From Gammaproteobacteria bacterium (GTDB lineage Bacteria; Pseudomonadota; Gammaproteobacteria; Steroidobacterales; Steroidobacteraceae): a stretch of DNA of 64,000 nucleotides. The notes beneath the pieces were generated by a model, which saw only the letters and a program-made list of their open reading frames with translations, searched no databases and was not told the DNA's origin. The position numbers and the translations under genes are program-made. The DNA lies in assembly GCA_004297335.1 (NCBI GenBank), contig SCUD01000140.1, forward strand, positions 1 through 64,000, given 5' to 3'. The stretch's first letter is position 1; the number at the start of each line of letters is the position of its first letter. Shown here one piece after another: positions 1 to 64,000 of the stretch.

Positions 1-249
1 GGCAAGATGGAGATCCGTCTGCAGCATGTCTGTCAGCGCAAGTTGGCTCTGGCAGGTCGACCCGCCGGGCTCGCGCTTGCGGCGATGTGGTATCTCGGCA
101 AGAACGAAGTGACCCCCGCCCTCGTCGAGAAAATTCGGCGCAAGCTGGGATCGAGCGAGTTCGAGGTGCTGAAGTCAGCCACCAGCTCAATGCCTGCGTG
201 GATGAGCGACGCCATCTTCCGAAACGAGCGGATGGCAGTTCATGCCTGA
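1..249 (+). CDS. AbiEi-type antitoxin, C-terminal part (5' end outside window)
   Basis: Open frame at window start; its stop overlaps the start of an AbiEii-like nucleotidyltransferase ORF (242). Assignment rests mainly on synteny. Confidence 0.55.
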   Translation, partial: GKMEIRLQHVCQRKLALAGRPAGLALAAMWYLGKNEVTPALVEKIRRKLGSSEFEVLKSATSSMPAWMSDAIFRNERMAVHA

Positions 250-1246
250 GTCCTTCCTGCACATCGAACCAGAAGAGCAGTCCCAAATTTACCGGGCATT
301 GGCTCCGCAACTCGCACGCTCGCCTGTCGTGCTGGAAAAGGATGTCTGGGTTTGCTGGGTGCTGCAGGCCCTATTCACCATGCCTGGTCGACTTCCGATG
401 GCTTTCAAAGGCGGCACCTCGCTCTCCAAGGTGTTCGGAGCCATCGCGCGCTTTTCCGAGGACGTGGACATCACACTCGACTACCGTGGATTGGACGGCT
501 CCTTCGACCCGTTCGCCGAGGGTGTTTCGCGTAATCGACTGAAGAAATTCAGCGAGGATCTCAAGTCCTTCGTGCGCGATCATGCTCATGGTGTTGTGGC
601 ACCGCACTTTCAGAAGATGCTGGCGGACGAGTTCGATGCCGACGCATTCCAGCTTGAAGTCAGCGATGACGGCGAGCAGTTGCGGGTGCACTACCCGACC
701 GTGCTGGAGGCGCCGGGGGACTACGTGGGCAACAGCGTCCTGATCGAGTTTGGTGGCCGCAACATCACCGAACCGAACGAGGAGCATGAGGTGCGGCCCG
801 ACATCGCGGATCATATTGCCGAACTCGAATTCCCTCGCTCGACAGTCAGTGTGCTGTCCCCGGCACGCACATTCTGGGAGAAGGCGACGCTGATGCACGT
901 CGAGTGTCAGCGCGATGAGTTCCGAGCCACTGCCGAACGCCTGTCACGCCACTGGTACGACCTGGCCATGCTGGCCGATCAAGCCCATGGGCAGGCCGCT
1001 GTGGCCGACCGTGCCCTGCTCGCAGATGTCGTCAAGCACAAGAAAGTCTTCTACAACGCGAGCTACGCCAACTACGACGCATGCCTTACCGGGCAGATCA
1101 AACTCATTCCGAAAGATGCTGCACTGGCCGCGCTACGCGATGACTTCGAGCGCATGATCGGTGCCGGCATGTTCATCGGCGAACCTCCCGCCTTCGCTGC
1201 CATCGTCGATCGCCTGCGCGCGCTGGAAAATACGATCAATCAGTGA
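242..1246 (+). CDS. Nucleotidyltransferase AbiEii/AbiGii-type toxin
   Basis: 334 aa; 'MAFKGGTSLSKVFGAIARFSEDVDITLDY' matches the AbiEii KGGTxLxK...SxDxD nucleotidyltransferase signature. Confidence 0.9.
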   Translation: MPESFLHIEPEEQSQIYRALAPQLARSPVVLEKDVWVCWVLQALFTMPGRLPMAFKGGTSLSKVFGAIARFSEDVDITLDYRGLDGSFDPFAEGVSRNRLKKFSEDLKSFVRDHAHGVVAPHFQKMLADEFDADAFQLEVSDDGEQLRVHYPTVLEAPGDYVGNSVLIEFGGRNITEPNEEHEVRPDIADHIAELEFPRSTVSVLSPARTFWEKATLMHVECQRDEFRATAERLSRHWYDLAMLADQAHGQAAVADRALLADVVKHKKVFYNASYANYDACLTGQIKLIPKDAALAALRDDFERMIGAGMFIGEPPAFAAIVDRLRALENTINQ

Positions 1247-1248
1247 CC

Positions 1249-1692
1249 TCACCTTGGCGTTGAGCCGACAATCCTCGCCCGCTGCGCATCCCACAGCGCC
1301 GGCGGATCAACCGCCAGATCGAACAGCGTGATGTGGTTCGGCAGTGCGTCATCCAGGATGGCGGCGACGATGTCGGGCGCCAGCGTGGTCAGGTTGACCA
1401 TCCGGCTCACGTAGCTGTTGTCGATCCCCTCCCGCGTGGCGATCTCCTTCAACGACTTCGCTTCCCCTGATTCCAGCATGGCCAGCCAGCGATGGCCCCT
1501 GGCCAGCGCCAGTTGAAGTGACGTCGGCGCCACGTCCCACGGCCTGACTGAGGCCGTCTCACCGTTCGGCAATGTGACCAGCTTGCGGCCGCTGCGGCGT
1601 TTGATCTGGATCGGCACGGACAGAGTCAGCCTACCGTCGCTCGTCTGCAAGATGTCTGGCTCACCGGTCTTCTGGATGCGGATGTCGCTCAT
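1249..1692 (-). CDS. HTH/KorB-like DNA-binding protein downstream of recombinase
   Basis: MSDIRIQKTGEPDI...; 'SLKEIATREGIDNSYVSRMVNLTTLAPDIV' is HTH-like. Start trimmed to the ATG at 1692, overlapping the recombinase stop. Confidence 0.7.
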   Translation of the reverse strand: MSDIRIQKTGEPDILQTSDGRLTLSVPIQIKRRSGRKLVTLPNGETASVRPWDVAPTSLQLALARGHRWLAMLESGEAKSLKEIATREGIDNSYVSRMVNLTTLAPDIVAAILDDALPNHITLFDLAVDPPALWDAQRARIVGSTPR

Positions 1693-3044
1693 GCCAGCGC
1701 CTCCGCTTTTTGGTCGACGGGCTCGGGGCGCAGTTCCAGCACCAGACGCTCGATGCCGTTGGCGCGCAGCCGCACTTCGAGGTCGTTGGGCGACACGATG
1801 ACTTTCTCGACCAGCAATTTCACGATCCGGGTCTGCTCGGCCGGGAACAATTGATCCCAAATCGCGTCGAGACGGGTCATGGCCACGGTGATCTTGGCTT
1901 CGTCCAGGGTCGGATCGAGTTTGATCGCCTGCGGCAGCATCTCGCCGAGTAGATTCGGGGCACGCAGGATCGCGCGCAGTTGGTCAAGCACCGCCGACTC
2001 GAGTTCTGCGGCAGGCAGTCGCGGCAAACCCGAGGCGCCCGCGTGTTCCTTGGCGTCACGCTGGGGCACGTAATAGCGGTAGCGGCGCCCGTTCTTCTTG
2101 GTTGTGTGCCAAGGTGACAGCGCGCGGCCGTCGTTGCCGAAGACGATGCCCTTGAGCAGATACGCCACCGTCGCCCGCGTCGCGTTGCCGCGCACCCGGC
2201 CATTGGTGGTCAGGATGGCGTGGACGTTGTCCCACAGTGCGCGGTCGACGATGGGCGGATGCTCCGCCTGGTACCACTGATCCTTGTGTCTCAACTCGCC
2301 GAGGTAGGTCCGGTTGCTGAGCAGCTTGTAGATGTGGCCCTTGTCGATCGGCCTGCCATCGCGAGTCTTGCCGTCTTGCGTCGTCCACGCCTTCGATGTC
2401 ACGCCGTCCAGCTTCAGTTCCTTGACCAGTGCGGTGCTGGAGCCGAGTTCGACGAAGCGCTGAAAGATGTGCCGGATCAGTTTGGCCTCGCGTTCGTTGG
2501 GCACCAACCGGCGGTTCGCGACGTCGTAGCCAAGTGGTGGCACGCCGCCCATCCACATGCCCTTGCGCTTGCTGGCCGCGATCTTGTCGCGGATACGCTC
2601 GCCGGTGACTTCGCGTTCGAACTGGGCGAAGGACAGCAGGATGTTCAGCATCAGCCGGCCCATGGAGGTCGTGGTGTTGAACTGCTGGGTGACCGACACG
2701 AACGACACGCCGTAGCGCTCGAACACCTCGACCATCTTGGAAAAGTCCGCGAGGCTGCGCGTCAGTCGGTCGATCTTGTAGATCACGACCACATCGATCT
2801 TGCCGGCCTCGATGTCCGCCATCATGCGTCGCAGCGCCGGGCGCTCCATGTTGCCGCCGGAGAACGCAGGATCGTCGTAGTCGTCAGCCACCGGAATCCA
2901 GCCTTCGGCGCGTTGGCTGGCGATGTAGGCGTGACCGGCATCGCGCTGGGCGTCGATGGAGTTGTATTCCTGGTCGAGTCCCTCGTCGGTGGATTTGCGC
3001 GTATAGACCGCGCAGCGCATGCGGCGCTTCAAAACTTCGCTCAT
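1689..3044 (-). CDS. Serine recombinase (resolvase N-terminus + recombinase domain)
   Basis: MSEVLKRRMRCAVYTRKSTDEGLDQEYNSIDAQRDA...VVIYKIDRLTRSLADF...; start trimmed to the ATG at 3044. Confidence 0.92.
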   Translation of the reverse strand: MSEVLKRRMRCAVYTRKSTDEGLDQEYNSIDAQRDAGHAYIASQRAEGWIPVADDYDDPAFSGGNMERPALRRMMADIEAGKIDVVVIYKIDRLTRSLADFSKMVEVFERYGVSFVSVTQQFNTTTSMGRLMLNILLSFAQFEREVTGERIRDKIAASKRKGMWMGGVPPLGYDVANRRLVPNEREAKLIRHIFQRFVELGSSTALVKELKLDGVTSKAWTTQDGKTRDGRPIDKGHIYKLLSNRTYLGELRHKDQWYQAEHPPIVDRALWDNVHAILTTNGRVRGNATRATVAYLLKGIVFGNDGRALSPWHTTKKNGRRYRYYVPQRDAKEHAGASGLPRLPAAELESAVLDQLRAILRAPNLLGEMLPQAIKLDPTLDEAKITVAMTRLDAIWDQLFPAEQTRIVKLLVEKVIVSPNDLEVRLRANGIERLVLELRPEPVDQKAEALA

Positions 3045-3538
3045 CGTCCACCTCGCTTCTTGATGGACGGCTTGGTCTTGGCATTGGATGGCGGCTTGAG
3101 GCCAAAGAACAGCGGCCCCGACCAGCGCATGCCAGTGATCTCGCGGGCGATCATCGAGAGGCTTGGAAACATCTGGCCTTGGAAGTCGTACTGGCCATCG
3201 GCGGTCGCGATCACGCGGTACTCGACGCCTTTGTATTCCCGGGTCAGCATCGTGCCGGCGGCCGGACGGTAATCGCGGTCGCGCTTTTTCACCTTGCCGG
3301 TTTCCAGCAGGGATTCGATGCGGCGCTGATTGCGATCCAGCAGGTTGGCGTCGACCTTGCGGAATTCTGCCTCTTGCAGCCGGTACGCAATGCGGCGTTC
3401 CAGGAATTGGCGGTTGTGGGTGGGCGTGTCGCCGCCGACCAACTTCTGCCAGAGGGCCCGGATTTCTGCCATCGGTAGCTCGGGCAACCTGGCGATTTGT
3501 GCTGCCACCGATGGCGGCGTTGAAAGTGACGTGCTCAT
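3041..3538 (-). CDS. DUF2924 domain protein
   Basis: 165 aa; 'RREYKGVEYRVIATADG'-type DUF2924 signature; overlaps the recombinase start by 4 nt. Confidence 0.85.
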   Translation of the reverse strand: MSTSLSTPPSVAAQIARLPELPMAEIRALWQKLVGGDTPTHNRQFLERRIAYRLQEAEFRKVDANLLDRNQRRIESLLETGKVKKRDRDYRPAAGTMLTREYKGVEYRVIATADGQYDFQGQMFPSLSMIAREITGMRWSGPLFFGLKPPSNAKTKPSIKKRGGR

Positions 3539-3753
3539 TTGGACTCCGTAGTTGTCTTGTTGACGGGGTCTGAATGAACGCGCTGGTTGCCAGAGAAGCC
3601 AAGCTCAAACTCGCTCGCTTCGGCGATATGTGCGGACTGTTCCGCGCCGCAGATCCGCAGGCGTGCCAGGCCGTTGGCCAGCAACGACGCGATCTCGTGG
3701 CGACGCTGAACCGGCGTCATCCGTTCCGGTGGTAGATGATTGATTTGATGCAT
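3535..3753 (-). CDS. Small hypothetical protein (72 aa) of the recombinase operon
   Basis: Overlaps the DUF2924 start by 4 nt; no domain recognised. Confidence 0.55.
   Translation of the reverse strand: MHQINHLPPERMTPVQRRHEIASLLANGLARLRICGAEQSAHIAEASEFELGFSGNQRVHSDPVNKTTTESK
3574..3604 (-). promoter_or_regulatory. 31-bp leader repeat, copy A (upstream of DUF2924)
   Basis: ATGAACGCGCTG-GTTGCCAGA-GAAGCCAAGC. Confidence 0.75.
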
Positions 3754-3878
3754 GGGTAGCGGTCCTCTCCGTCAAACTCACATGCAGTGAAATTGTCCGG
3801 ATGGACTGCCGCCGACACCATGAGGGAGTTTCGGATGCGTGCGGGCTGGTGCAGGCTATTGCGGAAAGCGGGTCCCGT

Positions 3879-5093
3879 TCAGCTCGACAAATGACGCGCC
3901 AGCATAGTGCTCATGAGCGAGTTTCCGGGCTGCGCACCGGCGGTCATCGCCCGGATCTGCTCGTTGATGCGCTGGGCGGAAACGCCTGCACCAGGAGCCG
4001 CCTGCATCACCGCCGCATACGCATCGAGCACATCACCGCCAGTGATCTCGTAACCGTGGCCTCGCGAGATCCAATGCAGTGCAGCCAGTCCCGCCGCCAG
4101 CGCGAAGTGCGACTGCTTCTCAGCGTAATCACGGGCGGCGCGCGTCAGCGTGCGCGGATCGGTCGGGCTGCGCGTGGCCAACTCGATCGCCACATCGAAC
4201 AGGCCCGCATCCTTGGCGGCAGCAAACCACTTACCTTCTGCGCCCGGCGTGCTGGCAATCAGGTCGCGCAGGATTTGCTCCGGCGGCACGCTGGGGTATT
4301 TCTTTGCGATGGCACGAAAGGTGGCCAGGTTCGTGGTGCCCTGATTGGCCGCCACGGCATAGCGTTGGTAGGCCTCGTCGGCCAAACCTGAAGACAACAG
4401 GATGGCTTCGCAGGACTGGGCGATTTGCCAGCCCGGATCATTGAGTCCGCGCGACTCCTCGGCGTAGCGAATTGCCTCAGCTTTCTTGCCCATCGCCGAC
4501 AAGGCTTTCACACCCCAGCGTCGGTCGTGCCACCACTTGAACCGCGCCTTGTCGATCAGGGTCAGCAACTCGTCATAGCGACCCGCCGCGAACAGCGCGG
4601 ACAGGCAGGCACTGGTGCCCTTGAAGAATCCATGCCCCGATGCATTCGGGTTCCACACGCTTTCAACAACGGGCATGAACTCGTCGGCCCAGCGTGATGC
4701 CAGTTCCGGCGTCACGCACAGTTCGCCCCAGTAGTCGCCCAGCAGTTCGATGTAGGGCATCTCGTCGTCCTGCAAGGCCTGCCATAGCCGCTCCAGCCAG
4801 CGTTGCCGCTGCTTCGGCTCGACGTCGGCCTTGACGATGATTGGCACGAGGGTATCGATGGCCTTGTTGACCGCCGAACCCAGGACACCCGATGAACTGT
4901 CCACCTGTTCCAGCGCCGGCGAGAGTTTTTCCAGTAGGGTAATGGCGCCTTCAGCCGCGAGCACAGGCTCCTTGCGGGCGACCTGCTTGATCTCCGCGAT
5001 GGCTTCCTTGATCCGTTGCACCGGCGTGTCGGACCGCCAGCCGAATGCGTGGCGGCGGAAACGGGAGGCGAATTGCCACTTGTAGGCTGTCAT
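3879..5093 (-). CDS. Hypothetical protein, possibly helical-repeat (404 aa)
   Basis: Alpha-helical, TPR-like composition; last gene of the putative XRE-ImmA operon. Confidence 0.65.
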   Translation of the reverse strand: MTAYKWQFASRFRRHAFGWRSDTPVQRIKEAIAEIKQVARKEPVLAAEGAITLLEKLSPALEQVDSSSGVLGSAVNKAIDTLVPIIVKADVEPKQRQRWLERLWQALQDDEMPYIELLGDYWGELCVTPELASRWADEFMPVVESVWNPNASGHGFFKGTSACLSALFAAGRYDELLTLIDKARFKWWHDRRWGVKALSAMGKKAEAIRYAEESRGLNDPGWQIAQSCEAILLSSGLADEAYQRYAVAANQGTTNLATFRAIAKKYPSVPPEQILRDLIASTPGAEGKWFAAAKDAGLFDVAIELATRSPTDPRTLTRAARDYAEKQSHFALAAGLAALHWISRGHGYEITGGDVLDAYAAVMQAAPGAGVSAQRINEQIRAMTAGAQPGNSLMSTMLARHLSS

Positions 5094-5110
5094 GCTCGGC
5101 GACCCATTGG

Positions 5111-6022
5111 CTATCGCACCGGGTACTGGCCGTTGCGGATGAACCGGTCGTAGGTGTCTTCCTCCGGTTCCTCGTCATCGTGGCGAGCTCCCTGCCACTC
5201 GGCTTCTGGCAGCAACAGCAACGTCAGCGTGTAGTCGTACTGACCGGCAATCCTGATCATTTCGTTGACCTGCATGCTTTCCGGTTCACGTGGAAACCAA
5301 AGCTGCGCCCGTGCAGATTGCTGTTGGCTGCCGGCCCAGCCGTTATTGCTGTGCGCCAGCGCATCACCCGGCAGTTCGATGGTGTTTCTGCGGGTCGCGA
5401 AGTAGGCGCCAGACTTCAGCGCCGCCTTGTTCGACTTGGCCCACAGCATGTGATCGTCACGGCTGGCCACCAACACGGCGCGTTTGGGTGCGATCTCGGT
5501 CCAGCGCAAGGCGGCGGCCGTCAGCGACACACCATAGCGGTCGGCGCAGCGGCCCAGCAGATCGAAGCTGATCGGCTGACCATCCACCTGGCGCCGGAAG
5601 TCGTCGAGCGGCATCAGCAAGGTCGAGGCGAACAAATCCGCCTCGACCTCGATGTCGCGTTCGTTGTTGTCGCCCGTTTCGATGTCACCGTCGCCGCACT
5701 GAAAAATATCCTGCTGGTGACGGTGCAGTATGTAGTGACCGAACTCATGCGCAATTGTGAAGCGCTTGCGACCCTCCGACGGAGTGGCACTGTTGTAGAG
5801 GATCAGCCACTTCGATTTCGCCTTGTTGGCTTTCAGCAGACCATCAAAACCTTCCAGATCCGTGCCTTCGACCCTGTCGATCGGCGAGTCTGCGAAACAC
5901 TGACGCGAATACTCCAGCGCCAGCTCGTCAACCTTGACCGGAAACCGATCCGCACCGATCACCGTGTTGAGCATGGACGAGATGCGGTTGGCCTCGGCCA
6001 TGGGCTTTTTCGCATCCGTCAT
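5111..6022 (-). CDS. ImmA/IrrE family zinc metallopeptidase
   Basis: 'RKRFTIAHEFGHYILHRH' HEXXH motif; N-terminus overlaps the XRE gene stop by 4 nt. Confidence 0.92.
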   Translation of the reverse strand: MTDAKKPMAEANRISSMLNTVIGADRFPVKVDELALEYSRQCFADSPIDRVEGTDLEGFDGLLKANKAKSKWLILYNSATPSEGRKRFTIAHEFGHYILHRHQQDIFQCGDGDIETGDNNERDIEVEADLFASTLLMPLDDFRRQVDGQPISFDLLGRCADRYGVSLTAAALRWTEIAPKRAVLVASRDDHMLWAKSNKAALKSGAYFATRRNTIELPGDALAHSNNGWAGSQQQSARAQLWFPREPESMQVNEMIRIAGQYDYTLTLLLLPEAEWQGARHDDEEPEEDTYDRFIRNGQYPVR

Positions 6023-6339
6023 TCATCTTCCCAGGCTTCGAGGATCTTGCGGAGCTTCTTCTTGTCCGGCTCCGACATGGTTTTGTATTTGCGGAAGAAC
6101 GCCTCGTCGAGTACCGCCTCGTCCGGCGTCGCCGTGGACTCGGTCAGCAGGAACTCCGTGGTGACGTCGAGGACGGCGGCGATCTTTCCGATCTTGTCGG
6201 CCGATGGTTTCGGCTCGTCCTTGTTCTCCAGTTCCCAGATGTAGCTCTTGCTGGAGTCGGTCATTTCGGCCAACTGTTCCAGGCTGAGCTTCTTCTGCTT
6301 CCGCAACGCGCGGATCTTGTCCCCCAAGGGCGATGGCAC
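6019..6339 (-). CDS. XRE-family repressor-like regulator (GTG start)
   Basis: VPSPLGDKIRALRKQKKLSLEQLAEMTDSSKSYIWELENKDEPKPSADKIGKIAAVLDV... HTH_3 fold. Confidence 0.88.
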   Translation of the reverse strand: MPSPLGDKIRALRKQKKLSLEQLAEMTDSSKSYIWELENKDEPKPSADKIGKIAAVLDVTTEFLLTESTATPDEAVLDEAFFRKYKTMSEPDKKKLRKILEAWEDE

Positions 6340-6373
6340 TGGTTTCTCCTCATGTGTTGGCGTCAGGCCGAAA

Positions 6374-6461
6374 ATAATACCACTAGACCGAACGCATTCG
6401 TACCTGCTTGACAAACCCATCATCCGTCCGAGACAATCGTAACCGTTCGGCACACCGAACG
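6374..6461. promoter_or_regulatory. Putative divergent switch region with inverted-repeat operators
   Basis: TTGACA (6408-6413) -18 nt- GACAAT (6432-6437) on +. Operators: CGAA-CGCA-TTCG (6389-6400) and CGTTCGG-CACA-CCGAACG (6444-6461). A TATTAT on the - strand (6374-6379) could be the -10 box for the XRE gene. Confidence 0.6.
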
Positions 6462-6544
6462 CCATCGGTCTGCACACCCCAATCGGAAAAAGGGGCCGTC
6501 GGGGCTGATACCAAGCCAATCCAAACCTTTTGAGGGGTATGTAG

Positions 6545-7774
6545 ATGAACGATGCAGAGAATTTGACCAAGCTCCTGGGCCACCTGCCGCCGGCAGTGTT
6601 CCGTGAATTCATGGTGGACGAGTTCAGCCTGGCCATGCCGGACCCAGACGCCAAGACGCCGAAAAAGGAACAGCGCGAGCAGATGGAGGCCGTACTGTCC
6701 GCCCTTGGGGTGAGTGAGCGGCAGCGGATCGAGGAGGTAGCCGAACGGATCGTGCTGTTGTCGGATGGCGCTGGCCAGGACGTCATCGACGGGTTCAAGG
6801 ACGACATCTTCGATGATGCCGCCCGGGAAGCCTTCGCCGCGATCCCGAACCAGTACCAACGCGCGCTATGGCTCCATATCCATGAGCCCGCACTCTTCGA
6901 GGAAGCGCTGAGCGCCCGGCAAGCCGACGTCTTTCGGCAAAGTGCGTCCTGTTACTCCGGTTTCATCGCGCCAGCCAATCTTGCGGTACTCGACGACGCA
7001 GCCGCCAAAACGGCGTTCCACCAGACCGTCGCGCAACAACTCGGATGCTCCGATGATGCCGTCGCAATCCAGATCTTCAAGCGTCTGCGGCCTGATACGC
7101 AGACCGGCGAAGAGGTGGACCTCTACCAGATCAGCATCCACCACAACCGTCCGCCGGAAATCATCGACTGCGTGCAGGCCAGCGAACTGGTGCCTCAAGA
7201 GGTGATCCGGGCGGTGTCCTCGCACATCACCTATGAGCCGGCCAATGGGCACCTGGAGGTCCTGTCCAAAGATACGGCTGGCCGCGAAGCGCTGGCGCGC
7301 ATCGTGGCCGATTCCCTGCTGCAATCGCCCATCACCGGCGAGAAGATCCCGCTCAAGCAATACGACTACCAGAGCCTGGCCGCACCACGAAACTTCGACA
7401 TCGCCGATGAGCCGGTGGCGTTCGTCAAGGTCGTCGAGCTCGGCTACTCCGCTGCAAACGGGCGGTCGCTGCTGGTGAAAATCTGGACCAAGGACGCAGA
7501 CGACATCTACACCGCTGCCCGGTCGTTGATCAGCCCCACCTTCGACTTCCGGGATCACCACCTGAACTACGCCAAGCTGTCCATCAAAGTGAAAAAGGTC
7601 GGCAAAGACCGTGCGCGCACCATCACCGTGATTCTGCGTGACGACAACAAATGCAACATCAAGACGAAGCGGGAAAAGGACCGGGCGCTGTGCGACCGCC
7701 TGCTGGCCAAATGGCATCTGGTGAAGGAGATCGGCCATGTCGTCGAAGCCCCTGTCGACACTGTCGCTGCTTGA
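6545..7774 (+). CDS. Hypothetical protein (409 aa), divergent from XRE/ImmA
   Basis: Long ORF behind the putative promoter; no family recognised. Confidence 0.75.
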   Translation: MNDAENLTKLLGHLPPAVFREFMVDEFSLAMPDPDAKTPKKEQREQMEAVLSALGVSERQRIEEVAERIVLLSDGAGQDVIDGFKDDIFDDAAREAFAAIPNQYQRALWLHIHEPALFEEALSARQADVFRQSASCYSGFIAPANLAVLDDAAAKTAFHQTVAQQLGCSDDAVAIQIFKRLRPDTQTGEEVDLYQISIHHNRPPEIIDCVQASELVPQEVIRAVSSHITYEPANGHLEVLSKDTAGREALARIVADSLLQSPITGEKIPLKQYDYQSLAAPRNFDIADEPVAFVKVVELGYSAANGRSLLVKIWTKDADDIYTAARSLISPTFDFRDHHLNYAKLSIKVKKVGKDRARTITVILRDDNKCNIKTKREKDRALCDRLLAKWHLVKEIGHVVEAPVDTVAA

Positions 7775-8741
7775 TCTGATCGACTTGTTCGAGCAGTCAG
7801 GGCAGCCGATTGTCGGTGGCGACGGACAGCGGCTTCGCGGGGTGCCCGGCTGGAGCATCTTGGGGCAGACATCCCTGACCGCTAAGCAGGTGGAACAATG
7901 GGCCGATTGTGTCGGCTACGCCGGCAGCTACCCTGCGCCGCTCGACGACGATCGCGTACACGTCGACCTGATGGAAGACGATCAGCCCGATCGCTATCGA
8001 TACCGGTGCCCCGAGACCTTTCGGTGGAAATTCGTCTCGGCTGCTGAGGTCGCCGTCTACAGCGTTCGACCCGCTGCGATCCTGAACGTCGTCGCCGATC
8101 TTCTCGGTATCGCACAGGCCCTGCGCAAGGGCATTGAGGCGCCCCTGCTGGACGATTCCCTCTGGCATTTGGGTAAGGCCAGAGTCGGACCAGCACTGAC
8201 AGATATCTGGATCGTTCGCGGGTTGACGCAATCCATCGAGCAGCTGTTTCGGCACTTCAGTCAGACGAGTCTTCCTGAGCAAGGCCTGATCTTGTCGTCG
8301 GGCAGCGTGTTGCCGCAGTTCGTGCGGCCACCGCGTAGCTACCGCTTCGCGTCGCTTCGAGATGCAATTGTCGACTACGTCGCGACGCCATGCATCGACA
8401 TGGATCTGTTGCATCGGATCCTGTCCGCTCCGCCCGATGGCGAGATCCGACCAGTGTTGCCGGTGCACTTTGACGAGTACACCAACACACTGACCATCCG
8501 CACAAAGACCAAGCCCTGGACGATCAAAGGCGAGCGCCAGGCTGCGGCAGTCCGCTACATGTTCGAGCAGGCCATCAACGACAGGTGGCTTCTCCCAGCC
8601 GCCGAAATTCTCGGCGCAGCCTATGCGGACAAGAAGACGGCTCGCAGTCAGCGTATGCAGAACCTGTTCAGTGGCAACACCGACTGGGAGGACTACATCG
8701 ACAACCCTGAAAAGGGGAAGTATGGCTTCCGCCGAGATTGA
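7737..8741 (+). CDS. Hypothetical protein (334 aa)
   Basis: Overlaps the 409-aa ORF; C-terminus looks wHTH-like; followed by a terminator. Confidence 0.7.
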   Translation: MSSKPLSTLSLLDLIDLFEQSGQPIVGGDGQRLRGVPGWSILGQTSLTAKQVEQWADCVGYAGSYPAPLDDDRVHVDLMEDDQPDRYRYRCPETFRWKFVSAAEVAVYSVRPAAILNVVADLLGIAQALRKGIEAPLLDDSLWHLGKARVGPALTDIWIVRGLTQSIEQLFRHFSQTSLPEQGLILSSGSVLPQFVRPPRSYRFASLRDAIVDYVATPCIDMDLLHRILSAPPDGEIRPVLPVHFDEYTNTLTIRTKTKPWTIKGERQAAAVRYMFEQAINDRWLLPAAEILGAAYADKKTARSQRMQNLFSGNTDWEDYIDNPEKGKYGFRRD

Positions 8742-8770
8742 CCAGCCACCTGTTGGCAGCACCACGCACA

Positions 8771-8791
8771 ACCGCCTTCGGGCGGTTTTTT
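8771..8791 (+). terminator. Rho-independent terminator
   Basis: ACCGCC-TTCG-GGCGGT followed by a T-tract. Confidence 0.85.
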
Positions 8792-8923
8792 GCTTTCTGG
8801 GCTCCGCTTTTCCCCTCAGAAGCTGCGTCCGTACATCAGCCCGTACATGGCGGCGGCAGACGCCCGCACAGGCCGACTTCGAAACTGACCTCACGAATTC
8901 GCAACAACCAGAAGGAGTGCATC

Positions 8924-9136
8924 GTGAGTGTCAAACATCTGAATCAAGGCCAGTTGGCCGAACGCTGGGGAGTCAGCGAAGCCACGCTTGAACGCTGGCG
9001 TTCCGAAGGCATCGGCCCGGTATTTCTGAAGCTGCAAGGTCGCGTCGCGTATCGCGTCGAGGACATCGAAGCCTACGAAACCGAGAGCCTGCGCAAGAGC
9101 ACCTCTGAACGCGTCAATGCCGGAGGTGCCCTGTGA
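8924..9136 (+). CDS. Excisionase/AlpA-like HTH protein (GTG start)
   Basis: VSVKHLNQGQLAERWGVSEATLERWRSEGIGPVFLKLQGRVAYRVEDIEAYE. Confidence 0.8.
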   Translation: MSVKHLNQGQLAERWGVSEATLERWRSEGIGPVFLKLQGRVAYRVEDIEAYETESLRKSTSERVNAGGAL

Positions 9137-9603
9137 ACCGCATCTCCCCCGACGAAGTCCTGACCACCCCGGCCGGCGAACTCGCTGCGCTTGCGAGTGA
9201 ATCGCTGTTCCAGCTCAAGAACGACGCCGCTGATCTCCTGGGTGCAGCCAAGGCGATCGTCGAGCACGTCGATCGCGCACTGGATCTCAAGTACGCCGAC
9301 CGGGCCCACCAGCTGCGCTTGGCCGCAGGCAAGGACACCGGCGTCGTTCATTTCGACGACGGCCATGTCCGCATCACCGCCGATCTGCCCAAGAAAGTTG
9401 ACTGGGATCAGACGCGTCTCGCCGAGATCACCCGACGCATTGCCGCCAACGGTGACGACCCGTCCGAGTACGTGGAAGTCAGCCACCGGATCTCGGAAAC
9501 CAAGTTCAACGCGTGGCCCGAGTCGCTCAAGAGCGCCTTCGCCCCGGCACGCACCCTCAAGACCGGCAAGCCGGGCTTTCGTCTCGCTCTGCTTCAGGAG
9601 TAA
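9133..9603 (+). CDS. Phage-associated hypothetical protein (156 aa)
   Basis: ORF in the early phage operon, 4-nt overlap upstream. Confidence 0.65.
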   Translation: MNRISPDEVLTTPAGELAALASESLFQLKNDAADLLGAAKAIVEHVDRALDLKYADRAHQLRLAAGKDTGVVHFDDGHVRITADLPKKVDWDQTRLAEITRRIAANGDDPSEYVEVSHRISETKFNAWPESLKSAFAPARTLKTGKPGFRLALLQE

Positions 9604-9608
9604 TCGCC

Positions 9609-9923
9609 ATGAAAAGCAAACCTACGCTGCTCGAACTGCTTCGCAAACAGCCGGAGATGTACCTCCGGGATCTGCCCGAAACCATCCGCATCCCAGCGCT
9701 GGACGGCAACCGCCCCGACGAAGTCCTGCGTCGGCTGGAGGACGCCACCATCGATGACGTGGCATTCGCGATCCAGGGCCTGGAGTCCGAAACCCGCGTT
9801 ATCCATCGGCGCCTGAGTGGCCTGCGCGACCTGTACGAAATGGCCCGCAAGCGCGGCGCGCTGGGCATGACCACCGTTGCTGACGCGTTCGCCAACATCA
9901 GCACCGAGGAGGCCGGCAAATGA
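9609..9923 (+). CDS. Phage-associated hypothetical protein (about 104 aa)
   Basis: ATG at 9609; 4-nt overlap with the next gene. Confidence 0.6.
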   Translation: MKSKPTLLELLRKQPEMYLRDLPETIRIPALDGNRPDEVLRRLEDATIDDVAFAIQGLESETRVIHRRLSGLRDLYEMARKRGALGMTTVADAFANISTEEAGK

Positions 9924-10795
9924 GCCTCCCCATCATTACTGCAGACCAGCGCCTGGCCGAGCGCCGTGGCGTAAAAGGCGTGCTCGTCGGCAAGAGCGGC
10001 ATCGGCAAGACTTCGCAACTCTGGACGCTGAAACCCACGGCCACACTGTTCTTTGATCTCGAGGCCGGGGATCTGGCTGTCGAGGGCTGGGCGGGTGACA
10101 CGATCCGCCCGCGCACCTGGCAGGAGTGCCGAGACTTCGCGGTGTACATCGGCGGGCCGAACCCGGCGCTGCGCGACGACCAGCCGTTCAGCCAAGCCCA
10201 CTTCGATGCCGTGTGCGCGCGTTTCGGTGACCCGTCGGTCCTGGACAAGTACGACACGGTGTTCGTCGACTCCATCACCGTGGCCGGTCGCTTGTGCCTG
10301 CAATGGTGCAAGGGACAGCCCCAGGCCTACTCCGAGAAGACCGGCAAACCCGACAGTCGGGGGGCATACGGGCTGATGGGCCAGGAAATGATCGCCTGGC
10401 TGACCCACCTGCAGCACACGCGCGGCAAGAACGTGTGGTTCGTCGGCATCCTCGACGAGAAGCTCGATGACTTCAATCGCCGCGTGTTCTCGCTGCAGAT
10501 CGACGGCTCGAAAACCGGACTGGAACTGCCCGGAATCGTCGACGAGGTCGTCACTCTGGCCGAGCTGAAGGCCGATGACGGTGCCAGTTACCGCGCCTTC
10601 GTTTGCCACACGCTGAACGCGTGGGGCTACCCCGCCAAGGACCGCTCTGGCCGGCTCGATCCGATTGAGGAGCCGCACCTCGGCCGCCTCATGGAAAAGA
10701 TCGCTGGCCCTGCCAAGCCCGCCATCGAGCGGCTTGAGTTCGCACGCCCAGCGCCCGTTGCCACCCCCGAATCCACTTCGACTCAGGAGTCCTGA
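9920..10795 (+). CDS. Phage ATP-binding protein (RecA/Sak4-like NTPase)
   Basis: Walker A 'GKSGIGKTSQLWTL', 'YDTVFVDSITVAGRL'; recombination-module context. Confidence 0.78.
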   Translation: MSLPIITADQRLAERRGVKGVLVGKSGIGKTSQLWTLKPTATLFFDLEAGDLAVEGWAGDTIRPRTWQECRDFAVYIGGPNPALRDDQPFSQAHFDAVCARFGDPSVLDKYDTVFVDSITVAGRLCLQWCKGQPQAYSEKTGKPDSRGAYGLMGQEMIAWLTHLQHTRGKNVWFVGILDEKLDDFNRRVFSLQIDGSKTGLELPGIVDEVVTLAELKADDGASYRAFVCHTLNAWGYPAKDRSGRLDPIEEPHLGRLMEKIAGPAKPAIERLEFARPAPVATPESTSTQES

Positions 10796-10797
10796 TC

Positions 10798-11409
10798 ATG
10801 ACCTACTTCGATTTCAATTCCGCTTCCGAACAAACCTCTTTCGACCTGATCCCCAAGGGCACCCTGGTGCGTGTCCGCATGACCATCAAGCCGGGCGGCT
10901 TCGATGATCCGTCGCAGGGATGGACCGGCGGCTATGCCACCCGCAACGACAACACCGGCTCGGTGTACCTGAACTGCGAGTTCGTCGTCATGGAGGGTGA
11001 GTTCGCCCGTCGCAAGATGTGGTCGCTGGTCGGTCTGCACAGTCCCAAGGGACCCGAGTGGGCCAACATGGGCCGCACTTTCGTCAAGGCGATCCTCAAC
11101 TCGGCGCGCGGTGTTCATCCTGGCGATAACAGTCCTGCCGCGCAGAACGCGCGCCGCATCAGCGGGTTTGCCGATCTCGATGGCATCGAGTTTCTCGGCA
11201 AGGTCGACTGGGACAAGGACCAGAACGGCCAGGACAAGAGCGTGATCAAGGCAGCGATCACGCCCGACCGCAAGGACTACGCCGCACTCATGGGCGGAGC
11301 GAGCGGAGCGGCGAAGGCTGCGGCGCCGGCGCCAGCGAATGGGTCGAACGCGTATGCCCAGGCCACGGGCCGTGCCTCCGTGCCGGGCCGCCCGAGCTGG
11401 GCACAGTAA
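10798..11409 (+). CDS. Phage ssDNA-binding/recombination-associated protein (putative)
   Basis: Immediately downstream of the ATPase gene; OB-like 'LVRVRMTIKPGG', low-complexity acidic/Ala C-terminus. Confidence 0.55.
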   Translation: MTYFDFNSASEQTSFDLIPKGTLVRVRMTIKPGGFDDPSQGWTGGYATRNDNTGSVYLNCEFVVMEGEFARRKMWSLVGLHSPKGPEWANMGRTFVKAILNSARGVHPGDNSPAAQNARRISGFADLDGIEFLGKVDWDKDQNGQDKSVIKAAITPDRKDYAALMGGASGAAKAAAPAPANGSNAYAQATGRASVPGRPSWAQ

Positions 11410-11422
11410 GGGGGACGCCGCC

Positions 11423-13099
11423 ATGATGCTTCGCCCCCGCCAAGCCCTGTTGGTCGAGCGCTCACTGGCGGCTCTCGCCCAACACGGGAACACCCTGTCT
11501 GTTGGCCCCACCGGGTCTGGCAAAACCATCATGCTGTCGGCGGTGGCCGGCGGCCTGTTGGTCGAGCCGGATGCCAAAGCCTGCATTCTCGCCCACCGCG
11601 ATGAACTGACCGGTCAGAACCTATCCAAGTTTGCACGGGTGAATCCGGGCATCAGCACCTCCGTGTTCGATGCCAAGGACAAATCCTGGTCCGGGCGCGC
11701 CACGTTCGCGATGGTGCAAACGCTGTCACGCGACAACCATCTTGCCGCCATCCCGATCCTCGATCTGCTCGTGATCGATGAGGCGCATCACGCAGCCTCG
11801 GCATCGTACCGCCGCGTGATCGACCGGGTGCTGGACAAGAACCCACGCACCCAGATCTTCGGGGTGACCGCGACGCCAGCCCGCAGTGACGGCAAGGGTC
11901 TGCGAGAAGTATTCAGCAACGTTGCGGATCAAATCACGCTCGGCGAATTGATCGCCTCCGGTCACCTCGTGCCGCCACGCACCTTCGTCATTGATGTCGG
12001 CGCGCAGGAGCAGTTGACGCGGGTCCGGCGCACGGCCACCGACTTTGACATGTCGGAAGTTGAGGCGATTCTCAACAAGACGCCCATCACCGATGCCGTG
12101 ATCCGTCAGTGGCGCGAGAAGGCCGGCGACCGCAAGACGATCGTGTTCTGCTCGACTGTTGCCCATGCCGAGTGCGTGCGGCAGGCATTTCAGGATGCCG
12201 GTGTATCCGCCGTGATCGTGCACGGCGAGCTGTCCGATGCGGAGCGCAAGGCGCGCCTTGCCGACTACGAATCCGGCGCCGCGCAGGTGGTTGTCAACGT
12301 GGCCGTGCTCACGGAGGGCTACGACTTCACGCCCACGTCCTGCGTGGTTCTGCTGCGACCCAGCTCGCACAAGTCAACGCTGACCCAGATGATCGGGCGC
12401 GGCCTGCGAACGATCGATCCAACGGAGCATCCTGGCGTCATCAAGACCGATTGCGTGGTCCTGGACTTCGGCACCGCGACCTTGATGCACGGCTCTCTGG
12501 AACAGGACGTCAATCTCGACGGGCACCAGCATCACGGTGAGGCGCCCACCAAGGACTGCCCGTCCTGTGAAGCCACCGTCCCGCTCGGCTGCCGTGAATG
12601 CCCGCTGTGCGGCTTCGTCTGGGAGAACGAGCACGCCGACGACACTGACGCACTGGCCGATTTCGTGATGACCGAGATCGATCTGCTCAAGCGCTCGAAC
12701 TTCCGCTGGTGCGATCTGTTTGGCTGTGACGACGCCTTGATGGCGACCGGCTTCAACGCCTGGGGCGGCGTGTTCTTCCTCAATGGACGTTGGCATGCCG
12801 TGGGCGGCGGGAACGATCTGCAGCCACGTTTGCTGGCAGTCGGCGATCGCACGGTTTGCATGGCCAAAGCCGATGACTGGCTGAACGACCGCGAGTCGGC
12901 GGACTCCGCGCACAAGACCCGACGCTGGTTGAACGAACCGCCAACGCCGAAGCAACTGCAGTATCTGCCGCAGGCGCTGCGCGCCGACTTTGGCATGACG
13001 CGCTATCAGGCCTCGGCGCTGCTGTCATTCCAGTTCAACAAATCGTCGATTCAGCGCCTCGTGGTGGCTGCCAACGATGCCCACCGGGAGGCCGCGTGA
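11423..13099 (+). CDS. SF2 DEAD/DEAH-box helicase with zinc-ribbon
   Basis: 'GPTGSGKTIML', 'LLVIDEAHHA', 'MIGRGLRT', CxxC...CxxC cluster. Confidence 0.93.
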   Translation: MMLRPRQALLVERSLAALAQHGNTLSVGPTGSGKTIMLSAVAGGLLVEPDAKACILAHRDELTGQNLSKFARVNPGISTSVFDAKDKSWSGRATFAMVQTLSRDNHLAAIPILDLLVIDEAHHAASASYRRVIDRVLDKNPRTQIFGVTATPARSDGKGLREVFSNVADQITLGELIASGHLVPPRTFVIDVGAQEQLTRVRRTATDFDMSEVEAILNKTPITDAVIRQWREKAGDRKTIVFCSTVAHAECVRQAFQDAGVSAVIVHGELSDAERKARLADYESGAAQVVVNVAVLTEGYDFTPTSCVVLLRPSSHKSTLTQMIGRGLRTIDPTEHPGVIKTDCVVLDFGTATLMHGSLEQDVNLDGHQHHGEAPTKDCPSCEATVPLGCRECPLCGFVWENEHADDTDALADFVMTEIDLLKRSNFRWCDLFGCDDALMATGFNAWGGVFFLNGRWHAVGGGNDLQPRLLAVGDRTVCMAKADDWLNDRESADSAHKTRRWLNEPPTPKQLQYLPQALRADFGMTRYQASALLSFQFNKSSIQRLVVAANDAHREAA

Positions 13100-13160
13100 C
13101 AAATGATCAGGAACGAACATTTGCACCGCCGTCAGGCGGCCCGAAGGGTGGCGTACAGGG

Positions 13161-13592
13161 ATGTACGCCATGAAATGTGCAGTCTGCTCCCGAAAGGCCA
13201 AGGGCTTCGGCTACTTCAATCCCCGACTCCCGCGCACCGACCCACGACGTTACTCGGACCGCTGGGTGTTCTGCTCCATGCGCTGCCAGAGCGCCTTTTC
13301 GCGTCTGATGGAAAAGACGGGAGGTCACATGATCGATCCCAGTGATATGGAGGTCGCCGCTATGGCGTCCTGCCTGGCACCGCTTGGCGAGTATGTGGGC
13401 TCCATCGGCATGCAGCGACCGCTGGCGGACTACAGCAAAGACGAAGTGCTGATGCTGATCGACGTGGTGGTGACTGCCTACCAGGAACACATGCTCGTCG
13501 AGCACGAGCGGATGGCGGAAAAGGATCGCGCCTTTCTTGAGGAGCGACTTGCCCGCCAGGGCAAGCCTGCTTCGACGGGAGTGCCGTTCTGA
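13161..13592 (+). CDS. Phage DUF6511-like Cys-containing protein (start may be 13170)
   Basis: MKCAVCSRKAKGFGYF...RWVFCSMRCQ zinc-binding pattern. Confidence 0.65.
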   Translation: MYAMKCAVCSRKAKGFGYFNPRLPRTDPRRYSDRWVFCSMRCQSAFSRLMEKTGGHMIDPSDMEVAAMASCLAPLGEYVGSIGMQRPLADYSKDEVLMLIDVVVTAYQEHMLVEHERMAEKDRAFLEERLARQGKPASTGVPF

Positions 13593-14347
13593 TGCTGGAT
13601 TTCAACCATCGCCCCAAGATCCATGAGCAGATCGGCGTGCTCATCGACGCCGCGCTGAGCTCCGATCGTGACAACCAATCCCGGCGCAACTACCTCGGTG
13701 CGTCCAGGTTGGGCGTTGCCTGCGAGCGCGCGCTGCAATACGAGTATCTGCAAACACCCGTCGATCCTGGCAGGGACATCCCGGGTCGCGTGCTGCGCAT
13801 CTTCGAGGTGGGACACGCCCTCGAAGAGCTGGCCATCCGCTGGCTGCGCATGGCCGGATTCGAGCTGTACACACAGAAGGCCGGTGGCGGTCAGTTCGGC
13901 TTTTCGGTCGCGGGCGGCCGCATCCAGGGGCACGTGGACGGCGTGCTGAACGGCGGTCCCGCAGCGCTTGGCATGGCCTATCCCGCCCTGTGGGAGTGCA
14001 AGACCATGAATGACAAGTCCTGGCGGGACACGGTCAAGCACGGCGTCAGCAAATCCAAGCCCGTCTATGCCGCGCAGATGGCTGTCTACCAGGCCTACAT
14101 GGAAGCCAGCGTGCCGGGCATCTCGGCGAACCCGGCGTTGTTCACCGCCATCAACAAGGACTCCGAGGAAATCTGGTTCGAGCTGGTGCCGTTCGACGGC
14201 GGCCTGGCGCAGCGGATGTCCGATCGCGCGGTTCGGGTCATCACGGCGACGGAGATTCATGAGCTGTTGCCGCGCCATGCCACCACGCCGACGCATGTCG
14301 AGTGCAAGTTCTGCCCCTGGCAGGACCGCTGCTGGGGTTCGACATGA
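13592..14347 (+). CDS. PD-(D/E)XK exonuclease, Cas4/AddB-like with 4-Cys cluster
   Basis: 'GHVDGVLNG...LWECKTMN' nuclease core; N-terminal Cys ('ACERALQ') and C-terminal C-x2-C-x5-C ('CKFCPWQDRC'). Confidence 0.8.
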   Translation: MLDFNHRPKIHEQIGVLIDAALSSDRDNQSRRNYLGASRLGVACERALQYEYLQTPVDPGRDIPGRVLRIFEVGHALEELAIRWLRMAGFELYTQKAGGGQFGFSVAGGRIQGHVDGVLNGGPAALGMAYPALWECKTMNDKSWRDTVKHGVSKSKPVYAAQMAVYQAYMEASVPGISANPALFTAINKDSEEIWFELVPFDGGLAQRMSDRAVRVITATEIHELLPRHATTPTHVECKFCPWQDRCWGST

Positions 14348-16533
14348 TGGCCGACAACATCATCTGGCTCGATTTCAACGACGCACCCGAGCAGCGCGAA
14401 GAGCTGGCATCGGACACCGACGCGCTGCGCGCCGGGCTGCTGGACCGGCTCGAGACCGTCCTCCACTACCTGTTTCCGCAGGGGCGCATCCGAGGTGGCA
14501 AGTTCTACGTCGGTGATGTTGACGGCAACCCCGGCAAGAGCCTGGTGGTTGAGCTCGACGGGCCACGGCGTGGCCTGTGGAAAGACTTCTCCACCGACGA
14601 GGGTGGCGACGTCATCGATCTATGGGCGCGGTCGCAGGGTCGCTGCGCCCGGAGCGACTTCCCACGCATCGCCGGTGAAATCCGGCAGTGGCTCGGTATT
14701 GCTCCCCCGAGCGTCACGCCGATGCGCCGCGATGTTCGCAGCGTGCCGATGGACGACCTCGGCGCCTACACCACCAAGTGGGACTACCTATCACCTCAGG
14801 GTGAACTGATCGCCTGCGTCTACCGGTACGACCCGCCGACGGGCAAGGAATACCGCCCCTGGGATGTTCGCGCCCGCATGTGGCGCGCACCCGACCCGAG
14901 GCCGCTCTACAACCAGCCGGCCATCGCAAAAGCGCGAGAGATTGTCCTGGTCGAAGGCGAGAAGTGTGCGACTGCCCTCATCGCCTGCGGCATTGCGGCC
15001 ACCACCGCGATGAACGGAGCCAAGGCGCCTGTGGACAAAACCGACTGGCGTCCGCTGGCCGGGAAATCAGTCGTCATCTGGCCAGACCGGGATGCACCCG
15101 GCTGGGACTACGCCGAAAGCGCAGCGCGTGCTTGCGTGGCTGCAGGCAGTACGTCCGTGGCCATCCTGGTGCCGCCGACCGACAAGCCGGCCAAGTGGGA
15201 CGCCGCAGACGCTGTCGACGAAGGCTTCGACTGCGCAGCATTCATCAGCCAGGGCGAACGTCGCGTGGTCAAGGCAGCGGCTCCCTCTCTGCCCACTTTC
15301 ACGATGGGCGAACTGCTCGACGACAACTCACCGCTGCCACCGGATCTAATCTCCCCACGCGTGCTAACCCCGGCAGGCATGTTGGTGTTCGGTGGCGCGC
15401 CCAAGGTTGGCAAGAGTGATTTCTTGCTGTCGTGGCTGGCGCACATGGCGGCTGGCGCTGCATTTCTGGGCATGCAGCCACCCCGTCCGCTACGGGTGTT
15501 CTATCTGCAGGCCGAGGTCCAGTACCACTACTTGCGCGAGCGCGTGAAGGATGTCCGCCTGCCGTCCCACCGGCTTCTGGACGCCCGCACCAACTTCGTC
15601 GCCACACCGCAGTTGCGGCTGGTGCTCGATGACGCCGGTCTCGCTCAGGTGATCCCCGCGATTGCGACCGCCTTCGGCGGCGAGCCGCCCGACATCATCG
15701 CCATCGACCCGATCCGTAACGTATTCGACGGCGGCGATGCCGGTGGTGAGAACGACAACGGCGCCATGCTGTTCTTCCTGTCGCAGCGGGTGGAGCGGAT
15801 TCGCCAGGCGGTGAATCCGGACGCCGGGGTCATCCTCGCGCACCACACCAAGAAGCTCGGCAAGAAGCAGTTCGAGGAGGACCCGTTCCAGGCGCTGGCC
15901 GGCGCGGGAAGTCTGCGCGGCTACTACTCGACCGGGATGCTGCTGTTCCGGCCCGACGAGACGCGCACGACTCGCCAGCTCATTTACGAACTACGCAACG
16001 GTGCGGGCATCCCGCAAAGACACGTCGACAAGATCAACGGCGAGTGGCGCGAGGTCGATGCCAACGAGCGGCTGGTGATGAAGGACTACGGCCAGCGCTT
16101 GGATGCCGAGCGCCGCCGCAAACGCGACGCGATCCTTCAGATCCTGTTCGAGGAGGCCGGCAACGGGCGCTGCTACACCGCCAACCAATTCGCGGAGTCC
16201 TTCGAGGGGAAAGCAGGCCTGGGCGGCGAGCGCACGATCCGTGAACGCGTGTCCGCGCTCTCAACGCAGGGCTACATCAAGTACTTCCGCAACGCGGCTG
16301 ACTACGGTCTGCCCTCCAGCGGCCGCACCAAGTTCGGCTATCTCTGCGTCGAAGGCATGGTGCTGCGCATACCGGCGGGCGATGTCGACACGGCCACCGG
16401 CGAGCTGCCGATACGCGAGCACACGGTGCTCCCCACCCACTACAAGTGCCCGCATTCCGGCGCCTCGATGCCCGTCGAGAACCCCGACGTGTGGGTCTAT
16501 CACGACGAACTGAACGATCCGGAGGCCGCATGA
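14344..16533 (+). CDS. Phage primase-helicase (TOPRIM + RepA-like AAA ATPase)
   Basis: TOPRIM-like 'EIVLVEGEKCATAL...VVIWPDRDAPG', Walker A 'GAPKVGKSDFLL'. Confidence 0.88.
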   Translation: MMADNIIWLDFNDAPEQREELASDTDALRAGLLDRLETVLHYLFPQGRIRGGKFYVGDVDGNPGKSLVVELDGPRRGLWKDFSTDEGGDVIDLWARSQGRCARSDFPRIAGEIRQWLGIAPPSVTPMRRDVRSVPMDDLGAYTTKWDYLSPQGELIACVYRYDPPTGKEYRPWDVRARMWRAPDPRPLYNQPAIAKAREIVLVEGEKCATALIACGIAATTAMNGAKAPVDKTDWRPLAGKSVVIWPDRDAPGWDYAESAARACVAAGSTSVAILVPPTDKPAKWDAADAVDEGFDCAAFISQGERRVVKAAAPSLPTFTMGELLDDNSPLPPDLISPRVLTPAGMLVFGGAPKVGKSDFLLSWLAHMAAGAAFLGMQPPRPLRVFYLQAEVQYHYLRERVKDVRLPSHRLLDARTNFVATPQLRLVLDDAGLAQVIPAIATAFGGEPPDIIAIDPIRNVFDGGDAGGENDNGAMLFFLSQRVERIRQAVNPDAGVILAHHTKKLGKKQFEEDPFQALAGAGSLRGYYSTGMLLFRPDETRTTRQLIYELRNGAGIPQRHVDKINGEWREVDANERLVMKDYGQRLDAERRRKRDAILQILFEEAGNGRCYTANQFAESFEGKAGLGGERTIRERVSALSTQGYIKYFRNAADYGLPSSGRTKFGYLCVEGMVLRIPAGDVDTATGELPIREHTVLPTHYKCPHSGASMPVENPDVWVYHDELNDPEAA

Positions 16534-16548
16534 AAATCACCCAATCGG

Positions 16549-16745
16549 CAGTTGGCAGCGCCGTTGCCAACTGCACCCGTGTCCTTGCCAACTACCCGCA
16601 GTTGGCAAACTCCTGCCAACTGGAATCCCAGGAAAATCAAGGCATTGCCGGGAGTGCCCCGCAGTTGGCAGTTGGCAACGCTGCCAACTTGCCAACTGGC
16701 GTAAACCCGCGTGGTTGCTGGACTTTCTCCCTTTCTCCAGTTGGC
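16549..16745. repeat. Cluster of 10 GTTGGC/GCCAAC motifs (iteron-like)
   Basis: Motif starts at 16551, 16566, 16587, 16601, 16615, 16664, 16671, 16683, 16691 and 16740, in both orientations; longer consensus CAGTTGGCAA/TTGCCAACTG. Confidence 0.9.
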
Positions 16746-16756
16746 GAAAACTCCCC

Positions 16757-16792
16757 CTCCTACTACGTAGGAGAGGGACCAGAGGGTCCCTC
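16757..16792. repeat. Two adjacent hairpins next to the iteron cluster
   Basis: CTCCTAC-TAC-GTAGGAG (16757-16773) and GAGGGACC-AGAG-GGTCCCTC (16773-16792). Confidence 0.85.
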
Positions 16793-16847
16793 TACCCTAC
16801 GTCGGGGGCTTGCCGGCCACCCGGCACCAGACCATCGGCGGCCGTCC

Positions 16848-17309
16848 GTGCCGTCGATCCTGGCGCTGGACCTTGGCACCCAGACCGGCTGGGCTGTGCG
16901 CGACCGCGAAGGCGCCGTGACCACCGGGTCGGAATCCTTCAAGCCGCAGCGCTTTGAGGGTGGCGGCATGCGCTACCTCCGCTTCAAGCGCTGGCTCACC
17001 GAGATCAAGCAGTCGTGTGATGGCATTGACGCCGTGTACTTCGAGGAGGTCCGTCGCCATGCCGGTGTCGATGCGGCACACGCCTACGGCGGGTTCATGG
17101 CCCACCTCACTGCCTGGTGCGAGCACCACCAGATCCCCTATCAGGGCGTTCCGGTGGGCACGATCAAGAAACACGCTACCGGCAAAGGCAACGCAAACAA
17201 GGACCAGATGATCACTGCCGCGCAGTTGCGTGGCCACGCGCCTGCCGATGACAACGAAGCCGACGCCATTGCACTCCTGCACTGGGCCATCGAGACACAG
17301 GAGGTGTGA
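16848..17309 (+). CDS. RuvC-like Holliday junction resolvase
   Basis: 'SILALDLGTQTGWAV...VYFEEVRRH...DNEADAIALLHWA' RuvC fold. The ORF is open from 16530, but the conserved domain starts at an in-frame GTG (16848), after the repeats. Confidence 0.8.
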   Translation: MPSILALDLGTQTGWAVRDREGAVTTGSESFKPQRFEGGGMRYLRFKRWLTEIKQSCDGIDAVYFEEVRRHAGVDAAHAYGGFMAHLTAWCEHHQIPYQGVPVGTIKKHATGKGNANKDQMITAAQLRGHAPADDNEADAIALLHWAIETQEV

Positions 17310-17310
17310 G

Positions 17311-17523
17311 ATGAAGGTTCCGACTCCCGCATACCGCTGTGCCCTGGCTCGGCTGCAGCCTGATCCGCGACCCGATCCGGAGCAGATCAAACGCGAAGGC
17401 TGGCGTGAGCAACAGATCCTGGTGATCTCACCAGACGATGCGCGGCTCGACTGGGTCGAACGCGAACTGCTACGCCGGATCGGTGAACGGCTGTACGGGC
17501 CGAAGGAGCGTCGACATGGCTGA
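17311..17523 (+). CDS. Small phage hypothetical protein
   Basis: ATG at 17311 after an SD; overlaps the next gene by 8 nt. Confidence 0.55.
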   Translation: MKVPTPAYRCALARLQPDPRPDPEQIKREGWREQQILVISPDDARLDWVERELLRRIGERLYGPKERRHG

Positions 17524-17920
17524 GTGGACGATCGAGACCGTGGCCGATCGGTTCATCGAGGCCGCACGAACCGCCCACCGCCTTCCTCCGGTTCGGGTAC
17601 AGGGCTACTTCAACTGCTGGCCAGCGATCAAGCGCATGCCCTGGGAAAACCTCGGCGCCGAGCCGCCGGTCTACCGCTTTCCTCCTGACCCTGCTGCCAT
17701 CGACCGGATGCTGGAGACGATGCAGTGGGTCCAGTGGCTGGACGAGGAACAGCGTCACCTCGTCTGGATGCGGGCGCAACGCTACCCTTGGAAGGACATC
17801 TGTTGCCGCTTTGCCTGTGACCGGACAACCGCCTGGCGTCGCTGGCAGACGGCACTGGAGCTGGTCGCCGTGCACCTGCGGATGGAAAAGAAACCTGGGG
17901 CAGCAGGCAACTGCCGCTGA
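17516..17920 (+). CDS. DUF6362-like phage protein
   Basis: MAEWTIETVADRFIEAARTAHRLPPVRVQGYFNCWP...; HTH-like C-terminus 'WKDICCRFACDRTTAWRRWQTAL'. Confidence 0.7.
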   Translation: MAEWTIETVADRFIEAARTAHRLPPVRVQGYFNCWPAIKRMPWENLGAEPPVYRFPPDPAAIDRMLETMQWVQWLDEEQRHLVWMRAQRYPWKDICCRFACDRTTAWRRWQTALELVAVHLRMEKKPGAAGNCR

Positions 17921-18058
17921 CGTTGGGTGTAGTTGCGAACAGTCGCGAAGCCGTTGGGAATCCTGCGTAACGCTGCGGGTTTCAGTCACTTATTGGTGTG
18001 CAACATCCTGAGGTTTTTTCGCTAGTATTACGGCTAATCTTGCGAGCATTGGGTGCGT

Positions 18059-18204
18059 GAAGGCCACGGAGCGATCTGTGGCCTTCGTCATTTCCGGCCC
18101 GCGATGGCCAGGACCTGTTGCAACGGGTCCTTCCTGGCCAAAAACCAATGCGGGGGGCGCGAGCGCGGCGCTTTTTTAGCGTCAGATAGCAAACCTAGGT
18201 TTGC
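18059..18204. repeat. Structured intergenic region: two hairpins and a 16-bp palindrome
   Basis: GAAGGCCAC/GTGGCCTTC (18059-18086), TGGCCAGGA/TCCTGGCCA (18105-18140), GCAAACCTAGGTTTGC (18189-18204). Confidence 0.85.
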
Positions 18205-18248
18205 AGGGTTTGCAGTTTGCACCCACCGCATCCAGCACAGATCACGAG

Positions 18249-18283
18249 CCCGCCCACGGTTTCCCGTCGGCGGGTTTTCTTTT
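18249..18283 (+). terminator. Putative rho-independent terminator
   Basis: CCCGCC..ACGG-TTTC-CCGT..GGCGGG followed by TTTTCTTTTT. Confidence 0.75.
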
Positions 18284-18303
18284 TCGAGGAACTGATTCTG
18301 AAC

Positions 18304-19707
18304 ATGCTCAACGTCGAGTACCGCAAGGTCGAGGCGCTGATCCCCTATGCCCGCAATCCGCGCACGCACACCGACCAGCAGGTGGCCAAGATCGCCGCCA
18401 GCATCGTCGAGTACGGCTGGACTAACCCGGTCCTGGTGGATGGTGATAACGGCATCATCGCCGGCCACGGCCGCATGGCTGCCGCGCGCAAGCTGGGACT
18501 CGATGAAGTACCAGTGATCGAACTGGCTCACCTGTCAGTGTCACAAAAGCGCGCCTACGTCATCTCCGACAACCGGCTGGCACTTGATGCCGGTTGGAAT
18601 GAGGAACTGCTGGCACTGGAACTGGCCGAGTTGTCCGAGGCTGGGTACGACCTGGCGCTAACCGGCTTCGAGGATGCGGAGATCGAGGCGTTACTGGCGG
18701 ATGACGCGGCAGCTGAAGATATCAGCCAGGCGCAAAATGCCGATGAACCGGACGCCGCAGACGACGTGCCCGATGCGCCTGCCGTGCCGGTTTCCCGCAT
18801 CGGTGACGTCTGGGCCATCGGCCCTCACCGATTGATCTGCGGTGACGCCACCGACCGGACTGTGGTCGCCACGCTGATGCAAGGCGACGCGGGGCGCCTG
18901 TGCTTCACCTCGCCGCCCTATGGCAACCAGCGCGACTACACCAGCGGCGGCATCGCGGATTGGGATGGCCTGATGCGCGATGTGTTCGGCAATGTGCCGA
19001 TGGCCGACGATGGGCAGGTGCTGGTCAACCTCGGGCTGATCCACCGCGACAACGAAGTCATCCCGTATTGGGACGCGTGGCTCAGCTGGATGCGCACGCA
19101 AGGCTGGCGGCGCTTCGCCTGGTACGTCTGGGATCAAGGTCCGGGCATGCCTGGCGACTGGGCCGGGCGCTTCGCCCCGAGCTTCGAGTTCGTCTTCCAC
19201 TTCAACCGGCAGAGCCGCAAGCCCAACAAGATCGTGCCCTGCAAGCATGCGGGCCAGGAGTCGCATCTGCGTGCCGATGGCTCATCCACGGCGATGCGCG
19301 GTAAGGATGGCGAAGTGGGCGGCTGGACGCACAAGGGCCAGCCCACGCAAGACACCCGGATTCCTGACTCGGTGATCCGCGTGATGCGCCACAAAGGCAA
19401 GATCGGTCAGGACATCGACCACCCAGCCGTGTTCCCGGTGGCCCTGCCGGCGTTCGCCATCGAGGCCTACACCGGTACAGGTGACATTGTGTTCGATCCG
19501 TTCGGTGGCAGCGGCACAACGATGCTGGCTGCCCAACGCACCGGCCGCGTTAGCCGCACGGTCGAGATCGCGCCCGGGTACGTGGATGTTGCCATCAAAC
19601 GCTTCCAGCAGAACCACCCCGCCGTGCCTGTCACGCTGCTGGCCACTGGCCAGTCCTTTGACGACGTCGCCAATGAACGTCTGGCCGCCACGGAGGAAGA
19701 GCAATGA
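18304..19707 (+). CDS. ParB-like domain + DNA methyltransferase fusion (SPPY)
   Basis: ParB-like 'VEALIPYARNPRTHTDQQ...GIIAGHGR'; MTase 'FTSPPYGNQRDY' then 'FDPFGGSGTTMLA'. Confidence 0.92.
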   Translation: MLNVEYRKVEALIPYARNPRTHTDQQVAKIAASIVEYGWTNPVLVDGDNGIIAGHGRMAAARKLGLDEVPVIELAHLSVSQKRAYVISDNRLALDAGWNEELLALELAELSEAGYDLALTGFEDAEIEALLADDAAAEDISQAQNADEPDAADDVPDAPAVPVSRIGDVWAIGPHRLICGDATDRTVVATLMQGDAGRLCFTSPPYGNQRDYTSGGIADWDGLMRDVFGNVPMADDGQVLVNLGLIHRDNEVIPYWDAWLSWMRTQGWRRFAWYVWDQGPGMPGDWAGRFAPSFEFVFHFNRQSRKPNKIVPCKHAGQESHLRADGSSTAMRGKDGEVGGWTHKGQPTQDTRIPDSVIRVMRHKGKIGQDIDHPAVFPVALPAFAIEAYTGTGDIVFDPFGGSGTTMLAAQRTGRVSRTVEIAPGYVDVAIKRFQQNHPAVPVTLLATGQSFDDVANERLAATEEEQ

Positions 19708-20975
19708 ACGCCTCCTGGCTTGCCGACAAGATCGAGCAGTGGCCCACCGCCAAGCTGGTGCCCTATGCCCGCAACGCACGAACGCACTCGGATGATCAGG
19801 TGACACAGATCGCTGCGTCGATTGCCGAGTTCGGGTTCACCAATCCGATCCTGGCGGGCAGCGATGGCGTTATCGTCGCCGGACACGGACGGCTCGCCGC
19901 TGCCCAGAAGCTGGGCCTGGAGATCGTGCCGGTGGTCGTGCTCGACCATCTGAGCCCCACGCAGCGCCGGGCGCTGGTGATTGCCGACAACCGCATCGCC
20001 GAGAACGCGGGTTGGGACGAGGCGATGCTGCGCATCGAAATGGCTGACCTGCTGGACGCCGACTTCGATCTGTCGCTCACCGGTTTCGATGCGGACGCGC
20101 TGGCCGAGTTGATGGCGGGCGATGAGCCGGATGGTGCGGGCGAAACCGATGACGATGCGGTGCCCGAGGTGTTCGAGACACCCATCTCGCGCTCGGGCGA
20201 CGTCTGGCTGCTTGGCGGTCACCGCCTGTTGTGTGGCGACTCCACCGTGGCGGAGAGCTACGACCGCCTTCTCGATGGAACGGAGGTAGACATGGTCTTC
20301 ACCGATCCGCCGTACAACGTGAACTACGCCAACAGCGCCAAAGACAAGATGCGCGGCAAGGATCGCGCGATCCTGAATGACAACCTCGGCGACGGCTTCT
20401 ACGATTTCCTGCTGATGGCTTTGACGCCGACCATCGCGCATTGCCGGGGTGGAATCTACGTGGCGATGTCGTCCAGCGAACTGGATGTGCTGCAGGCCGC
20501 ATTCCGCGCAGCCGGTGGCAAGTGGTCGACGTTCATCATCTGGTCCAAGAACACCTTCACGCTGGGCCGCGCCGACTACCAGCGCCAGTACGAGCCGATC
20601 CTGTACGGATGGCGCGAGGGCGCGCAACGCCACTGGTGTGGCGACCGCGATCAGGGTGACGTCTGGCACATCAAGAAGCCGCAGAAAAACGACCTGCACC
20701 CAACGATGAAGCCAGTGGAACTGGTCGAGCGGGCGATTCGCAATTCGAGCCGTCCCGGCAACGTAGTGCTCGACCCCTTCGGTGGTTCCGGAACGACGCT
20801 GATCGCCGCCGAGAAATCGGGGCGCGTGGCACGGATGATCGAACTCGATCCGAAGTACGTCGATGTGATCGTGCGCCGTTGGCAGGGCTGGACATGCAAG
20901 CAGGCAACCCGGGAATCGGATGGCGCGTTGTTCGATGATCAGGCGACGAGCGAGTCCTCGACGATCTCGCAGTGA
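19704..20975 (+). CDS. ParB-like domain + DNA methyltransferase fusion (DPPY)
   Basis: 'KLVPYARNARTHSDDQ...VIVAGHGRLAAAQKLG'; 'FTDPPYNVNY', 'LDPFGGSGTTLIAAE'. Confidence 0.93.
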   Translation: MNASWLADKIEQWPTAKLVPYARNARTHSDDQVTQIAASIAEFGFTNPILAGSDGVIVAGHGRLAAAQKLGLEIVPVVVLDHLSPTQRRALVIADNRIAENAGWDEAMLRIEMADLLDADFDLSLTGFDADALAELMAGDEPDGAGETDDDAVPEVFETPISRSGDVWLLGGHRLLCGDSTVAESYDRLLDGTEVDMVFTDPPYNVNYANSAKDKMRGKDRAILNDNLGDGFYDFLLMALTPTIAHCRGGIYVAMSSSELDVLQAAFRAAGGKWSTFIIWSKNTFTLGRADYQRQYEPILYGWREGAQRHWCGDRDQGDVWHIKKPQKNDLHPTMKPVELVERAIRNSSRPGNVVLDPFGGSGTTLIAAEKSGRVARMIELDPKYVDVIVRRWQGWTCKQATRESDGALFDDQATSESSTISQ

Positions 20976-21307
20976 ATCACAAAGCCCGTCAGATAAGGCA
21001 GGCCGCGCGGGATGCCGTACTGCTTGCTGGTCTGGCGGCCAATCGTCCAGCTCATCCAGCGCTGAGTGGCGGCGTTGATTGCTTCTGCCAGGGTCTGCCC
21101 TTGGTACAGCCCGTTCTGGACATCGTCCGCAAAGTGGCGTCCGTGGCGGCTGTCGAGGAAGACCCGTACCGACTCGAGGGGCTGGCTCGTGGCGTTCGAG
21201 ACGGCGGTCATCGCCAAGGGCCACGCGGCGCTGGCGCGCTCGTTCATCGTGCCCCAAAAGCCCCAGCTTTCGTTCTGGGTAGCAGGGATCTGGTTCGTGG
21301 TGTTCAT
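20939..21307 (-). CDS. Phage-associated hypothetical protein (leader-repeat gene 1)
   Basis: MNTTNQIPATQNESWGFWGTMNERASAAW...; ATG at 21307 with SD AAGGAG. Confidence 0.72.
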   Translation of the reverse strand: MNTTNQIPATQNESWGFWGTMNERASAAWPLAMTAVSNATSQPLESVRVFLDSRHGRHFADDVQNGLYQGQTLAEAINAATQRWMSWTIGRQTSKQYGIPRGLPYLTGFVIHCEIVEDSLVA

Positions 21308-21344
21308 CGTTGGCTCCTTGGGGTCTGATCGTTGCGACACCCGT

Positions 21345-21375
21345 AGTAACGCGCTGTTCGATTGAGAAGCCAAGC
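21345..21375 (-). promoter_or_regulatory. 31-bp leader repeat, copy B
   Basis: AGTAACGCGCTG-TTCGATTGA-GAAGCCAAGC (+ strand reading). Confidence 0.8.
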
Positions 21376-21405
21376 GGGTCTTGGCCTCTTTCTCGATCTT
21401 TCTGA

Positions 21406-21921
21406 TCAGGCAATCCGGTAGATCCGCTCACCACCCGTGGCCTTGTCCGAGACGATGGTCAGACCAAGCTTTTTCTTGAAGGCGCCGGCAAAGGTGCCGC
21501 GCACGGTGTGCGCCTGCCATCCGGTCGCGCCGCAGATCTGAGCAATGGTGGCGCCTTCGGGGCGCTGCAGCATCCGGAGCACTTCGGCCTGCTTGCTGTT
21601 CTCGCGGGTACGCGGTTTGGGCTGCGCTGTGGCGGTCGCCTTGGCCCACGTGGCCTCGGCTGTCGTCACGGCGGCTTCGATCTCGGGGTCTGACGCGACA
21701 GGCGCGGGACGAGCCCGCCCCATCGCGTCGTAGCCCTCGGCGGCAACGAACCAATCGGTACCGTCGGTGGTGATCAGGGCACGATTAAAAAGGCCGTCGA
21801 TGACCTTCTTGCGAGCGCCGCCTTTGATGTTGTCGGGGAACCAGTCGATCTTGCCGCCGGTGTGTTCGAGGGCGTAGGCCAGTATCGCGTGCTGGGCTGG
21901 GGTGAATTGTGTGGTGGTCAT
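21406..21921 (-). CDS. DUF3489 domain protein (leader-repeat gene 2)
   Basis: 'SKQAEVLRMLQRPEGATIAQICGATGWQAHTVRGTFAGAFKKKLGL' DUF3489 signature. Confidence 0.88.
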   Translation of the reverse strand: MTTTQFTPAQHAILAYALEHTGGKIDWFPDNIKGGARKKVIDGLFNRALITTDGTDWFVAAEGYDAMGRARPAPVASDPEIEAAVTTAEATWAKATATAQPKPRTRENSKQAEVLRMLQRPEGATIAQICGATGWQAHTVRGTFAGAFKKKLGLTIVSDKATGGERIYRIA

Positions 21922-21957
21922 TTTCTGCTCCTTGGCAGTGGTTGATGGGGTGACGTG

Positions 21958-21988
21958 ATGAACGCGCTGTTCGCAATTGAAGCCAAGC
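21958..21988 (-). promoter_or_regulatory. 31-bp leader repeat, copy C
   Basis: ATGAACGCGCTG-TTCGCAATT-GAAGCCAAGC. Confidence 0.8.
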
Positions 21989-22006
21989 GTTTTTTCCGCT
22001 TCTTTC

Positions 22007-22195
22007 TCAGTCCGACTTCGCAGCCTGCCGACCCGCCTCGTAAGCGGCCATCAGGGCGCTTTTGACGGCCCAGACGCTGACATCGTGGAAGTCCATTCGG
22101 TCGCTGTTGCGAGTCTCCAAGGACTCGATGAACAGGTGGTCTAGCGCAATCTTTTGGAGCAGGTTTTCGAGGGCTTTGTCGTCTTGCCTGGTCAT
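22007..22195 (-). CDS. DUF6900-like small protein (leader-repeat gene 3)
   Basis: MTRQDDKALENLLQKIALDHLFIESLETRNSDRMDFHDVSVWAVKSALMAAYEAGRQ. Confidence 0.78.
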   Translation of the reverse strand: MTRQDDKALENLLQKIALDHLFIESLETRNSDRMDFHDVSVWAVKSALMAAYEAGRQAAKSD

Positions 22196-22230
22196 GTGCG
22201 TCTCCTTGTGACGTTGTTGATGCTGATGAC

Positions 22231-22261
22231 ATGAACGCGCTGTTCCAGATGGAAGCCAAGC
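22231..22261 (-). promoter_or_regulatory. 31-bp leader repeat, copy D
   Basis: ATGAACGCGCTG-TTCCAGATG-GAAGCCAAGC. Confidence 0.8.
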
Positions 22262-22313
22262 TCAATCCAGAGGAATGACGATCAAATGATTGAAGGGGCC
22301 ACCGGTTCTCACC

Positions 22314-22850
22314 ATGGGCATTTCGATACGCGCTTACGGCCGCCACCGTGGCGTGACCGACACCGCTGTTCACAAGGCGATTCGCGCCGGGCGCATCACG
22401 CCAGAAGCTGACGGAACCATCGATGCCGACCGCGCAGATCGCGAGTGGACGCGCAACTCGGATGCGCCCAAGGCAGGCACCCGTGCCAAGGCGACGAAAG
22501 TGGTCGTACCGGAGTCAGGCACACCGTCGACCGATGGACCGGCCGCCTTGCCCACGGGTGGCACGTCGTTGCTCCAAGCGCGCACGGTCAACGAAGTGGT
22601 CAAGGCGCAAACCAACAAGGTGCGATTGGCCCGTCTCAAAGGTGAGCTGGTCGATCGGCCACAGGCCATCGCGCATGTATTCAAGCTGGCGCGCTCCGAG
22701 CGCGATGCGTGGCTCAACTGGCCCGCGCGCATCTCGGCGCAGATGGCCGCCAAGCTCGATGTCGATCCGCACGCCATGCACGTGGCGCTGGAAGCCGCTG
22801 TGCGCGATCACCTGCAAGAGCTGGGCGAACTTCGTCCTCGGGTGGACTGA
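22314..22850 (+). CDS. Terminase small subunit-like protein
   Basis: N-terminal HTH; immediately upstream of the terminase large subunit with start/stop overlap. Confidence 0.75.
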   Translation: MGISIRAYGRHRGVTDTAVHKAIRAGRITPEADGTIDADRADREWTRNSDAPKAGTRAKATKVVVPESGTPSTDGPAALPTGGTSLLQARTVNEVVKAQTNKVRLARLKGELVDRPQAIAHVFKLARSERDAWLNWPARISAQMAAKLDVDPHAMHVALEAAVRDHLQELGELRPRVD

Positions 22851-24811
22851 TGCTGGATGTGGATTACGAGGGCGCGGCGGAAATCGAGCGCGCCTGGCGC
22901 GAAGGACTGACGCCGGACCCATTGCTGACCGTATCCGAATGGTCGGATCGGCACCGGATGCTTTCCAGCAAGGCATCCGCTGAGCCGGGACGCTGGCGGA
23001 CCAGCCGCACGCCGTACCTGAAGGCGATCATGGACTGCCTGTCGCCGACCTCGCCGGTCGAGCGTGTGGTGTTCATGAAGGCCGCCCAGCTCGGCGCGAC
23101 CGAGATGGGTTCGAACTGGATCGGCTACGTGATCCACCACGCGCCAGGGCCAATGATGGCTGTGTGGCCGACAGTGGAAATGGCCAAGCGCAACTCCAAG
23201 CAGCGTATCGATCCGCTGATCGAGGAGTCGGGTGTTCTGGCCGAGCTAATTGCACCGGCCAGGAGCCGGGACTCGGGCAACACCATTCTCGCGAAGGAGT
23301 TCCGGGGCGGCGTCCTGGTAATGACGGGCGCCAACAGCGCGGTCGGACTGCGATCGATGCCAGTGCGCTACCTGTTCCTCGACGAGGTGGATGGCTATCC
23401 GCTGGACGTCGAGGGCGAAGGCGATGCGATTTCGCTGGCAGAAGCGCGTACCCGAACCTTCGCGCGCCGCAAGATCTTCATCGTCTCGACGCCGACGATC
23501 TCGGGTGCGAGCGCCATCGAACGGGAATATGAGGCATCTGATCAGCGACGCTACTTTGTGCCCTGCCCACACTGCTCGCATCGCCAGTGGCTGCGATTCG
23601 AGCAGCTGCGGTGGGAAAAGGGTCAACCGGAGAGCGCCGCCTACGTCTGTGAGTCCTGCGATGCACCGATTTTGGAGCACCACAAGACCTGGATGCTGGA
23701 ACACGGCGAGTGGCGCGCATTGGCACCAGAGAACGGCGCCAAGACCGCAGGCTTCCACTTGTCGTCGCTCTACAGCCCGGTGGGCTGGCGCAGTTGGCGT
23801 GAGATTGCCGTTACCTGGGAACTGGTCGTGAGCAAGGAGTCAGGATCGGCGGCAGCCATCAAGACGTTCAAGAACACGGAACTGGGCGAGACCTGGGTCG
23901 AGGAAGGCGAAGCACCAGATTGGCAGCGCCTCGTGGAGAGACGCGAGGACTACCCGGTCGGATCGGTTCCCCCCGGTGGACTCTTGCTGGTGGGCGGCGC
24001 TGATGTACAGAAGGACCGCATTGAGGCCTCCATCTGGGCCTTCGGGCGCGGCAAGGAGTCCTGGCTTGTCGAGCATCGCGTGTTGATGGGCGATACGGCC
24101 CGAGACGCGGTCTGGAAGCAACTGGCGGATCTACTTGCGGAGAACTGGACGCATGCATCCGGCGCGGCACTGCCGCTGGCAAGATTCGCCTTGGACACCG
24201 GGTTTGCCACCCAAGAGGCCTACACCTTCGTGCGGGCCTGCCGGGACCCGCGCGTCATGGCCGTCAAGGGTGTTGCGCGTGGCGCGGCACTGATCGGTAC
24301 GCCCACCGCCGTGGATATCTCGAAGGGCGGCAAGAAGCTGCGCCGAGGCATCAAGGTGTTCTCGGTTGCCGTCGGCATTGCCAAGCTCGAGCTCTACAAC
24401 AACCTGCGCAAATCGGCGGATGTGGCCGAGGACGGAACGAGTCCGGTCTACCCAGCAGGGTTCATCCATCTGCCACATGTGGACGCAGAGTTCATCCAGC
24501 AGCTGTGTTCGGAACAACTGATCACACGCCGTAACCGGAATGGCTTTCCCATCCGGGAGTGGCAAAAGATGCGCGAGCGTAACGAGGCCCTGGACTGCTA
24601 CGTCTACGCACGCGCCGCCGCTTCAGCGGCAGGACTGGATCGTTTCGACGAGCGCCATTGGCGCGAGCTGGCCCGACAACTGGGGATGGCCGATCCGCCT
24701 GAACCAACTGCCACCGTAACGACTGACGAGGCCACCCAACGCGGTGGCCTCGCTGTTTCTGGGCCAGGTCGCCGCGCACGCCAGTTGGTGCGCAGCCGCT
24801 GGCTCTCCTGA
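22850..24811 (+). CDS. Phage terminase large subunit, GpA family
   Basis: 'VVFMKAAQLGATEMGSNWIGYVIHHAPGPMMAVWPT' and 'RYLFLDEVDGYPLDVEGEGDAISLAEARTRTF' are GpA-like. Confidence 0.93.
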   Translation: MLDVDYEGAAEIERAWREGLTPDPLLTVSEWSDRHRMLSSKASAEPGRWRTSRTPYLKAIMDCLSPTSPVERVVFMKAAQLGATEMGSNWIGYVIHHAPGPMMAVWPTVEMAKRNSKQRIDPLIEESGVLAELIAPARSRDSGNTILAKEFRGGVLVMTGANSAVGLRSMPVRYLFLDEVDGYPLDVEGEGDAISLAEARTRTFARRKIFIVSTPTISGASAIEREYEASDQRRYFVPCPHCSHRQWLRFEQLRWEKGQPESAAYVCESCDAPILEHHKTWMLEHGEWRALAPENGAKTAGFHLSSLYSPVGWRSWREIAVTWELVVSKESGSAAAIKTFKNTELGETWVEEGEAPDWQRLVERREDYPVGSVPPGGLLLVGGADVQKDRIEASIWAFGRGKESWLVEHRVLMGDTARDAVWKQLADLLAENWTHASGAALPLARFALDTGFATQEAYTFVRACRDPRVMAVKGVARGAALIGTPTAVDISKGGKKLRRGIKVFSVAVGIAKLELYNNLRKSADVAEDGTSPVYPAGFIHLPHVDAEFIQQLCSEQLITRRNRNGFPIREWQKMRERNEALDCYVYARAAASAAGLDRFDERHWRELARQLGMADPPEPTATVTTDEATQRGGLAVSGPGRRARQLVRSRWLS

Positions 24812-24828
24812 TCAACAAAGGACATCCC

Positions 24829-25320
24829 ATGAGTTTGCAGACCCGTATCGAGAGCCTGGTGATTCGCATCGCCCAGGAGTTCAACACGCTCAACGGTAAG
24901 ACCGGCACGTTGGCGAGCCTGACCACGACTGACAAGTCGAGTCTGGTGGCCGCCATCAACGAGCTTCAGTCAGCCGTTCTCAGCGGCACCGGCATCGACG
25001 ACGCCAACGTAGCGCTGACCACCACCTACTCGTCGACCAAGATCGTCACGCTGCTCGATACGCTCAAGACCGAGATCCTGGGCGGCGCAGATGCTGCCTA
25101 CGACACGCTGGTCGAGATCCAGCAGTTGCTACAGGACGGGACCAGCGGCCTCGATGCGCTGCTCGCGGCCATCAACAACCGCGTGCGCTTCGATGCCGCG
25201 CAGACGCTGACCGTCATCGAGCAACAGCAGGCCCGATCGAACATCGGCGCCATTGCACTGACGGCCATTGGCGATGCCGACACCGACTTTGTCGCCGTGT
25301 TCGAGGGAGCGCTGGTCTGA
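24829..25320 (+). CDS. Tail-fibre-like hypothetical protein
   Basis: Coiled N-terminus and 'NNRVRFDAAQTLTVIEQQQARSNIGA' tail-fibre motif. Confidence 0.65.
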   Translation: MSLQTRIESLVIRIAQEFNTLNGKTGTLASLTTTDKSSLVAAINELQSAVLSGTGIDDANVALTTTYSSTKIVTLLDTLKTEILGGADAAYDTLVEIQQLLQDGTSGLDALLAAINNRVRFDAAQTLTVIEQQQARSNIGAIALTAIGDADTDFVAVFEGALV

Positions 25321-25712
25321 TGTCGCTTTCCGATCGAATCACATCTCTCGCCGCGCGTATTGGCATCGAGGTGAAAGCCAAGATCGACGCATCTCATCCG
25401 GGGCTTGCTCGCGCGTGGGTGAGCTTTGGCTACGTCAACGGGCAGATGGTGATGCACAGCGCTCATAACGTCGTGAGCGTGGAGCGCCTGGCGACCGGTC
25501 GTTACCGCGTCCATTTCACGCAACCGATGTCCGATACAGATTACTGCTGGATTGCACTGGCGCGCAGCAGCACCGACAACGGCACACAGCGGGTCGCCAT
25601 CGTCCGTGCCAGCGCCGACCAAAAGACTGCCAACTACGTTGATGTCGCCTGCGCCACGATGGCAACGTCGTTTGCCGACTCCACCGAGATCAACCTGGTG
25701 GTGTATCGCTGA
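25320..25712 (+). CDS. Hypothetical virion-associated protein (130 aa)
   Basis: Shares an 'MSL..RI.SL..RI' start with the preceding ORF; beta-rich C-terminus. Confidence 0.6.
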   Translation: MSLSDRITSLAARIGIEVKAKIDASHPGLARAWVSFGYVNGQMVMHSAHNVVSVERLATGRYRVHFTQPMSDTDYCWIALARSSTDNGTQRVAIVRASADQKTANYVDVACATMATSFADSTEINLVVYR

Positions 25713-25933
25713 TGGCCTACACCCAATCCCAACTCGATGCGCTCGAAGCCGCGCTGGCCAAGGGCGAGCGCCGCGTGAGTTTCGGCGACAAGACCATCGA
25801 GTACCGCACCATCGAGGAACTGGGTGCCGCCATTCGCGAGGTCAAACGAGGACTGTTTGATGACGCCGTCGCAACCGGCCTGTGGCCAGGCGCTCCGCGC
25901 CAGATCCGCGTCGCGACCCGGAAGGCCACCTGA
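25712..25933 (+). CDS. Head-tail joining protein (gpW-like)
   Basis: MAYTQSQLDALEAALAKGERRVSFGDKTIEYRTIEEL; upstream of portal. Confidence 0.82.
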   Translation: MAYTQSQLDALEAALAKGERRVSFGDKTIEYRTIEELGAAIREVKRGLFDDAVATGLWPGAPRQIRVATRKAT

Positions 25934-27417
25934 TGAGCTGGTTCTCCAAACTTCGACGAGGTCTGTTTGGTGGCCCGTCACCGACCTATGACGGCATCGG
26001 CGGTGGCCGACGCGCGATTGCCTGGCAGGTCAGCAACCCTGGCGCGGTCGCCGCGCTGGCTTTCACCCAGAACGAGCTCCGAGCCAAGAGCCGGGATCTG
26101 GTACGACGCAACGCTTGGGCGGCTGCCGGCGTGGAGGCTTTCGTCGCCAACGCGATCGGCACCGGCATCAAGCCGCAGTCGATGCTCCCGGACAACGCGC
26201 TTCGAGAAACCATTCACTCGCTCTGGTGGGACTGGTGTGAAGAGGCGGACGCGGCTGGCTTGACCGACTTCTACGGCCTGCAGGCACTCGCGTGCCGGGC
26301 AATGCTGGAAGGCGGGGAAGCCCTGGTGCGGCTGCGCTTTCGCCGCCCGGAAGATGGTCTGGCGGTCGGTCTGCAGCTCCAAGTGCTGGAACCAGAGCAC
26401 CTGCCCACGACGATGAACGTGGAGCTCCCCACCGGCAACGTGGTGCGGACCGGCATCGAGTTCGATCGTCTCGGTCGCCGCGCCGCATACCACCTGTATC
26501 GCTCGCATCCCGGCGATGGTGCGCTGGCGCCGATGTCCGGCACGGGTGGAATGGATACCGTGCGCGTGCCCGCTGACGAGATCATTCACATGTTCCGTCC
26601 GCTTCGTCCTGGCCAGATCCGGGGCGAGCCATGGCTGGCACGAGCGCTGGTCAAGCTCAATGAGTTGGACCAGTACGACGACGCTGAACTGGTACGCAAG
26701 AAGACGGCAGCCATGTTCGCGGGCTTCATTACGCGCCTCGCGCCCGAGGACAACCTCATGGGCGAAGGGCTGGCGGATGCCAGCGGCGTGTCCCTGGCGG
26801 GACTCGAACCCGGGACCATGCAGTTGCTGGAGCCTGGTGAGGACGTCAAGTTCAGCCAACCGGCAGACGTCGGCGCCAGCTACGCCGAATTCCTGCGCAT
26901 GCAGTTCCGGGCAGTTGCTGCGGCGATGGGCATCACCTACGAAATGCTCACCGGCGATCTGACGCAGGTGAACTACTCGTCGATTCGCGCCGGCTTGCTG
27001 GAGTTTCGCCGCCGCTGCGAGGCAATCCAGCATGGCGTGATCGTTCATCAGCTCTGCCGACCGATCTGGCGGGCATGGATGGAACAGGCTGCGCTCGAAG
27101 GCGCACTCGACCTCCCCGGCTTCGTCGGACGCAAACGGGAATACCTGGCCGCGAAGTGGATTCCGCAGGGCTGGCAGTGGGTCGACCCGAAGAAGGAGTT
27201 CGACGCGATGCTCACCGCGATTCGCGCCGGACTGCTTTCACGCTCCGAGGCCATTTCGGCCTTCGGCTACGACGCCGAGGACATCGACCGCGAGATCGCG
27301 GCGGACAACCAGCGGGCCGACGAACTCGGCCTGGTCTTCGATTCCGACCCGCGCCACGACAAAGCGCCCGTCAAAGCGGCGGAGACAGCCACCCCGGCTC
27401 CGCCGCAAGAACCCTAG
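25933..27417 (+). CDS. Phage portal protein (lambda family)
   Basis: 'ARSRDLVRRNAWAAAGVEAFVANAIGTGIKPQS' and 'EMLTGDLTQVNYSSIRAGLLEFRR'. Confidence 0.94.
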   Translation: MSWFSKLRRGLFGGPSPTYDGIGGGRRAIAWQVSNPGAVAALAFTQNELRAKSRDLVRRNAWAAAGVEAFVANAIGTGIKPQSMLPDNALRETIHSLWWDWCEEADAAGLTDFYGLQALACRAMLEGGEALVRLRFRRPEDGLAVGLQLQVLEPEHLPTTMNVELPTGNVVRTGIEFDRLGRRAAYHLYRSHPGDGALAPMSGTGGMDTVRVPADEIIHMFRPLRPGQIRGEPWLARALVKLNELDQYDDAELVRKKTAAMFAGFITRLAPEDNLMGEGLADASGVSLAGLEPGTMQLLEPGEDVKFSQPADVGASYAEFLRMQFRAVAAAMGITYEMLTGDLTQVNYSSIRAGLLEFRRRCEAIQHGVIVHQLCRPIWRAWMEQAALEGALDLPGFVGRKREYLAAKWIPQGWQWVDPKKEFDAMLTAIRAGLLSRSEAISAFGYDAEDIDREIAADNQRADELGLVFDSDPRHDKAPVKAAETATPAPPQEP

Positions 27418-27427
27418 GACAACTGAC

Positions 27428-28747
27428 ATGCAGCTCGTACACCTGGCGTCCCGTCTCTACGGGACGCCGCTTCTCATTGCGCGTTCGAAACTGGATGTGA
27501 TCCTGTCCGTTCTCGGCCCACGCATCGGACTGCCCGAGATCGATACCGCCGTCCGGCTTCCCACCCCGAAGGCTGGAAATTCGATCGGGCAGCCCGGCAT
27601 CGCGATCATCCCGGTACACGGCACGCTGGTACGACGGGCGATCGGCTTGGAGGCGGCATCAGGCCTGACCTCCTATGGCGAAATCGCTGCACGCTTCGAC
27701 ACGGCGCTGGCGGACCCACAAGTCAGCGGCATCCTGCTCGACCTCGATTCGCCCGGTGGCGAAGCGGGTGGCGTGTTTGAGCTGGCCGCGCGGATTCGTG
27801 CCGCGAACGACATCAAGCCGGTCTGGGCGCACGCCAACGACTCAGCGTATTCGGCCGCTTACGCCATCGCAGCTGCCGCCTCGCGCCTGACCCTTTCCCA
27901 GACCGCCGGGGTGGGCTCCATCGGTGTCATTGCGCTGCACGTCGACCAGTCCATCAAGGATGCAAAGGATGGCATCGCCTTCACGGCGATCTATGCCGGC
28001 CACCACAAGAACGACTTTTCGCCCCATGCACCGCTGTCGCCACAGGCGGCTTCCACGCTGCAGACGGAGGTCGATCGGCTGTACGGAATCTTCGTCAGCC
28101 AAGTCGCGCAGATGCGCGGCCTGGACAGCGACGCCGTGCGGGCGACCGAAGCCGGCTTGCTGTTCGGGGAGGCTGCTGTGACGGCAGGCCTGGCTGACGC
28201 CGTGGCCAGTCTCGATCAGGTCTTGGTCGAGTTTTCCAACGCGCTGGGCGCACAGCGCCGTCTGGCGACACCCAGTGCAGGCACGGCCAAGCGCGGCCCA
28301 CTCGCCCGCGCCTCTCCCGCGTCACCGAAAGCCAGCACGCAGATTTCCAGCCATCAACACTCTCATTTGGAGCAGAACATGACAGATCAAGAACAGCAGA
28401 ACCCTCTGGACGACCCCGATCCGGAGACCACGCCGGACCCGGCAGATACCCCAGCGCCAGAACCTGCAGCACCGCCCGTGGCCGCATCGATCGCTGGAGC
28501 GCCCACCAACGGTCGGATCGAGGCACAAGCCATCGCCGAGATCTGCCTGATCGCAGGCACGCCGCAGCGCACGGCGGAATTCCTTGCCTCCGGCATGACC
28601 GAGTCCCAAGTCCGCCGGGCGCTGCTCGAGGCTCGGGCCGAACAGCCGGAGATTGCCTCGCGCATCACCGCCGATGCCGGAACCACTGTGCGACCGGAGA
28701 GCAGCCCGGTCGTTGCCGCCGTCAAGAAACTCGCCACGAAGGAGTAA
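27428..28747 (+). CDS. S49 family head maturation protease
   Basis: 'GILLDLDSPGGEAGGVFELAARI' and 'GVGSIGVIALHVDQS'; SppA-like fold. Confidence 0.92.
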   Translation: MQLVHLASRLYGTPLLIARSKLDVILSVLGPRIGLPEIDTAVRLPTPKAGNSIGQPGIAIIPVHGTLVRRAIGLEAASGLTSYGEIAARFDTALADPQVSGILLDLDSPGGEAGGVFELAARIRAANDIKPVWAHANDSAYSAAYAIAAAASRLTLSQTAGVGSIGVIALHVDQSIKDAKDGIAFTAIYAGHHKNDFSPHAPLSPQAASTLQTEVDRLYGIFVSQVAQMRGLDSDAVRATEAGLLFGEAAVTAGLADAVASLDQVLVEFSNALGAQRRLATPSAGTAKRGPLARASPASPKASTQISSHQHSHLEQNMTDQEQQNPLDDPDPETTPDPADTPAPEPAAPPVAASIAGAPTNGRIEAQAIAEICLIAGTPQRTAEFLASGMTESQVRRALLEARAEQPEIASRITADAGTTVRPESSPVVAAVKKLATKE

Positions 28748-28750
28748 GCC

Positions 28751-29128
28751 ATGCCTGCCATTCAGGAAACCAACAACCTCGGTGATCTCCTCAAGTACGA
28801 GGCACCGAATCTGTATTCACGCGACCTGGCCACGATCGCTGCCGGCCAGAACCTACTGCTCGGCGCCATCGTCGGCCGCGACAGTACGACCGGCAAGCTG
28901 AAAGCGCTCGACCCGACCGCCACGGATGGCACCGAGAGCGCCGTCGGCGTACTCGCCACCGACGTGGACGCGACCCTGATCGACCGCGAGGACGCGTTGC
29001 TAATCACCCGCCACGCCATCGTCGCCAGCCACGCGCTGGTCTGGCCTGTCGCCGCCACTCCCACCGAGAAAACCACCGCGATCGCTCAGCTCGAAGCGCG
29101 TGGCGTCCTCGTCCGAACCGCCGCCTGA
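28751..29128 (+). CDS. Head decoration protein (lambda D-like)
   Basis: 125 aa between protease and major capsid; 'LGAIVGRDSTTGKLKALDP'. Confidence 0.88.
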   Translation: MPAIQETNNLGDLLKYEAPNLYSRDLATIAAGQNLLLGAIVGRDSTTGKLKALDPTATDGTESAVGVLATDVDATLIDREDALLITRHAIVASHALVWPVAATPTEKTTAIAQLEARGVLVRTAA

Positions 29129-29143
29129 TTTAGGAGACACACC

Positions 29144-30145
29144 ATGCAGAACCCATTCACCAATCCCGCGTTCTCGATGGCGGCGCTCACGGCGGCCATC
29201 AACATTCTCCCCAACCGCTATGGCCGCATCGAGGATCTCGGCCTGATGCCGGCCAAACCGGTGCGCCAGCGCCAGGTCATCGTCGAGGAGATGAACGGCG
29301 TGCTCAACCTGCTGCCCACCCTGCCGCCGGGTGCCCCGGGCACGGTCGGTGTGCGCGGCAAGCGCACCCTGCGTTCGTTCGTGATCCCGCATATCCCGCA
29401 CGACGATGTCGTCCTGCCGGAGGAGGTTCAGGGCATCCGCGCCTTCGGCTCGGAGACCGAGATGGAAGCCGTCGCCGGTGTCATCGCGCGCCACCTAGAG
29501 ACCATGCGCAACAAACACGCGATCACGCTGGAGCACCTGCGCATGGGCGCGCTCAAGGGCGTCATCCTGGATGCCGATGGCTCGGTGCTCTACGACCTGT
29601 TCGACGAGTTCGACATCACGCCACAGACCATCGCCTACGACCTCGGCAATGCCGGTACCAATGTGAAGGCGAAATGCCTCGCGACCCTGGCCGCGATCGA
29701 GGACAACCTCAAAGGCGAATTCATGGTCGGTGTGCACTGTCTGTGCTCGCCCGAGTTCTTCACCGCACTGACCGGCCATGCCAAGGTCGAGAAGGCCTTC
29801 GAGAACTGGCAACAGGGCGCCATTCTGATCAACGACGTCCGCCGTGGCTTCACCTACGCCGGCATCACCTTCGAGGAGTATCGCGGACAGGCGACCGATC
29901 CCACGGGCACCACTCGTCGCTTCATCGCGGCTGGCGAGGCTCACGCCTTCCCGCTCGGTACCGTCGATACCTTCGGCACCTACTTCGCCCCGGCCGACTT
30001 CAACGAGACGGTCAACACCATCGGGCAGACGCTCTACGCGAAGCAGGAGCCGCGCAAGTTCGATCGCGGTACCGACTTGCATACCCAGTCCAACCCGCTG
30101 CCCATGTGCCACCGCCCGGGTGTGCTCGTGAAGTTGACGGTGTGA
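29144..30145 (+). CDS. Major capsid protein E family
   Basis: 333 aa; 'TLRSFVIPHIPHDDVVLPEEVQGIRAFGSE' and context. Confidence 0.93.
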   Translation: MQNPFTNPAFSMAALTAAINILPNRYGRIEDLGLMPAKPVRQRQVIVEEMNGVLNLLPTLPPGAPGTVGVRGKRTLRSFVIPHIPHDDVVLPEEVQGIRAFGSETEMEAVAGVIARHLETMRNKHAITLEHLRMGALKGVILDADGSVLYDLFDEFDITPQTIAYDLGNAGTNVKAKCLATLAAIEDNLKGEFMVGVHCLCSPEFFTALTGHAKVEKAFENWQQGAILINDVRRGFTYAGITFEEYRGQATDPTGTTRRFIAAGEAHAFPLGTVDTFGTYFAPADFNETVNTIGQTLYAKQEPRKFDRGTDLHTQSNPLPMCHRPGVLVKLTV

Positions 30146-30429
30146 TGGTGCGCGTCGAGGAGTTCTACGAAGCCGCCGCCAGAACCGGACTGCTGGTGGA
30201 TGCGGAGATCGATGGCAACACCATTGCCGTCGATTTCCGCTCCCCGGACGAGGCCGTACTCGACGGGCTGGTCCTCTCATCCGACTACACGATCCGCTTT
30301 CCGGCCTCGGCACTGCCGAGCCTGGCGGCAGGAGACGCCGTGTCCATCGGTGGCAATAACTACCGCGTCCGCGATATCCGCAGCATCGGCGACGGCTCCG
30401 AGCGGCGCGCCGATCTCTCCCGCATCTAG
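30145..30429 (+). CDS. Head-tail connector-like protein
   Basis: Start trimmed to the ATG at 30145; position after the capsid gene. Confidence 0.68.
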   Translation: MVRVEEFYEAAARTGLLVDAEIDGNTIAVDFRSPDEAVLDGLVLSSDYTIRFPASALPSLAAGDAVSIGGNNYRVRDIRSIGDGSERRADLSRI

Positions 30430-30441
30430 GAACTGCAAGAC

Positions 30442-30867
30442 ATGAACTCCATCCGCGAGCGCCTCTTACGGGAGGTTGTCGCACGCCTGACGTCTGCGGT
30501 AGCGCCTGTCCCGGTTCTACGGTTTCCGACTGTGCCGGTCACACGCGACGCGAGCCCCGCTCTGTTGGTGTTTGCTGAGGGCGACAGCATCACCGCGCAT
30601 GCCAACAGCCTCGTCGACCGGCTCCTGATGTTGCGTCTTGTTGTTGTAGCGCGTGGCGACGATGCCTTCGACCAAGCGGACCTGGCAGTCGTCGCCGCCC
30701 ACGCTGCCCTGATGAGCGACGCCAACCTGGGCGGTCTTGCCCTGGCGCTGCGCGAAGTCGATTGCGAGTGGGACCCGGAGAACGCCGACGCCGGAGCCGT
30801 GGCACTGCCCGCCCGCTATGAGATCCGCTACCGCACCCACGCACTTGATCTGACCCGAACTGGATAA
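30442..30867 (+). CDS. Tail completion/minor tail protein (putative)
   Basis: 141 aa in the head-tail connector block. Confidence 0.6.
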   Translation: MNSIRERLLREVVARLTSAVAPVPVLRFPTVPVTRDASPALLVFAEGDSITAHANSLVDRLLMLRLVVVARGDDAFDQADLAVVAAHAALMSDANLGGLALALREVDCEWDPENADAGAVALPARYEIRYRTHALDLTRTG

Positions 30868-30873
30868 CCTGAC

Positions 30874-31053
30874 ATGAACATCGAACTACTGAAACCCCAT
30901 TCCCATGCCGGCGTCATCTTCGCGCCGGGCGATCTGCTCGACCTCGACGAGGCCACTGCACGCTGGCTGATCGACGCCGGCGTCGCCAAAGCCACCGACG
31001 GACTTGATGAGCCGATCGGCAAACCTCAACCCACTGCACGCAAGGGAGACTGA
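30874..31053 (+). CDS. Small conserved phage protein (DUF7210-like, 59 aa)
   Basis: MNIELLKPHSHAGVIFAPGDLLDLDEATARWLIDAGVA; below the cutoff of the supplied ORF list. Confidence 0.7.
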   Translation: MNIELLKPHSHAGVIFAPGDLLDLDEATARWLIDAGVAKATDGLDEPIGKPQPTARKGD

Positions 31054-31055
31054 CC

Positions 31056-31808
31056 ATGCCTTACTTTTCTGGACAAGGGCGCGTTTACATCGGCGCCCGC
31101 GACCTCACCGGCAAGCCCCTGGGCTTGAACTACGTGGGCAATGTGCCCGAGCTAAAGGTCTCCCTCTCGGTGGAAACGCTGGAACACCAGGAGTCCACCA
31201 GCGGGCAGCGTCTGACCGACCTGCAGCTGATCAAGACCAAGAAGGGCGAGTTCGCTTGCACGCTGGAAGAACTGATCGCGGTGAACCTGGGCCTTGCGCT
31301 GTACGGCACCACCACCGACCAGGTCAGCGGCACGGTCACCGCCGAGGTGCTGCCCAATCCCGTCACGCTGGGCAGTCTCTACCTGCTGGCCAAGCAGAAC
31401 GTCTCGACAGTCGTGGTCAGGGATTCCACGGTCACTCCCAAGACGCTTCCAGCAGGTCAGTACACCCTCAACGCCAAGCACGGTTCGCTGGCGATCAACG
31501 ACAAGACCACCGGCGGCCCCTACGTGGAGCCGTTCAAGGTGGACTACGCCTACGGCGCGGCGCAGAGCACTGCGATGTTCACCCAGCCGCTACCCGAACG
31601 CTGGGTGCGTTTCGAAGGGCTGAACACGGCTGATGGCAACCGCGAAGTCGTGATCGACCTCTACCGTGTGGCGATCAATCCGGCCAAAGAGCTATCGGTC
31701 ATCACCGACGAACTGCTCAAGTTCGAGCTGTCTGGACAGGTGCTGGCTGACACGCTGAAGCCTGCCGCCGGTGATCTTGGCCAGTTCGGCCGCATCGTGT
31801 TGCTGTGA
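31056..31808 (+). CDS. Tail tube protein (putative)
   Basis: 250 aa; position before the tail assembly and tape measure genes. Confidence 0.75.
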   Translation: MPYFSGQGRVYIGARDLTGKPLGLNYVGNVPELKVSLSVETLEHQESTSGQRLTDLQLIKTKKGEFACTLEELIAVNLGLALYGTTTDQVSGTVTAEVLPNPVTLGSLYLLAKQNVSTVVVRDSTVTPKTLPAGQYTLNAKHGSLAINDKTTGGPYVEPFKVDYAYGAAQSTAMFTQPLPERWVRFEGLNTADGNREVVIDLYRVAINPAKELSVITDELLKFELSGQVLADTLKPAAGDLGQFGRIVLL

Positions 31809-31816
31809 GGTAAGAA

Positions 31817-32215
31817 ATGAACGACTTCGATGCATTTCCTCCCACCGCGCTGTCCTTGGAGATCGCGGGGGCCGAGCTGGCGATCACTCCCATCCGCGTC
31901 GGCGAGATCCCAGCGCTGCTCGCTGCGGTCCGACCCTTCGCTCACCGATTGGTCGGTGCTGATCCGGACTGGCTGGGGCTGCTGGCAGACCACGGTGACG
32001 CGCTGATCACTGCCATCGCCGTAGCCTCACGTCGCCCCCAAGAGTGGGTCGCAGGGCTGGCGATGGATGACGCCATTCGGCTGGCCGCCGCCTTGTTTGA
32101 GGTGAATGCGGATTTTTTCGTGCAGCGGGTGGTGCCGACGATCCAGCACGCCGCCGCCCGGATCAACGCACAAATGAGCGGCCCCTTGGCTGGGCTCACG
32201 CCATCCACCGTTTGA
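31817..32215 (+). CDS. Tail assembly protein (gpG-like position)
   Basis: 132 aa upstream of the tape measure gene. Confidence 0.62.
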   Translation: MNDFDAFPPTALSLEIAGAELAITPIRVGEIPALLAAVRPFAHRLVGADPDWLGLLADHGDALITAIAVASRRPQEWVAGLAMDDAIRLAAALFEVNADFFVQRVVPTIQHAAARINAQMSGPLAGLTPSTV

Positions 32216-32403
32216 TCCATGCCGGACACCGGCTCCCGGATGTCATGGACTACACGCTCGCGCAGATGACGGCATTTCTCGATGCCGAAATGCATCGTGA
32301 TCGTGAGCACGCCAGTCTCCTTCTGGGTGTAACGGCCGTTGCCTGCCAAGGCGACAAGCGATCCATCGAGCGACTACAGCGGGAGCTCGATCGTGAAGAT
32401 TGA
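32212..32403 (+). CDS. Tail assembly protein (gpGT-like position); true start uncertain (TTG 32212 or ATG 32245)
   Basis: 'MDYTLAQMTAFLDAEMHRD' resembles GpGT T-regions; overlaps the previous ORF by 4 nt. Confidence 0.5.
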   Translation: MIHAGHRLPDVMDYTLAQMTAFLDAEMHRDREHASLLLGVTAVACQGDKRSIERLQRELDRED

Positions 32404-33034
32404 TCTGACCACCGCCGGACTGTTCGACGCACGGCAATTCAGTGCCTGGTCCACCGCGCGCCGTGACGCCATCCGAGCGGCGCTGAAGCGCGGCATGCAA
32501 GCGGGTGGGCGCGAAGTACGCGACGCGGCACGTTCGCAGATGCGCAGCGCCTTCAATGTCAAGCGCAGCAGCTTCGTCTCTTCGATGCAGGCAAAGGTGC
32601 TGGACAAGAGGACGGACCGCCTGCCGGCTTTACTGGTTGGCAGCAAGATCCCCTGGCTCGGCCTGCATGAAAAGGGCGGCACTGTCTCGGGGAATTTTCT
32701 GATCCCACTGCTTCCAGGGAGGATCGGTCCCAAGCGCTTCAAAGCCGTGGTCGATGGCTTGCTGCGATCAGGCAACGCCTTCTTCGTCGAGAAGAACGGC
32801 AAGGTCATCTTGATGGCCGAGAACATCCGCGAGAACGCCTCCCAAATCACCCGCTTCAAGCGAGCCGAGCGCGCTCGCACCGGAGCCAAACAAATCAAAC
32901 GCGGCCAGGAGATTCCGATCGCCGTGCTGGTCAAGTCCGTCTCCCTCAAGCGGCGACTGGATTTGACCGGGTCTGTGCAGCGGTCCTTACCGCGTCTGGC
33001 GAGCGCAATTCAGAAAGAACTGGCAAAACCCTGA
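32393..33034 (+). CDS. Phage tail protein (DUF6441-like)
   Basis: GTG start at 32393; 'SWTARRDAIRAALKRGMQAGGREVRDAARSQM'-type; precedes the tape measure gene. Confidence 0.65.
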   Translation: MKIDLTTAGLFDARQFSAWSTARRDAIRAALKRGMQAGGREVRDAARSQMRSAFNVKRSSFVSSMQAKVLDKRTDRLPALLVGSKIPWLGLHEKGGTVSGNFLIPLLPGRIGPKRFKAVVDGLLRSGNAFFVEKNGKVILMAENIRENASQITRFKRAERARTGAKQIKRGQEIPIAVLVKSVSLKRRLDLTGSVQRSLPRLASAIQKELAKP

Positions 33035-35718
33035 TGGCCAATAACCGTGCACAACTGCTGATCACCGCCGTTGATCAGACCCGTGGCGCCTTCGATTCGA
33101 TCAAGCGAAATCTTGGCGATCTGGGCAATGCGGCGCGATCCATCAACGGACTGCTCGGCACGCTCGGTCTGGCTGTCTCTGCGGCCGGGCTCGGCGCGAT
33201 GGTCAAGGCCTCGCTCGACTCGGCGGATTCGCTGTCGAAACTTTCGCAGCGGGTCGGCATCACTGTCGAGTCACTCTCGACCCTGATCCCGGTTGCGGAT
33301 CTGGCCGGCGTCTCGGGAGAGAAGTTCGAAGGTGGCCTGCGCAAGCTCGCGACCCGGATGCTCGATGCTGCGACTGGATCGGACGAAGCGGCACGCGGAT
33401 TCGCAGCGGTCGGCGTCGCCATCCAGAACCAGGACGGAACGCTGCGCGCCACCGACCAGGTCTTGCTCGACCTGGCCGACCGCTTCAAGGCGATGCCGGA
33501 TGGTGCCGAAAAGACCGCGCTTGCGGTGGATCTGTTCGGCAAATCGGGCGCCGACCTCATCCCGTTCCTCAATCAGGGGCGTGATGGCGTCGAGGCGCTC
33601 ACGACGGAGTTGCAAGCGTTAGGCGTGCAGATTGGTGGCGACACAGCTGCCCAGGCCGAGGTCTTCAACGACTCGCTCGCCAAGGTGCGTCTGGCGATCA
33701 CGAGCATTGGCAATCGCGTGATCGAGGCCTTCCTGCCAGCCATGAACGACATGGCGAACGGGATGGTGGAGTCGGCGAAACAAGGTGGCTCGCTGCGCGC
33801 GGTCCTGGACGGCGTAGTACTGGTTCTCAAAACCCTGGCGCTGGGTGCAGCGACCGTAGGTAAGGCATTTGTGGCGCTGGGTGAAGCGATCGGCGCTGGC
33901 ATGGCGGCTGCCGTCGAGGCGCTATCTGGCAACGTGTCCGGTGCCAAAGCCATCATCTCGGAACTCAAGGGCAGTCTGGTCCAGCGTCTGGATGAACTCG
34001 CCAATTTCCGCGACAGCCTGTTCGATCCGAAGCCAATTGAGGTGCGAGCTCCGGCGATCGTTGCCGATCCCACCTTGATCGATCGACTGCGCACACCGGG
34101 ACGAGCCACCGGTGACAACGGAACCGCAAGATTGGCGCTCGCCAAGGCTCAGGCCGATGCCGAGCTGAAACTGCTCAAGGATGCGCTGGATCGGCAGTCG
34201 CGCAACCTGGATGAAGCACTCGATGGGCGGCTGATCTCGCTGGCGGACTATTACGCCGCCAAGACCGCCCTGGAAACGCGCGAGATCGATGCCGAGATAG
34301 CCCGCACGCAGACCTTGTTGGCCGAGCAACGGCGTATCGCCACAGGATCTGACGAGGGTGCGCGGCTCAAGACCCGAGCCGAGGTGGCCAAGATCGAGGC
34401 CGACCTCATCGTGCTCAACAACAAACGGGCTGATGTCGAGGTCGCCAACGCACGCAAGGCGGCCTATGCCGAACGCGAACTGGCCGACGCGCTGACACAG
34501 GCCCGCGAGGAACTGGCGCAGATCACAGGCCAATCTAGTGCCACCGATCGTCAAGCCGCGATCGAGCGAGGCTACCGGGATCTCAAGGCTCGACTCCTGG
34601 CCGAGAACGACGCCGACGGCGTATCGCTCATCGATCGGCTGATCAACGTGAAAGCGGCGCAAGCCAACCTTGCCGCATTGGAAGCCGAGTGGAGGCTGGC
34701 AACCGAGCGCCTGCGGAATGCGCAGGAAGCTATTCAGACCCAGCAGCAGGCGGGATTACTGACTGAAGTCCAGGCCCGTCAACAGATCGTCGCACTGCAG
34801 CGGCAATCAGCCGCCGAGATGGAACGGCTGCTACCGACCATGCAGCAAGCAGCGCAAGCCATTGGTCCCGATGTGGCCGTTCGGGTACAGGCATGGCGCA
34901 ACGAGCTGGAGCGCACGAAGCTGGTCGTCGATGAAATGGCGCCGCTATGGAACCGCATCGGCGAAAGCTTTGGCGGTGCGCTCAACGGAATGATCACCGG
35001 CGCGCAAACGTGGCGCAGCGCCCTGGCCAATATTTTTCAGCAAGTAGCTGACGCCTTCTTGCAGCAGATCGTGATCCAGCCCTTCCAGCAGTGGATCGCG
35101 ATGCAGGCGCGGATGCTGGCTATCAAGCTGGGCTTCGTGCAGCAGGAACAGGCGCTGGATGCAGCGGCCAGCGCCACGACCGTGGCGCAGAAATCAGCGG
35201 AGACCACCGCCGTGGTCTCGATGGATGCCGCCAAGGCAGGTGCCGGTGCGGCGGCTTCACAAGCCTCCATCCCCTATGTGGGGCCGGCGCTTGCGGTGGC
35301 GGCGATGGTCGCCATGGTCGCGGCGGTGATGGGGCTGCTGGGCAACGCGAAGAAATTCGCCACGGGTGGATTGGTGACCGGTCCCGGCACCGCGACCTCG
35401 GATTCGATCCCGGCGCGCTTGTCAGCCGGCGAGTTCGTCATGAATGCCGCTGCGGTGAAACGGGTCGGCGTGGAATTTCTGCAGTCCATCAACGGCCTGT
35501 CATCCGGGCCGCGCGTCACGGGCCACGGGCTGGCCTTCGCCGCTGGCGGTCTGGTGCCGGAGGCGCCACCTCAGCAGGCGCAAGGGCAAGCGGTGCGCAT
35601 CGTCAACGTCATCGACCCGGCGATGGCCGCCGACTACCTGAATTCGTCCTCGGGCGAGAAAACCATTCTCAACATTCTGCAACGCAACGCGGGCGCGGTG
35701 CGGCAGGTGCTGAGCTGA
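33034..35718 (+). CDS. Tail tape measure protein
   Basis: 894 aa, coiled-coil, 'FATGGLVTGPGTATSDSIPARLSAGEFVMNAAAVKRVG' C-terminal motif. Confidence 0.93.
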   Translation: MANNRAQLLITAVDQTRGAFDSIKRNLGDLGNAARSINGLLGTLGLAVSAAGLGAMVKASLDSADSLSKLSQRVGITVESLSTLIPVADLAGVSGEKFEGGLRKLATRMLDAATGSDEAARGFAAVGVAIQNQDGTLRATDQVLLDLADRFKAMPDGAEKTALAVDLFGKSGADLIPFLNQGRDGVEALTTELQALGVQIGGDTAAQAEVFNDSLAKVRLAITSIGNRVIEAFLPAMNDMANGMVESAKQGGSLRAVLDGVVLVLKTLALGAATVGKAFVALGEAIGAGMAAAVEALSGNVSGAKAIISELKGSLVQRLDELANFRDSLFDPKPIEVRAPAIVADPTLIDRLRTPGRATGDNGTARLALAKAQADAELKLLKDALDRQSRNLDEALDGRLISLADYYAAKTALETREIDAEIARTQTLLAEQRRIATGSDEGARLKTRAEVAKIEADLIVLNNKRADVEVANARKAAYAERELADALTQAREELAQITGQSSATDRQAAIERGYRDLKARLLAENDADGVSLIDRLINVKAAQANLAALEAEWRLATERLRNAQEAIQTQQQAGLLTEVQARQQIVALQRQSAAEMERLLPTMQQAAQAIGPDVAVRVQAWRNELERTKLVVDEMAPLWNRIGESFGGALNGMITGAQTWRSALANIFQQVADAFLQQIVIQPFQQWIAMQARMLAIKLGFVQQEQALDAAASATTVAQKSAETTAVVSMDAAKAGAGAAASQASIPYVGPALAVAAMVAMVAAVMGLLGNAKKFATGGLVTGPGTATSDSIPARLSAGEFVMNAAAVKRVGVEFLQSINGLSSGPRVTGHGLAFAAGGLVPEAPPQQAQGQAVRIVNVIDPAMAADYLNSSSGEKTILNILQRNAGAVRQVLS

Positions 35719-35750
35719 CCGAAACACCGTATCCAGTAAGGACCACACAC

Positions 35751-36581
35751 ATGACGGCCTATGTCGGCTTCGTCGACAACTCGACGATGCTCGCCCACCA
35801 CAAGATGCTCGAAACGATTCGGGATGTCTGTCTGGCCGAGGGTTGGACCATCCTCCGGTACGACACTGCCATCACGAACCGTGAACTGTTGATGATGGCG
35901 CCCGGGCTATCCGGTACCGAGCAGATTTTCTGCGGGGTCTTCTGCTACCAGGACAGCAACGCGGACTACTACAACTTGGCGGTGGCGACCATGAAGGGCT
36001 ATGTCGTCGCCAACTCGTTCCTGACCCAGCCGGGCATCTCGCCGGTGCTCGGTGTGCCCGCCCACAACCAACGCATCGACTACTGGCTCTCGGTGAATGG
36101 ACAGCGGCTGAATGTGGCGATGAAGGTCGGCACACCGGTCTACGAATCCTTCGGGATCGGCAAGTTCTTCCCCTACGCATCGCCAGGCCAATATCCCCAG
36201 CCATTATTCGCGGCTGGAATGCTGACCAGCGCGTCCGCCACGCGCTATTCCGAAACGACCCACACGATGCCGTGGAAAGGTAATCGCAACAACCTGCGGA
36301 TGCATTTCAACGACGGCACCTGGAAAGCCCCGCTCACCACACCCTGGGGCCAATCGACGATGGCCAACGCCTGTCGCCCGGCAGAGAGCACCTACGCACT
36401 CTACCCGGTGATGCTCTACGACTCCGCAAACATCTACGGCGCACTGGACGGGATCTACCACATCACGGGGTTCGACAACGTCGTCGAAAACACGCTCGTT
36501 ATCGACGGCAAGGACTACGTCGTCATCCAGGACGTCAGCCGCACCTCGTTTGGCGACTACATCGCACTGGAGCTTTCCTGA
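35751..36581 (+). CDS. Phage structural protein (tail region, hypothetical)
   Basis: ATG at 35751; located between the tape measure and tail tip genes. Confidence 0.68.
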   Translation: MTAYVGFVDNSTMLAHHKMLETIRDVCLAEGWTILRYDTAITNRELLMMAPGLSGTEQIFCGVFCYQDSNADYYNLAVATMKGYVVANSFLTQPGISPVLGVPAHNQRIDYWLSVNGQRLNVAMKVGTPVYESFGIGKFFPYASPGQYPQPLFAAGMLTSASATRYSETTHTMPWKGNRNNLRMHFNDGTWKAPLTTPWGQSTMANACRPAESTYALYPVMLYDSANIYGALDGIYHITGFDNVVENTLVIDGKDYVVIQDVSRTSFGDYIALELS

Positions 36582-37513
36582 TGCCCTACGTCACCGGGCT
36601 GGCCAACAGCGCCAGCGATCTGCTCAATGCCGTGGTCACCGCCGGGACCGACAACGGCTGGTCCTGGGACTCGACCAACAGCATGCTCTACAAGGGTGAC
36701 ATCTACGGTCGTATCACTGTCAGCGGCCTCAACCTCTTGGTACAGGCGGCGCTTGGCTACTCCGGCGCCACGCTGGTCACGCCGGCGGCCAAGCTGGTCG
36801 GCATCACCAACCGGCTCGGGCAAGCCGGCAACACGCTGCTGAGCTACCCAGTGACCTACCACATCTTCGTGCACACGGCCCCGGACGACATCATCGTGGC
36901 CGTGAACTACCAAGTGATGTGGTGGCAGTGGCTGTCGCTCGGCCAGGCGCGTGGCTTTGGCGTGCTGGGCAATGCTGTGTGGCACTGGGGCACGGCGACG
37001 TCGGATATCAGTACCGGAGCCGGTGTGGCGATCGACTCCAACGGCAGCACTGGCAGTGGAGGCGGCAACACCTCCGGCGCACCGTTCTGGCAGTCCAACG
37101 ACACCACCGGCGTCCAGAACAGTTCGATCTACCTGAACTTCAACGGCTTCGGCTGGTGGAACAATCCGGTGGGCGTTTCCACGGCAAATCCGAATAACGC
37201 TCGCGCCACCATCGCGGTCCCCACGCTGCTGCTGACCCAACCCAACACATGGAACGGGGAAGCCGTGCTGACGCGCATCCACATCATGGCGTCACAGCCC
37301 TCCAGCTTCTGGTCGCACGTCGCGGAACTGCCGCATCTGCGGATGACCCGTAACGACAACATCGATGACGGCCAGATCCTGACGCTCGGCTCCGAGCGCT
37401 GGTTCATCGCCCCGGTGTATCGCAAGAACACCGCGAGCCGCGCCGCGTCGCCGTACAACGGCGCGACCCACTCCGGGACGATCGCGATGGCTGTGCGTTA
37501 CGACGGCCCCTGA
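36581..37513 (+). CDS. Phage structural protein (hypothetical)
   Basis: 310 aa; start overlaps the upstream stop. Confidence 0.68.
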   Translation: MPYVTGLANSASDLLNAVVTAGTDNGWSWDSTNSMLYKGDIYGRITVSGLNLLVQAALGYSGATLVTPAAKLVGITNRLGQAGNTLLSYPVTYHIFVHTAPDDIIVAVNYQVMWWQWLSLGQARGFGVLGNAVWHWGTATSDISTGAGVAIDSNGSTGSGGGNTSGAPFWQSNDTTGVQNSSIYLNFNGFGWWNNPVGVSTANPNNARATIAVPTLLLTQPNTWNGEAVLTRIHIMASQPSSFWSHVAELPHLRMTRNDNIDDGQILTLGSERWFIAPVYRKNTASRAASPYNGATHSGTIAMAVRYDGP

Positions 37514-37546
37514 TCTACCCACGTTACCTTAATCGAGAGCTTTGAC

Positions 37547-39238
37547 ATGCCAGTCCTGACAGGCATGGTGCTCGATCGCGCTCAGGCGGGCTCACTGAAT
37601 CCTCTCCTGAGCATCGACGGGTATCAGGTTGCCGCCATCTATCCGTACACCGCCAGCGATACGCCACGCGCGGAGAAGGGAACGCGAAGCTACGCCAGCG
37701 ACATCACGGTTCCCGCGCAGCGGGCGCTGACCGGCATGCAGGTGCCGAGCTACTTCGAGGACTACTACTTCCGCGTACACCTGCTGCCCGGGCGGATCAG
37801 CCTTGGCAGCCTGGCTTCGGAGCAGAGCCGCACGATCGAAGTCTGGAATGCACGGCTGACACCGAACACCCTGGCGTCGCTTACCGCCACCGGCGCGGAA
37901 GGCATGACGCTGATCGGGCCGGCGCCCGCACCCACCGTGTTTGCCGCAAATGAATCACGGCTCTATACGCTCGCGGTCACGCCGAATGGTCCGCCAACCG
38001 TGAATGCGACGTTTCTCTTCGCATTCGCTTTCGACGTTGCCACTTTGCTGGCGACCGGACGCCGTATCGTCGGCTGGATCTTTGCACCGAACTGGGTGCA
38101 GCCGGTCATCGAGCGGCTCGAATGGCTCACGGATGTGATGGAGTCCCATGCCGGCTTCGAGCAGCGCGTGCGTTTGCGCGCCGGTGCCCGGCGCAGCTTC
38201 GAGTACAGCGCTCTGGTCGGCTCCGACACCGAACGGGTGAAGATGGAAAACCTGCTGCTGTCCTGGCAGGCGCGGGTATTTGGTCTGCCGCTCTGGACCG
38301 AGGTCGCAATTGCGGAAAGCCCGATTCCGGCCGGTGTGACCGCCATCGCCGTGACCACCACGAATCGAGACTTCACCGTCGGCGGCTTGGTTGGACTGGT
38401 TCTGGGTATGGAGTCGGAGTTTGCCGAAATCACGGCGGTCCTTCCTGCGTCGCTTACTATCAAGAGCCCGCTGGACACGACCTGGCCGATCGGCACCAAA
38501 ATCCTGCCCGTCCAGCCTGCACGGGTGCAGAACGAACTGGGCCTGACTTACCTGAGCGATGCCATCGGCCAGACCACGGTTCGCTTCCAGATCGAAGATG
38601 AGTGGTTGCTTCCCGCTGCCACGGAGACCTTGGATTACCGGGGCTTCCCCGTTCTGCTCACCGCCACCAATTGGAATGAGGACGTCGATAGCGATTACGC
38701 CCGCAAGCTCAACGAGCTGGACTTTCTGACGGGCCGTCGTGTCATCGACGATCTCTCGGGCATTGGTACGGTTCGCCGGACGCATCGCTGGCTGATCACC
38801 GGACGCGCCGCAATTGCGGCGTTTCGCTCCTGGCTCGCGGCCCGCGCAGGCAGGCTCACGACATTTTGGATGCCCAGCTTCCAATCCGACTTGAAAGTGG
38901 TGAGCCCGATCGGCGCCTTCGACTCGGCCATCACCGTGGAGAACCGTGCCTACGCCGCCAACGTGCCAGCCGCCGTTGGTCGGCGCGACATCATGATCGC
39001 CACGACTTCCGGCAGCCGCTACTACCGGCGCATCACGGGCGCCACCGCGCTGTCGCCCAGCACCGAAAACATCGCCATCGACAGCGTGGTGGGCGCGGCG
39101 TTGCTGCCCGAACAGATCCGCCATGTGTCATTCATGAAGCTGGTGCGGCTGGACAGCGATGCCGTCGAAATCGCTCATCACACCGACGACATGGCGGAGG
39201 TATCGATTTCCGTCAGAAGCATTCGAGATGACACATGA
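37547..39238 (+). CDS. Phage tail protein (hypothetical, 563 aa)
   Basis: Synteny: directly upstream of a BR0599-like gene. Confidence 0.7.
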   Translation: MPVLTGMVLDRAQAGSLNPLLSIDGYQVAAIYPYTASDTPRAEKGTRSYASDITVPAQRALTGMQVPSYFEDYYFRVHLLPGRISLGSLASEQSRTIEVWNARLTPNTLASLTATGAEGMTLIGPAPAPTVFAANESRLYTLAVTPNGPPTVNATFLFAFAFDVATLLATGRRIVGWIFAPNWVQPVIERLEWLTDVMESHAGFEQRVRLRAGARRSFEYSALVGSDTERVKMENLLLSWQARVFGLPLWTEVAIAESPIPAGVTAIAVTTTNRDFTVGGLVGLVLGMESEFAEITAVLPASLTIKSPLDTTWPIGTKILPVQPARVQNELGLTYLSDAIGQTTVRFQIEDEWLLPAATETLDYRGFPVLLTATNWNEDVDSDYARKLNELDFLTGRRVIDDLSGIGTVRRTHRWLITGRAAIAAFRSWLAARAGRLTTFWMPSFQSDLKVVSPIGAFDSAITVENRAYAANVPAAVGRRDIMIATTSGSRYYRRITGATALSPSTENIAIDSVVGAALLPEQIRHVSFMKLVRLDSDAVEIAHHTDDMAEVSISVRSIRDDT

Positions 39239-40044
39239 CCTACGCCAGCCGAGAAGCATCCACGGACGCCAGCAGTCCCGTCGAGTTGTATGAATTTCGC
39301 CGAGGCGGCGAAGGCTGGCGCTACACCAGTGCTGCACAGAATGCGATCTACGCGACCTACACCTACAGCGCAGTGCCGATTAGACGCGGCAGCATCGAAC
39401 AGACCACTGAGATCGGCAAGGCAGGACTTCGCGTCACCTTTGCGCGCGACGTCGAAGTTGCCCAGGACTTCATCTCCACACCACCGTCCGAAGTCACCTT
39501 GCTCACCCTGTACCGCCAACATCGCGGCGATGGCGAAACCGTCGCGGTGTGGATGGGGCGCGTGCTCAATGCGGAATGGCGCGGATCGGAAGTCGAGCTC
39601 AACTGCGAGCCGGTTTACACCAGCCTGCAGCGCATCGGCCTGCGGCGGCTGTATCAACGCAACTGCCCGCATGTGCTCTACGGAACGGCCTGCGGAGCAA
39701 GCGCGGTCGTGTTTCGGGTCGCTGGAACGGTCACCTCGATCAATGGCACGTCGCTGAGCGTCCCGGCCGCTGCAGGGTTTGCAGTTGGCCATTTCGCCGG
39801 CGGCTACGCGACATGGGCGGCCAATGGCATCACCGAAAAACGCATGATCGTCAGTCACAGCGCTGATGCCATCACCTTGTCGGCCGTTCCTCCGGGGCTG
39901 GCCATTGGCGATGCCATTTATCTGTACCCCGGCTGCGATCGCACCCTGAGCACCTGCCACGCAAAGTTCGGCAACAGCGCCAACTTCGGCGGATTCCCGT
40001 TCATTCCGACCAAGAATCCTTTTGGTGGCAGCCCGATTTACTGA
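39235..40044 (+). CDS. Phage BR0599/DUF2163-like tail protein
   Basis: C-terminus 'YPGCDRTLSTCHAKFGNSANFGGFPFIPTKNPF' typical of the family. Confidence 0.88.
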   Translation: MTYASREASTDASSPVELYEFRRGGEGWRYTSAAQNAIYATYTYSAVPIRRGSIEQTTEIGKAGLRVTFARDVEVAQDFISTPPSEVTLLTLYRQHRGDGETVAVWMGRVLNAEWRGSEVELNCEPVYTSLQRIGLRRLYQRNCPHVLYGTACGASAVVFRVAGTVTSINGTSLSVPAAAGFAVGHFAGGYATWAANGITEKRMIVSHSADAITLSAVPPGLAIGDAIYLYPGCDRTLSTCHAKFGNSANFGGFPFIPTKNPFGGSPIY

Positions 40045-40067
40045 AACCACTTTGCCGAGGGACTCCC

Positions 40068-40298
40068 ATGTGGGCAGCCATTGCCGTTCTGATCGTGAGC
40101 GTACTGATTCAGTACGCGCTGCAACCCAAGACACCACAACCCCAAGCCGCTGAACTCAAGGATTTCGATGCGCCGACCGCCGACGAAGGCCGTCCCGTGC
40201 CGGTCGTGTTCGGCACCGTACTGGTGAAGAGCGCCAACGTGGTGTGGTACGGCGATCTGCGCACCACGCCGATCAAATCCAAAGGTGGAAAGAAATGA
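40068..40298 (+). CDS. Small tail-associated membrane-anchored protein
   Basis: N-terminal hydrophobic segment; 'DEGRPVPVVFGTVLVKSANVVWYGDL'. Confidence 0.68.
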   Translation: MWAAIAVLIVSVLIQYALQPKTPQPQAAELKDFDAPTADEGRPVPVVFGTVLVKSANVVWYGDLRTTPIKSKGGKK

Positions 40299-40513
40299 CC
40301 GACATCCTGGTGACCCACAGCGACATGCGCCGGTTGGGCTACTGCAATCGTGGCGCACGGGATTGGTTTGCGCGACACCGGCTCGACTGGAGCCAATTCA
40401 TCGACCAGGGACTGCCCGCGCCCCTGCTGTTGGCAACCGGGGACAGCATGGCCGAAGACGTGGTTGCCGCCGCCCGCGAACGCATCGGCTCCGAGGTGAA
40501 CGATGGGCGGTAG
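40295..40513 (+). CDS. Small phage hypothetical protein
   Basis: MTDILVTHSDMRRLGYCNRGARDWFARHRLDW; 4-nt overlap upstream. Confidence 0.68.
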   Translation: MTDILVTHSDMRRLGYCNRGARDWFARHRLDWSQFIDQGLPAPLLLATGDSMAEDVVAAARERIGSEVNDGR

Positions 40514-42689
40514 CAGCAAATCGCAAACGGTCGGCTATCGCTACTACCTGGGCATGCACCTCGCGATCTGTCACGGCCCGGTGGATGCGATCACCGAGAT
40601 CCAGGTCGGCGAGCGCCAGGCATGGAGCGGCAACCTCACCGCCAGCGGCCGAATCACGGTCAACATGCCCGAGCTGTTCGGTGGCGAAAAGCGCGAAGGC
40701 GGCATTTCCGGCGCCATCGATGCCGCGTTCGGTCAAGCGGCGCAGACGCCGAATGATTACCTCGCATCGAAGATCGGCTCGCCGCAGCCAGCCTATCGCG
40801 GGGTTCTGAGTCTGATTTTGCGGCAGGTGTACATCGCCGCGAATAACCCCTACATGAAACCTTGGGCTGTGCGTGTGAAACGGTGTTTTCGCGACTGGTA
40901 TTCCGCGAAGGCGGAAGTCAACGGCGCAGCCAACCCAGCGCACATCGTCTACGAATGCCTCACGAATTCCGCCTGGGGCATGGGGTATCCGACGGCCAGT
41001 ATCGACGACGCCTCGTTTCGCGCGGCGGCCGATGCGCTTTTCAGCGAGGGATTCGGGCTCAACATGATCTGGCTGCAGCAGAGCAAGATTGAGCAGTTCA
41101 TCAAAGAAATAATGGATCACATCGGCGGCGTGCTAACGACCTCGCCGTCGACGGGACGGTTCACCCTGAAGCTGGTGCGTGCGGACTACACCGTGGCGAC
41201 GCTTCCCGTCCTGAACCCGGACAACGTGATCGAGCTGGAGAGCTTTCAGCGAGCGGCCTGGGGTGAGACGACCAACGAGATCGTGCTCATCTACACCAAG
41301 CCGGACACCTTCAAAGAGACCAGCATCGCGGTCCAGGACCTCGCCAATATCCAGGCACAGGGCGCCGTGGTGTCGCAGACCCGGCGCTATCCCGGCATCA
41401 CCTCGGACAACCTTGCCGCCCGGGTCGCGATGCGCGATCTGGCCGTCGTATCCACGCCGCTTGCCAAGGTCCGCATGAAGGTGAACCGCGAAGCCTGGAA
41501 TCTGTACCCGGGCGATGTATTCAAGCTGGAATGGCCAGCACTGGGTATCGCCGGACTGGTGATGCGGATTGCGGGCGTCGATGGGGGCTCACTCACCAGT
41601 GGCGCCATCAGCATCGACGCGGTCGAGGATGTGTTCGGGCTGCCGTCAGCGGCCTACACCGCATCCCAGCCAACAGGATGGACCGACCCAGTGCCCGAGC
41701 CATCCGCGACAACACCTCGACGTCTGGTCGAGGCCCCTTACTGGGATGTCGCCCGCGCGCTGTCCGCCTCCGAGCTGGCCTATCTCGACGCCACGGACTG
41801 CTATCTCCAGGCCTTGGGCGGTCGCCCGGCCCCTGGGGCACTGAACTACGACCTGTACAGCAAGACGAACTCGGCCTCGACCTACAACCAGCGTGGCCAG
41901 GGTGAGTTCTGCCCCACGGCGGTTCTCGCCACGAGCCTTGCGCAAGAGGTGACGAGCACGACGACCTACAGCGGCGAACTCGACATCGATCTGGTCGCGA
42001 CCGGGAGCTATGCCTACATCAACGATGAAGTTGTCCTGGTCACTGCCATCAATACGACCACGCAGAGCATGACGCTGACCCGTGGCGTCATGGATACTGT
42101 GCCGGTCAGCCACGCGCCCGGCAGCCGGATCTGGTTTGCCGATGGTGCGCAGGGCATCGATCCGACCGAGTACGCCGCTGGAGAGACGGTCAACGCACGA
42201 CTGCTCACCGTGACCGGAAAAGGCACGCTGGCGCTGGCATCGGCACCGACCGACTCCCTGGCCATGAACCGCCGGCAAAACCGGCCATACCCACCCGGCA
42301 ACGTGCGGGTAAACAACGTGGCCTATCCGGCGGTCGCCAAAGGCGATCTGGTCATCTCCTGGGCGCATCGCGATCGACTCAGCCAAACGGTGAGCCTGGT
42401 GCCCCAGACCAACGGCAACATCGGCCCCGAAGCTGGGGTGACGTACACGCTGCGGATCTACGGGGAAGCGGGCAGCCTGCGACGCACCTACACCGGCCTG
42501 ACCGGCGCCAGCCAGACCTACACCCTGGCAGACGACACCGCTGATTCTGGTCTCGGCCGACCTAACGCCGCGCTGCGAATCGAACTCGAAGCCAATCGCG
42601 CGGGCGTGATCAGCCTGCAGAAGCACTCCATCGCATTCGAGCGCGCGGGCTACGGACTTCACTACGACAAATACTACGGAGGCACCTGA
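40503..42689 (+). CDS. Phage tail tip / host-specificity protein
   Basis: 728 aa gpJ-like position; 'SKSQTVGYRYYLGMHLAICHGPVDAITEI'. Confidence 0.83.
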   Translation: MGGSSKSQTVGYRYYLGMHLAICHGPVDAITEIQVGERQAWSGNLTASGRITVNMPELFGGEKREGGISGAIDAAFGQAAQTPNDYLASKIGSPQPAYRGVLSLILRQVYIAANNPYMKPWAVRVKRCFRDWYSAKAEVNGAANPAHIVYECLTNSAWGMGYPTASIDDASFRAAADALFSEGFGLNMIWLQQSKIEQFIKEIMDHIGGVLTTSPSTGRFTLKLVRADYTVATLPVLNPDNVIELESFQRAAWGETTNEIVLIYTKPDTFKETSIAVQDLANIQAQGAVVSQTRRYPGITSDNLAARVAMRDLAVVSTPLAKVRMKVNREAWNLYPGDVFKLEWPALGIAGLVMRIAGVDGGSLTSGAISIDAVEDVFGLPSAAYTASQPTGWTDPVPEPSATTPRRLVEAPYWDVARALSASELAYLDATDCYLQALGGRPAPGALNYDLYSKTNSASTYNQRGQGEFCPTAVLATSLAQEVTSTTTYSGELDIDLVATGSYAYINDEVVLVTAINTTTQSMTLTRGVMDTVPVSHAPGSRIWFADGAQGIDPTEYAAGETVNARLLTVTGKGTLALASAPTDSLAMNRRQNRPYPPGNVRVNNVAYPAVAKGDLVISWAHRDRLSQTVSLVPQTNGNIGPEAGVTYTLRIYGEAGSLRRTYTGLTGASQTYTLADDTADSGLGRPNAALRIELEANRAGVISLQKHSIAFERAGYGLHYDKYYGGT

Positions 42690-43042
42690 TGCCCGCAATC
42701 ACTGACCCGAACCTGGGACTCAACTATGGCTGGACACTCGGCGAGAGTGGCTGGGGCGCCGGCATGGACGCCAACCTCAAACGGCTGGGCGCCATCGTCA
42801 GCCTCTCGGTCAAAGACCGCGATCTGGCCACGCCGCCGGCCAGCCCAGTGAATGGCGATCGCTATCTCATTCCCGCTGGCGCAACCGGGGTCTGGAGCGG
42901 CAAGACCGACCAGATCGCGGCGCGCATCGCGGGCGTATGGGAGTACCACATCCCTAAAGTCGGCTGGCTGTGCTTCATCGAGGACGAGGCTGTGCTCTCG
43001 GCCTACAAGGTCACCGGCTGGAGTCCCGGCGTCGCCATCTGA
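42689..43042 (+). CDS. DUF2793 domain phage protein
   Basis: 'TDPNLGLNYGWTLGESGWGAGMDANLKRLG...GDRYLIP' signature. Confidence 0.88.
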   Translation: MPAITDPNLGLNYGWTLGESGWGAGMDANLKRLGAIVSLSVKDRDLATPPASPVNGDRYLIPAGATGVWSGKTDQIAARIAGVWEYHIPKVGWLCFIEDEAVLSAYKVTGWSPGVAI

Positions 43043-43062
43043 TCCATTTCCCCTGAACCTCG

Positions 43063-43087
43063 AAAACCCGCCCACGTGGCGGGTTTT
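43063..43087 (+). terminator. Rho-independent terminator
   Basis: AAAACCCGCC-CACGT-GGCGGGTTTT. Confidence 0.85.
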
Positions 43088-43107
43088 GCATTTCTGGAGC
43101 CTGCCCT

Positions 43108-43407
43108 ATGACTGACCCACAAAAACCCGCACTGGTCGACAACACGCTCCTCCTGCGCAAGGAGGATTTCGAAGAACTTCTGGACCGCGCCGCCGAGCGG
43201 GGCGCCAGGCGCGCACTTGCCGATGTTGGCTTGGACGGTGATGACGCCGCCCACGACATCCGAGAACTGCGCGGCCTGCTCGATGCCTTCAACACCGCCA
43301 AGCACACCGCCTGGCAGACCGTCATCAAGATGATCACCACCGGATTCCTGCTGGCGCTGGTGGCGGGCGCCCTCATCAAGTTCAAGGTGTTCGGAGGTGG
43401 CCAATGA
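43108..43407 (+). CDS. Lysis-module membrane protein (DUF6127-like)
   Basis: C-terminal TM 'MITTGFLLALVAGALIKFKVFG'. Confidence 0.7.
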   Translation: MTDPQKPALVDNTLLLRKEDFEELLDRAAERGARRALADVGLDGDDAAHDIRELRGLLDAFNTAKHTAWQTVIKMITTGFLLALVAGALIKFKVFGGGQ

Positions 43408-43880
43408 TCGAGACGCTTCTTGGTGGTCTGCTCGGCGGCGCGTTTCGCCTTGCACCTGAGTTCCTCAAGTGGCTCGACCGCAAGGGCGAACGCGGCCACG
43501 AGCTGTCGATGCAGGACAAGGCGCTCGAATTCGAGAAACTGCGCGGTGCGCAGCGCATGGACGAAATAGGTGCCGGCGCCGATGCAGCATGGAACGTGGG
43601 CGCGATCGAGACGCTGCGCGAAGCGGTTCGCACCCAGGGCGAGAAGACCGGCGTGCGCTGGGCCGATGCCTTGTCGAGCAGCGTCCGCCCAGTCATCACA
43701 TACTGGTTCATGGCGCTGTACTGCGCTGCCAAGACAGCAGCCTTCGTGGCTGCCATTGAAGGCGGTGCCGACTGGGGCGTCGCCATCGTCCACGCATGGA
43801 CCGACGCCGACCAAGCCCTGTGGGCCGGCGTGCTGAACTTCTGGTTCATCGGGCGCGTGTTCGACCGGGTCCGGCAATGA
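43404..43880 (+). CDS. Holin (3TM-like)
   Basis: Hydrophobic segments with a 'RSVRPVITYWFMALY'-type holin core; position before lysozyme. Confidence 0.82.
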   Translation: MIETLLGGLLGGAFRLAPEFLKWLDRKGERGHELSMQDKALEFEKLRGAQRMDEIGAGADAAWNVGAIETLREAVRTQGEKTGVRWADALSSSVRPVITYWFMALYCAAKTAAFVAAIEGGADWGVAIVHAWTDADQALWAGVLNFWFIGRVFDRVRQ

Positions 43881-44353
43881 GCCAGATTCCGCATGCCGCC
43901 ATGGTACTGGCGAAGCGGTTCGAGGGATTTCATCGAATCCCGAAGGCAGATCCTCTGCGCCGGGCCCATCCCTACATCTGCCCGGCCGGCTACTGGACGA
44001 TTGGCTACGGGCGTTTGTGCAAGCCAGACCATCCACCGATCAACGAGGAAGAGGGCGAGACCTACTTGCGTCAGGACCTGCGCACAGCACTCACCGCAAC
44101 GCTTCGCTACTGCCCGGTTCTGGCCGCCGAGTCAGAGGCGCGACTCGCGGCCATCGTCGACTTCACCTTCAACCTCGGTGCAGGGCGGCTTCAGACATCG
44201 ACCCTGAGGCGACGCATCAATCAGCGGGACTGGACGAGCGCAGCCCATGAACTGCGCCGATGGGTCTATGGTGGCGGGAAGGTGCTGCCGGGATTAGTCG
44301 TTCGAAGAGATGCCGAAGTTATGTTGCTGACGATGGAAGCTGGAACAAGGTAG
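43877..44353 (+). CDS. GH24 lysozyme (endolysin)
   Basis: 'KRFEGFHRIPK...GYWTIGYGRL...VDFTFNLGAGRLQTSTLRRRIN'. Confidence 0.92.
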   Translation: MSQIPHAAMVLAKRFEGFHRIPKADPLRRAHPYICPAGYWTIGYGRLCKPDHPPINEEEGETYLRQDLRTALTATLRYCPVLAAESEARLAAIVDFTFNLGAGRLQTSTLRRRINQRDWTSAAHELRRWVYGGGKVLPGLVVRRDAEVMLLTMEAGTR

Positions 44354-44402
44354 TCGTTCCCTACAACAGGCAGCCAAGGTAAACTGCGCCGTATATCCGA
44401 AA

Positions 44403-45548
44403 ATGATCAACAACACAAGACCCCGTAACGTGGCCCTGGCATATAGCAAAGAAAATGCGCTGAACGCAATCTGTCCTTATTTCACGATGTTTCCGCTCGA
44501 GTATCCGCTGCGAGTGCTTAAGAAACACAAAAAGGACAACCCAGTCGTGCTCGACCCATTCTGCGGTCGGGGCACAACTCTATTTGCTGCGCGAAACCTG
44601 GGGATGAATGCGTGGGGAATTGATTCGTCACCTGTTGCAGTGGCGATTGCCAAAGCCAAGCTGGCCTCTTGCGATATCGACGATCCTATTGCACTCGCGG
44701 AAGCTCTGATTGCAAGCACTGATCCCATCGACATTCCTAAAAGTCCGTTTTTCAAGCACGCATACCATCCGCAGACGCTTCGCGATTTGTGTAAGTTACG
44801 CGAGGCTTTATTGGTGCTACCTAAGGGTTCTGACGCATCAGTAATACTTCGCGCCGCCGCACTAGGATGCCTACACGGCCCCTTGCCAAAGGACCTCGCA
44901 AACGCTGGGTACTTCTCCAATCAAATGCCGAGGACCTATGCGTCAAAGCCGGACTACGCAGTTCGCTACTGGAAAGAAAAGGGTCTCAAGGCTCCAAAGC
45001 TAGATGTTATAACTGTTCTACGGCGAAAAATTGCGCGCCTAACAGGGCTGAGCTTCACGTCACCGAACTCCATTCTCCAAGTGTTCCAGGGCGACTCACA
45101 AGAGGCGGATACCTACGATGCAATCAATGCCAAGCCATCTTTAGTAATCACATCCCCCCCATATTACGGCATGCGTACATATGTACAGGATCAGTGGTTG
45201 AGAAACTGGTTTTTAGGCGGACCTAGTGAAATTGACTATACGGCAGGCCCGCAATTAAATCACGGCGGGAAAGATGTATTTGCCAAATCTCTTGGATCGG
45301 TATGGCGGAATACTTCGAGCATTTCCTCCGATCGACTGGAGATGTATGTCCGGTTTGGAATCATTCCTTCCGCTGCAGTCAACGTGAAGGAAATATTCAA
45401 GAACTCCCTTGAGGAGTCTGGTAACAAGTGGCGATTGGTTTCGGTTCGCGCCGCCGCTTCAGCCGATGCAGGAAAGCGGCAAGCAGATCAGATGAAGACT
45501 GATTCTGCCGCTGCCGTCGAGTTTGATTTTCACGTCGAGCGCATTTAG
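44403..45548 (+). CDS. DNA methyltransferase (motif I before SPPY)
   Basis: 'VVLDPFCGRGTTLFAARNLGMNAWGIDSS' (motif I) then 'LVITSPPYYGMRTYVQDQWLRNWFLGG' (motif IV). Confidence 0.88.
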   Translation: MINNTRPRNVALAYSKENALNAICPYFTMFPLEYPLRVLKKHKKDNPVVLDPFCGRGTTLFAARNLGMNAWGIDSSPVAVAIAKAKLASCDIDDPIALAEALIASTDPIDIPKSPFFKHAYHPQTLRDLCKLREALLVLPKGSDASVILRAAALGCLHGPLPKDLANAGYFSNQMPRTYASKPDYAVRYWKEKGLKAPKLDVITVLRRKIARLTGLSFTSPNSILQVFQGDSQEADTYDAINAKPSLVITSPPYYGMRTYVQDQWLRNWFLGGPSEIDYTAGPQLNHGGKDVFAKSLGSVWRNTSSISSDRLEMYVRFGIIPSAAVNVKEIFKNSLEESGNKWRLVSVRAAASADAGKRQADQMKTDSAAAVEFDFHVERI

Positions 45549-45561
45549 CTCTACACAATCA

Positions 45562-48500
45562 CTACCGGTGATAACGCAGCTTCGCTTGCTTTGACGTCGC
45601 CCCAGACATGATTTGATCCGCAATTTCATGATTGCAGAACTCATCTACGTAGTCTTTGATGGCGTGTGCAGTCTCGAGCGCTTTCTTGTCCTGCGGTACG
45701 TGTCCCGCAAGAGTCATAGGCATGATCACCAGGCATTTGGCCATTGCGCGTGAAATCGCCACGTTGGTGCGCTCGAGCTGCATGAGGAATGCCTCCTCGC
45801 CCATGATCACATCCGCGTCGCCTACACCGAAAGTAACGACGATGGTGTGCCGCTGCCCACCCTGGAATTTTTCCACGGTATCAACGGCCGAATCAATCAG
45901 ATCGGGCGGATCTCCAGGAAATATCGCTCTTAGTTCACGAACCACGAGTGCACGCTGTGCTCTGTGCGGCGTGACAATACCGATGCACTGACCCCAAAAT
46001 TGATCATGCGTGGGCGATAGGTGACTGACCGAGCCCCTTCCATCGAGCTCAGCACTCACTGTATGCCTGAGGCACCAGGTCAGCGCTGCAACGATTTTGG
46101 CCTCAAATGAGTTACTTTGCGATGACAGGTCGTCGTCATGCAGCAAAGTCAGCACCTTCTTGTCTGCATCCAGGATTTGCGGCCACAGGGAAGACCAGGG
46201 TAGCGAGCTCGGGAAGCCAGTAGTCGGAGTCGGCACAGCAGCAAGCAAATGGAGCGCAGTTGCAGGATTCGAGGCTTGCAGTGTTGCGCGATAGCCGATC
46301 GTTCGTGCAAAAGCCACGATTTCTTCAGCCGATCGGTAGTTTTCTTCGAGCGGGCACGTATTAATCTTGCCCGCAAATGGTCTGGTGAGTAGATATTTCT
46401 GGATACTGCCTACCAAGTATTCCGCTCCGACAGGCGGCTCAAGCGCCATTATCGGCGGCATCTGGAGATGATCTCCGGCAATGATCAAACGAGAGTCCTC
46501 TTTCAACGTTGCCAAGGGCGAAATCGCCGTGGTCAATTGAACTTGAGAACTTTCGTCGACGATAACAACGTCAAAAACTGGCCCAACGTGACGACCGCAG
46601 GTCCACTCAGAGAGTTTGTAGGACTGCATTGTTGATGTGGCTACGATCGTGACGACATCCGTTTTCGCCAGACTGCTGAGGCAATCCTGGGTCTCTTGGT
46701 TACTTTGATGAAGATTGAAAGACTCCACTCGCAAGTGCGTGCTCGTTGCAGCAAATGATCGTGGGGATTGGGACGACGAATACCCAATGAACACCTCGGC
46801 TGGACATGTCGTGTCGTTGCCCAGCGAACTCACCACACGCCCGATGAGCTCTTCCACGGCCTTGTAAGTAGGCCCTGCCACCAATACCTTTAATGGCTGG
46901 CCGCTCTGCACAGCGTCGTGGACTAAGCCATGAATGCAGCCCGCAAGCGTCTGAGTCTTCCCTGTTCCCGGCGGGCCCCAAATGATCGTCAGCCCCTTCT
47001 CTGCGGCATGGGCTACAGCATCTGTCTGACTGCTGTTCAGATTGTGCATGGACCTAGCATATGCAGCGACCGACGCCGCTTGGGTCGAGGCAACGACGGA
47101 CGTTCCTTGAACGGAGTCAGCCGCCCACAGCACTCGCGCGAGCGGAGTAACGGTATCTGTGCCCGCCCTCGGCGCTCTGGCACCCATGGCTACCGCCGCG
47201 TTGCTGTCGGCGACCGCAATCGAGGGGTTGCCGACGTCTGTCAAAATCCCCCTTGCTTTTTCATACCATTTGAATGAACCCTGCCCTTTGGTGATGAAGA
47301 TGTCGTTCATCAAATCAATGGTCGAATTAGCAAGCAGGTACGGGAAGAACGCTGGCTCTCGCCAGTTAGACAACTTCAATATTGCCTTGCGGGTGCCACG
47401 GTCAAACGATACGAGCGTGACAGACAATGCCGACCACAATGGCGTGGTGAGTGTCTGGTCCGAGCCTGAATACGCAGGCGCACCGGTGGCAATGATGTCT
47501 CGTGCGCGTTGCAGGGGAAGGCCCGGATTTCCTTCTTTTCCGAGAGCGAGGTAGCCTTCACTGTCGTCGAGTTTCGCCTCTGTTGATCCTGCCAACACGT
47601 CAAACACATATTCATTCGTTAATCCCGTCGGATTCCCGTTGGTAAGTCGCACCGCCTCATAGCTCGCTTCCAATGCTTCGGAATCGAGCGCCAGGCGCTG
47701 ATGAGACTCCAGTTTTCTGGTGTGATACTGAAGCTCCTCCCACCACACCCAAAGCTTGCTGTCGAAAGCTACGTCGCGGGCTCCCTGTGGAATCGACAGC
47801 GTAAGCTTTGGCGCATTCGCCTTAAGTTGGCCTCTGAAATCCGTACGCAGCTTTTCGACAACACTGTTCAATGCCCGACATTGCTTATCAAGCGCGTTAC
47901 CGAATTCTTGAATGACGGTATTTCGAGGGACAGTGACCGACCCGCGTTTGATCGTGGTCACACTGCTCCAGATCTCGTAGATGCGCTCTCTCGGAATACC
48001 GTTGGTCAGGAACTCACGATAGAAGGCATCACCCTGCCGAACTGGACCTGGCCCGGAGTAGTAGGTTTCGGCGGTATCGAATAGTGTGATGACGTGGGGA
48101 GTCGGCGCGAAAATTACTCTCCGAACGATCTCGTCAACAAACACAACGCATGGACTAACCGCACCCTCGGGCTTCTCTATCAGCTCATCGGCAGGAAAGA
48201 GCCATGCCAGCGCCTTGGTCTTGCGGTTAGTGAGGTTCAGGACTCTTGGCAAATGACGGCCCATCGCGCCGCACAACTCCTCGAACTGACGTTTTTCCCA
48301 GAATGCGACTTGAGCAGTGAGCGGTGTTTTCCCGGCGGCGCGAACGAACGCTTCGGCCTGATCGACCATGTCGGACAGCGTTGATAGCAGCCCCTCAAGA
48401 GCAACCCACTCGTCGGCGAGACTTTTCTGGTCCACTACAAAGCACTTCGTAGCGAACTGTCGCGGGGTCTGTCCGCTCACATAGGCCGTTGCTCTTCCAA

Positions 48501-49815
48501 ATATTGATAAGCCGGTAAGAAGCCCTGCACTCGGATCGAAGTTGACGGTAATGGCCACGTGCAATTGCGGCCATGGTGCCAGGCTTGCCAAAACCGCCGT
48601 ACTGTCGACCGTTGTCGTTGATGCGATCAATGCTTGAGCACGCGCCGGGATACGACTGCGCTCCTTCTTGAGATGGCTGTGTTGTTGAAAAGCCGGATGT
48701 GCCGACGGTGCACTTGCGGCGCTCGCCGTATTCTGAATCGCGTTAATTTGGAGCGTCTTTCTTGCACCGCGAGTCATACCGGCGATCTGACTCAGATGGC
48801 CCGTCAATTTTGCTGCGGGGTAGCAATAGTGTGTTGGTTGTGCAGCAATTTTCGCTTTGTCCTTCGGGTTTGCCCATTTTTCGTGCCCGAGCCAGTCACA
48901 CGAGCTACAGCGGCCATCGACGTGCCATTCCAGATCTTGCCAGCCATTAGCTGATGCATCACCGATGGTGATAACTCGAAGCAAGTCCTCCCTGAAGAAA
49001 TGGAGCACCGTTGGCAAATAGAAACGAAGGTTGGCATCCTCGCTGTCGGCAATAAGCGCATCAAGATATTGAACCGAGGTTGCGGTCGTCGTCCCAGTCA
49101 TTAATGCATCGAGCGCTGACTGCCCTTGCTTGAAGCGAGTCCACAAATAGCTGCGTATCGTTACGAAGTATTTATTCTGTAACCCTTGGCCAGCGATCCA
49201 GTTAGCCAAGAAAATGGCGTAAAGCGCGACTTCTGCCGAATAGCTCGGGTTTGCTTCGCTCGTATGCTTAACATCAATGATGCTCAGTGCGTGACGCGTC
49301 TCTGTAGTGATGTCAATGGGTCTGCGACAGCCGTTTGCACCGACTTCTTCATCATCGACTACAGCCTGGCGCACAACAATGATGTCTGGAATGAGTCCAG
49401 CAATTGGAGGCACCTGAGCGGTTTGCACTGCATCAAGACCAATGTTCGTCAAGACCGTGTTCTGAAAGGTCGAAGGGTCGAATTTCCCTTGCAAGAGGAT
49501 TGAAGGGAGTGTTGTAACCTTGCCAAGCAGCGTGGCGAGCGGAGCCTTAACCGGCTTGGTCCCTCCCTTGTCGGGCTGATATATAACCAAGCTGCCGAAC
49601 GCCTGTATCAATTGATCATTGCGTTCATCCTCAAAGTCCCGTCCTGCCGTTTGCAGAACGCCAATTCCTGGTCGCGCCTGCAACGGAACCGGCATGCTGT
49701 GTGTCGCAAGCTCTGAGTCCTCATGCAAGGACAGGTAGAGCTCTCGATCACACTTTGTCCGGAGGAACATGGACAGGGCGCTTTTGGAGATCCTTTTTTT
49801 TGCAATGCTCGGCAT
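45562..49815 (-). CDS. RecB-like nuclease + SF1 (Upf1/Dna2-like) helicase fusion, 1417 aa
   Basis: N-terminal 'KRISKSALSMFLRTKCDRELYL' and 'LSIIDVKHTSEANPSYSAEVALYAIFL'; helicase 'LTIIWGPPGTGKTQTLAG', 'VVIVDESSQVQLTTA', 'VEKFQGGQRHTIVV', 'NVAISRAMAKCLVIM'. Confidence 0.9.
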   Translation of the reverse strand: MPSIAKKRISKSALSMFLRTKCDRELYLSLHEDSELATHSMPVPLQARPGIGVLQTAGRDFEDERNDQLIQAFGSLVIYQPDKGGTKPVKAPLATLLGKVTTLPSILLQGKFDPSTFQNTVLTNIGLDAVQTAQVPPIAGLIPDIIVVRQAVVDDEEVGANGCRRPIDITTETRHALSIIDVKHTSEANPSYSAEVALYAIFLANWIAGQGLQNKYFVTIRSYLWTRFKQGQSALDALMTGTTTATSVQYLDALIADSEDANLRFYLPTVLHFFREDLLRVITIGDASANGWQDLEWHVDGRCSSCDWLGHEKWANPKDKAKIAAQPTHYCYPAAKLTGHLSQIAGMTRGARKTLQINAIQNTASAASAPSAHPAFQQHSHLKKERSRIPARAQALIASTTTVDSTAVLASLAPWPQLHVAITVNFDPSAGLLTGLSIFGRATAYVSGQTPRQFATKCFVVDQKSLADEWVALEGLLSTLSDMVDQAEAFVRAAGKTPLTAQVAFWEKRQFEELCGAMGRHLPRVLNLTNRKTKALAWLFPADELIEKPEGAVSPCVVFVDEIVRRVIFAPTPHVITLFDTAETYYSGPGPVRQGDAFYREFLTNGIPRERIYEIWSSVTTIKRGSVTVPRNTVIQEFGNALDKQCRALNSVVEKLRTDFRGQLKANAPKLTLSIPQGARDVAFDSKLWVWWEELQYHTRKLESHQRLALDSEALEASYEAVRLTNGNPTGLTNEYVFDVLAGSTEAKLDDSEGYLALGKEGNPGLPLQRARDIIATGAPAYSGSDQTLTTPLWSALSVTLVSFDRGTRKAILKLSNWREPAFFPYLLANSTIDLMNDIFITKGQGSFKWYEKARGILTDVGNPSIAVADSNAAVAMGARAPRAGTDTVTPLARVLWAADSVQGTSVVASTQAASVAAYARSMHNLNSSQTDAVAHAAEKGLTIIWGPPGTGKTQTLAGCIHGLVHDAVQSGQPLKVLVAGPTYKAVEELIGRVVSSLGNDTTCPAEVFIGYSSSQSPRSFAATSTHLRVESFNLHQSNQETQDCLSSLAKTDVVTIVATSTMQSYKLSEWTCGRHVGPVFDVVIVDESSQVQLTTAISPLATLKEDSRLIIAGDHLQMPPIMALEPPVGAEYLVGSIQKYLLTRPFAGKINTCPLEENYRSAEEIVAFARTIGYRATLQASNPATALHLLAAVPTPTTGFPSSLPWSSLWPQILDADKKVLTLLHDDDLSSQSNSFEAKIVAALTWCLRHTVSAELDGRGSVSHLSPTHDQFWGQCIGIVTPHRAQRALVVRELRAIFPGDPPDLIDSAVDTVEKFQGGQRHTIVVTFGVGDADVIMGEEAFLMQLERTNVAISRAMAKCLVIMPMTLAGHVPQDKKALETAHAIKDYVDEFCNHEIADQIMSGATSKQAKLRYHR

Positions 49816-49931
49816 AAAGTCTATTTCCAGAAAAACTTGACGAATTGCATGTGATCGATGAAGTAGCAGTGTTGATCATCTGCGTCTGCCGAATTACATC
49901 GCGGCTAAACTCACTCAGCACTGTCTACACA

Positions 49932-52034
49932 TCACGCCCGAAAGATGTCCACTTTGGTCTCCAAGCATTTCCGTAGGCTCAGATCGTTTGCCCCTACCTC
50001 GAACCAACCCCCCGGCTTCTGATAGAAGTCCAGGCCGCGACCGATCTTGATAATCCAGCCGTTGTCGAGGCGGATTTCGCGGTCATGGATGTTGGGGTTG
50101 AGTTTCACTTCTAGCTCAACATCCAGTTCCAGGAGACTCTGTTTAAGCTCGTCGAGCTTCTCGGCGATGTCGGCCAGCTGGGTCTTGTCGTCATAACCGG
50201 TGATTAGGCTTATCTTCTTCACCGTGCCGGTCTTCAACACCGTTTCGCAGAAGCGCACGAAGTTCTGAATCTGATGCTGCAGCCGAATGTACGGGTCCTC
50301 GATCACGACCGATTTGGCACCCTGCAGATAGGGACCCATGATCGACTCGTAGCTGTAACCGGTGTCGCCATACAGGATGCTGAAATGCTGTTCCTTGAGC
50401 TCCACTGCTGGTGGCTCAACCACCGCTGGTGTCGGCGCAATCGGCGACGAGGTCACTGAAGGTTCTACCGCAGTAACTGGCGCCTGCTGCACGGCGGGCT
50501 GCGCGTCGACTGCCTCGCTGGGCTGCTCACTCGCCTGGCTTAAACGACGACGAGCCGGCTGTTGTGTTGCCGCCGCATCCTTCGATTCCGGGCAGAACAC
50601 CACCACTTCCTCACCGCTGACCTTGAAGTAGGACAGATTGATGCGCGCAAACTCGTCGTCCGGCTTGCGCTTGTTCATCTGCTCCTTGACGCGACGGCGG
50701 CACTCGGTCGCGTAGGCCACGTATTCTTCGAACTCGTCGTCGGTCGGTGGTCCGTTCGGGTGCAGGATCTTCAAGAACGCGCAGACAGTCTTTTTGATGC
50801 CTTTTTCGTCGCGCCCCTCGATGGCTTTGCCGAGCCGAATACGCTTGCTAACTTCCTCATATCGGTTCGTGTGCTTGAACTGGTAGTGGAAGGCCTCTGC
50901 CAGGTAATCAGTGATGAACCCGTAGTTGCTGGTCAGGAACTCACTGCTGTTCTTGGGCATTTCCCAGCCGGGGATATAGGCTGCAAAGCGATCCATCACA
51001 GCAAGATCGAGCTCTGGCGGCAACGGCTGGAACAAGTCGAACTCGTTGGAGTGCACCACCTGCTGCACCGACACATCTATGTTGCCAACGAAGCTCAGAC
51101 TGGCGTCGGCGATGACCTCGGCGCCGCGCGAGAAGCGGCCATTGGCCATGAAGTCTTTCATGATCTGGATGGTGTCCGGATCGCGCACTTTGATCCCGCC
51201 GACCTCGTCGAAGGCTACAGTGTCCCAATAGCCGACCAGGCCAACCTTGCGGCGCGCGTTGTTGTAGAACAGCGTGGCCTTGGTCGCTTGGCCGCCCGAG
51301 ATCAGCGTGGCATAGGGTGAGAACTCGCTAAAGAAGTAGGACTTGCCGGTACCGCGTGGACCCAATTCGATGTAGTTGTAATTGGGCTCCACCAAGGCTG
51401 CCAGACGAGCGATAAAGTGCATCTGCACGCGTTTCGAAAGCTTGCTTGGCTCCAAACCAACTGAACGCAAAACCGCTTCGACCCACTCGTCGCGTGTGAA
51501 TGCTGCCCGACCTTCGGTGTAGCGCTCGAAGTCGAAGCGTGAGAGCTGAATGGGCCGCAGATCCTCGATCGAGAACGCGTAGTCGTCCTCATCGATGTCG
51601 TTGTGCGCCAGTGTGACTTCTGCCCAAATGCCACCTTCCAGCAGCCTGTCGTTGTCACGGTAGAACTTCTCGCCAATCGCAATGCGCTGCGAGTTGAAAT
51701 TCTCCAGGGATGCCCAGTGCCGCTTCTCTTTCTCGACATAGCGGACGTGAACCTTGTCGATGAACCGGTGCTTGCCCTTGGTGGCCACCTTGGACTGCGC
51801 GGCATTGGCCTCGTCCGGCTTAACGTAGTTCTCCTGCAGTGAAGACAGCACGGCCTCCATACCGGCATCCATCTCTGCCTGGTCGTTGCTGGCGCAATAC
51901 TTGGCGAGTAGGAATTCCAGGACGAACGTCGGGACGTTGGTGCCTTTCTTGATTCGATGCAGCAAGTCCTTACGCAGCACTTTGCCGTCGAATGTGGCGT
52001 TTAGCTTTTGGTCCAGTTCGTCCATAGGGCTCAT
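49932..52034 (-). CDS. brxL: BREX protein BrxL (ATPase core) with MIT_C/PLD-like C-terminus
   Basis: 'LDQKLNATFDGKVLRKDLLHRIKKGTNVPTFVLEFLLAKYCAS...YNYIELGPRGTGKSYFFSEFSPY' is BrxL-like; the C-terminus 'FSILYGDTGYSYESIMGPYLQGAKSVVIEDPYIR...HDREIRLDNGWIIKIGRGLDFYQKP' is not Lon. Confidence 0.9.
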   Translation of the reverse strand: MSPMDELDQKLNATFDGKVLRKDLLHRIKKGTNVPTFVLEFLLAKYCASNDQAEMDAGMEAVLSSLQENYVKPDEANAAQSKVATKGKHRFIDKVHVRYVEKEKRHWASLENFNSQRIAIGEKFYRDNDRLLEGGIWAEVTLAHNDIDEDDYAFSIEDLRPIQLSRFDFERYTEGRAAFTRDEWVEAVLRSVGLEPSKLSKRVQMHFIARLAALVEPNYNYIELGPRGTGKSYFFSEFSPYATLISGGQATKATLFYNNARRKVGLVGYWDTVAFDEVGGIKVRDPDTIQIMKDFMANGRFSRGAEVIADASLSFVGNIDVSVQQVVHSNEFDLFQPLPPELDLAVMDRFAAYIPGWEMPKNSSEFLTSNYGFITDYLAEAFHYQFKHTNRYEEVSKRIRLGKAIEGRDEKGIKKTVCAFLKILHPNGPPTDDEFEEYVAYATECRRRVKEQMNKRKPDDEFARINLSYFKVSGEEVVVFCPESKDAAATQQPARRRLSQASEQPSEAVDAQPAVQQAPVTAVEPSVTSSPIAPTPAVVEPPAVELKEQHFSILYGDTGYSYESIMGPYLQGAKSVVIEDPYIRLQHQIQNFVRFCETVLKTGTVKKISLITGYDDKTQLADIAEKLDELKQSLLELDVELEVKLNPNIHDREIRLDNGWIIKIGRGLDFYQKPGGWFEVGANDLSLRKCLETKVDIFRA

Positions 52035-54559
52035 TCCGTATAGTCGGTTTCAATCGCAAGCGCGCTGTACGTAGCGAGCGTGGTGGGGTTCAACGCCTTG
52101 ACCGAGAACTTGCCTCGGAACTCGTCATCCATGCGCAACGCGATTTGCTTGCGCTGGCCTGGCATCAGGGTCACTGTCCTGGTCGCAGGGTTCACATCCC
52201 CGCCTGGGCGCGGCTCACCCACTACGTTGCCCTTGCTGTCCTGCGCTTCCAGCAGGATCTCCACGCTCATGTCTTGCGAGAACATGTCGTCGGCCACCAG
52301 TATCACTTCGATGACCGGCAACCGCGTAGTGATTCGTTTGGCGCCGTTCTTGTAGCTCAGTTCCACCACCACCTTGCGTAATTCCGCATGGGCGACGGTA
52401 TCCAGCCGCGCGACCAGCACCGGCACAACAGCTTCCGCCAGGGATGCCCCACCGTGGAAATATAGATGCCCCGCGCGATACGGAGCCATGCTGCGCGGTA
52501 GCGCCACTTGGGTGAAATCTCCGCGAATGCCGAGCTTTTCTGCGCTGACGACCAGGCTGTGTCCATCTGCCGTGCCGTCGCCCAGCATCATCCGGTCATG
52601 CGCATTCACGGGCCACTTCCCCTGCGGCTTGACGCACACATCGCCTGCCTCCGCTTGTGCGTTCAGGAAGAAGCCATGGTCTGTGACGATCACCGCTTCC
52701 TTGAAGCCCATGCCGCGCAGCTTGTGCAGTGCGACACGGATCAGCTTCAGCGTGCCAGGGATCAGCCCAAGCGTTGTCTCGGGGTTGCTTTCCAGTTGGC
52801 TGTCGATTTCCGTGGAGCGCAGCACCAGCAGGTCGACGGTCTCCGCGATCTTCGGCTTGCCACGCACAAAATCGTTGAGCGGCATTTCAGCGAAGCGATC
52901 CCCATACCGCTTGGCCAGCACATTCATGCGCTGCGGGACATTGCCCACAGGCGCCCCCGCCAGCTTAGGTAGGAGTGACTCGTTCTCCAGCGCCAGGGTC
53001 AAGCCCGTGCGTGCACCAGGCAGCAAGCTCGCCATACCCACCAGGGTGATGGTCGGCAGCTGTGCATAGGCCGCTTGCAGCTCGACCGGCCCATCCTCCG
53101 CCAGCAGTTTTTCGAGGGCCACGCCCAATTCGTAGCGCAGGGCATCCACCATCAGATAGGCCACCTTCCGGCCATTTTCCTTGAGGCGATCCGCCACCAG
53201 GCGATCAAAGGCATCGGCGTTGGCCAGGCGCCCGGTGGGCGGCCAACCAGCGGTCTCGACGTGCTTCACGAACACGCCCTGGACCTTTTCGGCCAAGCGC
53301 CGATAGCGCGCCCGCGCCTGGCTGATCACTTCATGCATCAACCCGTGCTGGTCGAGGAAGTCGCCTGCGGCTTGCTCAAACTCGCGCTGCAGGCGGTCAG
53401 CCTCGCGCAGGCTGCCCAGGTAGAAATCGATCAGGTCCGCTTGAGAGCGAGCGTAGTCTGGCAACTGGCGTTCAAAATCTTCGCAGGCCTCAACCAGACT
53501 CAGGCCGGAGCGCACCAACTCCCACTGTGCCTGGCTTTCGCCCTTGCCGAGCCATACCGAGCTCTTATGGCGGGTCAGCACCCGGCGTGTGGCATCGGTG
53601 TCGCCACTGACAATGCCCTTGATCGCCGTGCGCAGGAAAGTCCGCTCTTCGAAGGGGAAGGTATCGCGCTCGCCCAGGTCTTCAATCGCCCCGCACAGAT
53701 CGGTCAGGTTGAGCTCCGCCTCGATGGCTTCGGCCCGCTCGATGTAGACCGCGCGTGACTTGGGGTCGCTGCGCAGTCGGTCGCACACATCCTCGACGAT
53801 CGGTCTGGCTTCCATCGGTGCATGCGGCACCCCTTTCAGGGTCTCTGGCAGCGCCACCGGCAAATCGAACACGAACTCGCTGAACAGCGCATAGCGCCAC
53901 AGCTCGTCCGCCAGCGCGGACCACGTCTTGCCGCGCGTCTTCACGCTCAGACCCAAGGTGGCGCGTAGGAAGTCGCGCGCTTCTTGCGACCAACCTTCTT
54001 GCACTTTGAGCGCTTCGGTCTGGCTGAGGCTGGGCGCAAGCAGCGCGGCCAGAATCTCCCTGCCCGACTCCACCCGCAGAGTGGCTCGCAACTGGGGCCA
54101 GCTCACGCCACCGCCGATGGCGTCGATCACCGCGAAGGTCGGCCCGGAAGGAGATCCGGCAAACACTTGGCGGATCTCGGTCGCATGATCCGGCCTGGCA
54201 CGCAGGCAAAGGCTCAGGTATTCGTCGCCATCGTCTTGTGGGAACACCGCGCCGCATTCTGCGTACAGGGCGAATGGGTCAGCCTGCTTTTGCTCGTCGG
54301 TTTCGGGTCGCTTGGTGGACACGTAGATCAGCACACCTTCCAGAGGCGCCTTGGGTTGCCCTACTTCGCGCAGTGCCAGCAGTGCCGCCTCCCGGCTTTC
54401 AATGCTGCTTTCAGATGTGTCAATGACGCGCACCTTGTCGGCCGCCAAGTCGAAACACTGTTCGCGGTAGCGCTTATCAACGTCATACACCACCAATGCG
54501 CCGGCCTGCTTCAAGCGCGGCCGCAGCACGTTCTCACGGACAAATTCAGCAATACTCAT
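52031..54559 (-). CDS. pglZ: BREX phosphatase-like PglZ
   Basis: 'VAYLMVDALRYELGVALEKLL...AQLPTITLVGMASLLPGA' PglZ core; 4-nt overlap with brxL. Confidence 0.93.
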   Translation of the reverse strand: MSIAEFVRENVLRPRLKQAGALVVYDVDKRYREQCFDLAADKVRVIDTSESSIESREAALLALREVGQPKAPLEGVLIYVSTKRPETDEQKQADPFALYAECGAVFPQDDGDEYLSLCLRARPDHATEIRQVFAGSPSGPTFAVIDAIGGGVSWPQLRATLRVESGREILAALLAPSLSQTEALKVQEGWSQEARDFLRATLGLSVKTRGKTWSALADELWRYALFSEFVFDLPVALPETLKGVPHAPMEARPIVEDVCDRLRSDPKSRAVYIERAEAIEAELNLTDLCGAIEDLGERDTFPFEERTFLRTAIKGIVSGDTDATRRVLTRHKSSVWLGKGESQAQWELVRSGLSLVEACEDFERQLPDYARSQADLIDFYLGSLREADRLQREFEQAAGDFLDQHGLMHEVISQARARYRRLAEKVQGVFVKHVETAGWPPTGRLANADAFDRLVADRLKENGRKVAYLMVDALRYELGVALEKLLAEDGPVELQAAYAQLPTITLVGMASLLPGARTGLTLALENESLLPKLAGAPVGNVPQRMNVLAKRYGDRFAEMPLNDFVRGKPKIAETVDLLVLRSTEIDSQLESNPETTLGLIPGTLKLIRVALHKLRGMGFKEAVIVTDHGFFLNAQAEAGDVCVKPQGKWPVNAHDRMMLGDGTADGHSLVVSAEKLGIRGDFTQVALPRSMAPYRAGHLYFHGGASLAEAVVPVLVARLDTVAHAELRKVVVELSYKNGAKRITTRLPVIEVILVADDMFSQDMSVEILLEAQDSKGNVVGEPRPGGDVNPATRTVTLMPGQRKQIALRMDDEFRGKFSVKALNPTTLATYSALAIETDYTE

Positions 54560-56454
54560 TCATCACCCCCGGCCTTCTTCTTGCCGCGTGCCTTTTTCGC
54601 TTTGGCCTCGGGCTCGATGTACAAGTTCTCCAGGCCATGCGCAATGGCCAGCGACTTGTCGGTCTTGCACTTCTCGCGCACGCGCTCGGGCCAGTAGTTC
54701 ATCGCCAGGTGCGCCCAGTCGTAGTCGCCTTTTTCCAGCTTGGTCCAGGTGTCTTTGAGCACCTTCTGCCAGGGCTTGTGGCGGAACAACGGCCATAGCC
54801 GTGCCGCGCTGATCTGCACGCCGTCGTCGTGATTGGGCTTGTAGGTGGGTGCGAGATTGAGGAGGGTGTCGCGCAGCTCGCGCAGCTCTAGATCGAAGGC
54901 TTGCAGCGCCTCGAACTGCTTCTCGTCGTCGCGGGTCCGGGCAGAACCCTTGTTGCGTAGCGCCGTCACATCCGGGCCGACTTGATTGAGCTTGGGCTCG
55001 ATGAAGTCGTTGATGGCGGTGTACAACGTTTGGCTGGTGAGGCTGGGGTAGTAGACCCACAGCGTGTAGCTGCCGGATGTGGTGGACAGCGGCCAGTAAA
55101 TGGGCGCTTTGCGGCGGCTCTTGGAATAGCGCTGTAAGTGGAACGCAAAGAAATCCCGTTGTAGCCAGCGCTGCACGTCATCCGGGACGGGCGCCTCAAC
55201 GCGAGCAAGAACCTCTTCTATCAGACGTGCAAGGTCGTGCGGGTGTCCTTGGTCGTCGACCAGAATGCCCGCATGCGCATGGAAGGGTTCGGCGCCATCC
55301 GGCAACATGCCGGGGCTCTTTGGAGGTAGAGGATCAAAAGGCTCTGGCTCCACCGGTGCTGAACGCTCGCCAGTAGCCAGACGCCAGTCGAATCGACCAA
55401 AGGCGACGCCATTTGCCCAAGATAGCAGCGCATCGGTGACCGGCACTGGTGCTTCTATGCCCTCATCCTCATCATCGTCCTCGGAGTCGGGCTCTTCCCC
55501 GCCCCCGACTTCGCCCATCAGTGCGTTTCGATCAGCTTCGTCAAACTCGTAGAGTTCGAATGCCCGATCGTTAATGTGGAGCTGGATGCGCGCAAGCTCC
55601 GTCTCCATTTCAGCAGGGTCATAGGCACTAACGCGCTGCCGCAGAGCGATAGGAAGAACGAATGCGTGCGATGTCTCATCACTGGAGTCAATCTCGCGTT
55701 TTAAAGACCAAGCTCGACGACAAAGTATCGCCAATTCTGTCTTCGCCACGCTCGACATTTTGGGAACAGGGGTGCGCTGTATAACGCCTACTTCATAGGC
55801 GCCAAATGCCATCTGTAGCTGCGCGAGCCGGATGTATGGTGTAGAGACACCGATGGCAAGATAGGCCAGAAGTTCAGTTGGATCGTCTCCGGCAATAAAC
55901 GCCCCGGGACCCTTCTGCGCAAAGATGCAACCTCGAGGCATGCAGCGGAGGCCTAACCCGATTTGGCTTCTCCGGGGCCAAGTCAGCCCAGGTCGGAAGA
56001 AGAAGTCCAGTGAGGCTGGCTTCTCAAGTGGGCGATGGCTAGTTCCCTGGAAGCCGAGATAAGTCATTCGAATCGGATTCCAGGCCACAACCAAGTGCAC
56101 GTCGGAGTAAATCGGACTAAATTTTCCCCCTTTGCACAGCGGAACCCACTTCAGGTCGTTCCGCGTCGTCCCACTTACCTCCCACCAAGAGCGAATAAAG
56201 CGCTTGTCATCCCCTTGGGGGTTAGTATCGCGCGCGGTTCTATCTTCGGAGTTGAACGCTGGCAGCCGAGCAAATGTCTCCAACACCCGTTCCCCCACCC
56301 AATAGGAGAACGGTGACATTGGAACAAGCTGAAATTTCTCTGGAGCGATTTGAAAGATCAATGCGTGGCTGGCATCTGAGCGGTATGCGGTCACAGCACT
56401 TCGCAAGCTTGGTTCTTTATCTTTTTCTTCTAGTAGCCGTAAAAAAACTGTCAT
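54556..56454 (-). CDS. pglX: BREX adenine methyltransferase PglX, C-terminal ORF (specificity region)
   Basis: 632 aa; no MTase catalytic motifs; reads as the continuation of the upstream PglX N-terminal ORF. Confidence 0.85.
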   Translation of the reverse strand: MTVFLRLLEEKDKEPSLRSAVTAYRSDASHALIFQIAPEKFQLVPMSPFSYWVGERVLETFARLPAFNSEDRTARDTNPQGDDKRFIRSWWEVSGTTRNDLKWVPLCKGGKFSPIYSDVHLVVAWNPIRMTYLGFQGTSHRPLEKPASLDFFFRPGLTWPRRSQIGLGLRCMPRGCIFAQKGPGAFIAGDDPTELLAYLAIGVSTPYIRLAQLQMAFGAYEVGVIQRTPVPKMSSVAKTELAILCRRAWSLKREIDSSDETSHAFVLPIALRQRVSAYDPAEMETELARIQLHINDRAFELYEFDEADRNALMGEVGGGEEPDSEDDDEDEGIEAPVPVTDALLSWANGVAFGRFDWRLATGERSAPVEPEPFDPLPPKSPGMLPDGAEPFHAHAGILVDDQGHPHDLARLIEEVLARVEAPVPDDVQRWLQRDFFAFHLQRYSKSRRKAPIYWPLSTTSGSYTLWVYYPSLTSQTLYTAINDFIEPKLNQVGPDVTALRNKGSARTRDDEKQFEALQAFDLELRELRDTLLNLAPTYKPNHDDGVQISAARLWPLFRHKPWQKVLKDTWTKLEKGDYDWAHLAMNYWPERVREKCKTDKSLAIAHGLENLYIEPEAKAKKARGKKKAGGDE

Positions 56455-58343
56455 GAGGACTTCTCCAACACATAGGCGGCTGCCTCTACCATCGCATCAT
56501 CCATGACGCCATAACCCAGATCCGCCATAACTACAGGCGGTGCCATTGCAAGAACAACACCGTCTCGCCACGGCTGGAAGCTCGATAAATAGAAGCAGGC
56601 GCGCGATGTGATCGCACCCATCCGCCCCCCGCTGCGCAAAAGCTCTAGTCCTCTTTCCACCATAATGGCCAACAAGTCGTTCTTGCTACGCGGATAGGCT
56701 TTGGTAAGCTGATCCTTTGTGCCTAATGCCAATGCGCCAAATGGCGGATTCATCACCACCACATCGAATACTTCACGACACTGATCGATAAGCCGCAGGC
56801 CCTGCAGGGCGTCCTGGGCAAACAAACGACCTTGAAATGTGGATCTCGCTGCTTGTGCGAATTCAGTAAGTGCTTTTCGCAGCCGCGCCTCTGCGTGCTG
56901 CCAGCTCTCCTGCTCCTGCGCGGCAAACAGGCCAGTGCCCTTGCCCACATAGACCTGGCGGATCAATTTCGGCAACTCCCGCTCCACCTGCAGCAGCACA
57001 CCCAGCTCCGGCAGGCCCTTGAGCAATTGCAGGGTTTTCTCGAACAGTTCGGCGTCGCGCTGATCCAGGCTGGCGGCAAACTGCTGGCGCAGCTCACGCT
57101 CCGCCGGCGGCGCAATGGCGGCGATCACGTGCCCGCGTCCAATCAGAGGCCGCTCTTTGGCCTTCACCCCTGCATCGTGCCAAGCACGCTGCGACCGCAG
57201 CCACAGTGCCAAGGAAGCAATCTGCGCTGCGCGCGGGTCGATGTCGACGCCGTAGATGTTGTGCTCGATGATCAGGCGCGGCACATCGCGCAGAAAGGCA
57301 GCCTCGTCTTCGTAGGTCTGGCTCAGTGGCTTGAGCGCAGCTTGGGGCTGGGTCGAGACGTCCAGCGAACCGCAACCATGTTGCAGCTCCCAGGCCCAGG
57401 CCTCGCGATAGATCTCAGCGAACAGATCGAAGGCATACAGGCCAAAGTGCATGGAGCCGCAGGCCGGATCCAGTAGCTTCATGGTACGCGGATCGCGCAG
57501 CTTGGTAGCGGCCTGGGGCGTTTCGTCGGGCTTGACCAGCAGGTACTGGCATCGGTCACGCAGATGGGTATCGCCGCCTGTGGCGTTGAACCAGAGACGG
57601 CCCAGGGTGTTGTCCACCAGAAACTCGACCACGTAGCGCGGCGTGAAGAACTGGTTGCGCACTGCCAGCTCGCGGCTGTTGCGCGGCGCCTGCGAGGCAT
57701 CGCGCATTGCCTTGCGCTCTTCTTTGGAGTTGAAGTACTGGTAGATCCAGCCGATGGTTTCGTCCTCGCTCCACAGCGGGGCGATGTCGGCGTCGTTGAT
57801 GAGATTGAGAACTTGCAGCAGCGCGGCTTCGCGCGGGAATAAGCGGCCCTGCGGCGAGTAGCGATCGAACAGCCCCGGCAAGTCCTGGCTCAGCTCATCG
57901 AACACGCTGAACAGGTAGGTGCGGTAGGCATCGCCGGTTTCGCCGAGGCCGGTGCCGGCCAGCCTGGCGTAGAGCTGAAAGCCCTTGGCCTGGAAACCAT
58001 TGCCCACCGACTCGACCAGCAGCCCACGCGCCTCGGCCATGCGCAAGGCGGCCATGCGGTTGAGCACGGTAAAGGCTTGCTCGCGGACGATACGGTCCAG
58101 ACCCTGCTTGGCATCCATGTCGCCACTGGCGCAGTAGTGCGCGAGGGTGTCGCGCAAAATGCGCGCGGATTCGCGCTGTGCGTCGTTGATATGGCGCAGG
58201 TTGGCCAGCTCCGCGACGGTGCCTGCATTCGGGTCCATGCCGTAGTCGTTCTGGAGCTGGCGGGTGAACTCCTCCTCCAGCCCCCGGCGCGCGTCGTTGA
58301 CGAAGCGCTGCAGTCGATTTCTTGTTGATTGGTCGAAGGCCAT
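56451..58343 (-). CDS. pglX: BREX adenine methyltransferase PglX, N-terminal/catalytic ORF
   Basis: 'LLDPACGSMHFGLYAFDLFAEIYREA', 'VVMNPPFGALALGTKDQL'; terminates at TGA overlapping the next ATG. Confidence 0.92.
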   Translation of the reverse strand: MAFDQSTRNRLQRFVNDARRGLEEEFTRQLQNDYGMDPNAGTVAELANLRHINDAQRESARILRDTLAHYCASGDMDAKQGLDRIVREQAFTVLNRMAALRMAEARGLLVESVGNGFQAKGFQLYARLAGTGLGETGDAYRTYLFSVFDELSQDLPGLFDRYSPQGRLFPREAALLQVLNLINDADIAPLWSEDETIGWIYQYFNSKEERKAMRDASQAPRNSRELAVRNQFFTPRYVVEFLVDNTLGRLWFNATGGDTHLRDRCQYLLVKPDETPQAATKLRDPRTMKLLDPACGSMHFGLYAFDLFAEIYREAWAWELQHGCGSLDVSTQPQAALKPLSQTYEDEAAFLRDVPRLIIEHNIYGVDIDPRAAQIASLALWLRSQRAWHDAGVKAKERPLIGRGHVIAAIAPPAERELRQQFAASLDQRDAELFEKTLQLLKGLPELGVLLQVERELPKLIRQVYVGKGTGLFAAQEQESWQHAEARLRKALTEFAQAARSTFQGRLFAQDALQGLRLIDQCREVFDVVVMNPPFGALALGTKDQLTKAYPRSKNDLLAIMVERGLELLRSGGRMGAITSRACFYLSSFQPWRDGVVLAMAPPVVMADLGYGVMDDAMVEAAAYVLEKSS

Positions 58344-61300
58344 TTACTGATCGCCTCCCTTGCCAACCGAGAACGTCACTTCGATCTCTGCATAGAGGCC
58401 GAGCTGTGCCTTGATCTCGTGGAGCTGCTGAATCAGCGCGTCGATGTCTGCAGCCGATGTCATCTTCATGGGCACCGCGATCGACTTGGTCAGCTTGGCC
58501 GGGCCTTTATCACCCTTCCTGGCGCGCTCTTCTTCCATACGCTGGCGCAGGCGTTCCTGGCCTTGGCGCTGAATGGAGCGCTTGAGATCTTCGAGAGTGC
58601 TGTTGATATCGTAGTCGCGTGCCAGGAGCTTCTTGAGTCCGGCCAGATCCTGGGTCGCGGCCAGGGCGAGTCCATCCAGCCGGTTCACGGCGTTGCCGCG
58701 TTCTTCCTGGGTGAGCTCTTCCCATTCGGGGACGCGCTGCAAGTCCTCTACCCCGTCCTTCAAGCGCAATTTTTGCTGCTCAGACAGGGTAATGACGGCG
58801 TCGCGCACCCGGCCCTTCAGGTGGGTGAGCTGCGAATTGAAGTCGGCAGTGTGTTTGTAGAAGTCCTCTTTGCCGAGGCGCTCCGACAGGGTGCCCAGGT
58901 CTTCACTCAGTTCGCGGCGTAGTTCGCCAGGCACGCCAGTGTCCGGCAAGGCCTCGATGTCACGGCGATGGGCTTGCAGATCCCGAAGAGTGGCATCGAG
59001 CCCGTTGTCGAGAACGCGCTTCACTTCCAGCGCCCACTTGAGGTTGTCGTAAATCGCTGAGGTTTCAGCACCCAGGCGCTGGGGGGCGTCGGATGCGTCG
59101 GTGAACAGGACGTCGGCAATGTCCTGGTTCAAGGTGCGGATGCGGTCACTGCCCGCCAGCCCGAGACCGCTGAGTTTTTCGGCCAATGAGCCGTAGTCGT
59201 GCTGGAAGCGCGGGAAGTGCTTCGCTGCCGCCTTGCTGATTTCCTGCTCCAGCGGAATGACCATGTCACCTACCAGCTCGGTGAGTCGCTCTGCGGCGCG
59301 ACCGAGCGTTTCGATCGACGGACGCTCGTCGCGCAGGGCGACACCGATCTGCTTGAAGGAGTTGTTGGTCTTCAGGGCATCGATTGCCTGCTGCCCAGCG
59401 GCTGTGACTTCGCGTCCCGAGACCTTGAGCTTGATCTCGCCGGCCATGAGCATGGCGGCGACAATGTAGCGCGTGGTATCCGGCGACCAGCCGAACGGGT
59501 CGCTGCTGAAGTCGTCGAGCAGGCGCTTGCCATCGACTGTGCCGCGCTTGTCGATGTAGTCGCGGATGCTGATCATCGCCTTGTGGTCAGTCTTGAAGGA
59601 GGCGCGACCTGCCACGGTTTGCACCAGGCCGAGCGGGTCCAGCGCACTGCTGATGGCAGCGGGGTTGGCGACTTTCAGGAACTTCTCGGCGGTGTCGGTT
59701 CCGGCGCGTACTGGGGCTTCGACATAGCGGTCGAAGACTTGGTCGGCGACATCGGAGAGCAGCTTCTTGGCTGCTTCCAATAGGTCGCCGTCCAGAGCCG
59801 ATACCGCTGTAGCCTGGCCCCGGAAGACAAACGAGCCTGCCTGCAGGGTCTGCTTAATTTTGCTCTGCAGTTGGGTCGCGAGCTTGGCGGCCCGATCGAG
59901 CTGACCGGTGCAGTAGTCCTTGACCTCTTGGTCGGGCTCGTTGCGGTGCAGTTCGGCAATGCGCTGGCAGCGATAGATTTCGTTTGCCAGGTCGTCGAGT
60001 TCGGAATTGGCGCGGGCCAAGAGCCCGATGACGTTCCGGCCCGCGCGGCTGCGGGAATCATCCAGCATCCGATTCTTGGCGGTCTCGTAGTCGCTGGCAG
60101 ACACCAGCTCGACGACGGTCTGAATTGTGCTCTGATCACCGGCCAGGCTGGTGATGGCGCTGCCGGCCTGGACCTTCAGGCCCGTTGCGACGGCCATAGT
60201 GCCGTGCAGACTGAAGCGGGGCAGCGGATCGAAGGACTCGCGCAGTGCATCGTTAAAGATGCGCCTCACGTCCACGGTACGCAGTGCGATGGCACCGCGC
60301 TCTTGTTCGATGTCTCGCAGCTTCTCGCTGAGGAAGACGAGGTTGCCATCTTTCTCACCCAACGGCACATGCACGTCGCCCAACATCTCTTCCACGGCCT
60401 TGCGCACTGTGTCCAACTGCGAGGAAGCAGTGATCGATGGATGCATCAGGCTGGCGACGTTCCGAACCGACACCGGCAAGTTGCCGAGAATCTGCAACAC
60501 GGCGACGGACTTGGCGATGTCCTGATGGAGTTGCGAGTCCGGGAAGCGAATCTGGACCTTGCCAACTGCCTGGTGGATGGACGCGAAGGCGCGCCGAATA
60601 TCCTTCTCAAGCTCGTCGTACAGGGTGACGGTGGTGGCCAGCCAGCCCACGGACTGATCCGCCATCGCCTTGGAGCCGCCTTCGCCTTTCAGGACGTCCT
60701 GGATCACCTTGATCGCAGAGCGCAGGCCGATGCCGCCGGTGGACTTGGCCAGGGCGCCCAGCAGGTGCAGCAGGATGTCAAAGTGAGCCGGCAGGAATGG
60801 GTAGAGATTAGTGAAACTCTCTTTGCTGAAGTCGGCGTCGTAATACTTGGCGTCTTGCAGCTTGGTGTTGTGCCGCAGCGCCTGGCCATGGGCCTCGAAC
60901 AGCTTGCCGAGCTCAGTCTCGCCAGCCGGTGATTTGCCGAGCAAACGGCGGTAGCAGATCTCCTTGATGTCGCTCGACTCGAGGTCGATCTGGATCGGAA
61001 AACGGTCTTTCAGCTTGTAGAGCTTGTCCGAGTTCAGCGCTGCGCGCGGGTCGTCCTCGGTGAGAGTCTGCTGCGCAGTGGAGATGATCCAGGCCTTGCC
61101 ATCGCCGAGCCGCTTAAGGTTCTTGGCCAGGCCATCGAGGTTAAGGATCAGGTTGTCGCGTGAGGCCACGTACTGGCCGACTTCATCGACGATGAAGATG
61201 ATGTTCTGCTTGCCGCTCTTTTCGCGGACGATGTCGATCATCTCCTGCACGCGCTGGTCTTCGAACTGGAAGAAGCCTTCGGTGCTGGACGAGAAGGACT

Positions 61301-61976
61301 TGGCCTCCGGGAAGAGCGCCGGGTACATCTCATGGGCGATCTTCGGGATCAAGCCATCGATGGCCAGTGGGTTGTTTTGCACGCGTGCCCAGGTGGCACC
61401 CGGCAACGCCTGGGCGATGCGCTCGTGCAGTTCGGGCGTGCGGCCGTCCTTCTCGACCATGCGCTCGAAAGCCGCAACTTTGAGGTTGCGCGAGTAGCCT
61501 GCCCACTGCAGCACCTTGAAGTAGAGGACGGTGGAGACGTCTTCCATCGTGGCGCCGGCGAGCATTTCACTCGCCAGGTCCAGCATGACCACGGCGGCCG
61601 GGAAGCGCTGCGCAACGGTGCTGAGGAGAGCCTTGGTCTGCGGCTTGTGCAGGCGATCCTGAAGGTACTTGATGAATGGCGTGCCGTCGATGGTGCGCTG
61701 GTCGTCAAAGGCCAGGCCGAGGTACTTTGTGAAAGAGCTTTTACCGGAACCATAGAAGCCGGACACCCAGACACCGACCTCGTTTTGGCCCCCCGACTCC
61801 ATTGCCAGTTGCATGCGATCGAGAAGCTTGCGGAACTGCTCCTCAATGCTCTCGGTGACCACGTACTCGGAGATCTCAGCCTTGAGGCGGCCTTCTTGCG
61901 AGGCGCCATAGGTGATGACCTTCTCAATGGTCCGATAGATGTCCTTGCTTGGGTCGAATAGTGATCGGATGGTCAT
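58344..61976 (-). CDS. brxC: BREX P-loop ATPase BrxC
   Basis: 1210 aa; 'MTIRSLFDPSKDIYRTIEKVITYGA', 'GVWVSGFYGSGKSSFTKYLGLA'. Confidence 0.95.
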   Translation of the reverse strand: MTIRSLFDPSKDIYRTIEKVITYGASQEGRLKAEISEYVVTESIEEQFRKLLDRMQLAMESGGQNEVGVWVSGFYGSGKSSFTKYLGLAFDDQRTIDGTPFIKYLQDRLHKPQTKALLSTVAQRFPAAVVMLDLASEMLAGATMEDVSTVLYFKVLQWAGYSRNLKVAAFERMVEKDGRTPELHERIAQALPGATWARVQNNPLAIDGLIPKIAHEMYPALFPEAKSFSSSTEGFFQFEDQRVQEMIDIVREKSGKQNIIFIVDEVGQYVASRDNLILNLDGLAKNLKRLGDGKAWIISTAQQTLTEDDPRAALNSDKLYKLKDRFPIQIDLESSDIKEICYRRLLGKSPAGETELGKLFEAHGQALRHNTKLQDAKYYDADFSKESFTNLYPFLPAHFDILLHLLGALAKSTGGIGLRSAIKVIQDVLKGEGGSKAMADQSVGWLATTVTLYDELEKDIRRAFASIHQAVGKVQIRFPDSQLHQDIAKSVAVLQILGNLPVSVRNVASLMHPSITASSQLDTVRKAVEEMLGDVHVPLGEKDGNLVFLSEKLRDIEQERGAIALRTVDVRRIFNDALRESFDPLPRFSLHGTMAVATGLKVQAGSAITSLAGDQSTIQTVVELVSASDYETAKNRMLDDSRSRAGRNVIGLLARANSELDDLANEIYRCQRIAELHRNEPDQEVKDYCTGQLDRAAKLATQLQSKIKQTLQAGSFVFRGQATAVSALDGDLLEAAKKLLSDVADQVFDRYVEAPVRAGTDTAEKFLKVANPAAISSALDPLGLVQTVAGRASFKTDHKAMISIRDYIDKRGTVDGKRLLDDFSSDPFGWSPDTTRYIVAAMLMAGEIKLKVSGREVTAAGQQAIDALKTNNSFKQIGVALRDERPSIETLGRAAERLTELVGDMVIPLEQEISKAAAKHFPRFQHDYGSLAEKLSGLGLAGSDRIRTLNQDIADVLFTDASDAPQRLGAETSAIYDNLKWALEVKRVLDNGLDATLRDLQAHRRDIEALPDTGVPGELRRELSEDLGTLSERLGKEDFYKHTADFNSQLTHLKGRVRDAVITLSEQQKLRLKDGVEDLQRVPEWEELTQEERGNAVNRLDGLALAATQDLAGLKKLLARDYDINSTLEDLKRSIQRQGQERLRQRMEEERARKGDKGPAKLTKSIAVPMKMTSAADIDALIQQLHEIKAQLGLYAEIEVTFSVGKGGDQ

Positions 61977-62004
61977 AGGTGTGTCCCAGGGTTCTTTTGT
62001 CTGT

Positions 62005-62583
62005 TCAGCCGCCGACGTGGACGGAGCGGTAGTTGCCGTCTTCCGGGTAGAAGCCGAGAAACTTCAGGCGCGTCTTGCCGGTTCGCACGCCGGGGTACAG
62101 AAAAATCGTCGGCACGTGAAATTTGCCTTGAAGCTGGCTTTCGATGGCGCCAATGCGCAGAAACGGGTGCAATGCCTCAAGGTCGGTGACCAAGAGCAGC
62201 GCGTTCTGCTGGCCCTCCAGAGGCTGCAGGGCATCTTCAAGGCGCTTCAGTAGGCCACTATCCGCCGTCAGTATGTCGGCCAAGGACTTGTTAGTTCGTG
62301 GCCAATTCAGTGGAGCAGCCTTGTCCTCCGTCACGCAGAGGGACCACATGAAAGGGTCGTCTTTGAGCAGGGCCCATATCTGTTCGGCGATGGAAAACGT
62401 GTGTACGTTCCAGCCTTCCTGGTGGAGCTTGGCCACCCAGGCAGGCGTTTGCCGCTTCACCTCGAGGATTTGTTCTGGCGGGAAGACGAGGTAGTAGATC
62501 GGCTCGAAGCTCGCATGACCGAGCTCACGCCCGTGGCGGATGCGCTCGCGCAACTCGTCGAAATCAGCTTTGAGTGAGGACAT
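62005..62583 (-). CDS. brxB: BREX protein BrxB (DUF1788)
   Basis: 'DELRERIRHGRELGHASFEPIYYLVFPPEQILEVKRQTPAW...FLYPGVRTGKTRLKFLGFY'. Confidence 0.92.
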   Translation of the reverse strand: MSSLKADFDELRERIRHGRELGHASFEPIYYLVFPPEQILEVKRQTPAWVAKLHQEGWNVHTFSIAEQIWALLKDDPFMWSLCVTEDKAAPLNWPRTNKSLADILTADSGLLKRLEDALQPLEGQQNALLLVTDLEALHPFLRIGAIESQLQGKFHVPTIFLYPGVRTGKTRLKFLGFYPEDGNYRSVHVGG

Positions 62584-63358
62584 CGCAGAGCGCCTCCATG
62601 TCTTGTTGTTTCCAGCTGATGCGGATCACGTCGCCTGCTGCTTGGACGATGAGCAAACCTTTCAGCGAAAGCCGCTTGATCTCTTCCAGCACGTCTTCGC
62701 GCGCCAGGCCAAACAGCTGCCAGTCTTCGTGGGTCAGCAGAGCGTTGTCACCGACGCCGGAAAAATGCAGTTCGTAGGCCAAGTAAGCGGCCACGGATGG
62801 CGAAATACGGAACGGCAGGATGCGACGGCTCGAACGCGAACCGCGCTCAAGCATTCCGTAGTCGGCGCAGCATCCGGTCAGATAGGCGGAGACACGGCGC
62901 ACAGTGGTTTCGGACCAGCGCTTGATGGTCTTGCCGTCATCGATGCCGCGCTCGACAAAGGCCCGCGCGTCGTCATTGGTGAGCTGGGTATATCCACCGG
63001 CGTACCGAGCCCAGTAAACGTGGCGCACGAAGTCGCCGAGGATCGGGTTGGCTCTGCTCGTGAATACGAGCATGAGCTGCGTCAGGTCGGCCGTGGAAAT
63101 TGTTGCGGAGAGGCGCTTAAGGTGTGCGGCTGGCGCGCCGCCTGACACCAAGTAACGAGGAGCGAAGCACTCAACAACGATGTTACGGAGACGGCGTGCC
63201 GTGACGGTGGGGAATCGACCCGACTCCAGCGCGACCTGATGCAACTGGTTCGCCGACATGCCGGGCGACCACAGGTCGAGCAGCGTCTTGGTCTCGTTGA
63301 CGAGTCCAAGTCCTGCTTGTAGCTGAGTCGTGTAGGGCGTGTTGTCGGCCACGATCAC
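62564..63358 (-). CDS. brxA: BREX protein BrxA (DUF1819)
   Basis: 264 aa, DUF1819-like; 20-nt overlap with brxB. Confidence 0.88.
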   Translation of the reverse strand: MIVADNTPYTTQLQAGLGLVNETKTLLDLWSPGMSANQLHQVALESGRFPTVTARRLRNIVVECFAPRYLVSGGAPAAHLKRLSATISTADLTQLMLVFTSRANPILGDFVRHVYWARYAGGYTQLTNDDARAFVERGIDDGKTIKRWSETTVRRVSAYLTGCCADYGMLERGSRSSRRILPFRISPSVAAYLAYELHFSGVGDNALLTHEDWQLFGLAREDVLEEIKRLSLKGLLIVQAAGDVIRISWKQQDMEALCDVLTQS

Positions 63359-63870
63359 CCCACCAGATACGGATAAGTTTTGGCGTTCTGCGTGAACGCC
63401 GATAGATAGGCCGCAGCGATAGCCTTCAGTGTGTCGGTGGAATCGAGATCCTTGATACCACCGACCGCCGTCGGACCCACGCTGGACGCGCCGCCTGTGG
63501 CGGCCAATCGCTTCAACGCATCAAGCGCAGCCTCTTTGCTTTGTGGCGCCTGGCTGGCGAGTTCCTCTCCCACGCTGCTTTGCACTGTCGCGTGGAGGTC
63601 TTGCTCGACCTCCTCGGGCAACCGAAACAGGTGATAGCTACCCACGCTCAAATGCTCGTCGTGCAATCGTCTGGCTGCTTCCAGCACACCGTGGTACTGA
63701 GCAAGGCGAGACGTTTTCGAGAAGACTGGCTCCAGGAAGAGCTTGCTCGATGACTCATAGAACGCCGTGGGCCACCAGGCGCACTGAGCACGCTCGCCAA
63801 GGAAGCCGACGAGCATCCTCATCTGCAGCAATGTCGGTAGGTAGGATTCTTTCATCTCAATTCTCGTCAT
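63355..63870 (-). CDS. BrxE-like BREX protein
   Basis: 'LLQMRMLVGFLGERAQCAWWPTAFY...EAARRLHDEHLSVGSYHLFRLPEEVEQDL' resembles the BrxE family; 4-nt overlap with brxA. Confidence 0.75.
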   Translation of the reverse strand: MTRIEMKESYLPTLLQMRMLVGFLGERAQCAWWPTAFYESSSKLFLEPVFSKTSRLAQYHGVLEAARRLHDEHLSVGSYHLFRLPEEVEQDLHATVQSSVGEELASQAPQSKEAALDALKRLAATGGASSVGPTAVGGIKDLDSTDTLKAIAAAYLSAFTQNAKTYPYLVG

Positions 63871-63974
63871 CCGTTTGTTCTACCGACGCGACCGGCGCCG
63901 GCAGTGGTAGCCATTGTTCAGTCACATTCCGCTCCTGCCCGGGCCGCATCCAAGTGCGCATACCCTGGTGCCAG

Positions 63975-63995
63975 CACGGCGTTTTTTACGCCGTA
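63975..63995. repeat. Hairpin at the head of the BREX operon
   Basis: Inverted repeat ACGGCGT-TTTTT-ACGCCGT close to the window end (coordinates approximate to a few nt). Confidence 0.55.
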
Positions 63996-64000
63996 CAACG

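Follow-up and report, generated by a model that had tools for sequence, protein, structure and literature searches.

Prophages often carry orphan methyltransferases, most of which, to our knowledge, have no known role. The closest described counterpart of the system reported here comes from Alphaproteobacteria, where the solitary methyltransferase CcrM, a conserved promoter site and GcrA, a cofactor that associates with sigma and is proposed to work at promoters carrying the methyl mark, are outlined together in PMC7987155 (citing Haakonsen 2015). The locus that we analysed lies in a window of 64,000 nucleotides (the whole stretch examined, from a Steroidobacteraceae genome) and shares with CcrM/GcrA a solitary methyltransferase, MT1, linked to a conserved probable promoter site (161/25/0, see below), as well as a candidate sigma-like cofactor. 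In contrast to CcrM/GcrA, the repeat consensus has no GANTC, MT1 is prophage-borne and looks to be of the N4-cytosine type, and the regulon consists of small prophage genes. The candidate cofactor, DUF6362, also differs from GcrA in being, by its model, sigma-region-4-like and in matching PF19889 alone, and no GcrA family, in the profile search made.

DUF6362, which is named in no paper of the literature searched, has a weak match to the transcriptional regulators of phrog_36, which belong with the phage late activators of the ArpU/RinA type, with a sigma-4-like HTH. Like these activators it is small, HTH-bearing and encoded shortly before the terminase; unlike a late operon, however, the repeat regulon consists of scattered single genes read from the opposite strand, and the sequence link is weak. 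A known relative with the same prophage layout is Acidithiobacillus phage AcaML1 (JX507079), in which we found four motif copies, ahead of DUF2924 (gp4), gp28, gp30 and an unannotated DUF6900 gene. The deposited annotation lacks the DUF6900 gene and places the gp30 start upstream of the motif, and the AcaML1-related text that we searched does not mention the motif.

Copies of the repeat and their promoter-like anatomy

A pattern search of the window returned four exact minus-strand matches to GCTTGGCTTC-N9-CAGCGCGTT, at 3577-3604, 21348-21375, 21961-21988 and 22234-22261. The sequence-only reading had described four copies with the same spacer, lying 35, 37, 36 and 35 nt (measured from the 31-nt repeat) from the start codons of their genes, DUF2924, DUF3489 and DUF6900 among them, and all of this checked out in the sequence. 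When up to 3 mismatches were allowed, the window still held just these four sites, where shuffles expect 0.05, and the next-best sites in the 3.96 Mb genome carry 2-3 mismatches, about the level of a reversed-pattern control. All four are genuine exact matches, well beyond what chance would give, and the source genome has no further copies. The conserved element is 3 nt longer than first described (CGTT-CAT or CGTT-ACT), and its 'N9' spacer is not fully free, most copies having GAA at the 3′ end of N9. The features are collected in Table 1.

Table 1. Repeat copies and associated genes, in positions of the window
Feature	Position	Strand	Details
Motif copy A, ahead of DUF2924 gene	3574..3604	-	-35 TTGGCT 3602-3597; C22 at 3582; -10-like GTTCAT 3579-3574; predicted +1 3567
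Motif copy B, ahead of 122-aa gene	21345..21375	-	-10-like GTTACT; C22 at 21353; predicted +1 21338
Motif copy C, ahead of DUF3489 gene	21958..21988	-	C22 at 21966; predicted +1 21951
Motif copy D, ahead of DUF6900 gene	22231..22261	-	C22 at 22239; predicted +1 22224
DUF2924 gene (PF11149), regulon member	3041..3538	-	Adjoins serine recombinase; family assignment confirmed
122-aa gene (phrog_8020, no Pfam family), regulon member	20939..21307	-	
DUF3489 gene (PF11994), regulon member	21406..21921	-	Predicted helical/winged DNA-binding-like domains
DUF6900 gene (PF21841), regulon member	22007..22195	-	Family assignment confirmed
DUF6362 protein (PF19889)	17438..17920	+	Predicted sigma-region-4-like fold; candidate co-activator; internal MAEWT probably the true start
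MT1, ParB_N + N6_N4 methyltransferase	18217..19707	+	TSPPY (N4-cytosine type); only in C22-dialect prophages; likely start 18304
MT2, ParB_N + N6_N4 methyltransferase	19704..20975	+	DPPY (N6-adenine type); both dialects

Exact copies are abundant beyond this genome, and 440 copies were collected among the matches listed in viral and genome collections; the motif records span Beta-, Gamma- and Alphaproteobacteria, Nitrospira and Geobacter. The carriers are one prophage family of widespread temperate phages. The distance to the start codon is 37-39 nt in 280 of 424 copies and 30-44 nt in 394, and more than 12 unrelated small gene families stand behind the copies in the same position at hundreds of loci, with the whole leader, not the motif alone, common to different families. 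The motif search proposed by the sequence-only reading gave only four sites here and, elsewhere, sites at a fixed distance ahead of unrelated families. Its suggestion of a shared promoter or operator for a regulon of small morons is borne out by this constant position, by promoter-like spacing and by the use of one dialect per prophage. The repeat is very probably a promoter with a private regulon of this phage family, one small gene per copy.

In all copies TTGGCT is followed, after exactly 17 bp, by GTTCAT or GTTACT. The first hexamer fits a sigma-70 -35 element (near TTGACA) with about 17-bp spacing, and distant relatives keep TTG and the 17 bp (TTGATA/TTGATT in L624). GTTCAT/GTTACT departs from a -10 element (near TATAAT, A at -11), T26 being 99% conserved, and a consensus promoter scan over 20900-22400 called no promoter; GTTCAT is a poor sigma-70 -10, which counts against the promoter model. 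A pyrimidine-purine step, Y(-1)R(+1), falls at motif positions 36/37, where +1 is expected, and we place the putative +1 at position 37. Upstream, UP-like A-tracts recur every ~11 bp (near -4, -15 and -26 of the motif), and the leader is short, CA-rich and T-poor, with a Shine-Dalgarno sequence. Two other readings of the motif were rejected. Protein coding by the other strand (+ reading MNALF...EAK) fails because the middle codons are variable and a stop codon interrupts the frame in one of the window's copies; for a LexA-like or GAAC-type ECF promoter the spacing, by reasoning alone, does not fit.

Two spacer dialects and MT1

Spacer base -15 (motif position 22) occurs in two dialects, C (AGC-GCGTT) and A (GAA/AGA-GCGTT), which are never mixed within a locus (255 multi-copy AGC loci and 14 multi-copy GAA loci). 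The base at -15 is C (AGCGCGTT) in every prophage that carries MT1 and A ([GA][AG]AGCGTT) in every one that lacks it: among 186 loci, scored for presence or absence of MT1, 161 were C with MT1, 25 were A without it and none was crosswise, although many loci are related or on shared contigs, so that independent dialect switches are few. Loci selected by MT2 divided into 23 C with MT1 and 13 A without, while those selected by MT1 were 58 C and 0 A. Even the sites at DUF2924, which lie 12-43 kb away from the methyltransferase genes, match the dialect (16/16 C, 6/6 A). MT1 presence was the only perfect fit to dialect among the conserved window genes tested. This link of dialect to MT1 presence is newly found; the sequence-only reading had overlooked the connection with the prophage methyltransferases. 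An apparent lone counter-example, L508, is an artefact carrying MT2 alone, and an earlier parsimony value of 1 for MT1 was discarded as an MT2-paralogue artefact. L614, where slot 1 is taken by another methyltransferase (SPPYATQREY) and the motif has a third form, was left out of the counts.

In MT1 the catalytic SPPY motif lies at 232 and an FxGxG motif, FGGSG, at 429; among named PDB entries the N4-cytosine enzyme M.PvuII matches MT1 best (E 1e-8), and all of this suggests an N4-cytosine type. MT1 and MT2 are adjacent, and no ORF between DUF6362 and MT2 was assigned as a restriction enzyme; a literature search for an m4C target of MT1 gave nothing usable. The DUF6362 model has sigma region 4 as its top Foldseek matches (TMt 0.76, probability 0.99, E-values 0.5 or worse), PF19889 is its only profile match, and it was detected by profile in 21 of 22 further records, while some relatives with altered motifs (L569, L614) have no DUF6362. 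DUF6362 is a candidate, and in our view likely, co-activator.

A single A clade was rejected on the DUF6362 tree (p 0.004), on the DUF3489, HTH_17 and g17230 trees, and on that of DUF2924 (p 4e-57), and was not rejected on the MT2 tree (p 0.48). On the primase tree each of the 6 independent pairs with support was concordant (p 0.03), the pair test being under-powered on the other trees. DUF6362 is ruled out as dialect determinant by its tree and may still be an activator. At the level of single residues, neither DUF3489 nor DUF6362 tracked the dialect perfectly, and DUF3489 was rejected as motif reader, being present without the motif in G317, G077 and G192 and absent from motif-bearing G333 and G335.

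Proposed mechanism and rival explanations

We somewhat favour a methylation-linked private promoter regulon, in which an MT1 mark at C22 would act with DUF6362 and host RNA polymerase. Each copy would be the promoter of one small prophage gene (TTGGCT, 17-bp spacer, weak GTTCAT), and the methyltransferase module would read or mark spacer bases -17 to -15, MT1 N4-methylating the C at -15 between -35 and -10. The mark, the sigma-region-4-like phage protein and host RNA polymerase could then set the timing or level of transcription, by a logic much like that of CcrM methylation and GcrA in Caulobacter. The data show the motif, its spacing, the regulon, the dialects and their perfect match to MT1; the transcription start, methylation of C22, the role of DUF6362 and activation rather than repression are what we infer. 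The A dialect is also fully conserved, and MT1 methylation therefore cannot be required in all family members. A bolder version, which we hold only tentatively, is a private promoter alphabet in which MT1 would mark -15 in every promoter of the accessory regulon for a sigma-like protein to read, and phages losing MT1 would rewrite all their promoters to A at this base.

The strongest rival, to which we give perhaps one chance in a handful or slightly better, is that another regulator travelling with the methyltransferase module reads the dialect, MT1 and MT2 being linked markers only. MT1, MT2 and most motif copies do lie within ~4 kb, the MT2 tree follows dialect too and independent switches are few; against this, the distant DUF2924 copy follows the dialect in 22 of 22 cases, no other conserved window gene tested fits as MT1 does, and a single A clade is rejected on the trees of the neighbouring genes g17230, DUF6362 and DUF3489. 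A little less probably, MT1 is itself a DNA-binding regulator: sitting on the AGCGCG spacer, it would either bar RNA polymerase or bring it in, and methylation of the site would be incidental, as with some type II methyltransferases that act as repressors of their own promoters. The same association of dialect with MT1 would fit, as would its extra ParB_N domain, but a mere blocker would let MT1-less phages keep C22, which 0 of 25 did, and the full conservation of the A form also speaks against it. We consider it unlikely that the methyltransferases are irrelevant and the repeat is a plain sigma-70 promoter whose shared operator binds a repressor from host or phage: the -35-like TTG, 17-bp spacing and UP-like A-tracts agree with this, yet a host-read promoter is not expected to persist across so many bacterial groups, nor are prophage-wide dialects expected. 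Very improbable, finally, are an RNA leader (or riboregulator) and a mobile gene cassette whose conserved end the repeat would be; both ideas were raised by the sequence-only reading and neither is supported here, in spite of the tight start-codon distance and the shared whole leader, since the predicted +1 is downstream of the motif, the GAAC-N5-GTTC hairpin shows no covariation, the candidate inverted repeat, which an integron-like cassette end would need as a palindromic recombination site, was not kept, an Rfam search gave no match for the repeat, and the fixed distance, variable middle bases and dialect tied to a trans-acting gene fit a protein-read site rather than a cassette end.

In this system an orphan methyltransferase can be linked, at the level of single bases, to one defined class of promoters found in many phages. 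Natural C22/A22 recombinants serve as controls, which makes phage-encoded epigenetic gene control directly testable. The repeat allows moron genes to be found and grouped by their regulation, and a candidate function can be offered for DUF6362.

A promoter-like motif in front of small prophage genes

The four minus-strand copies of the 31-bp motif that the sequence-only reading had placed at 3574-3604, 21345-21375, 21958-21988 and 22231-22261 were confirmed exactly, as was the gap of 35-37 nt to the start codon of each gene downstream. A motif frequent throughout the genome, which would have spoken against that reading, was not found: outside the window copies, nothing in the 3.96-Mb genome was better than sites with two to three mismatches, about the background level. 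For the four copies themselves, the chance expectation from shuffled sequence was 0.05 matches with three mismatches allowed.

Window features around the motif copies and beside the prophage
Feature	Window position	Strand	Remark
AbiEii-like nucleotidyltransferase toxin gene (PF08843)	242-1246	+	beside prophage recombinase end
Adjacent ORF	7-249		may be the usual antitoxin partner of the AbiEii-like toxin gene
DUF2924 gene	3041-3538		downstream of motif copy
122-aa gene	20939-21307		downstream of motif copy
DUF3489 gene	21406-21921		downstream of motif copy
DUF6900 gene	22007-22195		downstream of motif copy
BREX-type defence locus	45562-62583	-	right of prophage; BrxB, BrxC, PglX, PglZ, BrxL, 1417-aa DpdJ/helicase-like protein
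PglX of this locus	54556-56454 and 56451-58343		two overlapping ORFs

The motif profile is [AG]CTTGGCTT(C)-N7-(GAA)-CAGCGC-GTTCAT-N5-YRYC (numbered from 0 at the first G). After it come a CA-rich leader with few T residues and a Shine-Dalgarno sequence. TTGGCT (positions 2-7) and GTTCAT (25-30) are separated by 17 bp, and a pyrimidine-purine step lies at positions 36/37, the expected place of an initiator, so that the predicted +1 is position 37 and position 22 falls at -15. Upstream, A-rich tracts recur about every 11 bp, centred near motif positions -4, -15 and -26, and resemble an UP element. A promoter scan found no -10 consensus at the motif; a non-consensus -10 is typical of promoters that need help. 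Distant relatives (locus L624) have TTGATA or TTGATT instead of TTGGCT at unchanged 17-bp spacing, which further supports a -35 element. The RNA leader that had also been proposed fared poorly, as a potential hairpin showed no covariation and an Rfam search gave no match. Because of the spacing, the initiator step, the A-tracts, the hairpin result and the L624 variants, we read the motif as a promoter with a predicted start, and the fixed distance to the start codon likewise favours the shared promoter of the sequence-only reading.

The exact pattern occurs in at least 120 IMG/VR stretches and at least 115 GTDB genome stretches, mostly of Beta- and Gammaproteobacteria, with some Alphaproteobacteria, Nitrospira and Geobacter. 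Motif loci and profile-search results, here and below, are samples among the matches listed, and related loci inflate their counts. In these, an ORF lies downstream of 424 of 440 copies, its start codon 37-39 nt from the motif end in 280 of the 424 and 30-44 nt in 394. The motif search and table of downstream families proposed earlier thus revealed a family-wide element at fixed distance from more than 12 unrelated small protein families (DUF3489, 104; a 122-aa family, 88; DUF6900, 73; a 119-aa family, 32; DUF2924, 27; others smaller, among the matches listed), for the majority of which no Pfam family was found. DUF3489 is missing from some motif-bearing prophages and found in others without the motif. 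All 22 large viral records checked have 2-9 copies each, clustered near the terminase and usually with one beside the serine recombinase; this arrangement recurs, with four copies, in the described phage AcaML1. In the host's order (296 genomes), good sites are confined to genomes with this prophage type.

In AcaML1 (locus L244), the annotation misses a DUF6900 gene that has the motif (about 22015-22200, -) and runs antisense to the annotated gene for the small terminase subunit; the annotated start of gp30 falls upstream of the motif. In a decayed prophage (L519 in record G335, 8343, +), the motif runs straight into the recombinase coding region; a deletion of DUF2924 apparently caused this fusion.

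Dialects at position 22 and the MT1 gene

Locus L352 has DUF6362 but not the canonical motif; starting there, we traced a second version, CTTGGCTT-N11-GAA-GCGTTCAT, with the same kinds of gene at the same distance. Among the matches listed, positions 20-22 were AGC (888), GAA (103) or AGA (8) across loci and AGC (235), AGA (16), GAA (6) or TGC (1) in an open search; position 22 is therefore C or A. No mixed dialects were found within 255 multi-copy AGC loci or 14 multi-copy GAA loci. Since each prophage keeps one dialect although its copies differ in their middle bases and precede unrelated genes, this points to one trans-acting determinant per prophage.

Related prophages (L569, L571, L614, L624) have more motif forms (GAGTTGATA, CTTGATTAA, CTTGATCTTCCCGCC with GAAGCGATGAAT), so the dialect set exceeds two; some have a different slot-1 methyltransferase (SPPYATQREY) or are without DUF6362. 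In A22 prophages of G321 (L526-L528), and likewise of G318, G323, G331 and G332, the motif occurs up to 10 times; some of the copies form divergent pairs with about 120 bp between them, and many leaders contain a GC-rich stem-like sequence, CCGCAACGACGCGG.

Complete C22 prophages carry both ParB_N-methyltransferases, MT1 and MT2, and complete A22 prophages MT2 only; MT1 was confirmed in record G018, and the decayed G335 has neither. Among the matches listed, the 186 loci with enough flank comprised 161 C22 with MT1, 25 A22 without it and none crosswise. Locus L508, with MT2 alone, was an apparent exception that was explained and rejected as a crosswise case. Samples selected by the methyltransferases instead of the motif, which partly overlap in contigs, gave 23 C with MT1 and 13 A without (MT2-selected) and 58 C and 0 A (MT1-selected), among the matches listed.

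The DUF2924 copy lies 12-43 kb from the methyltransferase genes, and in 22 of 22 prophages its dialect agrees with the rule. A single A clade was rejected in the DUF2924 tree (p 4e-57) and in those of DUF6362, DUF3489, g17230 and HTH_17, and was not rejected in the MT2 tree. The primase tree gave six supported independent pairs, all concordant for dialect and MT1 (p 0.03); other trees had too few for a pair test. The DUF2924 copy of record G322, ACTTGGCTTTCATGGCAACCAGAGCGTTCAT, matches the window copy's GGCAACCAG-(C/A)-GCGTTCAT but has A for C22. Across most of its replication genes (9133-16533), record G324 is 90-96% identical to the window, but it has A22 and no MT1; the determinant is accordingly mapped to the right of about 16.5 kb. 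The relation between MT1 and dialect is a correlation.

A possible reading of C22

MT1 has a TSPPY motif, as is usual for N4-cytosine enzymes, and its best match among named PDB entries is M.PvuII; in MT2 the motif is DPPY. Of 22 further records, 21 contain DUF6362, and the only one without it is a 23-kb fragment. The AlphaFold2 model of DUF6362, confident in the C-terminal part, was matched by Foldseek to structures of sigma region 4, with high probability but poor E-values.

The most likely scheme is that MT1 adds a methyl group to C22, which lies at -15 between the -35 and -10 elements, and that this mark modulates transcription from a weak promoter by host RNA polymerase; DUF6362 would be the candidate co-activator. 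Prophages without MT1 have A22 at every site. A might stand in for (methyl-)C because the reader accepts both bases, because A:T and N4-methyl-C:G alike make melting near -12 easier, or because A22 is a substrate of MT2.

In the CcrM/GcrA system, GcrA is proposed to work together with sigma-70 at promoters that are methylated (PMC7987155), and the logic of the proposed MT1/C22 scheme would be similar. Because GANTC is absent from the motif and the proteins differ, the motif regulon is not a member of that system and instead "works like" CcrM/GcrA.
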